From NCBI RefSeq assembly GCF_002001105.1, contig NZ_MUNP01000076.1, positions 1 to 32,880 of the forward strand: 32,880 bases of DNA, given 5' to 3'. The stretch is from Rhodanobacter sp. C06. GTDB taxonomy: Bacteria > Pseudomonadota > Gammaproteobacteria > Xanthomonadales > Rhodanobacteraceae. The position numbers and the translations under genes were made by a program. Below are positions 1 through 32,880 of the stretch, one piece after another. The first letter of the stretch is position 1. Every line of letters begins with the position of its first letter. The notes under the pieces were generated by a model that saw only the letters and a program-made list of their open reading frames with translations, was not told the origin of the DNA and ran no database searches.

Positions 1-122
1 TGCATTGCTTGGACAGGTCATCGACCCGCCAGCGCAAGGCGTCCACACAATTCACCTGTGCACACTGTCAAAGATCCAACCACCGCGGAGCTTTCCGCTA
101 GAGGACATTTCGTCCCGGTGAG
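1..122 (-). other. Leader of an rRNA operon (16S gene lies outside, to the left)
   Basis: Read on the reverse strand, this stretch follows a strong promoter and contains a boxA-like element followed by a segment resembling the 'AATTGTGTGGACGCC' part of proteobacterial 16S leaders, where E. coli has a similar 'AATCTGTGTGGGCAC' stretch after boxA. No protein frame fits well. The 16S gene itself is not in the window. The assignment rests on the promoter, boxA and leader similarity recalled from known rrn operons. Confidence 0.62.
64..76 (-). promoter_or_regulatory. boxA-like antitermination element of the rrn leader
   Basis: On the reverse strand the sequence is GATCTTTGACAGT, close to the boxA pattern (E. 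coli leader GCTCTTTAACAAT) bound by NusB/NusE to prevent premature termination in rRNA operons. It lies about 50 nt downstream of the predicted transcription start, where boxA is expected. Confidence 0.6.
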
Positions 123-128
123 CCGCCC

Positions 129-156
129 ATTCTACATCGGTTTTTCCCGTCGTCAA
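129..156 (-). promoter_or_regulatory. Predicted sigma-70 promoter of the leftward rRNA operon
   Basis: Reverse strand: -35 TTGACG (151-156), 16-nt spacer, -10 TAGAAT (129-134). The -10 is followed by a GC-rich discriminator (GGGCGGC), the feature that makes rRNA promoters sensitive to ppGpp. A/T-rich sequence upstream (about 168-178) could serve as an UP element. Promoter, discriminator and boxA leader together support an rrn promoter. Confidence 0.65.
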
Positions 157-196
157 CAAGCGCGAGGAGAAAATTTCACGTCGCGTTGTCGAGGAA

Positions 197-226
197 CCCT
201 TCGACGAAAGGCGGCTCGTCGAAGGG
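197..226. repeat. Perfect 11-bp hairpin between rrn promoter and DUF192 gene
   Basis: Left arm 197-207 and right arm 216-226 are exact reverse complements with an 8-nt loop. There is no T-run on either side, so it is not a typical intrinsic terminator. It lies upstream of the leftward rrn promoter and upstream of the rightward DUF192 gene. Function is unknown. Confidence 0.6.
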
Positions 227-347
227 GCGAGAATCATAGCGCCGCGCCGCGCGACTGGGAAGGGGCGGCACGCAAATTTTTCGGCGAAGCCACCACGATG
301 CGCGGCTCTACACTGCCCCGACCATAGACCATGCGAGACATCACGCC

Positions 348-803
348 ATGCTGAGATTCCTGCTCGCCGCCGCGCTGCTGGCACTGGGCGGCAACGCCTG
401 CGCGTACCCCGCTGACACTGCACCCGTCAGCGTAACCCTGCGCGGGCATCACTACTCGGTGGAGCTCGCCACCAACGAGGCTGCACGCGAACACGGCCTG
501 ATGATGCGAAGCTCGCTGGCACCGGACCACGGCATGCTGTTCGTGTTTCCCGATACGGCGCCACGCGGGTTCTGGATGAAGAACACGCTGATCCCGCTCG
601 ACATCCTGTACTTCGATGCCGAGCGCAAGCTGGTGTCGGCGCAAGTCGACGTGCAACCGTGCAAAGCCGATCCGTGCCCGGTCTACCCCAGCACGGGGCC
701 GGCGCGTTACGTGCTGGAGCTGTCGGCAGGCACGGCCGCGCGGATCGGCGTGCGCAACGGCGACACGCTGGCGATCGAGGGCAAGCTGGGAACGGTCGAC
801 TGA
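348..803 (+). CDS. Secreted DUF192 family protein
   Basis: This is a 151-residue protein. The N-terminus is a hydrophobic signal sequence of about 20 residues ending near 'NACAYPA'. The mature part is a single DUF192 domain with its hallmark segments: 'REHGLMMRSSL', then 'GMLFVF', then 'FWMKNTLIPLDILYFD'. DUF192 proteins are small exported beta-rich proteins of unknown function, and nothing here points to a specific substrate. A -10-like TACACT at 309-314 could drive it, but no convincing -35 is present. The gene is transcribed away from the rrn operon. Its 3' end overlaps the antisense tail of a possible small reverse ORF. Family assignment is firm; the cellular role is unknown. Confidence 0.88.
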   Translation: MLRFLLAAALLALGGNACAYPADTAPVSVTLRGHHYSVELATNEAAREHGLMMRSSLAPDHGMLFVFPDTAPRGFWMKNTLIPLDILYFDAERKLVSAQVDVQPCKADPCPVYPSTGPARYVLELSAGTAARIGVRNGDTLAIEGKLGTVD

Positions 804-916
804 GCGACGTCGGCCGGCGAGACGAGCGCCACGCCGACGCGGTAAGGGATCAACGCTTCGGGACGGATCGCGTCGAGCATGTCCCAGTCATCTTCGAACG
901 GAATGAACTGCTGCAT
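707..916 (-). CDS. Possible small conserved protein downstream of rubredoxin
   Basis: This is a 69-codon reverse ORF. Its first 38 or so residues look protein-like: acidic and aromatic 'MQQFIPFEDDWDMLDAI' followed by 'ALIPYRVGVALV'. The start is preceded by GGAAG 7-8 nt upstream, a usable ribosome-binding site. The tail after about residue 38 is antisense to the DUF192 gene and of low complexity, so it may be unconserved. The ORF begins about 120 nt downstream of the rubredoxin gene on the same strand and could be co-transcribed with it. No function can be given. It could be a chance frame, although the N-terminal composition does not look like an antisense shadow. Confidence 0.42.
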   Translation of the reverse strand: MQQFIPFEDDWDMLDAIRPEALIPYRVGVALVSPADVAQSTVPSLPSIASVSPLRTPIRAAVPADSSST

Positions 917-1034
917 GGTGATGCTTCCGCATGACGCGCATGGCTTGCGCGTGGAAGCATCACAGCAGATCGGCGGGCCCGCTCGCAGGCGGAAACATGG
1001 CGAAAACGGGCCGGGTGCGGGCAGGCATCGGCGA

Positions 1035-1232
1035 TCAGTCGACCTCGATCATCTCGAAGTCGCTCTTGGTGGCGCCGCAATCCGGACAGGTCCAGGTCTC
1101 GGGCACGTCCTCCCAGCGCGTGCCGGCGGCGATGTCCTCTTCCGGCACGCCCAGCGCTTCGTCGTAAATGTAGCCGCAGACCACGCACATCCATTTACGC
1201 AGCGTGGCGGTTTCGGTGGAGCTCTGGCTCAT
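1035..1232 (-). CDS. Rubredoxin
   Basis: This is a 65-residue cytoplasmic electron-transfer protein that binds one iron through four cysteines. The ligands are visible as two CxxCG knuckles: C16/C19 in '[10 protein letters not shown]' and C49/C52 in 'CPDCGATK'. The core '[19 protein letters not shown]' is typical of class I rubredoxins. An ATG at 1232 gives the normal family length, while the open frame continues much further upstream only as a shadow of thiE. The gene is divergent from thiE. No rubredoxin reductase or alkane hydroxylase gene is in the window, so its partner is unknown. Confidence 0.95.
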
Positions 1233-1343
1233 CGTCGTGCTTCTTTGTTCAAGGGCGAATAGTGCATTCTCGCAACTCGCCTGCCGTTGCGAAAGCACGC
1301 GGCGCTCGCCCGCGCTCCACGAAGCCACGAAAAACCCTACGCC

Positions 1344-1970
1344 ATGACATCCATCCAACTCCCGCACTGCGGCCTGTATGCGATCACCGACGGCCCGCGC
1401 ACCGACCTGTCGACGGCTGTCTCGCAGGCGCTGGCCGGCGGCGCGCGGGTGCTGCAATACCGCGACAAGACCGCCGATGCCGCGCGGCGCCATGCCGAAG
1501 CCGCTGCGCTCAAGCAGTTGTGCGACGCGCACGCCGTGCCGCTGATCGTCAACGACGACGTCGCGCTGGCCGTCGCGGTGGGCGCCGCCGGCGTACACCT
1601 GGGACGCGACGACGATGACGTGGCCGCCGCCCGCGTGGCGCTGGGCCCTGGTGCGATCATCGGCGTGTCCTGTTACGACTCGCTCGAACGCGCCCGCGCC
1701 GCCGCAGCAGCCGGCGCCGACTACGTGGCGTTCGGCGCGTTCTTCCCCTCGCCCACCAAGCCGCAGGCGGCACGCGCGCCGCTGGACCTGCTGCGGCAGA
1801 GCGCCACGCTGGGCGTGCCACGGGTGGCGATCGGCGGCATCACGCCGGACAATGCGTCCTCCCTGGTCGAAGCCGGCGCGGACTTCCTCGCCGTGATCTC
1901 CGCGGTGTTCGCCGCGCCCGACGTGCGCTCCGCCACGCAGCGTTTCGCCCGCCTCTACCCCGCCGATTGA
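1344..1970 (+). CDS. thiE: Thiamine-phosphate synthase
   Basis: ThiE condenses the thiazole phosphate and HMP pyrophosphate to thiamine monophosphate in the cytoplasm. The 208-residue length is normal. Visible TIM-barrel signatures include 'GLYAITDG', 'VLQYRDK', '[24 protein letters not shown]', 'IIGVSCYDS', '[16 protein letters not shown]' and the phosphate-binding '[11 protein letters not shown]'. The ATG at 1344 was chosen because the barrel starts directly after it; a TTG about 19 codons upstream is less likely. The ribosome-binding site is weak. hemL follows after 10 nt, so the two are probably co-transcribed. No THI-box riboswitch was recognised upstream. Confidence 0.95.
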
Positions 1971-1980
1971 GAAGCCACCG

Positions 1981-3267
<1,287 letters not shown>

Positions 3268-3346
3268 GCCGGCGCGTGACAATCGCTCCGCGACTGGCTT
3301 TACACATGGATATATTTACTATTCTTGGCCGTCACTCAGGATGACG

Positions 3347-3366
3347 GGGTCGCCATCCGGCGACCC
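3347..3366 (+). repeat. Strong hairpin directly upstream of the secreted-protein gene
   Basis: An exact 8-bp stem (3347-3354 with 3359-3366) has a 4-nt loop and ends 4 nt before the CAGGAG ribosome-binding site (3371-3376) of the next gene. There is no T-run, so it is unlikely to terminate hemL transcription. It could influence translation or mRNA stability of the 3385-4694 pair. An A/T-rich stretch at 3299-3327, with a TTTACA -35-like hexamer, may hold the promoter. Confidence 0.5.
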
Positions 3367-3384
3367 GTCACAGGAGTAGACACC

Positions 3385-4041
3385 ATGAAATCCCTCACCA
3401 TTGCCTGCGCCCTTGCCTTGGGCCTGGGCCTGTCTTCCGTCACGCTTGCAGCGCCGACCATGCCGGCCATGCAAGCCGCACCGCAAGCCGCCGCGGCACC
3501 GGCCGCGCCGAAACTCCACGCCGCGCTCCGCAGCCTGTGGCACGGCCACATCGTGCACACCCGCGCCTACGCAATGGCGGTAAAGGCCGGCAACACGGCG
3601 GCGGCGACCAAGGCTGCCGATGACGTGGTCGTGAACGCGAGGCAGATCGCCAATGCCGTGGCCGGCTTCTACGGCGCCGACGCCGGCAAGGGCATGCTGA
3701 AACTGCTCGCCGGGCATTGGGCCGGCGTCAAGGCGCTGACCGATGCCGAACACGCCGGCGACAAGGCCGCCAGCGACAAGGCGATGCAGGACCTGTCCAC
3801 GAATGCCGGCGAGATCGCGAAATTCCTGCACGGCGCGAACCCCGCGAACTGGCCCGAGGCCACGGTGCAAGGTCTGCTGCTGGAGCACGTGGCCGACCAC
3901 AAGGCACAGATCGGCGAGATCATGGGCGGCGACAGTGCGGCCGAAGCGAAGACCTGGGTGATGATGCAGGAACACATGAACACCATCGCCGATGCGCTGG
4001 CCGGCGGTATCGCCGCGCAATTTCCGACCAAGGTGCAATGA
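3385..4041 (+). CDS. Secreted alpha-helical protein of unknown function
   Basis: This is a 218-residue protein with a clear signal peptide (residues 1 to about 22, 'ALGLGLSSVTLA' then 'APT'), an Ala/Pro linker, and a helical domain from about residue 43. The domain has a spaced pattern I associate with an uncharacterised bacterial and archaeal family: His/Trp-Thr-Arg near the start ('HGHIVHTRAYA'), 'ARQIANAVAGFYGADAGKGMLKLLAGH' in the middle, and 'NAGEIAKFLHGANPANWPEATVQGLLLEHV' near the end. Such proteins are sometimes database-annotated as unrelated enzymes, which should not be trusted. The ribosome-binding site CAGGAG precedes ATG 3385. The stop codon overlaps the next gene's start (ATGA), so it is translationally coupled to a regulator. 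The repeated His residues could bind metal, but this is speculative. Confidence 0.72.
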   Translation: MKSLTIACALALGLGLSSVTLAAPTMPAMQAAPQAAAAPAAPKLHAALRSLWHGHIVHTRAYAMAVKAGNTAAATKAADDVVVNARQIANAVAGFYGADAGKGMLKLLAGHWAGVKALTDAEHAGDKAASDKAMQDLSTNAGEIAKFLHGANPANWPEATVQGLLLEHVADHKAQIGEIMGGDSAAEAKTWVMMQEHMNTIADALAGGIAAQFPTKVQ

Positions 4042-4694
4042 AACCGGTGAGCGCCCTGCACCAGCTCGGCCAGACCCAGCAGAAACTGCTGCGGGCGCTG
4101 CTGGCCGCGCCGCAGGGCGCCAGCGTGGAAGCGCTGTGCCAAGCCTTGCACGTCACCCATAACGCGGTGCGCCAGCATCTGGCCGCGCTGATCGCCGCGG
4201 GTTATGTCGAGCGCGGCATGGCGCAGCCCACCGGCGGCCGGCCGCAGGCGCGCTACCTGCTGCTGCCGGCGGGGCGCGAGCTGTTTCCGCGCAATTACGG
4301 CCTGATCGCCACCGGCATCCTCGAACACCTGTACGCCAGCGCCGGCAAGGCCGGCGTGCAGGCACTGCTGGCCACGATCGGGCAGGAGCTGGGCAGCGCC
4401 GCGGCCAGCCGCGTCGACGGCGCGGATGACGCCGCCATCGCCGCGCGGCTCGCCGAGCAACTCGACGCGCTGGGCTACGAAGCGTCCACCGTTAAGCGTG
4501 ACGGCGAAACCCAGGTCGAGGCGTACAACTGCGTGTTCCACACCTTGGCGAAGCAGCACCCGGACGTGTGCCGCTTCGATCTCGCCTTCATGGAAGCGGC
4601 CACCGGACGGCCGATCCAGCACATGGAATGCCTGCTGCGCGGCGGGCAGGCCTGCCGCTTCCGCATCGGCAAGCCGCGCTCCGGCGAGAGCTGA
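4038..4694 (+). CDS. Winged-helix regulator with four-cysteine C-terminal domain (SufR-like family)
   Basis: This is a 218-residue cytoplasmic regulator. Residues 10-70 form a winged helix-turn-helix ('LLRALLAAPQGASVEALCQALHVTHNAVRQHLAALIAAGYVE'), followed by a wing ('TGGRPQARYLL'). The C-terminal domain carries cysteines at 165, 178, 198 and 206 (C-x12-C-x19-C-x7-C). The same fold and a first C-x12-C spacing occur in the SufR/COG2345 group, whose members bind a [4Fe-4S] cluster to sense iron-sulfur or redox status. An Fe-S or metal-sensing role here is inference. The gene starts inside the stop of the secreted-protein gene (4-bp overlap), so the two form a unit and the regulator may control its own operon. 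The target is unknown. Confidence 0.82.
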   Translation: MKPVSALHQLGQTQQKLLRALLAAPQGASVEALCQALHVTHNAVRQHLAALIAAGYVERGMAQPTGGRPQARYLLLPAGRELFPRNYGLIATGILEHLYASAGKAGVQALLATIGQELGSAAASRVDGADDAAIAARLAEQLDALGYEASTVKRDGETQVEAYNCVFHTLAKQHPDVCRFDLAFMEAATGRPIQHMECLLRGGQACRFRIGKPRSGES

Positions 4695-5114
4695 TCACCA
4701 CTGACCGACATTGGGCATCGAGGCCCAGGGTTCGGCCGGCGGCAGGTGGCCGTCCTGCAGCAGCTCCACCGAGACCAGGTCGGGCGAACGCACGAAGGCC
4801 ATGTGACCGTCGCGCGGCGGGCGATGGATGGTGTAGCCCATGTCCATCAGTCGCCGGCAGGTGGCATAGATGTCCTCCACCCGGAACGCGAGGTGGCCGA
4901 AGTTGCGCGCACTGCCGTAATCCTCGGTCGAACCCCAGTTGTAGGTCAGCTCGACTTCCGCCTCGGGGCTGTCCGGTGCGGCAAGAAACACCAGGGTGAA
5001 CTTGCCCTGGGCGTTCTCCATGCGGCGCATTTCCTTCAGGCCCAGGCCTCCGCAGTAGAAACGCAGCGAGGCATCGATGTCGCGCACGCGCACCATGGTG
5101 TGCAGGTATTTCAT
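4695..5114 (-). CDS. Glyoxalase I (lactoylglutathione lyase)-like VOC protein
   Basis: This is a 139-residue vicinal-oxygen-chelate protein. Glyoxalase I isomerises the methylglyoxal-glutathione hemithioacetal to S-lactoylglutathione. All four metal ligands of the bacterial enzyme are present at matching spacing: H5 ('LHTMVRV'), E55 ('VELTYNWG'), H74 ('GHLAF') and E117 ('SVELLQ'). The C-terminus is longer than in E. coli GloA and differs ('PPAEPWASMPNVGQW'). The gene follows argD after 18 nt on the same strand, so co-transcription is likely. It abuts the stop codon of the convergent regulator with no spacer. Substrate could differ from methylglyoxal, but the ligand set supports glyoxalase chemistry. 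Confidence 0.82.
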   Translation of the reverse strand: MKYLHTMVRVRDIDASLRFYCGGLGLKEMRRMENAQGKFTLVFLAAPDSPEAEVELTYNWGSTEDYGSARNFGHLAFRVEDIYATCRRLMDMGYTIHRPPRDGHMAFVRSPDLVSVELLQDGHLPPAEPWASMPNVGQW

Positions 5115-5132
5115 CGTCAGTCTCCGTCGGTG

Positions 5133-6371
5133 TCAGACCTGCGCGAAGGCGCGGAGAGCCGCGTGCAGGCGCTTCAGTCCTTCAGCCAGTTCCTCGGCGT
5201 CGATCGTCAGCGGCGGCACGAAACGCAGCACGTCCGGGCCGGCCTGCAGCAGCAGCAGGCCGTGCGCGGCGGCGTGGTCGAGAATCTCGCCGGCCTTGCC
5301 GCGGTGCGCCTCGGCCAGCACTGCGCCGATCATCAGGCCGCGGCCGCGCACCTCGTCGAACAGGTGCAGTTCCGCATCGATCGCCGCCAGCCCGTCGCGC
5401 AACGCCTGCGCCTGCGCCACCACGTTCGCCAGCAATTCGTGCGAGCCCAGCTTGCGCAATGCCGTACGCGCCACCGCGGCAGCCATCGGGTTGCCGCCGA
5501 AGGTGGTGCCGTGGGCGCCGTACTGCATCACCTCGGCCACCTTCGGCCCGGCCAGCATCGCGCCGATCGGGAAACCGCAACCCAGCGCCTTGGCGAGCGT
5601 CACGATGTCGGGCCGCACGCCATCCTGCACGTGGGCGAACAGCGTGCCGGTGCGGCCCATGCCGCACTGAATCTCGTCCAGCACCAGCAACGCACCGTGC
5701 GCGTCGCACAGTTCGCGCACGCGCTGCAGAAACCCGGGCGCGGCCGGCACTACGCCGCCCTCGCCCTGCACCGGCTCCAGCATCACCGCGGCGACGTCGC
5801 CAGCGGCGAACGCAGCCTCCAGCGCGGCCACATCGTTGAAGTCGAGGTAGCGGAAGCCTTGTGGCAGCGGCTCGTAGCCGGCCTGGTACTTCGGCTGCGC
5901 GGTGGCGGTGACGGTGGCCAGGGTGCGGCCGTGGAACGAGCCCTTGAAGGTGACGATGACGCGCCGCTCCGGTGCGCGCCCCTGCGCGGCCGCCCACTTG
6001 CGCACCAGCTTGATCGCCGCCTCGTTCGCCTCGGCGCCGGAGTTGCACAGGAATACCCGCTCGGCAAAATTGCTTGTCTGCACCAGCTCCTCGGCCAGCC
6101 GCAGCGGCGGCTCGGTGTAGAACACGTTGCTGGCGTGCCACAGCTTGTGCGCCTGCGCGGTGAGCGCGGCGAGCAGGTCGGGATCCTGGTGGCCCAGCGC
6201 ATTCACCGCGATGCCGGCGCCGAAGTCGACGTAGTCGCGCCCTTCCGTATCCCACACCCGCGCGCCCTTGCCGTGGTCGAGCACCAGCTCGCGCGGCTTG
6301 TACACCGGCAGCCAGTAACGCTGGCCGAGACCGATCAGGGAGGAAGGCAGGGTCGAATCGTGTTGCGGCAT
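5133..6371 (-). CDS. argD: Acetylornithine aminotransferase family protein
   Basis: This is a class III PLP aminotransferase of 412 residues, the ArgD size. It transfers an amino group between N-acetylornithine and 2-oxoglutarate in arginine synthesis; close relatives also use succinylornithine or succinyldiaminopimelate. Visible motifs are 'YVDFGAGIAVNALGHQDP', 'FLCNSGAEANEAAIKLVRK', 'FHGRTLATVTAT', 'LLVLDEIQCGMGRTG' and the PLP lysine K261 in 'TLAKALGCGFPIGAM', then 'GTTFGGNPMAAAVA'. The ATG at 6371 gives the normal N-terminus. No other arg gene is adjacent, so ArgD versus AstC cannot be settled from context. Confidence 0.87.
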   Translation of the reverse strand: MPQHDSTLPSSLIGLGQRYWLPVYKPRELVLDHGKGARVWDTEGRDYVDFGAGIAVNALGHQDPDLLAALTAQAHKLWHASNVFYTEPPLRLAEELVQTSNFAERVFLCNSGAEANEAAIKLVRKWAAAQGRAPERRVIVTFKGSFHGRTLATVTATAQPKYQAGYEPLPQGFRYLDFNDVAALEAAFAAGDVAAVMLEPVQGEGGVVPAAPGFLQRVRELCDAHGALLVLDEIQCGMGRTGTLFAHVQDGVRPDIVTLAKALGCGFPIGAMLAGPKVAEVMQYGAHGTTFGGNPMAAAVARTALRKLGSHELLANVVAQAQALRDGLAAIDAELHLFDEVRGRGLMIGAVLAEAHRGKAGEILDHAAAHGLLLLQAGPDVLRFVPPLTIDAEELAEGLKRLHAALRAFAQV

Positions 6372-6556
6372 GGGGCACTCCAGGTTGCGCCCCGGCCCTG
6401 TTCCCGTGTTCGCCCGGAGCGTCGCGAAACGTCCGCGATCGCAGGATCCGGCCAGGTGATGCGCGTGAGGCCGGCATTATCCCACGGGCAACCGCCGGAT
6501 CCGCGCCGATCCGGCACAGGGATCGGCGAAGGCCGCCCGCCGCCTGCCGACGCCGC

Positions 6557-7900
<1,344 letters not shown>

Positions 7901-8077
7901 ACTCCCTCCCCCGGATTTGATCGCCACGTATCGCCCCCTTCGCGACACCCGTGTGGCGGATCCATGCAGGCAAGTGATTCGGCGCGAATTGTAATCCCGC
8001 CCGGACGGCGCGGATATGACAGCGCCGTGCGGATCCATCCGGGTCGATGACGGCTCGGGCCTTGCGCACGCGGCGCT

Positions 8078-8093
8078 TCGAAAGATCTTTCGA
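8078..8093. promoter_or_regulatory. Perfect 16-bp palindrome in an intergenic gap
   Basis: The sequence tcgaaagatctttcga is an exact palindrome in the gap between the Lon-N-domain gene (ends 8144) and the regulator gene (starts 7900). Its dyad symmetry and A/T-rich core would suit a dimeric DNA-binding protein. It lies about 180 nt upstream of the regulator start. No factor can be assigned. Confidence 0.4.
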
Positions 8094-8143
8094 CGACGCA
8101 GATCGACATGCGCCTGCCCGGCCCACCGCCGCGCGTGAATGCG

Positions 8144-8746
8144 TCAGGCCTTCTGGAAGCGCGGCAGGATGTCGCGCAGCTCAGCCAGGCGCTGCAGCGG
8201 GTCGGCAAGCTCCAGCAGGCGCTGGCGTTCGTCACCACCCAGCGGCAGCAGTTCGGCCAGCCGGAAACCCAGCCAGCGCGCGTCGTCGTAGCACTCGCGC
8301 GGCACCTGCCGCCACTGCGGCGCCATCGCCTCGACCAGGCGCTCGGCGATCGTCTGCAGCAAGGCGAGCTCGACCGGCACCGGCACGTGCGCCTCCTCCG
8401 GCCACCACTCCACCTCGCCACGCAGCTGGCCGTCCGCGCGCACCCGTGTGCGCCGCACCCGGAAGCGCTGGCCACCCTCGGCCACGATGCCGAGCAAGCC
8501 GTCGGCGCCGTAATGGAAATCCACGATGTGCGCCAGCGTGCCCACCGCCGCCGGCAGGGCCGGCTCGCCGGTTTCGCGCCCTTGCAGGATCAGGCAGACG
8601 CCGAAGCCGCGCTCGTCGCGCGTGCACTCGCGCACCAGATCGAGGTAGCGCGGCTCGAAGATGCGCAGTTCCAGCCGTCCGCCCGGGTACAGCACCGTGG
8701 ACAGCGGGAACAACGGCAGCTCGGCGCGGGAAGAACGTCCAGCCAT
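8144..8746 (-). CDS. Standalone Lon N-terminal (substrate-binding) domain protein
   Basis: This is a 200-residue protein matching the N-terminal domain of Lon protease without the ATPase or protease parts. The start is diagnostic: 'ELPLFPLSTVLYPGGRLELRIFEPRYLDLVRECTR'. It continues with 'GFGVCLI', 'VGTLAHIVDFHYGADGLLGIVAEGGQRFRV' and a helical C-terminus with 'LLELADPLQRLAELRDILPRF'. Such short proteins are common in proteobacteria and their role is unproven. The ATG at 8746 puts the conserved motif at residue 8; an upstream in-frame start would add an unconserved tail. No partner gene is adjacent. Confidence 0.88.
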   Translation of the reverse strand: MAGRSSRAELPLFPLSTVLYPGGRLELRIFEPRYLDLVRECTRDERGFGVCLILQGRETGEPALPAAVGTLAHIVDFHYGADGLLGIVAEGGQRFRVRRTRVRADGQLRGEVEWWPEEAHVPVPVELALLQTIAERLVEAMAPQWRQVPRECYDDARWLGFRLAELLPLGGDERQRLLELADPLQRLAELRDILPRFQKA

Positions 8747-8968
8747 GCGGGCAGTGTAACGGGCAGTTGCTGCGCCCCATCGACCACTGCTCCGCCCGGG
8801 GCCGGCACATCCCCGTACCCCGCTTCGCCGGGGAGGCACGCCGGGAAGGGGACGGGCTTGTTCATCGATTTCCCCGAAGCGGCGGCGCCCGTGGAACTGG
8901 ACGCCGACTCTGCATCGTGGGTGCCGGCGCCGACCGCCTACGGCCGCTCTGCGCGCCCTGACGCCGGG

Positions 8969-9787
8969 TCAGCCCAGGAAAAGATCGGGCAGCAGCGGCT
9001 GGCCTGGCTGCACCGCGTAAGGGTCGAAATCGCGCACGCCGGTCTCGCGCAACACGTCCTCGTCGATCGCGAAACTGCCGGTGCATTCCCGCGCGGGACG
9101 GACGAGCATGGCATGCGCCGCATCGGCCACGATCTCCGGTCGCCGGCACTGCTCGGCACGCACGCCCTCGATCATGCCGATCGCCGCCGTGGCGATCACC
9201 GTGCGCGGCCACAGCGCGTTCACCGCGATGCCCAGCGGCGCGAATTCCGCGCTCATGCCCAGCACGCACAGGCTCATGCCCATCTTGGCGATGGTGTAGG
9301 CGGTGTGCGGCGCGAACCACTTCGGGTCGAGGCTGGGCGGCGGCGCCAGCATCAGCACGTGCGGGTTCGCGGCCTGCTTCAGATGCGGCAGGCAGCTCTG
9401 CGTGACGAGGAAGGTCCCACGCGTGTTGACCTGGTGCATCAGGTCGTAGCGTTTCATCGGCGTGCCCTCCACGCCGGCCAGCCAGATCGCGCTGGCGTTG
9501 TTCACCACGATGTCGATGCCGCCGAAGTGCTCGGCCGCCTGCGCCGCCGCGGCGCGCACCTCGGCCTCGTCGCGGATGTCGCACTTCAGCGCCAGCGCGC
9601 GGCCGCCGGCCGCCTCGATCTCGGCGGCGGCGGTATGGATGGTGCCGGGCAGCCTGGGGTTCGGCACGCCGCTCTTGGCGACGATCGCGATGTTGGCGCC
9701 GTCGCGCGCGGCGCGCAGCGCGATCGCCAGGCCGATGCCGCGCGAGGCGCCGGTGATGAACAGGGTCTTGCCGCTGAGGGTGGTCAT
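8969..9787 (-). CDS. HSDL2-like short-chain dehydrogenase with Ala at the usual catalytic Ser
   Basis: This is a 272-residue cytoplasmic NAD(P)-dependent oxidoreductase. The Rossmann motif TGASRGIG (12-19), 'DIVVNNASAIWL' and the catalytic pair Y164/K168 in 'YTIAK' are present. The body resembles the N-terminal domain of hydroxysteroid dehydrogenase-like 2 ('WFAPHTAYTIAKMGMSLCVLGM', then 'VNALWPRTVIATAA'), without the C-terminal SCP2 domain. In that family the segment before the Tyr usually reads 'SPP'; here it is 'APPPS' (A148, with S152 close by). Whether S152 substitutes is unknown. The substrate is unknown. The gene is divergent from the ABC transporter genes, with an inverted repeat between them. 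Confidence 0.87.
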   Translation of the reverse strand: MTTLSGKTLFITGASRGIGLAIALRAARDGANIAIVAKSGVPNPRLPGTIHTAAAEIEAAGGRALALKCDIRDEAEVRAAAAQAAEHFGGIDIVVNNASAIWLAGVEGTPMKRYDLMHQVNTRGTFLVTQSCLPHLKQAANPHVLMLAPPPSLDPKWFAPHTAYTIAKMGMSLCVLGMSAEFAPLGIAVNALWPRTVIATAAIGMIEGVRAEQCRRPEIVADAAHAMLVRPARECTGSFAIDEDVLRETGVRDFDPYAVQPGQPLLPDLFLG

Positions 9788-9810
9788 GGGCTGGCCAGGG
9801 AGTGAGGAGC

Positions 9811-9877
9811 GGGGTCAGAGTCAGTTTTCCGCATCTCCCGGTCAAGCCGAAACGTCAGGAAAACTGACTCTGACCCC
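9811..9877. repeat. Perfect 20-bp inverted repeat (REP/RAYT-like element)
   Basis: The left arm GGGGTCAGAGTCAGTTTTCC (9811-9830) and right arm (9858-9877) are exact reverse complements around a 27-nt loop. Elements with ends of the 'GGGGTCAGAGT...ACTCTGACCCC' type are common in Xanthomonadales genomes and, as I recall, often lie near REP-associated tyrosine transposase genes. No such gene is in the window, so this would be a non-autonomous copy. It sits between divergent start codons and may form a cruciform or affect both promoters. Confidence 0.75.
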
Positions 9878-9924
9878 ATCTGCGTGGCACATTGGCCGCC
9901 TCGCCAAGGGGAGCATGCGCAAGG

Positions 9925-10845
9925 ATGTCGACTATCGCCACGGTACCGACGGCGCCCGTCGCCGACGCGCGGATCGAGCCCGTGCTGCATGTGCGCGGCC
10001 TGCGCAAATCCTTCAAGCAGCGCGAGGTGCTGCGCGGCATCGACTGGGACGTGCCGCCCGGCCGGGTGATCGGCCTGCTGGGCAGGAATGGCGCCGGCAA
10101 GACCACCTTGCTGCGCTGCCTGCTGGGCCTCTCGCCGATCGACGCAGGCACGGTGGAACTGTTCGGCGAGGCGATGACCGAACCCGGCGGCGAACGCATG
10201 CACCGCATCGGCTTCGTGCCGCAGACCTTCGATCTGTTTCCGTGGATGAAGGTGCGCGCCTACCTCGACTTCACCGCCGCGTTCTACGTGCGCTGGAACC
10301 ACGCGCTGGCCGCGCGCCTGCTCGGCGACTGGGAACTCGACCCGAAGCAGAAGATCGGCGAGCTGTCGCAGGGCCAGCGGCAGAAGCTGGCGATCGTGCG
10401 CGCCATCGCGCCCGAACCCGACCTGCTGGTGCTGGACGAACCGGTGGCCAGCCTCGACCCGCAGGCGCGCCGCGCCTTCATGGCCGAGCTGCTGGAGTTG
10501 ATGAAGGCGCCGGGCAAGACGGTGATCTTCTCCACCCACATCACCGCCGACCTCGAACGTGCCGACGCCGACATCACCCTGCTGCGCGACGGCGCGATCC
10601 AGTTCACCCGGCCGCTGGCCGAGCTGCGCGAACACCTGCGCCGCGCCGTGCTCGTGCGCGCGGGCGGCTGGCCGCAGGCACCGGTGGTCGCCGGCCTGCT
10701 GAAGGCCACGCTCAAGGGCGACGAGGCGCAACTGCTGGTGGAGGATGCGAACGTCGAAAGCCTGCATGCACTGGCCACACGCGAAAGCGCTGTGCTGCGC
10801 ATCGAGACGCCCACGCTGGAAGACCTGTTCGTGGAGCTGGCATGA
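9925..10845 (+). CDS. ABC transporter ATP-binding protein
   Basis: This is a 306-residue ATPase that would sit on the inner face of the cytoplasmic membrane. Walker A 'GRNGAGKTT' (53-61), Q-loop region 'GFVPQTFDLF', signature 'LSQGQ' (147-151), Walker B with catalytic E172 ('LLVLDEPVASLD') and switch H205 ('STHIT') are all intact, so it should hydrolyse ATP. The type matches ABC-2 exporters such as the YtrB/CcmA-like group ('MKVRAYLDFTAAFY'). The C-terminal 80 or so residues form an extension typical of that group. ATG 9925 was preferred over an upstream TTG because AAGGGGA lies 12 nt before it. The next gene starts within the stop codon (ATGA). Substrate is unknown. Confidence 0.9.
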   Translation: MSTIATVPTAPVADARIEPVLHVRGLRKSFKQREVLRGIDWDVPPGRVIGLLGRNGAGKTTLLRCLLGLSPIDAGTVELFGEAMTEPGGERMHRIGFVPQTFDLFPWMKVRAYLDFTAAFYVRWNHALAARLLGDWELDPKQKIGELSQGQRQKLAIVRAIAPEPDLLVLDEPVASLDPQARRAFMAELLELMKAPGKTVIFSTHITADLERADADITLLRDGAIQFTRPLAELREHLRRAVLVRAGGWPQAPVVAGLLKATLKGDEAQLLVEDANVESLHALATRESAVLRIETPTLEDLFVELA

Positions 10846-12254
10846 GGGCGGTGTGGCAGCTGTGGTTGCAGCCATGCCGGCAACTGCTGGTCGGCGCGTT
10901 GCTGCTGCAACTGACCTGGCTGGTCGCCGCGATCCTGCTGGCTTGCACACCCGCAATCGGCATGGACATCGCCGGCGTGGCCGCCACGCTGCTCGCCTTC
11001 GGCGCCTGGTTCTGGTTCACCATGCTGGGCATGTGCCTGCGCGGACTGTGCCGGCCCGAGAGTTTCCTGCTGCCCGGCTTCCGCCCGCGGCTCGCCACGG
11101 CGGGGGCGCTGCAGGTCGCGCAGTGGGTACTGCTGCCCACGCTGGCCGCGCTGCTGCTGGGCGTGCCGCATGCGTTGCTGGCTGGCACGACCATCCTGCT
11201 GCTGGCGTCCATCGGGCTGGCGGCCAGTTCCACGCGCTACATCAACCTGCTGGTGTGGGGCCTGTTCGTGCTGGCCGGCTGGCAGCCGGGGCTGGCCGGC
11301 CAGATCGCCCGCGCGCTGATTGCCTCGCCATGGGCCATGCCGCTGGCGCTGTTGCTGGCAGCCCTGATCGCCAGGCTCAGCCTGGGCGCGATGCTGCGCA
11401 TCGAAGACCGCGAAACGGACAGCTCACCACTGGAAAACGCCCAGCTCGGACGCACCCGGGTGCGAAGCCTGGACGGCACACCCGCGCGCCGCGGCAAGCT
11501 GGGCAAGCGCATCGGCGCGATCTTCGACGGCACCTCGCAACGCGCGATGGAACAGGCGCTGCTGCGCTATCGCCGCAGGCCTACCTGGCATCTGCGCATG
11601 ATGCTGGTGCGCCGGCTGCTGCTGCCGCACGACAACCCGCAGGCGATCGCGCTGCGCCTGCTGCTGGTGGCGGCGATCGTGACGTTCTACGTGGTGGCGG
11701 TGATGCATCGCCAGCGCTTCAACGCGGTGATGGTGGGCGCCTACGCGATCCTGCTGGGCGTGGCGCGCTTCCCGCAGCTCGGCCGCGGCATGCGGCAGAT
11801 GCGGCCGAACCTCGCCGACCTCTACCTCACGCTGGCGCCGCCGACGCGCGCCGACTTCCAGCAGACCCTGCTCGACGCGCTCACCGTGCTGGTGCCGATC
11901 ACCGTGCTCGGCACCGTGGCCTACACCGGGCTGGGCATCGTGCTCACCCACGCGGCGGAACCAGTGCGCATGCTGCTGACCGCGGCGATCGTCAGCGTGG
12001 GCGCCAGCCTCACCGCACTGGCGGTGCATCTGGTCGGTCCGGAGGGCAGCTTCGGTCGCGGCCTGGTCGACCTCGGCGTGACGCTGGGCGCAATGGTGAC
12101 GTACTGGGGCGGCTACTGGCTGCTCGGTGCGCTGGGTCACGCCCTTGGCGGCGGCGTCCTGCTGCTGGTCACGCTGGGTTTCGGGCTGGGCGTGTGGACG
12201 TCGGCGCGGCGCGAGTACCTGCGTCGGCCGCCGTGCTTCGACGCGCCGCTGTAA
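10842..12254 (+). CDS. ABC transporter membrane protein (permease)
   Basis: This is a 470-residue polytopic membrane protein whose start overlaps the ATPase stop by 4 bp, so the two are translationally coupled. Hydrophobic stretches form an N-terminal group (about residues 15-35, 45-65, 85-130, 140-180), a soluble loop (about 185-265, rich in Arg and charged residues), and a C-terminal group (about 270-460). Two membrane halves around a large loop suit an ABC-2 exporter partner of the preceding ATPase. I cannot name a family from the sequence. The substrate could be an antimicrobial, lipid or peptide; nothing nearby decides. Confidence 0.78.
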   Translation: MRAVWQLWLQPCRQLLVGALLLQLTWLVAAILLACTPAIGMDIAGVAATLLAFGAWFWFTMLGMCLRGLCRPESFLLPGFRPRLATAGALQVAQWVLLPTLAALLLGVPHALLAGTTILLLASIGLAASSTRYINLLVWGLFVLAGWQPGLAGQIARALIASPWAMPLALLLAALIARLSLGAMLRIEDRETDSSPLENAQLGRTRVRSLDGTPARRGKLGKRIGAIFDGTSQRAMEQALLRYRRRPTWHLRMMLVRRLLLPHDNPQAIALRLLLVAAIVTFYVVAVMHRQRFNAVMVGAYAILLGVARFPQLGRGMRQMRPNLADLYLTLAPPTRADFQQTLLDALTVLVPITVLGTVAYTGLGIVLTHAAEPVRMLLTAAIVSVGASLTALAVHLVGPEGSFGRGLVDLGVTLGAMVTYWGGYWLLGALGHALGGGVLLLVTLGFGLGVWTSARREYLRRPPCFDAPL

Positions 12255-12419
12255 CGCGCCGCCCTGCAGGACCCGGTCGGCGCGGAATCTGCGCACGGCG
12301 CGAACCGGACCTTGCCATGACCCGACACCCATGAGGGTCCTGGCAGGGCTTGGAGCGAGGGCGCGATCGTCCCGGCCGCTACACTCTGCCGCTACCCTCA
12401 TCCGGCACTTCGCGCCACC

Positions 12420-12438
12420 CTTCTCCCGCAGGGAGAAG
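12420..12438. repeat. Short intergenic hairpin repeat (CTTCTCCC...GGGAGAAG)
   Basis: An exact 8-bp inverted repeat with a 3-nt loop follows a 'CCCTCATCCGGC' stretch. This combination occurs widely in intergenic DNA of many proteobacterial genomes. It ends 17 nt before the GDSL hydrolase ATG, so it will be in that gene's 5' leader or part of the transporter operon's 3' end. Confidence 0.5.
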
Positions 12439-12455
12439 AGCATCGAGACCCCCGC

Positions 12456-13064
12456 ATGTCCCTGATGACCTATCTCGCCCTCGGCGACTCCTACACCATC
12501 GGCGAAGGCGTGCCGGCGGCGGGCCGCTGGCCCGTGCAACTGGCCGCCGCGCTGCGCGACGAGGGCGTGCCGCTGGCCGAGCCGACCATCCTCGCCACCA
12601 CCGGCTGGACCACCGACGAGCTGTCCGCCGCGATGGCTGCGGCCGGCTTTGTGCCGCCCTGGGACCTGGTCAGCCTGCTGATCGGCGTCAACAACCAGTA
12701 TCGCGGCCGCGCCGTGGCGGAGTATCGCGGCGAGTTCCGCCGCCTGCTGCAGCGCGCGATCACCCTGGCCGGCGACCGCGCCGACCGCGTGCTGGTGCTG
12801 TCTATCCCCGACTGGGGCGTCACCCCGTTCGCCCGCGACTGCGGCCGCGACATCGCGCGCATCGCGGCGGAATTGGATGCGTACAACGCCGCCGCCCATG
12901 ACGAGACCTCGCATCGCGGTGCCGGCTGGACCGACATCACGGCGATCTCGCGCCGGCAGGCCAGTCTGCTTGCCGGCGACGGGCTGCATCCCTCCGCGGC
13001 GCAGTACGCGTTGTGGGCCGAGGCCGCGTTGCCGGTGGTTCGCGACATGCTGGAAACTTCCTGA
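12456..13064 (+). CDS. SGNH/GDSL-family hydrolase
   Basis: This is a 202-residue esterase-like protein with no signal peptide. Block I 'LALGDSYTIGEG' gives the nucleophile S12, block III 'LLIGVNNQ' gives the oxyanion Asn, and block V 'DGLHPS' gives D175 and H178, so the catalytic set is complete. Family members hydrolyse lipids, acyl-CoA or sugar acetyl esters; the substrate here is unknown. The ribosome-binding site is weak. The 3' end of this gene is repeated as a remnant at 20961-21060, marking one boundary of a segment duplication. Confidence 0.9.
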   Translation: MSLMTYLALGDSYTIGEGVPAAGRWPVQLAAALRDEGVPLAEPTILATTGWTTDELSAAMAAAGFVPPWDLVSLLIGVNNQYRGRAVAEYRGEFRRLLQRAITLAGDRADRVLVLSIPDWGVTPFARDCGRDIARIAAELDAYNAAAHDETSHRGAGWTDITAISRRQASLLAGDGLHPSAAQYALWAEAALPVVRDMLETS

Positions 13065-13076
13065 GCCATTGCCGTT

Positions 13077-13096
13077 ATTCCCGCTTTCGCGGGAAT
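13077..13096. repeat. Intergenic hairpin repeat (ATTCCCGC...GCGGGAAT)
   Basis: An exact 8-bp stem (13077-13084 with 13089-13096) lies 12 nt after the GDSL hydrolase stop. The motif is a common dispersed proteobacterial intergenic repeat. It may help terminate the hydrolase transcript, though no T-run follows. The corresponding position ahead of the second Grx4 copy lacks it, so it was inserted or lost after the duplication. Confidence 0.55.
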
Positions 13097-13175
13097 GACG
13101 AGCAAAACCAACTTGAAGCCGCGCGGCGGCGCCGCATATCGGCGGTATCATCATGTGTCCCCTCCGGAGTTCCCC

Positions 13176-14063
13176 ATGTCTCTCGACACCGCCACCCGCG
13201 AACGCATCGAAACCCTGCTCAAGAGCCACCGCGTGGTGCTGTTCATGAAGGGCAACCGGTCCCAGCCGGCCTGCGGCTTCTCCGCCGCCGCCACCAACAC
13301 GCTCAACGAGCTGTTGCCGGACTACCACACGGTGAACGTGCTGGAAGATCCGGAAATCCGCGAGGGCATCAAGGCCTACGGCGACTGGCCCACCATCCCG
13401 CAGCTCTACGTCGAAGGCGAGCTGGTCGGCGGCGCCGACATCATCCGCCAGATGTACGGCAGCGGCGAACTGCACACGCTGTTCGGCGTCGCCGCGCCGG
13501 ACCGCACGCCGCCGGAAATCACCATCACCGACGCCGCCGCCAAGGCGATCCGCGAAGGCACTGCGAACGCGCAGGGCCTGGCGCTGCACTTGGAGATCGG
13601 CCCCGACCACAGCGCCGGCTTCCAGCTCGCCCCGGCCGGCGAGCACGACATCGTGGCGCACGCGAACGGCCTGGAAGTGCACTTCGACCCCGCCAGCGCC
13701 CAGCGCGCCAAGGGCATCGTGATCGACTGGGTCTCCACCGTGCAGGGCGAAGGCCTCAGCCTGAAATTCCCCGGCGCGCAGGAAGTGAAATCGCTCACCG
13801 TGCAGGAATTGCAGCAGCGCCTCGCCGCCGGCAGCATCGTGTTGATCGACGTACGCCCGGCCGCCGCCCGTGCCCAACTGCACGCGCTGCCGCAGGCGCG
13901 CATCCTCGAAGACGAAGGCTACGAGGCGCTCGCCGCCCTGCCCAAGGACACCGAACTGGCCTTCGTCTGCCAGCGCGGCATCTCCAGCCAAGGCGTGGCC
14001 GAACGCTTCGCCGCGCACGGCTTCAGCCACGTGCACAACGTGGCGGGCGGCATGGAAGCGTGG
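13176..14063 (+). repeat. Near-identical 888-bp direct repeat, copy 1
   Basis: This stretch matches 21121-22008 without gaps; by eye I count about 15 base differences (about 98% identity). It covers almost all of the Grx4 gene. Identity drops sharply at the 3' end, in the last codons. The copies are in direct orientation, 7,945 bp apart, so recombination between them could delete or duplicate the DNA between. Confidence 0.93.
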
Positions 14064-14084
14064 GCGGCCGAGATCGGCCACTGA
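13176..14084 (+). CDS. Grx4-type monothiol glutaredoxin fused to A-type-like and rhodanese domains (copy 1)
   Basis: This 302-residue cytoplasmic protein has three parts. Residues 1 to about 105 are a monothiol glutaredoxin with the CGFS motif (C33), 'GDWPTIPQLYVEGELVGGADI' and the Grx4 fold used to bind and pass [2Fe-2S] clusters. Residues about 110-200 resemble IscA/HesB A-type carriers ('ITITDAAAKAIREG', 'GLEVHFDP', 'GIVIDWVSTVQGEGLSLKFPGA') but lack the Cys ligands. Residues about 205-302 are a rhodanese domain with active-site C265 in 'CQRGISS'. A role in Fe-S cluster or sulfur handling is likely from the family. CCGGAG lies 6 nt before ATG 13176. It is almost identical to a second copy at 21121. 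Confidence 0.92.
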   Translation: MSLDTATRERIETLLKSHRVVLFMKGNRSQPACGFSAAATNTLNELLPDYHTVNVLEDPEIREGIKAYGDWPTIPQLYVEGELVGGADIIRQMYGSGELHTLFGVAAPDRTPPEITITDAAAKAIREGTANAQGLALHLEIGPDHSAGFQLAPAGEHDIVAHANGLEVHFDPASAQRAKGIVIDWVSTVQGEGLSLKFPGAQEVKSLTVQELQQRLAAGSIVLIDVRPAAARAQLHALPQARILEDEGYEALAALPKDTELAFVCQRGISSQGVAERFAAHGFSHVHNVAGGMEAWAAEIGH

Positions 14085-14121
14085 TCGGCGGTTCGACGCC
14101 ATCCTGAGGAATCCGCGACAC

Positions 14122-15729
14122 ATGGCGCCCAACCCTCCTGTTTCAGCAACGCCCGGCCATACTGCCGGCTTGTCGCCCACCGCCACGCGCCTGCTGGCCG
14201 AGGCCAGCCGCGCGCTGGGCAACGAACGACTCGACGATGCCGAAAGGGCACTGATCGGCGTGCTGGCGATGGCCCCCGATCACGCCGAGGCGCACCGCAT
14301 GCTGGGCATCGTCTGCCAGATGCGCGGCGAACCCGCGAAGGCGGTGGAATACCTGCAGCAGGCGCTCGCGCTCGCTCCGGACAATCCCGTCCTGCACACC
14401 AACCTCGGCACCGCGCTGTACGAATGCGGCCAGATCGACGCCGCGCTGGCGGCGTTGCAGCGGGCCTGCGAACTGGCCCCGCGCATGGCGAGCTCCTGGT
14501 ACAACCTGGGCAAGGCGCTGAAACTGCAATACCGCGCCGCGGACGCTTGCCAGGTGTTGCAGCTGGCCCTGCGCCTCGACCCCGCGCACACCCGATCGCG
14601 CATTACCCTGGCGGACGCGCAGGCGATCCTGGGCGACATTCCCGCCGCAGTGGCGAACTACCGCGAAGTGTTGCGCCGCGAACCGATGGAACCCAATGTC
14701 TGGTTCGCCCTTGCCAACCTGAAAACGCTGGCGTTCGACGACCGGGACCTCGCCCAGTTGCAACGGGCGTTCCACCAGCCCGGGGCAACGGCGGATGCAC
14801 GGGTTCGGATCGGCTTTGCCCTGGCCAAGGCCTGCGAGGACCATCGCGACTACGCCGGAGCCTATGCCGCCCTCGGCGAAGCCAATGCGCTGAAGCGCCG
14901 TGAAGTGGGCTGGAACGCCCAGGCCGAGCGCAAGCGGGTCGAACAGATCATGCAGGCGTTCACCGACCCCGTGACCGCGCCGCTAGACACGCGCCTGGGC
15001 CAGGAGGCGATCTTCATCGTCAGCCTGCCGCGCACCGGCTCCACCTTGGTCGAACAGATCCTCGCCTCGCATTCGCAGGTGGAGGGCGCCAACGAGATCA
15101 CCGATCTGCCCCAGGTCATCGAGGACGAGTCGAAGCGGCGCGGCATGCCGTTTCCGCACTGGGTCGCCGAGGCCACCGCCGCGGACTGGGCACGACTGGG
15201 TCGCGACTACCTCACACGCACCGCCCGCTGGCGGCAGGCGCGTCCGCGCTTCACCGACAAGAACCTGGTCACCTGGCAGTACGTCGGCGCGATCCGCGCC
15301 ATGCTGCCCGGCGCACGCATCGTGCACTGCCACCGCGACCCGCTGGAAACCTGCTTCGCCTGCTACCGCCAGCTGTTCAGCAACGGCGCCCACTTCAGCT
15401 ACGACCTCGACGACATGGTGATGCACCATCAGGACTACCAGCACCTGATGGGCCACTGGCTGGCCAGCTACCCGCAGCACCTGCTCGACTTCCCGCACGA
15501 GGCCCTGCTGGCTGATTCCGAATCGTGCATCCGTCGCTTGCTGGACTTCTGCGGCCTCGACTTCGATCCCGCCTGTCTCCAGCCGCACCAGACCGTGCGC
15601 GCCGTGCACAGCACCGCCAGCGCGGCGCAGGTGCGCCAGCCGCTCAAGGCCGGGGTCAGCTACCGCGAGCGCTACGGCGAACTGCTGCACCCACTTCGCG
15701 AGCGCCTGGCAAGCAGCACCGGCGGCTGA
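14122..15729 (+). CDS. TPR-containing sulfotransferase (copy 1)
   Basis: This is a 535-residue predicted cytoplasmic protein. Residues about 15-235 are tetratricopeptide repeats ('AEAHRMLGIVCQMRGEPAKAVEYLQQALALAP', 'SSWYNLGKALK' and others), a protein-binding scaffold. Residues about 290-530 are a sulfotransferase domain (Sulfotransfer_3 type): the 5'-phosphosulfate loop 'LPRTGSTLVEQIL' (PRTGST at 303-308) and the 3'-phosphate site 'IVHCHRDPLETCFACY' (R405), followed by 'YPQHLLDFPHEALL'. It should transfer sulfate from PAPS; the acceptor is unknown. The ATG at 14122 has GAGGA 11 nt upstream. It follows Grx4 by 37 nt and converges on the receptor gene across a shared terminator. A diverged paralogue is at 22024. 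Confidence 0.88.
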   Translation: MAPNPPVSATPGHTAGLSPTATRLLAEASRALGNERLDDAERALIGVLAMAPDHAEAHRMLGIVCQMRGEPAKAVEYLQQALALAPDNPVLHTNLGTALYECGQIDAALAALQRACELAPRMASSWYNLGKALKLQYRAADACQVLQLALRLDPAHTRSRITLADAQAILGDIPAAVANYREVLRREPMEPNVWFALANLKTLAFDDRDLAQLQRAFHQPGATADARVRIGFALAKACEDHRDYAGAYAALGEANALKRREVGWNAQAERKRVEQIMQAFTDPVTAPLDTRLGQEAIFIVSLPRTGSTLVEQILASHSQVEGANEITDLPQVIEDESKRRGMPFPHWVAEATAADWARLGRDYLTRTARWRQARPRFTDKNLVTWQYVGAIRAMLPGARIVHCHRDPLETCFACYRQLFSNGAHFSYDLDDMVMHHQDYQHLMGHWLASYPQHLLDFPHEALLADSESCIRRLLDFCGLDFDPACLQPHQTVRAVHSTASAAQVRQPLKAGVSYRERYGELLHPLRERLASSTGG

Positions 15730-15763
15730 AGCAACCTCCCCTCCGCACACCCGGTCCACGCAA

Positions 15764-15789
15764 AAGGCCGCCGGTTTCCCGGCGGCCTT
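15764..15789. terminator. Bidirectional intrinsic terminator between sulfotransferase and receptor genes (copy 1)
   Basis: An 11-bp GC-rich stem (15764-15774 with 15779-15789) with loop TTTC is followed on the plus strand by T-rich 'GCTTGTTTGTTG' and on the minus strand by TTTTG. It lies between two convergent genes and can serve both. The same element occurs at the same place in the second copy. Confidence 0.85.
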
Positions 15790-15819
15790 GCTTGTTTGTT
15801 GCCTTGCTCGTTTGCCCGT

Positions 15820-15845
15820 CTGCGCCGGGATGTACCCCGGCGCAG
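15820..15845 (-). terminator. Hairpin just after the receptor stop codon
   Basis: An exact 10-bp stem (15820-15829 with 15836-15845) with a 6-nt loop begins 14 nt after the receptor stop on the reverse strand. It lacks a T-run, so it may protect the mRNA 3' end or assist the stronger terminator next to it. Confidence 0.45.
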
Positions 15846-15859
15846 GCGGCGATCAAGCC

Positions 15860-18800
15860 TTACCAGTCGTAGGTCACGCCCAAGGTCATGTAGCGCGGCG
15901 TCTCCGACGCGTAGATCGAGTTGTAGGTCGAACGCGGGTTGGTCGTGCTGCCGTAGTTCGCCCGGTACTGCGTTGCCTTCTGCTCGTTGAACACGTTGTG
16001 CACCTGCAGCTGGAAGGCCAGCTTCTTGTCCGCCCACTCCGGCCGGTATTCGACGCTGAGGTCCAGCGGATGGATCCACGGCGTATAGCCCGTCGTGCCG
16101 CTCGGCGCCGGCACGCCGCCGCACCAGTGGGTGTAGTCGCCGTAGCCCAGCCCCGGGTTGGTCTGGTCCGGACCGTAGTAGCCCAAGCAGGCCTTCGGCG
16201 TACCCGAAGCCACCGTCAGGATGCCGCTGGCAGTCCATTCCGGGGCGATCTGGTAGGTGCCGTAGGCCTTCAGCACGTGCTTGCGCGAGTTTGCCTGCAC
16301 GCCGTTCGCGTACTGCATCAGCTGGCCGTAGTCCCACTGCGTGGTGGCCGACACCGAGTTGCCACCCTGGCCGATGTTCGACTGTACCGGGCCGTCCGTC
16401 GAGCCGTAGCTCTTGGAGAACACGTAGTCGATCTTGCCCTGCCACTTGCCGTCCCACGGATGCTCCAGGTAGGCCTCCAGCGCGTAGTACTTGCGCTTGG
16501 CCGCCGGGAAGCCGAACTGCGCCGGCGACACGGTGTAGTAGTTGTAGCCGCCGTTGTCGTTCTTCACCTGGAAACGGTTGGTCGAACCCGGGTTGATCAG
16601 CACGCTGGCCTGGATGTTGCCGCAATCCACGCCCGGCACGCCCGGGTTCTGCGCCATCAACTGCGCGCACTGGGTGGTGGTGTCGCCGACATCGTCGACG
16701 ATGCGACCCAGCCTGCGCACGGTAGCCTGTACGCCGTACACATAGGCTGGCGTGATCTGCTGCTGCATGCCCAGCACGAACTCGTCCTGGTACTCAGCCT
16801 TGAGGTTGGTCGAGCGCACGGTATTCGGGTCGAGCGGCTGGCCGTACTCGTTGTTGGCCGACACCGGCTGACCTGCGCTGGTGACGTTGCCCAGGCCGGT
16901 ACCGACGATCGGGGTCAGGTTTTGCGGGATGCCGTTCGCATCGATGCCCGAGTAGGTGTAGTAGGTGCGCGTGTACAAGGAGCCGGATGCCTCACGAATC
17001 GCCACGCCGGACGGCAGTGCCAGGTAGTAGCGACCGGCATTGCCGTATACCTTCAACGTGGAGTCGCCGAACACATCCCAGCTGAAGCCCAGACGCGGCG
17101 CCCACTGCGGCTTGGTCAAGCGCACGTAGGCGACGCCATCGGGGTTGTAGTTGGTGAACTGATCATCGCGCAGGCCGAGGTTCAGCAGCAGGTTGGGCAG
17201 CACCTGCCAGTTGTCCTGGACGTACTGCGCGCGCTGGCTCACTTTCACCGTGCTGTTGGTGATGAAGCGGTACTGGTCGACGTAATAGCCTGACGCACCG
17301 TTCGGGTAGTTGGCAGTGGCGTCCACGAACGGCGCCGTGCCAACGACCGAGCCGGCGATCGGCTTGGTGGCGCTGGGCGCCTGGGCGTATTCCCACGCAT
17401 AGCCCGGGCCGCTCATCGCACTGCCGGCACCGATGTCCATGGTGGTCATGTTGTCGATACCGAACTTGATATCGTGCTGGCCCAGTTTCCAGTCCAGGTC
17501 GAGGCGCAGGTTGGTGGTGCTCGACTTGTGGCCGGGGTTGGGGATGTTGGTGTTGGTGTTGCTGTTGCTGATGCCGCCCGGGCTGCCGCCGGTGTAGGCC
17601 GGGTTCTGCGAGGACGCGCCGAGGATGTTCGGCAGGGTCGGATCGAAGCCAGCGTAAGGAATGACCTCGGTGTAGTAGGTGCCCGTCATCTTGCCGTACA
17701 TCGCCTCGAGGCTGAGGTTGTCGGTGATGTACGAGGTGTACTTGGCGATCCAGATGCCGAAGGCATTCTTGGTGTGCTGGTCGTAGCTGCTGAAGCTACC
17801 CACCGAGTTCTGGGCGTAGTTGTTCCCCGGCGCATTGTTGTAGTTGTAGATGGAGGCGGAATAGGACTGCTGGTTCCTCACGCCGGTCAGCGACAAGGTG
17901 TTGTTGTCGTTGATGTTCCAGTCCAGCTTGGCGTAGAACTTCGGCATGCTGTACTGGCGGTAGTACACGTTGCTCAGGCCGACCGACTGGACCGCCGTGG
18001 TCTGCTGCTTGTCGGACTCCGCCGAAATGAAGAAGAACAACTTGTCCTTGATCAGCGGGCCGCTGATGTAGGCGTCGTAGATGTTTTCCCAGCTGGTGTT
18101 GCGGTTGCGGAAGTCGTAGATGCTGCCGGCCGTGCGACCCGGGGTGGTCACCAGCGGGTTGTTGTAGTGGTAGTTGATGTAATTGCTGCGCAGAGCCATC
18201 GGGGCAAACTGTGCCTGGCCACCGAAGTGCCAGTCGTTGGTGCCGCTCTTGCCGATCTGGCTGATCACGCCACCGGCGGAGCGCCCGTATTCGGCGCCGT
18301 AACCGCTGGTGAGGGTTTCCTGCTGGGCGATCGAACCGTACGGCAAGGTGATGCCGCCCGAATTGCCCAGCGGGTCGGAGGTATTGAAGCCGTTGATGTA
18401 GTAGGCGTTCTCGGCCACCGAGGAGCCACCGAAGGACACCAGCGGTTCACCAGTAGGACCAGCGCCCAGCTCGGACGCACCCGCCACCGTACCCGGAGCC
18501 AGCAACGCGATCGCCTCGCCGCTGCGCGCCAGCGGCAGGTGCTTGAGCTGCTCGGCGGTGATGACCGAGGCCTCGCGGGTCGAGGTCACGTCGATCGCCG
18601 GCAGGGCGTTGCCCGTGACCGTGACCGTGGACAGGTTCTGCGCGTTCTTCGCGTTTGCGCCAGCCTCGGTGAAGTTGACCGCCTGCGCGCCCGACACCCT
18701 CGGCGTGATGTTGGCCTGCGACTGCACCACGTTGCCGTTCTGCAGCAGGTTCACGGTATACGTGCCCACCGGCACCGTCACCGTGTAGTGACCCGCGCTA

Positions 18801-19009
18801 TCCACCGGCACCGTGCGGTTGAAACCGGAGCCACCGACGATCTGCACGGTCTCGCCGGCCGCGACCGGTGCGGTGCCGAAGATCGTGCTGGTGGTGGCCT
18901 GCGCCAGCACCTGCCCTGACAGACCGACACCGGCAGCGATGGCCACCGCCAGCGCGGTGCGGCGCACCGTGGAACGACGCACCACATTATTGAGTTTCAT
19001 GGCATTCAT
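15860..19009 (-). CDS. TonB-dependent outer-membrane receptor with carboxypeptidase-regulatory-like N-domain (copy 1)
   Basis: This is a 1,049-residue outer-membrane protein. The signal peptide spans residues 1-36 ('VLAQ' cleavage region). Next come a small beta-sandwich of the carboxypeptidase-regulatory type (about 40-125, 'DSAGHYTVTVPVGTYTVNLLQNG'), a TonB-box-like 'STVTVTG', and a plug with 'NAYYINGFNTSDPLGNSGG' and 'SGYGAEYGRSAGGVISQIGKSGTN'. A long Tyr/Asn-rich barrel ends in the aromatic residue W ('YDW'), as outer-membrane barrels do. The type resembles Oar-like receptors; the ligand is unknown. ATG 19009 was chosen because GGGGAG lies 11 nt upstream and the same signal-peptide start is conserved in copy 2. 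The gene converges on the TPR-sulfotransferase. Confidence 0.92.
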   Translation of the reverse strand: MNAMKLNNVVRRSTVRRTALAVAIAAGVGLSGQVLAQATTSTIFGTAPVAAGETVQIVGGSGFNRTVPVDSAGHYTVTVPVGTYTVNLLQNGNVVQSQANITPRVSGAQAVNFTEAGANAKNAQNLSTVTVTGNALPAIDVTSTREASVITAEQLKHLPLARSGEAIALLAPGTVAGASELGAGPTGEPLVSFGGSSVAENAYYINGFNTSDPLGNSGGITLPYGSIAQQETLTSGYGAEYGRSAGGVISQIGKSGTNDWHFGGQAQFAPMALRSNYINYHYNNPLVTTPGRTAGSIYDFRNRNTSWENIYDAYISGPLIKDKLFFFISAESDKQQTTAVQSVGLSNVYYRQYSMPKFYAKLDWNINDNNTLSLTGVRNQQSYSASIYNYNNAPGNNYAQNSVGSFSSYDQHTKNAFGIWIAKYTSYITDNLSLEAMYGKMTGTYYTEVIPYAGFDPTLPNILGASSQNPAYTGGSPGGISNSNTNTNIPNPGHKSSTTNLRLDLDWKLGQHDIKFGIDNMTTMDIGAGSAMSGPGYAWEYAQAPSATKPIAGSVVGTAPFVDATANYPNGASGYYVDQYRFITNSTVKVSQRAQYVQDNWQVLPNLLLNLGLRDDQFTNYNPDGVAYVRLTKPQWAPRLGFSWDVFGDSTLKVYGNAGRYYLALPSGVAIREASGSLYTRTYYTYSGIDANGIPQNLTPIVGTGLGNVTSAGQPVSANNEYGQPLDPNTVRSTNLKAEYQDEFVLGMQQQITPAYVYGVQATVRRLGRIVDDVGDTTTQCAQLMAQNPGVPGVDCGNIQASVLINPGSTNRFQVKNDNGGYNYYTVSPAQFGFPAAKRKYYALEAYLEHPWDGKWQGKIDYVFSKSYGSTDGPVQSNIGQGGNSVSATTQWDYGQLMQYANGVQANSRKHVLKAYGTYQIAPEWTASGILTVASGTPKACLGYYGPDQTNPGLGYGDYTHWCGGVPAPSGTTGYTPWIHPLDLSVEYRPEWADKKLAFQLQVHNVFNEQKATQYRANYGSTTNPRSTYNSIYASETPRYMTLGVTYDW

Positions 19010-19235
19010 GAGATTAAAAACTCCCCAGCGAAATAAAGACGACTTCTTAACTGCAAGCAGGCATGGCAACGTCTTGGCATCTGCCAGAGACCCACCATGC
19101 CCCCTAAAGCGCGGCACCGGAAATCAAGCAAGTCGAACTAACAGGCCAGACATCTCTAGAAACATCCGAACCGGGATCATCCATCGCAAGATTGTGGTCA
19201 CGGCCTGCATGCAAACTGCCTTCGTGCCCACCGAG

Positions 19236-19263
19236 ATTAAACATCTGCCTAACGTAAAGTCAA
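19236..19263 (-). promoter_or_regulatory. Predicted promoter of receptor copy 1, with a leader of about 225 nt
   Basis: Reverse strand: -35 TTGACT (19258-19263), 16-nt spacer, -10 TTTAAT (19236-19241). The equivalent region of copy 2 shares the -35 exactly, the spacer length and most spacer bases, so the element is conserved between diverged genes. The interval to the start codon at 19009 (19010 to about 19230) has no gene. Apart from the GGGGAG site and the bases around it, the two leaders differ. Confidence 0.6.
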
Positions 19264-19478
19264 CAATCAAGAAGTTGCGAATTTATGTAGAAAGCGCATT
19301 ATCTTTCTATTAATCAGGAATATTTTACGATTTGCGAACCCGTCGCTTCCATAACCCCTGTCAAAACCCCTGTGCACCCGGCCTTCGATACAAGGTGGCA
19401 GAAGCACTCCTGAAGACCGGGCACCACTGCATCGGCCCGCGCCGCGTCGAACCCATACGGGTCTGGCCAAGTCGCAGC
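19264..19478. other. A/T-rich intergenic region upstream of receptor promoter 1
   Basis: No gene is seen. The part next to the promoter (19264-19335) is strikingly A/T-rich for this genome and similar in character to the region beyond promoter 2, so it may work as an UP element or regulator-binding region. Two direct 'AACCCCTGT' repeats lie at 19353-19373. The ChaN-like gene ends at 19479. Confidence 0.45.
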
Positions 19479-20774
19479 TCAGTGCGCGGCGATCTGGATA
19501 GTGGCTTCACCAAGGGTTTTGCCGGCCACGTCCCATGCACGCAGCCGATACGTGCCCACGCGCAGGAACAGCTCGCTGGCTGCCGGCGCGTGCAGAAAGG
19601 TGTAACGGTCGGCCGGGATTGCATCGTCTGGCTCGCTGCCGTAACGCGCCTCTACCACGCATGGGGTCACGCCATGGCACAGCCCGGTATCGATGGGCCA
19701 TCTCTGCCGCTCTCCGCCTAGCGACAGCCAGTCCGGCCGCTGCTGCCCGCGCATGGGCGGCAGTACCACGCTCACGTCATGACGCCACGGGTCGGAGCTC
19801 CAGGTGCGGTTGCCCTCGTGAAGCTGCAGCACAAAGGGCTGGTCCATCTCCATGACATCGATGATCTGGTGATACGGGTCGGCATGCGGCGACGGCTCGA
19901 CATCACGAAACTGGGTCTGGTCGACAGACAGCGGCTCCAGGCCAGTGAGCTTCTGCAGGCGCATGGCCATGGGCTCGATGCCTCCAAGGTGCCCCTTGGC
20001 CTTGTCGATGTGCGCATAGCCGGCCATGACGAACAGACGCGCATGCGGATCGCGGACGAACACCTTGCGGTCGAGATTCTCGGCCTGGGCATCGTCGCGG
20101 TCGGCCACCTGGTTGATGGGGTCGTACGCCACGATGGTGTAGCCGAGCCGGATGGCTTCCCGCAGGATGTCCCCGTACAGTGGCTCCCTCAAGTATTCGG
20201 TGCCACTGCTTTCGATGGGGTAACCCCGGCGCATGAGCGCGTTCCCGCTTTCGGTGAGGGCTTCCGCGGCAAAATAGTCGTAGCCCAGCGCACGCAGACG
20301 CGGCAGCAAGGCAAGAATGAGCACGCGGGTGTGCGGATCATCGTGCGCTTCGTTGACCAGTACGATGCGCCGCTTGACGGCCAGCTTGGCAACCGCATCC
20401 GCCGCATTGACCGCGATGACATTGCCGGCGCCATGCACCTCGGAAATGATGCCGTAGGCGGCGTTGTCCAGCGCCTGACTGACCCATGGCAGGGGGCGGC
20501 GCAGCGCGATCCGGTCATCGAACGGAAAGTCGCGTATCGCCAGATCGTACAATCCCAGCTCGCAGTCCACGGTGGACAGCAGTTGGCGGGCAAAGGATTG
20601 GTCGGACGCGGACAAGTCCGGCATGCGGGCGAGCAGGTACTGGCGCCGTGCCAAGTCGTTGGCTTGTGCGCGGAACCGGCTGAGCAGTTCATCCTCCGTC
20701 TGTGCATGGGCACTGGTGAGGCACCCCAGGGACATGATGCAGAAAAGAGCAAAAGCGAAGATACGCGCTGCCAT
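19479..20774 (-). CDS. Secreted protein with a ChaN/Tiki-like domain
   Basis: This 431-residue protein has a signal peptide (residues 1 to about 24, 'LGCLTSAHAQ'). The central domain (about 130-270) has the pattern 'RRIVLVNEAHDDPHTRVLILALLPRLRALG', then 'YDYFAAEAL', 'EAIRLGYTIVAYDP' and 'RLFVMAGYAHIDKAKG', resembling the ChaN/Tiki/EreA group with its Glu-x-His motif. ChaN of Campylobacter is a haem-binding lipoprotein paired with a TonB receptor, so association with the adjacent receptor is possible. That is inference, and no lipobox is evident at the mature N-terminus. The C-terminal part (about 300-431) is unrecognised. GAGGTGA lies just before ATG 20774. The gene is inserted between the two duplicated blocks and has no second copy. 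Confidence 0.65.
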   Translation of the reverse strand: MAARIFAFALFCIMSLGCLTSAHAQTEDELLSRFRAQANDLARRQYLLARMPDLSASDQSFARQLLSTVDCELGLYDLAIRDFPFDDRIALRRPLPWVSQALDNAAYGIISEVHGAGNVIAVNAADAVAKLAVKRRIVLVNEAHDDPHTRVLILALLPRLRALGYDYFAAEALTESGNALMRRGYPIESSGTEYLREPLYGDILREAIRLGYTIVAYDPINQVADRDDAQAENLDRKVFVRDPHARLFVMAGYAHIDKAKGHLGGIEPMAMRLQKLTGLEPLSVDQTQFRDVEPSPHADPYHQIIDVMEMDQPFVLQLHEGNRTWSSDPWRHDVSVVLPPMRGQQRPDWLSLGGERQRWPIDTGLCHGVTPCVVEARYGSEPDDAIPADRYTFLHAPAASELFLRVGTYRLRAWDVAGKTLGEATIQIAAH

Positions 20775-20960
20775 GGAATGGACTCACCTCTCTGCCTGAC
20801 AAGCAGCTTGACAGCGGGCGACTCGACGACACAAGCGCCAATTGTCTCGATTTGCCGTCTTCCCAATGTTCTCCACCGGCTTGCCTGCAACCCGCGCTCG
20901 GTTTCGCGAAGATCGAGGTTTCGGCAACCCGCGAGCAGCACCACGCGTGGATCTCCCCGC
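20775..20960. other. Intergenic region between ChaN-like gene and the second block
   Basis: No gene is seen. It should hold the promoter of the reverse ChaN-like gene, but no clear -35/-10 pair was recognised. Homology to the first block starts only at about 20961. Confidence 0.4.
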
Positions 20961-21060
20961 TGACGACGGCCTGCACCCCTCGGCCGCGCAGTACACGCTG
21001 TGGGCCGAAGCCGCGTTGTCGGTGGTTCGCGACATGCTTGCGGCCGCGCCTGCGGCTTGA
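20961..21060 (+). pseudogene. Remnant of the GDSL hydrolase 3' end
   Basis: The translation 'DGLHPSAAQYTLWAEAALSVVRDML' matches the last residues of the hydrolase at 12456-13064 ('DGLHPSAAQYALWAEAALPVVRDML'). It holds the block V Asp-His but neither the Ser nor the Asn block, and nothing homologous lies upstream. It cannot be a working hydrolase. It marks the left edge of the duplicated segment and points to the first block as the ancestral position, because only there is the hydrolase complete. Confidence 0.85.
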
Positions 21061-21120
21061 AGCCGCCAACGGGCGCCAGCATATCGGCGGTATCATGGCG
21101 TGTCTCTTCCGGAACCCCCC

Positions 21121-22008
21121 ATGTCTCTCGACACCGCCACCCGCGAACGCATCGAGTCCCTGCTCAAGAGCCACCGCGTGGTGCTGTTCATGAAGGGCAA
21201 CCGGTCCCAGCCGGCCTGCGGCTTCTCCGCCGCCGCCACCAACACGCTCAACGAGCTGTTGCCGGACTACCACACGGTGAACGTGCTGGAAGATCCGGAA
21301 ATCCGCGAGGGCATCAAGGCCTACGGCGACTGGCCCACCATCCCGCAGCTCTACGTCGAAGGCGAGCTGGTCGGCGGCGCCGACATCATCCGCCAGATGT
21401 ACGGCAGCGGCGAACTGCACACGCTGTTCGGCGTCGCCGCGCCGGACCGCACGCCGCCGGAAATCACCATCACCGACGCCGCCGCCAAGGCGATCCGCGA
21501 AGGCACGGCGAACGCGCAGGGCTTGGCGCTGCATCTGGAAATCGGCCCCGACCACAGCGCCGGCTTCCAGCTCGCCCCGGCCAGCGAGCACGACATCGTG
21601 GCGCACGCGAACGGCCTGGAAGTGCACTTCGACCCCGCCAGCGCCCAGCGCGCCAAGGGCATCGTGATCGACTGGGTCTCCACCGTGCAGGGCGAAGGCC
21701 TCAGCCTGAAATTCCCCGGCGCGCAGGAAGTGAAATCGCTCACCGTGCAGGAACTGCAGCAGCGCCTCGCCGCCGGCAGCATCGTGTTGATCGACGTACG
21801 CCCGGCCGCCGCGCGTGCCCAGCTGCCCGCGCTGCCGCAGGCGCGCATCCTCGAAGACGAAGGCTACGAGGCGCTCGCCGCCCTGCCCAAGGACACCGAA
21901 CTCGCCTTCGTCTGCCAGCGCGGCATCTCCAGCCAAGGCGTGGCCGAACGCTTCGCCGCGCACGGCTTCAGCCACGTGCACAACGTGGCGGGCGGCATGG
22001 AGGCCTGG
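21121..22008 (+). repeat. Near-identical 888-bp direct repeat, copy 2
   Basis: This is the partner of 13176-14063, in direct orientation. Homology continues upstream at lower identity through the shared 'GCATATCGGCGGTATCAT' and the hydrolase remnant. Downstream it continues only as diverged paralogous genes. Confidence 0.93.
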
Positions 22009-22020
22009 CACTCAGCCTGA
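21121..22020 (+). CDS. Grx4-type monothiol glutaredoxin fused to A-type-like and rhodanese domains (copy 2)
   Basis: This 299-residue protein has the same three domains and key residues as the copy at 13176 (CGFS Cys33; A-type-like domain without Cys ligands; rhodanese 'CQRGISS'). Protein differences up to Trp 296 are few: Thr13 to Ser, Gly to Ser in 'APASEHD', and His to Pro in 'AQLPALPQ'. The C-terminus then differs ('WHSA' instead of 'WAAEIGH'). The ribosome-binding site is weaker (CCGGAA instead of CCGGAG), so expression may be lower. The next gene starts 3 nt after the stop, suggesting translational coupling with the sulfotransferase. Confidence 0.92.
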   Translation: MSLDTATRERIESLLKSHRVVLFMKGNRSQPACGFSAAATNTLNELLPDYHTVNVLEDPEIREGIKAYGDWPTIPQLYVEGELVGGADIIRQMYGSGELHTLFGVAAPDRTPPEITITDAAAKAIREGTANAQGLALHLEIGPDHSAGFQLAPASEHDIVAHANGLEVHFDPASAQRAKGIVIDWVSTVQGEGLSLKFPGAQEVKSLTVQELQQRLAAGSIVLIDVRPAAARAQLPALPQARILEDEGYEALAALPKDTELAFVCQRGISSQGVAERFAAHGFSHVHNVAGGMEAWHSA

Positions 22021-22023
22021 ACC

Positions 22024-23586
22024 ATGTCTCCGCCTCCAACCTCTGCCCATATCGGCCAGTTGATGGCGGAAGCCGGCAAGGCGCTCGGCCAAGGCCGGCT
22101 TGACCATGCCGAGCGCGCGCTGACGCAGGTACTGGCTGCAAATCCCGCGCTGACCGACGCTCAATACCTGTACGGCGTTGCCTGCCTGATGGGTGGCCAC
22201 GCCGCCAAGGCTGCCGACTGGCTGCGCAAGGCCGTCGCGCAGCGGCCCACCGACGCCAACATGCGGACCTATCTGGGCTGCGCCCTGCACGATGCCGGCG
22301 CCTTGGACGAAGCGCTGATTCATCTGCGTCGCGCCTGTGAGCTGGCGCCCGGGCAGGCATCGAACTGGTACAACCTTGGCAAGGCACTGAAACAGCGGGG
22401 TCAATTGCGCGATGCCGACGAGGCCTTTCGCCACACGCTGAGCCTGGACGAACGGCACCCGCTGGCGCGGATCGGCGTAGCCGACATCGCCACCATGCAA
22501 GGCGACATTCCGCGTGCCGTGGCCGAGTATCGGCATGTGCTTCGCCTGCAACCCGGGCGCGCCGAGGCGTGGCACGGGCTGGCCAACCTCAAGACCGAAT
22601 CGCTGAGTCCTGCTGATGTCGAGCAGCTCCGCCAGACCTTGCGTCAACCGGGCATCCAGCCCGACGTGCGGGTGATGCTTGGTTTCAGCCTGTACCGGGC
22701 CCTGGAGGACCAGCACGACCACGCCGGCGCCTTCGAGGCGCTGCACCAGGCAAATGCGGACAAGCGCCGCCTGGTGGAGTGGGATGCCGCTGCGGAACAT
22801 TCGAAGATCGACCGCATCATGGAAGCCTTCCGCGCGCCCGTGCCTGCACCGATGGATCCGGCGCTGGGCCACGAAGTCATCTTCATCGCCAGCATGCCGC
22901 GTTCGGGTTCCACGCTGGTCGAGCATATCCTTGCCACGCATCCCGACGTCGAGGGCGCCAACGAAATCCCCGACCTGCCCCAGGTCATCGAAGACGAATC
23001 GCGCCGCCGCGGCCAGCCCTTCCCGCAGTGGGCAAGCGAAGCCACCACCGACGATTGGCACCGACTCGGCAAGGACTACCTGGCCCGTACCGCATGCTGG
23101 CGCGAGCGAAGCCCTCGCTTCACCGACAAGAACGTCGCCAACTGGCCACTGCTGGGCGCCGTACGCCTGATGCTGCCGGGCGCAAGAATCATCCACTGCC
23201 ACCGCGATCCGGTGGAGACCTGCTTCTCCTGCTATCGCCACCTGTTCCGGCATGGAGTGTCTTACAGCTACGACCTCGACGAGATGGCCGAGTGCTACCG
23301 CGACTACGAACGTCTCAGCGCGTTCTGGCTCGCACGCCATCCGCAGCACGTGCTCGACTACTCCTACGAAACACTGGTACGCGAGCCGGAAGCGCAGATC
23401 CGCCGCCTGCTCGCGTTCTGCGAGCTGCGTTTCGATCCCGCCTGCCTCACGCCGCACCAGACCCAACGCGAAGTGCTGAGCACGGCGAGCGCGGCGCAGG
23501 TGCGCGAGCCCATCCGCGCCGACACGTCGCACAGCGCGCCATATATGGAATGGTTGCGGCCGCTTCACGAAAGATTCGGACGCTGA
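22024..23586 (+). CDS. TPR-containing sulfotransferase (copy 2)
   Basis: This 520-residue protein is a diverged paralogue of the 14122 gene with the same order. TPRs span about residues 10-225 ('SNWYNLGKALKQRG', 'DIPRAVAEYRHVLRLQPGRAEAWHGLANLK'). The sulfotransferase domain follows, with 'MPRSGSTLVEHIL' (PRSGST at 292-297) and 'IIHCHRDPVETCFSCY' (R394). The PAPS-site residues are conserved while the TPR part differs more, as expected if the copies recognise different partners. The start lies 3 nt after the Grx4 stop. It converges on receptor copy 2 across a terminator like that of the first block. No secretion signal is present. Confidence 0.88.
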   Translation: MSPPPTSAHIGQLMAEAGKALGQGRLDHAERALTQVLAANPALTDAQYLYGVACLMGGHAAKAADWLRKAVAQRPTDANMRTYLGCALHDAGALDEALIHLRRACELAPGQASNWYNLGKALKQRGQLRDADEAFRHTLSLDERHPLARIGVADIATMQGDIPRAVAEYRHVLRLQPGRAEAWHGLANLKTESLSPADVEQLRQTLRQPGIQPDVRVMLGFSLYRALEDQHDHAGAFEALHQANADKRRLVEWDAAAEHSKIDRIMEAFRAPVPAPMDPALGHEVIFIASMPRSGSTLVEHILATHPDVEGANEIPDLPQVIEDESRRRGQPFPQWASEATTDDWHRLGKDYLARTACWRERSPRFTDKNVANWPLLGAVRLMLPGARIIHCHRDPVETCFSCYRHLFRHGVSYSYDLDEMAECYRDYERLSAFWLARHPQHVLDYSYETLVREPEAQIRRLLAFCELRFDPACLTPHQTQREVLSTASAAQVREPIRADTSHSAPYMEWLRPLHERFGR

Positions 23587-23593
23587 AACGAAC

Positions 23594-23619
23594 AAGGCCG
23601 CCAGTTTCCCGGCGGCCTT
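23594..23619. terminator. Bidirectional intrinsic terminator between sulfotransferase and receptor genes (copy 2)
   Basis: The stem AAGGCCGCC/GGCGGCCTT (23594-23602 with 23611-23619) has loop AGTTTCCC and is followed by GTTTATC on the plus strand. It corresponds to the element at 15764-15789 with one stem change. Confidence 0.8.
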
Positions 23620-23642
23620 GTTTATCCTGCTTCTCGCCTCCC

Positions 23643-23673
23643 CCTGACGCCATCGACTTGCGATGGCGCCAGG
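23643..23673 (-). terminator. Hairpin after receptor copy 2
   Basis: A 13-bp stem with one G-T type mismatch (23643-23655 with 23661-23673) and a 5-nt loop begins 17 nt after the receptor stop on the reverse strand. No T-run follows. Its position matches the 15820-15845 hairpin of the first block, but the sequence differs. Confidence 0.45.
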
Positions 23674-23689
23674 CGAGGGAGCTGTCTTC

Positions 23690-26600
23690 TTACCAGTCGT
23701 ACTTGACGCTGAACTCTGCGAACCGCGGCTGCTCCACCGCATACCCCGTGACGCCGCCGATCGGCAGCTTGTACGCGGTGTCCGGTGCACCACCCACGCC
23801 ATCGTGGGTAACGATGTAAGCCGTGTCGTGCTGCTCGTTGAACACGTTCTGGACCTGCACCTGCAGAGTCAGGTGCTTGCCGGCCCACTCCGGGATGTAG
23901 CTGACGGACAGGTCGAGCTTATGGGTCCAAGGCGTATGGCCGGCCTTGCCCGGAGGCGACGGCATACCGTCGCACCAGTGGTAAGCCTCGCCGTAGCCGT
24001 CCGGATCGGTCTGGCCCGGCCCCCAAGCACCCAGGCAGGTAATGGGCGCACCCGACTGGACGATATACAGGCCGCTGACCAACCACTCGGGGGTGATCGC
24101 GTAGGTGCCGTAGGCCTTCAGCGTGTGGCGATGCGAGTTCGGCAGCTCGCCGTTCGAGTACTGCATCAGTTCGGGGAAGTCCCAAGCCTCGCTGATCGAG
24201 GCGGACTGGCCGCCACCGGCAGCGGCCGAGGCATTGGAGATCTGGCCGAGCGGCGAGTAGGTCGGGCCTTCCGTGGTGCCGTAGCTCTTGGCGAACACGT
24301 AGTCGATCTTGCCCATCCACTTGCCGTCCCACGGATGCTCGAGGGCTTCTTCCAGGCTGTAGTACTTGCGGAACGCTGCGGGGAAGCCCACGACATTTCC
24401 TGCAGCAGACGCGGTGTGCGGGTTCCAGATGTAGGTCTTGTAGGTACCGTCGGTCGCCAGATAGCGCACTTGGTTGCTGCGCCCGGGGTTGACCAGGATG
24501 TCCGTCTGGAACGCGGTCGGATTCGCGTCGGCAGGCATATTGACGGTACCGGTGTCGTCGATGATGTTGTTCATCCTCGAGTAGGTCGCCTGCGAGGTCC
24601 AGACCAGCGACTGGCCGAACGCGTTGAGCGTCTTCTGGAAACCCAGCACGTACTCGTCCTGGTACATCGGCTTCAGATCCGAGGCGGCAATCGTCTTCGG
24701 GTCCTTCGGCGTGCCGTACTCACCGTCGGGCGAGTATGGCGTCGCGCTCGTGTGAACCGATGTCAGGCCCTGCGGAATGCCGTTCGAATCGATGGACGAG
24801 TAGGTGTAGTACTCGTTGAGGTAGGCATTGGCGCCTGCCATGCGCACGCCGAGGCCCGTGGGCAAGGCAAGGTAGTAACGCCCCACGTTGCCATACAGCT
24901 TGGCGCTGCTGTCACCGAAGATGTCCCAGCTGAAGCCCAGGCGCGGCTGCCACTGCGGCGAGGTCTCCCGGATGTAGGGTTGATTGCCTGCGCTGTAGTT
25001 GGTGAACTGGTCGTTGCGCAGGCCGAGGTTCAGCAGCAGGTTCGGCGTGACCTGCCAGTTGTCCTCGATGTATTGCGCCTTCTGCTCCACCGTGAACGAG
25101 GCCACGCCGCCATACGTCCGCTTCACGACGTAGTAGCTGTTACCGCCCACCGCACCGCCATTGGGGTAGTTGATCGGGTTGTCGACGCACTGGCCCAGGG
25201 CGTTGCACGACAGGGTAGGCGAGGAGAAGTTCTTCGACCCTTCCTTGCCGTAGATCCAGTAATACCCCGGACCGGCGCTCTGGCTGCCGTCGCTGATGTC
25301 CGTGCTGCGCATGTTGTCGATACCGAACTTCACGTCGTGATCGCCCAACTTCCAGTCGAGGTCCAGACGGAAGTTGTTCTCGGTCGACTTGTGGTCCGGA
25401 GAGGGAATGGTAAGCGGGTTGTTGTTCGTGTTGCCGGAGCCCGGAACGGTCGGGTTCTGGTTTGAAACGCCAGATATGCCGGCCAGCAGTACATCGAAGC
25501 CCGGATAGGCCACTTGCTGGCTGTAGTACGTGCTCTTCATCTTGCCGGCCAGCACACTCAGCGTGAGGTTGTCGGTGATGTACGAGGTGTACTTCAGGAT
25601 GCCGATGTCGAACTTGCTCGAGTACAGCGGATTGTTGATGGAGTTGAAACTGCCGATGCTGTTGTTGCTGTAGTCGTAGTTGTAGGCGTTGTTCGAGAGG
25701 TCTTCTTCCTTGCTCGAGGCGTAGGTGGCTTCAAGGACGTTGCTGTCGTTGATGTTCCAGTCCAGCTTGCCGTAGAGCTTAGGTGAGGTGGTGCTGTGCG
25801 AGTTGTAGTAAGGCGCATTGACCGAGCCGGTGGACTTGGTACTGTCGTGCTGGGCCTCGGCCGTGATGTAGAAGAACAGCTTGTCCTTGATCAGCGGGCC
25901 CGAAATGTAGGCGTCGTAAACCGTGCTCCAGTCTTCGTTCTTGCGGCGATTGACGTAGATGTCGCCTGGCTGCTGGCCCGCCGTGGTCGACGCCGGGTTC
26001 GCGTAGTAGATGTTGTCGTAGCCGCTTTGCGCCCAAGTCGGCGCCCAAGTCACATAGGCGCCAGCATGGAAGTCGTTGCCCCCGCGATGGCCGATCTGGC
26101 TAATCACGCCGCCGGTGGAGCGGCCGTATTCGGCGCCGTAGCCGGAGGTAATGGTCTGCTGCTCGGCGATGGCGAAGTACGGCAGGGCGATGCCGCCCGC
26201 GTTGCCCACCGGGTCGGTGGTGTTGAAGCCGTTGATGTAGTAGGCGTTTTCCGCCGTCGAGTCGCCACCGAAGGAGATCAGCGGGGTACCGGCCGGGCCG
26301 GTGCCCAGACTGGCGTTGCCGCCGGCGACACCCGGCGCCAGCACGGCGATGGATTCGGCGTTGCGCGCCAGCGGCAGCGTCTTCAGCTGCTGCGCAGTGA
26401 TCACCGAGGTCTGGCGGGTGGAGGACACGTCGATCGATGGCAACGAGTTGGCCGTGACCGTGACGCTGGAGAGGTTCTGCACGTTTTTGCCGGCTTCGGC
26501 AACGGCAAACGGTACTGGCGTACCGCCCGCTACGCTCACCGTCACATGATCCTTCGTGGCAACCACGTTGCCACCCTGCATCAGCGACACGGTGTAGTCA

Positions 26601-26851
26601 CCCACCGGCAACTGGTTGGCGCCATAGCGACCGTCGCTGCCGACCGCCACCTCGCGGGTCAGGCCGGTCTGGTTGTTGACGATGCGAACCGTCTCGCCCG
26701 CCGACACCGGCGCGGTACCGAACACGGAACCGGTGGTGGCCTGCGCCAGCACCTGCCCGGACAAACCGACGCCTGCGGCGATGGCCAGAGCCAGCGCGGT
26801 GCGGCGCACCGCGGAGCGACGCGCCCCGTTGTTGAACTTCGTGGAATTCAT
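23690..26851 (-). CDS. TonB-dependent outer-membrane receptor with carboxypeptidase-regulatory-like N-domain (copy 2)
   Basis: This 1,053-residue protein is a paralogue of the 15860 receptor. The signal peptide (residues 1-36) is nearly identical to that of copy 1. It is followed by the small beta-sandwich ('GDYTVSLMQGGNVVATKDHVTV'), a TonB-box-like 'SSVTVTAN', a plug ('NAYYINGFNTTDPVGNAGG', 'YGAEYGRSTGGVISQIGHRGGN') and a barrel ending in 'YDW'. The plug and periplasmic strands are well conserved between the copies, while many barrel segments, presumably extracellular loops, differ, which suggests different ligands. GGGGAG lies 11 nt before ATG 26851. The gene converges on the TPR-sulfotransferase. 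Confidence 0.92.
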   Translation of the reverse strand: MNSTKFNNGARRSAVRRTALALAIAAGVGLSGQVLAQATTGSVFGTAPVSAGETVRIVNNQTGLTREVAVGSDGRYGANQLPVGDYTVSLMQGGNVVATKDHVTVSVAGGTPVPFAVAEAGKNVQNLSSVTVTANSLPSIDVSSTRQTSVITAQQLKTLPLARNAESIAVLAPGVAGGNASLGTGPAGTPLISFGGDSTAENAYYINGFNTTDPVGNAGGIALPYFAIAEQQTITSGYGAEYGRSTGGVISQIGHRGGNDFHAGAYVTWAPTWAQSGYDNIYYANPASTTAGQQPGDIYVNRRKNEDWSTVYDAYISGPLIKDKLFFYITAEAQHDSTKSTGSVNAPYYNSHSTTSPKLYGKLDWNINDSNVLEATYASSKEEDLSNNAYNYDYSNNSIGSFNSINNPLYSSKFDIGILKYTSYITDNLTLSVLAGKMKSTYYSQQVAYPGFDVLLAGISGVSNQNPTVPGSGNTNNNPLTIPSPDHKSTENNFRLDLDWKLGDHDVKFGIDNMRSTDISDGSQSAGPGYYWIYGKEGSKNFSSPTLSCNALGQCVDNPINYPNGGAVGGNSYYVVKRTYGGVASFTVEQKAQYIEDNWQVTPNLLLNLGLRNDQFTNYSAGNQPYIRETSPQWQPRLGFSWDIFGDSSAKLYGNVGRYYLALPTGLGVRMAGANAYLNEYYTYSSIDSNGIPQGLTSVHTSATPYSPDGEYGTPKDPKTIAASDLKPMYQDEYVLGFQKTLNAFGQSLVWTSQATYSRMNNIIDDTGTVNMPADANPTAFQTDILVNPGRSNQVRYLATDGTYKTYIWNPHTASAAGNVVGFPAAFRKYYSLEEALEHPWDGKWMGKIDYVFAKSYGTTEGPTYSPLGQISNASAAAGGGQSASISEAWDFPELMQYSNGELPNSHRHTLKAYGTYAITPEWLVSGLYIVQSGAPITCLGAWGPGQTDPDGYGEAYHWCDGMPSPPGKAGHTPWTHKLDLSVSYIPEWAGKHLTLQVQVQNVFNEQHDTAYIVTHDGVGGAPDTAYKLPIGGVTGYAVEQPRFAEFSVKYDW

Positions 26852-26932
26852 GAGATTGAAAACTCCCCAGTGAAAATGACGGCATTCTTTGATTGCTGGC
26901 CGACACGGCGTTGCGTGGCCCTGCCTGGTTCC

Positions 26933-26953
26933 TGCGCACTCCCCCAGTGCGCA
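26933..26953 (-). promoter_or_regulatory. Hairpin in the receptor copy 2 leader
   Basis: An exact 8-bp stem (TGCGCACT with AGTGCGCA) around CCCCC lies about 80 nt upstream of the receptor start, inside the predicted untranslated leader. It could affect mRNA stability or translation. The copy 1 leader has no identical hairpin. Confidence 0.45.
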
Positions 26954-27028
26954 CACCCATCTGGAACGAAACCATGTCGAGCCGCAGCAACCGCATTGCA
27001 TCCAGCGCATCGCTAGAAGCGCATCGAC

Positions 27029-27056
27029 AGTAAACATCCGTCTAACGCAAAGTCAA
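27029..27056 (-). promoter_or_regulatory. Predicted promoter of receptor copy 2, with a leader of about 170 nt
   Basis: Reverse strand: -35 TTGACT (27051-27056), 16-nt spacer, -10 TTTACT (27029-27034). The -35 and spacer closely match promoter 1, so both receptor genes keep the same control region. The leader runs from about 27022 to 26852. Confidence 0.58.
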
Positions 27057-27416
27057 CAAACAAGAAATCGCGATTTATTCTTTATAAACTAGCTATTTAC
27101 GCAATATTTTTCGATATTTTGAGATGAACGGTATATGTTGCGTGCACCTCGTAAAATCACGCGCGAATGATCGCATTGCAACATGGCAACCTCGATATCT
27201 GCATGACCCATGTCGTTGCATGCAATGGCATGCACCGTCTTGCATCGGAGGCAATCTGGCCGGCCAAAGTGCTTATTTGAAATTTCGCCTCGGCCGCACA
27301 TATTTGCGGCAACAACATTCGGGAAATGTCAGGCGACACGCAGTCGGTACATGGCCTGTTGCATTGACTGGATCATGCCAAGGCGGCATTCGAAACCCGC
27401 CACGCCAGGCCTCACC
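27057..27416. other. Intergenic region upstream of receptor promoter 2
   Basis: No gene is seen. The first 65 or so bases are very A/T-rich ('TTTATTCTTTATAAACTAGC', 'GCAATATTTTTCGATATTTT') and could act as an UP element. A 10-bp palindrome TTGCATGCAA lies at 27216-27225, amid several TGCA repeats. Short open frames here have no good start signals or protein-like composition. Confidence 0.45.
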
Positions 27417-28733
27417 TCAATTTCCCGGCAATCCGCAACTGCGGTTGAAGTCGCCGATGCCGGCGACCAGGGTGGCGATGGCGACGCGCTCCGGCTCGCT
27501 GAGGTCGGGGTTCCAGCAGTCCATGATCAGCACCACGCGGGTCTGGTCGCTCCGGTTCCACGCCTCGTGCTCGAAGGTGTCGTCGAAAGTGACGCAGCGG
27601 CCTTCCTGCCATTCGTGGATCTCCCCACCCACGTTCAGCGCGCAATCCTTCGGCACGATCAGCGGCAGGTGGGTGACCAGGCGCGTGTTGGTGACGCCGC
27701 GGTGCGGCAGGATGTGGGTGCCGGGACGCAGCACCGAGAACAGCGTCTCCGGCCCGTGTTCGCGGATCCGCGACAGCGGCATCCGCTCGACCAGCGCGGT
27801 GGTTTGCGGGCAGGCCGCGCAGTGCGCGTCGTAGCGCTGTCCGTGGCGGTAGAAGAAATAGGCGTCCCACGCCGCCGGCTGCGCGCCCGAGCCGCGCAGC
27901 ATGGTCTCCAGCTGCTCCCGGGTGTCGGTCTTGAGGAAGGCTTCCAGGTCCCGCGACTGCTCCAGCACCGCACGCAGTTCCGCGCGGATCGCGGCGGTGC
28001 CCGCCTCCAGCGCCCCGAATTCCGGGAAGCGCTCGCGCGGGTAATAGGCCCGGCTGGGAATGCCGGGGAAGTACAGGAACTTCGGCTGCTGCCGCGGATC
28101 GGGCAGGTTAGCCAGCTGCTCGTGCAGGTAGATCGCGAGGCATTGCTCGACACGGCGCAGTTCCGCGCGGCCGTAGCGTTCGCGCAGCGGTTCCAGCATG
28201 CCGTCGAACAAGGCGTGCCGCCCGGCATCCACATGGCGCATCGCGTGCTGCACCGCTGCGCGGATGCCGGGCGCGGTGGTCGCGTCGTCGAGCCAGCGCC
28301 CCTGCGCCTGGGCCGCGCTGATCGCGGCGAAATACGCCACCAGCGCGTCGTGCGGCCGCCCGAGCTGCTCCAGCGCCACGCCCAGCCGCAGACGGGCCAC
28401 GAACATCCCTGGCGCCAGCGCCAGCGCCTTGTCGAGATCGGCGGCCGCGCCCACATGATCCGCCAGCGCCATCCGCACCGTGCCCAGCTGGTGCAGCACC
28501 CCCGCCTCGCGCGGATGGGCACGATGCGCCTGCTGCAGATGCTCGATCGCCCGGGTGGCTTCGCCGCGCTCGAAATGGCGCGCGGCCAAAAACTGCAGCG
28601 CCTCCAGGTCGCCGGGCTCGCTGTCCAGCACGCAGGCGAAGGACTGTTCCGCCAGCGCCTGGTCGCCGCGGCCCAGCGCGAATCGCGCCCGCTCCCGGAA
28701 ATCCGCCACCTGATCCGTCTGCCGCTCTGTCAT
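27417..28733 (-). CDS. TPR protein with aspartyl/asparaginyl beta-hydroxylase domain
   Basis: This is a 438-residue predicted cytoplasmic protein. Residues about 10-150 are TPR repeats ('GDLEALQFLAARHFERGEATRAIEHLQQAHRAHP' and similar). Residues about 265-425 are an Asp/Asn beta-hydroxylase domain of the Fe(II)/2-oxoglutarate type. The iron ligands H344 ('ILPHRGVTN') and H389 ('FDDTFEHEAWN') and the 2-oxoglutarate-binding R399 ('QTRVVLIMDCWNP') are present, so it should be active. The substrate is unknown; relatives hydroxylate Asp/Asn in proteins or lipid acyl chains (LpxO). It lies directly upstream of receptor copy 2 on the same strand but is separated by the receptor's own promoter. Like the sulfotransferases, it couples TPRs to a modifying enzyme. 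Confidence 0.88.
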   Translation of the reverse strand: MTERQTDQVADFRERARFALGRGDQALAEQSFACVLDSEPGDLEALQFLAARHFERGEATRAIEHLQQAHRAHPREAGVLHQLGTVRMALADHVGAAADLDKALALAPGMFVARLRLGVALEQLGRPHDALVAYFAAISAAQAQGRWLDDATTAPGIRAAVQHAMRHVDAGRHALFDGMLEPLRERYGRAELRRVEQCLAIYLHEQLANLPDPRQQPKFLYFPGIPSRAYYPRERFPEFGALEAGTAAIRAELRAVLEQSRDLEAFLKTDTREQLETMLRGSGAQPAAWDAYFFYRHGQRYDAHCAACPQTTALVERMPLSRIREHGPETLFSVLRPGTHILPHRGVTNTRLVTHLPLIVPKDCALNVGGEIHEWQEGRCVTFDDTFEHEAWNRSDQTRVVLIMDCWNPDLSEPERVAIATLVAGIGDFNRSCGLPGN

Positions 28734-28844
28734 CGCGAACTCCAGCCTGCGCGCTTTCTCCCGGTCGTCCGGAAGGAAGCGCGCATGATCAGCAGGGAAT
28801 GACCCCCCGGCGCATGCGGGCCGCCCTGCGTCGGCGAACCCGCC

Positions 28845-29636
28845 TCACTCGCCCTCGCCATCCTCATCGAAGCGCAGGTGCTTCACGCTGCGGCCGTTGC
28901 GGCGGACCAGCTTGAGCGCCTCGATGCCGATGCGGATGTGCGCCTCGACGTACTTCTCGGTGACCTTGCGGTCGCTGGCCTCGGTCTTCACGCCCTCGGG
29001 GATCATCGGCTGGTCGGAAACCAGCAGCAGTGCGCCGCAGGGGATCTCGTTCGCGAATCCGGCCGCGAAAATGGTGGCGGTCTCCATGTCCACCGCCATG
29101 CAGCGGGTGCGCCGCAGGTAGGCCTTGAACTGTTCGTCGTGCTCCCAGACCCGGCGGTTGGTGGTGTAGACGGTGCCGGTCCAGTAGTCGTGGCCGAGGT
29201 CGCGGATCATGGTGGAGACGCCGCGCTGCAGCTGGAACGCGGGCAGTGCCGGCACCTCGGGCGGCAGGTAGTCGTTGCTGGTGCCCTCGCCGCGGATCGC
29301 GGCGATCGGCAGGACCAGGTCGCCGATCTGGTTCTTCTTCTTGAGCCCGCCGCACTTGCCCAGGAACAGCGCGGCCTTCGGCGTGATCGCGCCGAGCAGG
29401 TCCATCACGGTGGCGGCATTGGGGCTGCCCATGCCGAAGTTGATCAGGGTGATGCCGTCGGCGGTGGCGTTCGGCATCGGGCGGTCGCGGCCATGCACCT
29501 CCACGCCGTGCCAGTCGGCGAACAGGTCGACGTAGTGGCCGAAGTTGGTGAGCAGGATGTGCCGGCCGAACTGCTCCAGCGGGGTGCCGGTGTAGCGCGG
29601 CAGCCAGTTGGCGACGATCTCTTGCTTTTCTTTCAT
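28845..29636 (-). CDS. amn: AMP nucleosidase
   Basis: This 263-residue cytoplasmic enzyme cleaves AMP to adenine and ribose 5-phosphate. It belongs to the short form without the N-terminal domain of E. coli Amn. Visible motifs of the nucleoside phosphorylase fold are 'ITLINFGMGSPNAATVMDLL', 'ALFLGKCGGLKKKNQIGDLVLPIAAIRGEGTSNDYLPPEVPA', 'MAVDMETATIFAAGFAN' and 'GALLLVSDQPMIPEGVKT'. AAGGGG precedes the ATG. A 7-bp hairpin (29654-29660 with 29669-29675) lies in its leader. It is divergent from the next gene. Confidence 0.92.
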   Translation of the reverse strand: MKEKQEIVANWLPRYTGTPLEQFGRHILLTNFGHYVDLFADWHGVEVHGRDRPMPNATADGITLINFGMGSPNAATVMDLLGAITPKAALFLGKCGGLKKKNQIGDLVLPIAAIRGEGTSNDYLPPEVPALPAFQLQRGVSTMIRDLGHDYWTGTVYTTNRRVWEHDEQFKAYLRRTRCMAVDMETATIFAAGFANEIPCGALLLVSDQPMIPEGVKTEASDRKVTEKYVEAHIRIGIEALKLVRRNGRSVKHLRFDEDGEGE

Positions 29637-29894
29637 GGGACCCCTTGAGGTCGGCGCAGCAAACCTTCGCTGCGCGTTACCGGCGACGCCACGCCGGCGA
29701 TAGGCCAGTTGTGTCCGTCCATCTTAGAGTGCGGCGCGCCTCCGCCGCCATTCGGAGCGGCGATACGCAGCGACCGCCCATCCCACGATCGCCGCCGCCC
29801 GGCTCGCGCAGCGCACCGCCCGTCACATGACGGCTGCCGGGCTCGTCGTCGCCACGGCACCCTGCCGCGACGGCGACGAGCACGGAGCGGCAAG

Positions 29895-31496
29895 ATGCGC
29901 ATCAGCAAGGCCATCGGGACCAGTAGCGCGCCCTGGCGCGAACGGGGCGCCGCGACCGCGTGTCGCCTGCTCGCCGGCATGCTGCTCGCCTTGCCGATCG
30001 GCGGCACCGTCGCCGCGCCCGTCGACGCCGGCGCGCACGCGCTGGTCGAACAGGCGCTGGCCGCGATGGGCCACGGTCGCGACCTCCACCACGTCGCCGC
30101 AATCCGCAGCACCGCGGTGGCGGCGAACTACGACGTGGTGGAGTTCGACCATGCCGACCCGCCCCATGTCTTCGCCGGCGTCTCGCGACTGGCCGTCACC
30201 GACGACCTGCGCCGCGATCGCCGGCTGGTCGAGGAAACCCCGCTGCACGCCGATCCTGCCGCGCCCACGCCCACCTTGCGCACCCTCTACGACGGCGCCG
30301 CGCAGCAGACCGACACCCGCGTCGCCGGGCGCGTGGTGTCCTCACTGCGGCTGGACGCGCCACCTTCCTGGCAGACCGACGAGCCGGTGCGCGCGCTGCT
30401 GCTGGCCGAGCGCGCATCGGACCTGACGCGCCAACCCGACGCCATCCTGCACGGCCTGCCCCAGCATGTGTTGGCGTTCCACCACGGCCGCTGGCCGGTG
30501 CGCATCTACCTGGATGCGCTGAGCGGCCTGCCCAGCGCGATCGAGACCGTGCGCACCGCCTCGCGCGCGATCAGCGGCGACATCGCCTGGAATGCCTGGG
30601 GCGACCTGCACGACCGCACCGAACTGATGAACTACATGCTGCTCGACGGCATTCGCTACCCGCTGCAGTCGGACTACCTGCGCAACGGCAGCGAACTGCG
30701 CAGCGTGACCCGCGCCACCGTGCAGGTGCTGGGTGCGCCGGACGCGGTCACGTTCGCGATGCAACCCGGCGCGCCGGCGCTGCACACGACCCTGGACCAG
30801 CTCGCGCTCGGCGAACCGGCGGGCCAGGCGCCCGACCCCAAGAAGCCGATCGCCGAGATCGCGCCGGGCATCGTGCAGATCCCCGGCTCCTGGTACAGCA
30901 CCATCGTGCGCCAGGACGACGGCCTGGTGATCCTCGACGCACCGATCGCGCCCGCCTACGCCGCGCGCGTGCTGGCCGAGGCGGCACGCCGCTTTCCCGG
31001 CCTGCCGGTGAAGGCGGTGGTGGCCTCCACCGCGTTCTACTGGCACATGGCCGGCCTGCGCGAGTACGCCGCGCGCGGCATCCCGATCTACACCCGCGAC
31101 CGCAACGTGGCGGTGGTACGCGCGATGCTCGCCGCGCCGCACACCCTGGCCCCCGACGACCTCGCGCGTGCGCCGCGCCGCGCCGACGTGCGCGGGGTGG
31201 CCGGGCCCACGCCGATCGGTACCGGCCGCCACGCCATCGTGGTGATGCCGGTGACCGAGGGCGAACAGCCGATGGTGATGAGCTGGATCGCCGACGCGCG
31301 CCTGCTGCACACCGCCGAGATGGTGCAGCCGCTGGGCCCCGACGGCGCGCTGCTGTATCCGGAATCGCTGCTGGAGCTGAAGCGTTCGGTGCGCGCCGCC
31401 GGTATCCCCACCGCAGGCCTGCGCATGATCGGCATGCACATGAGCCCCACGCCGTGGGATGTGCTGGAGCAGGCGCTGCGCAAAGGCGGCGGCTGA
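29895..31496 (+). CDS. Secreted metallo-beta-lactamase-fold protein with degenerate metal motif
   Basis: This 533-residue protein has an N-terminal signal sequence (about residues 20-42, 'LLAGMLLALPIGGTVAAP'). Residues about 45-310 are an N-terminal domain I do not recognise. From about 315, 'IAEIAPGIVQIPGSWYSTIVRQDDGLVILDAP' begins a metallo-beta-lactamase fold. The usual HxHxDH metal motif aligns with 'TAFYWH' (379-384), so only the last His (H384) of the first motif remains. The following 'MAGLREYAARGIPIYTRDRN' fits the fold. Zinc hydrolase activity is therefore doubtful, although a related subfamily I recall also has an altered motif. GGAG lies 7 nt before ATG 29895, which decides the start. 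Confidence 0.78.
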   Translation: MRISKAIGTSSAPWRERGAATACRLLAGMLLALPIGGTVAAPVDAGAHALVEQALAAMGHGRDLHHVAAIRSTAVAANYDVVEFDHADPPHVFAGVSRLAVTDDLRRDRRLVEETPLHADPAAPTPTLRTLYDGAAQQTDTRVAGRVVSSLRLDAPPSWQTDEPVRALLLAERASDLTRQPDAILHGLPQHVLAFHHGRWPVRIYLDALSGLPSAIETVRTASRAISGDIAWNAWGDLHDRTELMNYMLLDGIRYPLQSDYLRNGSELRSVTRATVQVLGAPDAVTFAMQPGAPALHTTLDQLALGEPAGQAPDPKKPIAEIAPGIVQIPGSWYSTIVRQDDGLVILDAPIAPAYAARVLAEAARRFPGLPVKAVVASTAFYWHMAGLREYAARGIPIYTRDRNVAVVRAMLAAPHTLAPDDLARAPRRADVRGVAGPTPIGTGRHAIVVMPVTEGEQPMVMSWIADARLLHTAEMVQPLGPDGALLYPESLLELKRSVRAAGIPTAGLRMIGMHMSPTPWDVLEQALRKGGG

Positions 31497-31666
31497 GCAC
31501 GCTGCCGCATCGCTGCCGGCCGCGATGCCTCGACGCAGCCCGATGCAATCGAGCCGACACCGGCCGGTTGCCCGGGCATCCACGGCGCCCCGCCTCTCCA
31601 TTTTTCCGAGTTTCGCGCGCGCCTTAGCGTGTTATGTTGCAGACGCCATTCTGAGGGGGATGACAC

Positions 31667-32611
31667 ATGCGCATGGGGCTGACCATGGATGCCGCCTGCG
31701 ATCTGCCGCAGGCGTTTCTTGCAGAGCACCGCATCACGGTGCTGCCGATCACCGTGAAAGTCGACGGCGAAACCTTCATGGACGATCGCGACCCGGCGGA
31801 GATCCAGCGCTTCATCAGCCGCCGCCTGGGTAACCGCAGCCACTCGGCGGAAACCGAACCGACCACGGCGGAGGAAGTGCAGCAGCTGTTCCTGGAACGC
31901 CTGGTGCTGGAGCAGGACTGCGTGTTCAGCCTCACCATCACCGCCACCCGCAGCCCGATCCACGACAACGTGGTGCGCGCCAGCTTCGCGGTGCTGCGCG
32001 GCTACCGCGAGGTGCGCGAGCCGGCCGGCATCCCGGGCCCGTTCCTGCTGCGGGTGATCGACACCCGCAACATCTTCGCCGGCGCCGCGCCGGCGATCTG
32101 GGAGGCGGCCCGGCTGATCGCCGCGGACGAGGCACCGGCCACGATCCGCGAACGGCTCAACCACATCGCCAACCACAGCTACGGCTACATGCTGCCGCGC
32201 GACCTGTACTACCTGCGCGCCCGCGCCAAGAAGAAGAACGACCGCAGCGTGGGCCTGTTCAGCGCGATGCTGGGCTCGGCGCTGGACATCAAGCCGATCC
32301 TGCGCTGCTTCCGCGGCGAGACCGGCCCGGTGGGCAAGGCGCGCGGCTTCGAGCAGGGCGCGCAGCAGCTGTTCGACTACGCCGCCGCTCGCGTGCGCGC
32401 CGGCCTGCTGGTGCCGATGGTGTGCGCCAGCTACGGCGGCGACCTCGCCGTCTTGTCGCACCTGCCCGGCTACACCGGCCTGCGCACGGCCTGCGACGCA
32501 TGCGGCGTCACCTTGCTGGAGGCGCCGATGAGCATCACCGGCATGGTCAATGTGGGCGAAGGCGCGGTGACGCTGGGCTTTGCCGCCGAGGACCACGAGG
32601 CCGCCTTCTGA
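31667..32611 (+). CDS. DegV family protein
   Basis: This is a 314-residue cytoplasmic protein of the DegV fold, whose characterised members (FakB) bind a fatty acid and present it to a kinase. The N-terminus 'MGLTMDAACDLPQAFLAEHRITVLPITVKVDGETFMD' fits. 'VFSLTITATRSPIHDNVVRAS' and 'LGSALDIKPILRCFRGETGPVGKARGFEQG' match later conserved segments. The usual 'TDS-S-DLP' start reads 'MDAACDLP', a variation from the common form. No FakA-like kinase gene is in the window. GAGGGGGA lies 6 nt upstream of ATG 31667. Confidence 0.9.
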   Translation: MRMGLTMDAACDLPQAFLAEHRITVLPITVKVDGETFMDDRDPAEIQRFISRRLGNRSHSAETEPTTAEEVQQLFLERLVLEQDCVFSLTITATRSPIHDNVVRASFAVLRGYREVREPAGIPGPFLLRVIDTRNIFAGAAPAIWEAARLIAADEAPATIRERLNHIANHSYGYMLPRDLYYLRARAKKKNDRSVGLFSAMLGSALDIKPILRCFRGETGPVGKARGFEQGAQQLFDYAAARVRAGLLVPMVCASYGGDLAVLSHLPGYTGLRTACDACGVTLLEAPMSITGMVNVGEGAVTLGFAAEDHEAAF

Positions 32612-32634
32612 GCCTCGGTCCGGCGGAACGAACG

Positions 32635-32880
32635 ATGCCGCACCTGTCTGCCCTGCCCATCGTCCTCGCGCTGCTCGGCGTCGGCCTGTCGGCGCCCTGC
32701 GTCGCGCAGACGGTGTACCGATGCACGGGCGCGCACGGCGAAGCCAGCTACCAGGCCACGCCCTGCCCCGGCGCGCAACGCCAGCACACTGTTGCCCTCG
32801 ACGCGCCACCCGAGCCGCCGCCAGTCACTGCAGCCACGCCGATCGACAGCGTGCCCCCGGCCCCCGCTGCCGTACCGCCG
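32635..32880 (+). CDS. Secreted DUF4124-like protein, 3' end outside window
   Basis: The first 82 codons are visible and the frame is open at the edge. A signal peptide spans residues 1 to about 24 ('LLGVGLSAPCVAQ'). A short Cys-containing domain follows, 'VYRCTGAHGEASYQATPCPGA', typical of DUF4124 (Tyr-Arg-Cys ... Tyr ... Pro-Cys), and then a Pro/Ala-rich linker. The gene starts 23 nt after the DegV stop. Function is unknown. Confidence 0.72.
   Translation, partial: MPHLSALPIVLALLGVGLSAPCVAQTVYRCTGAHGEASYQATPCPGAQRQHTVALDAPPEPPPVTAATPIDSVPPAPAAVPP

Follow-up and report, generated by a model that had tools for sequence, protein, structure and literature searches.

Receptor genes of mosaic history beside TPR-sulfotransferases in a probable variable locus of Rhodanobacter sp. 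C06

In the draft genome of Rhodanobacter sp. C06, two gene blocks of the same composition are located on contig NZ_MUNP01000076.1, the whole of which (32,880 nucleotides; contig C35, C-numbers denoting contigs) is the window analysed here. Each block comprises a Grx4 gene, a TPR-sulfotransferase gene (ST), and an Oar-like TonB-receptor gene (TB), with a and b denoting blocks 1 and 2. The upstream core neighbour is an SGNH/GDSL hydrolase gene (12456-13064, plus strand; PF13472, 1.6e-19), followed by Grx4 copy 1 (13176-14084, plus), the conserved left side of the first receptor position (slot 1), which encodes glutaredoxin (PF00462), Fe-S_biosyn-like, and rhodanese (PF00581) regions, PF01521 reaching 25.9 bits, slightly under its cut-off of 26.3. 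A palindrome at 13077 was considered as a possible multicopy repeat but has a single site in this genome; across the family, matches occur in 35 of 59 genomes, the present one among them. STa (14122-15729, plus) carries PF13469 (2.3e-40) plus TPR and is 64% identical to a protein of Dyella silvatica. A terminator-like hairpin (15764-15789) separates it from the convergent TBa (15860-19000, minus), whose promoter-like site lies at 19241-19263 (minus). An additional gene (19479-20774, minus) stands between the modules; its product matches no Pfam family at E<=0.01, and its relatives (50-53%) in G005, G006, and G009 are found on contigs other than those bearing Grx4.

The second block begins with a 3' remnant of an SGNH hydrolase gene (20952-21038, plus; 85% identical to 12965-13051) and continues with Grx4 copy 2 (21121-22020, plus; 98% nucleotide identity to copy 1), STb (22024-23586, plus; PF13469, 7.5e-41), a second terminator-like hairpin (23594-23619), TBb (23690-26851, minus), and its promoter-like site (27034-27056, minus). 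Beyond it lie a gene for a protein with TPR and an aspartyl/asparaginyl beta-hydroxylase domain (27417-28733, minus; PF05118, 4.7e-50) and AMN (28845-29636, minus; PF01048, 1.6e-32), a member of the nucleoside-phosphorylase family whose name we take to stand for AMP nucleosidase and which forms the right flank of the variable interval. Both receptors possess plug and barrel, with PF07715, PF25183, and PF00593 all above cut-off; the carboxypeptidase-regulatory-like N-terminal extension PF13620 scores 29.0 bits in TBb against a cut-off of 32.3, and in TBa gives no match at 0.001. TonB-receptor plug domains number 39 in this genome and up to 57 among the genomes searched.

Self-alignment and gene calls bore out the original prediction of a repeated arrangement, with Grx4 and ST on the plus strand and TB on the minus strand in both blocks. 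Homology extends outside Grx4, the ST/TB parts aligning in pieces of 1.2-2.2 kb at 67.1-68.7% nucleotide identity, and 12977-14063 aligns with 20964-22008 at 92.5% identity over 1088 columns, including 44 gap columns. As predicted, the two ST genes are diverged homologues of each other, as are the two TB genes, and all four have open reading frames. The shared inter-gene terminator and receptor promoter were likewise recovered: AAGGCCGCCNGTTTCCCGGCGGCCTT (at most two mismatches) occurs at 15764 and 23594 and nowhere else in the genome, and TTGACTTTNCGTTAGNCNGATGT (at most three mismatches) has two sites genome-wide, 19241-19263 and 27034-27056, both on the minus strand; the backward-read control patterns gave 0 matches each in the same genome. 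The receptor upstreams 19226-19286 and 27019-27078 are 82% identical. Two details of the predicted layout required revision. The start of the repeat is now placed within the SGNH-hydrolase gene, because the 3' part of that gene is represented in block 2 by approximately 75-87 bp, and the symmetry of the blocks holds for the three-gene order but not for the extra gene at 19479-20774, which has no counterpart past block 2.

The proposal that the whole block was duplicated in tandem once, long ago, fared less well, as the parts differ in age: dS is 0.057 between the Grx4 copies, which are 98.3% identical over the 296 codons of their coding part with a longest exact run of 349 bp, and 1.08 between STa and STb. 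The copies are therefore not of one age throughout, nor are they mutual closest relatives, the nearest relative of TBa being another receptor of the same genome, on C8, and that of TBb the slot-1 receptor of G010. A pair resembling STa-TBa in Dyella silvatica (64% and 67%) also counts against the proposal.

The two window receptors are mosaics, in which promoter region and body have different histories. G010, the closest relative compared, also has two receptor slots behind Grx4, and 20958-26873 is collinear with its slot 1 at 93.6% identity, the STb product being 90% identical to the slot-1 sulfotransferase. The body of TBb is 97% identical in amino acids to the slot-1 receptor of G010, yet the upstream match extends over merely 52 bp; the TBb upstream instead resembles that of G010 slot 2 (88.6% over 421 bp), with which the protein shares 54%. 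Conversely, the region upstream of TBa (18971-19330) resembles that of G010 slot 1 (86% over 397 bp), yet the proteins are 52% identical. When the two receptors of the window and those of the two G010 slots are compared as a quartet, upstream informative sites group the sequences by slot (73, against 6 by body and 1 by genome), whereas coding sites group them by body (287, against 9 by slot and 17 by genome), the signal switching at approximately 18971, at the signal peptide. A control quartet from two other receptor loci was orthologous throughout (194/194 upstream and 925/934 coding sites). Against the C8 receptor (C8:48608-51715), TBa shows 35-54% identity in four 120-bp upstream steps and 58-95% across 26 body steps, at least 75% in 22 of them; with 79% amino acid identity in the body, the C8 gene is too distant to be its direct donor. 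In a separate case, G003 C11 and G004 C34 may represent a second body-swap locus, with flanking pieces 83-88% identical in nucleotides and receptors 56% identical in amino acids.

Comparison across the genus indicates that Grx4, which had been counted as a member of the unit, is a flanking core gene instead. Thirteen other genus genomes carry it as a single copy, and it was not detected in a fourteenth; ST and/or TB genes follow it in 10 of the 13 readable congeners and are lacking behind it in 3, including G011 with 6.1 kb readable past Grx4. The SGNH hydrolase lies upstream in 11 of 13 mapped loci, the exceptions being G008 and G011, in each of which the contig starts at Grx4, and AMN was seen past the ST/TB genes in 7 of the 10 congeners having such genes. 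The Grx4-AMN interval ranges from less than 0.1 kb (G012) to 10.9 kb (G014), so that conserved flanks enclose non-orthologous contents in related species. Past a conserved GGM segment the Grx4 tails diverge, the one exception being the tail common to copy 2 and G010. A promoter score of at least 19/28, a value that single shuffled controls also reached, was obtained for nine receptors, all at the Grx4 locus. This promoter is not a mark of all post-Grx4 receptors: five others scored only 13-15/28, these low scores belonging to receptors of G001, G006, and G009 and the second one of G014, where the shared promoter is absent, and one had no upstream sequence.

The pairing of sulfotransferase and receptor genes is strong, although the partners are not fixed. 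Loci were chosen around STa matches at E<=1e-40 in genomes G000-G022 and around Grx4. In 12 genus genomes, 37 of 65 ST genes lie no more than 800 bp from a TonB receptor, compared with 0.95 expected from a density estimate based on PF07715 counts in those genomes; the neighbourhood that the original prediction anticipated in relatives is thus recurrent. In the full set (109 STs, left from 112 reading frames after removal of three fragments below 350 bits), 55 have a receptor within this distance, in convergent, co-directional, and divergent orders, and 54 do not; other receptor families may be missed, because only the window receptors and seven seeds went into the detection models. With the queries used, a receptor was found beside ST at seven of 17 named loci (L224, L225, L228-L231, L235) and not at ten. 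ST and receptor distances correlate over all 39 Oar pairs (r 0.38; 0/2000 permutations as high), and also in convergent (r 0.56, n=21, 0/2000), receptor-then-ST (r 0.87, n=12, 0/2000), divergent (r 0.84, n=6, 20/2000), and genus convergent pairs (r 0.41, n=18, 30/2000). Strict co-evolution is not observed, since nearest neighbours agree in merely 9 of 18 genus convergent pairs, and the receptors of G006 C22 and G009 C28:51465 are 88% identical with STs from different clades. Tyrosine content is not enriched in ST-adjacent receptors (6.28%, n=38) relative to 19 non-adjacent ones (6.29%), a few of which lie 0.8-1.2 kb from an ST or a remnant of one. Such pairing is not described in the portions of the open-licence PMC literature searched, and ST and TonB-receptor genes are not paired in the passages of PMC10017367, PMC12662623, PMC11732741, PMC6180160, and PMC3071791.

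By sequence and fold, ST combines an OGT-like TPR superhelix with a tyrosylprotein-sulfotransferase (TPST)-like domain. It carries the PAPS-binding PRxGxT loop and 3'-phosphate motif, which also occur in other sulfotransferases; in the 109-ST alignment (STb numbering), R293, G295, T297, L298, and R394 are conserved at 98, 99, 91, 97, and 100%, and in a set of 16 sequences G295, L298, and R394 are invariant and R293 reaches at least 90%. STb R293, E314, and K369 (98, 99, and 97% conserved) align with R, E, and K of the TPST 8w5z, and we take them to be counterparts of the catalytic R78, E99, and K158 of TPST2. In Foldseek, 8w5z was placed at rank 29 (E 4.1e-7, TMt 0.54) and 5wrj at rank 42 (E 1.1e-6, TMt 0.66), the ranks above being TPR proteins. 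Among 11 PDB sequence matches of the catalytic domain (E up to 0.1), seven, the best included, are protein-tyrosine sulfotransferases, and the second best is CurM, a polyketide sulfotransferase.

Given the conflict between upstream and body histories, the promoters were probably kept while the ST-TB bodies behind them were exchanged, and Grx4 travelled as a passenger. We consider it fairly probable that the Grx4-to-AMN region is a variable receptor locus between core genes, in which module bodies move from slot to slot and are traded with modules elsewhere, and that ST modifies a receptor-linked target. This species and G010 would have a pair of expression slots under separate promoter regions, and a module body would consist of the variable Grx4 tail, the sulfotransferase gene, the terminator, and the receptor coding sequence. 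Homologous recombination is the likely route, with the conserved Grx4 frame probably serving as left homology arm and the receptor signal-peptide/promoter region as right arm. Slot 2 would have taken up a copied block of slot-1 type, about 5.9 kb, comprising the SGNH tail, Grx4, and the STb-TBb body, thereby duplicating Grx4, and slot 1 would hold a different body, STa-TBa, with the C8 receptor and the Dyella pair as kin. With G010 as the sole close relative compared, this direction and sequence of events is tentative. ST is most likely cytoplasmic and predicted to be TPR-guided with a TPST-like active site, its putative target being the receptor precursor or the receptor ligand, and body exchange would alter receptor specificity under unchanged regulation. 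Several points weigh against this reading: the left junction at 20958 is illegitimate or unexplained, as the window has no long homology there, some post-Grx4 receptors have no shared promoter, and partner matching is loose. The STs without a nearby receptor, the lack of tyrosine enrichment, and the CurM match count further against it.

The most serious alternative, with a considerable but less than even chance, concerns function: ST could act on a small molecule, such as a scavenged or exported metabolite, and have only regulation or history in common with the receptor. Partner swapping, the unenriched tyrosine content, and the presence of CurM and a further polyketide-synthase sulfotransferase among the PDB matches are compatible with this, whereas the predominance of protein-tyrosine sulfotransferases among the same matches and a TPR superhelix like that of the protein-modifying OGT/SPINDLY are not what it would predict. 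Adjacency in all three gene orders also argues against simple co-transcription as the cause. A history in which the entire block was duplicated in tandem long ago, and Grx4 was later homogenised by gene conversion while ST and TB diverged, is quite unlikely. It would account for the order, terminator, and promoter common to the blocks, the latter two absent elsewhere in the genome, for the position of STa as sister to the STb clade, and for Grx4 frames much closer than their leaders, as in a conversion tract; it does not fit the conflicting upstream and body histories, the Dyella pair, or the mere 18 of 393 informative sites that group TBa and TBb against G010. The two receptors also fall in different clades, both spread over the genus and joined by a node with a support of 0.26; a much older, pre-genus duplication followed by exchange is conceivable. 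An assembly chimera in this draft of 82 contigs, suggested by the near-identical 0.9-kb Grx4 repeat with its long exact run, the coincidence of the window with exactly one contig, and an estimated contamination of 2.25%, is very improbable given longest exact runs at the joints of 30 bp (TBa start vs C8) and 27 bp (TBa vs TBb start), a longest run of 19 bp between 20850-21060 and the rest of the window, a completeness of 99.99%, and the independent presence of two slots in G010, assembled in 2 contigs.

Taken with body exchange, these observations hint at a joint action of receptor and ST and at a locus through which the bacterium can change its receptors. Ligands are, to our knowledge, unknown for most TonB receptors. 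Body exchange with promoter and signal peptide fixed would be one way to re-tune receptor repertoires, and the recurring TPR-TPST-like neighbour offers a specific and testable proposal, namely that receptor function includes sulfation. A bolder proposal, of fairly low likelihood, is that TPR-guided TPST-like enzymes are dedicated modifiers of TonB receptors or of their peptide ligands, which would mean tyrosine-sulfated outer-membrane transport in bacteria, and that the Grx4-AMN locus is a site of receptor diversification, perhaps selected by phages or bacteriocins that enter by these receptors.

Several known systems provide points of comparison. Xanthomonas receptors with an extension between signal peptide and plug, seven of nine such Xcc receptors being called Oar-like in the part of PMC1790865 consulted, may share that extension with the window receptors, where PF13620 misses its cut-off in TBb and has no match in TBa; the main text of that paper contains no words beginning with "sulfo". 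According to a passage of PMC3071791, which makes no TonB-receptor pairing, RaxST of Xanthomonas is needed for tyrosine sulfation in a peptide that a plant receptor recognises, and its likeness to ST, as a bacterial sulfotransferase, is by description only. The resemblance to TPST (PDB 5wrj, 8w5z) covers catalytic fold, PAPS motifs, and the conserved Arg/Glu/Lys counterparts, but ST is bacterial, is fused to an N-terminal TPR superhelix, and shows no signal peptide or anchor by eye. O-GlcNAc transferase and SPINDLY have the same layout of N-terminal TPR superhelix and transferase head, the catalytic domain of ST being a sulfotransferase rather than a glycosyltransferase. Capsule and O-antigen loci exchange cassettes between conserved flanks, and the present locus is similar in having core genes on both sides, a variable middle, and putative exchange via flanking homology; it differs in having an ST-receptor pair as its variable body and a right crossover that would lie within the receptor gene, with promoter and signal peptide kept.

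The locus is a variable receptor-sulfotransferase locus, in which bodies, comprising a TPR-sulfotransferase (ST), a terminator and the coding part of an Oar-like TonB receptor (TB), have probably been exchanged and the receptor promoters retained. The window coincides exactly with contig C35 of the 4.14 Mb draft genome. The gene order, checked with Pfam, runs in the first half through an SGNH hydrolase, Grx4 (13176-14084, forward strand), STa and the convergent TBa to a gene without family assignment, and in the second half through a short SGNH tail, a second Grx4 (21121-22020, forward strand), STb, the convergent TBb, a TPR-aspartyl hydroxylase and a nucleoside-phosphorylase-family protein (28845-29636, reverse strand), which we take to be the AMP nucleosidase AMN. 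Grx4 combines glutaredoxin, Fe-S_biosyn-like and rhodanese domains (Pfam). The 431-aa family encoded at 19479-20774, which matches nothing in Pfam, is represented in 13 of 14 congeners, each with between one and four stretches that match; G011 has none. A palindrome at 13077-13099, ATTCCCGC-N4-GCGGGAATGAC, has one site in this genome, but another genome in the family carries 21 matches in forward and 25 in reverse orientation.

The original prediction read 12960-19263 and 20961-27056 as an old tandem duplication of a Grx4/ST/TB block working as a unit. Self-alignment confirmed the repeated arrangement, with 92.5% identity across the SGNH-tail/Grx4 segment, which aligns with gaps, and 67-69% across the ST and TB parts; between the two Grx4 reading frames identity reaches 98.3% (296 codons). 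The common terminator and promoter-like site were also recovered, each confined to two genomic sites, one per module, even with 2-3 mismatches allowed. The proposed event, a single old duplication of the whole block, did not hold, as the synonymous ages (dS) differ, from 0.057 between the Grx4 copies to 1.08 between STa and STb. TBa and TBb differ by a dS of 0.62, with non-synonymous change high as well (0.41). Against G010, the closest relative compared, dS is 0.19-0.21 for either Grx4 copy and, with the slot-1 counterparts, 0.24 for STb and 0.16 for TBb. One duplication is therefore insufficient unless Grx4 was homogenised later.

In sequence comparisons, both window receptors are mosaics. 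The G010 interval carries Grx4-ST-TB in slot 1 and an ST remnant with TB in slot 2, a slot being a receptor position with its own promoter region. Window 20958-26873 aligns collinearly with slot 1 of G010 (93.6%), and the stretch from upstream of TBb through the hydroxylase gene matches G010 slot 2. The TBa upstream region (18971-19330) matches its G010 slot-1 counterpart at 78-96% identity; the TBa body resembles a receptor on contig C8 of the same genome (58-95% in 120-bp steps, 22 of 26 at or above 75%), whose upstream region is unrelated. In a quartet made up of two receptors from the window and two from G010, informative upstream sites grouped by slot (73, versus 6 by shared body and 1 by genome) and coding sites by shared body (287, versus 9 by slot and 17 by genome); as a control, two receptor loci elsewhere were orthologous at 194/194 upstream and 925/934 coding sites. 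The signal changes from slot to body in the signal-peptide region, and a short-read misjoin at the receptor joints appears unlikely because no exact run shared there exceeded 30 bp in any comparison made. At a second locus (L207 on G003 C11, L152 on G004 C34), flank pieces are 83-88% identical in nucleotides and the receptors just 56% in amino acids; further body exchange is possible there.

Grx4 is a flank of the locus rather than a member of the module; its proposed place in a three-gene unit was not sustained, as no ST or TB homologue directly follows it in 3 of 13 congeners (G005, G012 and G011, the last readable for 6.1 kb). Among 15 genus genomes, the three-domain protein occurs in 14, with two copies in this genome and one in each of 13 others, and was not detected in G007; no second full-length match was present among the matches listed for 60 relatives. 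Directly 3' of Grx4, ST and/or TB homologues occur in the other ten congeners (G001-G004, G006, G008-G010, G013 and G014), with AMN beyond the module in seven; G003 and G004 reach contig ends, and G001 has none within the fetched stretch. With both flanks in view, the Grx4-AMN interval spans from <0.1 kb (G012) to 10.9 kb (G014), and in Dyella acidiphila it holds a receptor together with STa-like (61%) and TBa-like (59%) genes. A GGM segment at the rhodanese end is common to the Grx4 proteins, which diverge beyond it in tail and spacer; the exception is the copy 2 tail, which equals that of G010. Nine receptors score at least 19/28 against the window promoter, a cut-off that single shuffled controls also reached, and every one of them follows Grx4 (two each in the window and G010, one each in G002, G003, G008, G013 and G014). 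Five others after Grx4 score 13-15/28 (G001, G006, two in G009, the second in G014); the G004 receptor, lacking upstream sequence, received no score.

The proposed functional unit of ST and receptor stood as adjacency but not as fixed partnership, and the two belong together, though loosely. In 12 genus genomes, 37 of 65 STs lie near a receptor (0.95 expected from receptor counts), and in this genome 4 of 6 do. Nearest ST and nearest receptor are concordant in only 9 of 18 genus convergent pairs; the receptors at G006 C22 and G009 C28:51465 are 88% identical, yet their STs belong to different clades. Overall, a TonB receptor lies no more than 800 bp from 55 of 109 STs, the order being convergent in 32, receptor-then-ST in 16, divergent in 6 and ST-then-receptor in 1; the other 54 have no such neighbour. 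Four of six Phenylobacterium loci carry a receptor divergent to the neighbouring ST, and Henriciella shows the same arrangement (tested with Pfam for L228, L229 and L235, and by similarity for L228-L231 and L235); none was found at L232 or fragment L238. Tyrosine content was uninformative (6.28% in 38 ST-adjacent receptors, 6.29% in 19 non-adjacent). L178 (G010 C1:2455235-2463341) is a run of three consecutive TPR-sulfotransferases, closed by a convergent TonB receptor of a different type. The TPR-fused aspartyl/asparaginyl hydroxylase, possibly a second TPR-guided modifying enzyme, recurs near TPR-sulfotransferases (window 27417-28733, L043, L049, L058, L224).

In trees of congeners, with Dyella sequences left out, the sister of TBa is the C8 receptor, followed by that of G003 C11, and the sister of TBb is the G010 slot-1 receptor; the node uniting the two receptor clades has a support of 0.26. 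STa is sister, with support 1.0, to the entire STb clade, which places the ST split before the congeners in the tree. The C8 locus (L206, C8:47172-51715) is a decaying module, with a short ST fragment convergent to the receptor about 1.2 kb away. A convergent STa-TBa-like pair is also present in Dyella silvatica (64% and 67%), where the 21.6 kb examined contain no Grx4.

The most likely history would start from a two-slot locus in place before the split from G010. Thereafter, a slot-1-type block with Grx4 and the SGNH tail may have been copied into slot 2, joining on the right through homology in the signal-peptide region and on the left, at 20958, without evident homology; the STa-TBa body would have been acquired by slot 1 either before or after this copying. 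The donor may have been either a different strain or a different site in the same genome.

The best PDB sequence match of the ST catalytic part is the protein-tyrosine sulfotransferase 8w5z (6.6e-9), followed by the polyketide sulfotransferase CurM (3.7e-6), and 7 of 11 matches at E<=0.1 are protein-tyrosine sulfotransferases. ST residues at the aligned positions of the TPST catalytic Arg, Glu and Lys are conserved. Inspection by eye revealed no signal peptide in ST, and PAPS is cytoplasmic, so the enzyme should meet its target in that compartment, be it the precursor of a receptor, a peptide or a metabolite. The STb structure model (pLDDT 90.4) resembles O-GlcNAc transferase in its TPR superhelix and tyrosylprotein sulfotransferases in the accompanying domain (8w5z at rank 29 and 5wrj at rank 42 among the best 50 rows, those above being TPR proteins). 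The link between enzyme and receptor is recurrent; promoter-retaining body exchange is a known kind of genome plasticity, here with an unusual cargo.
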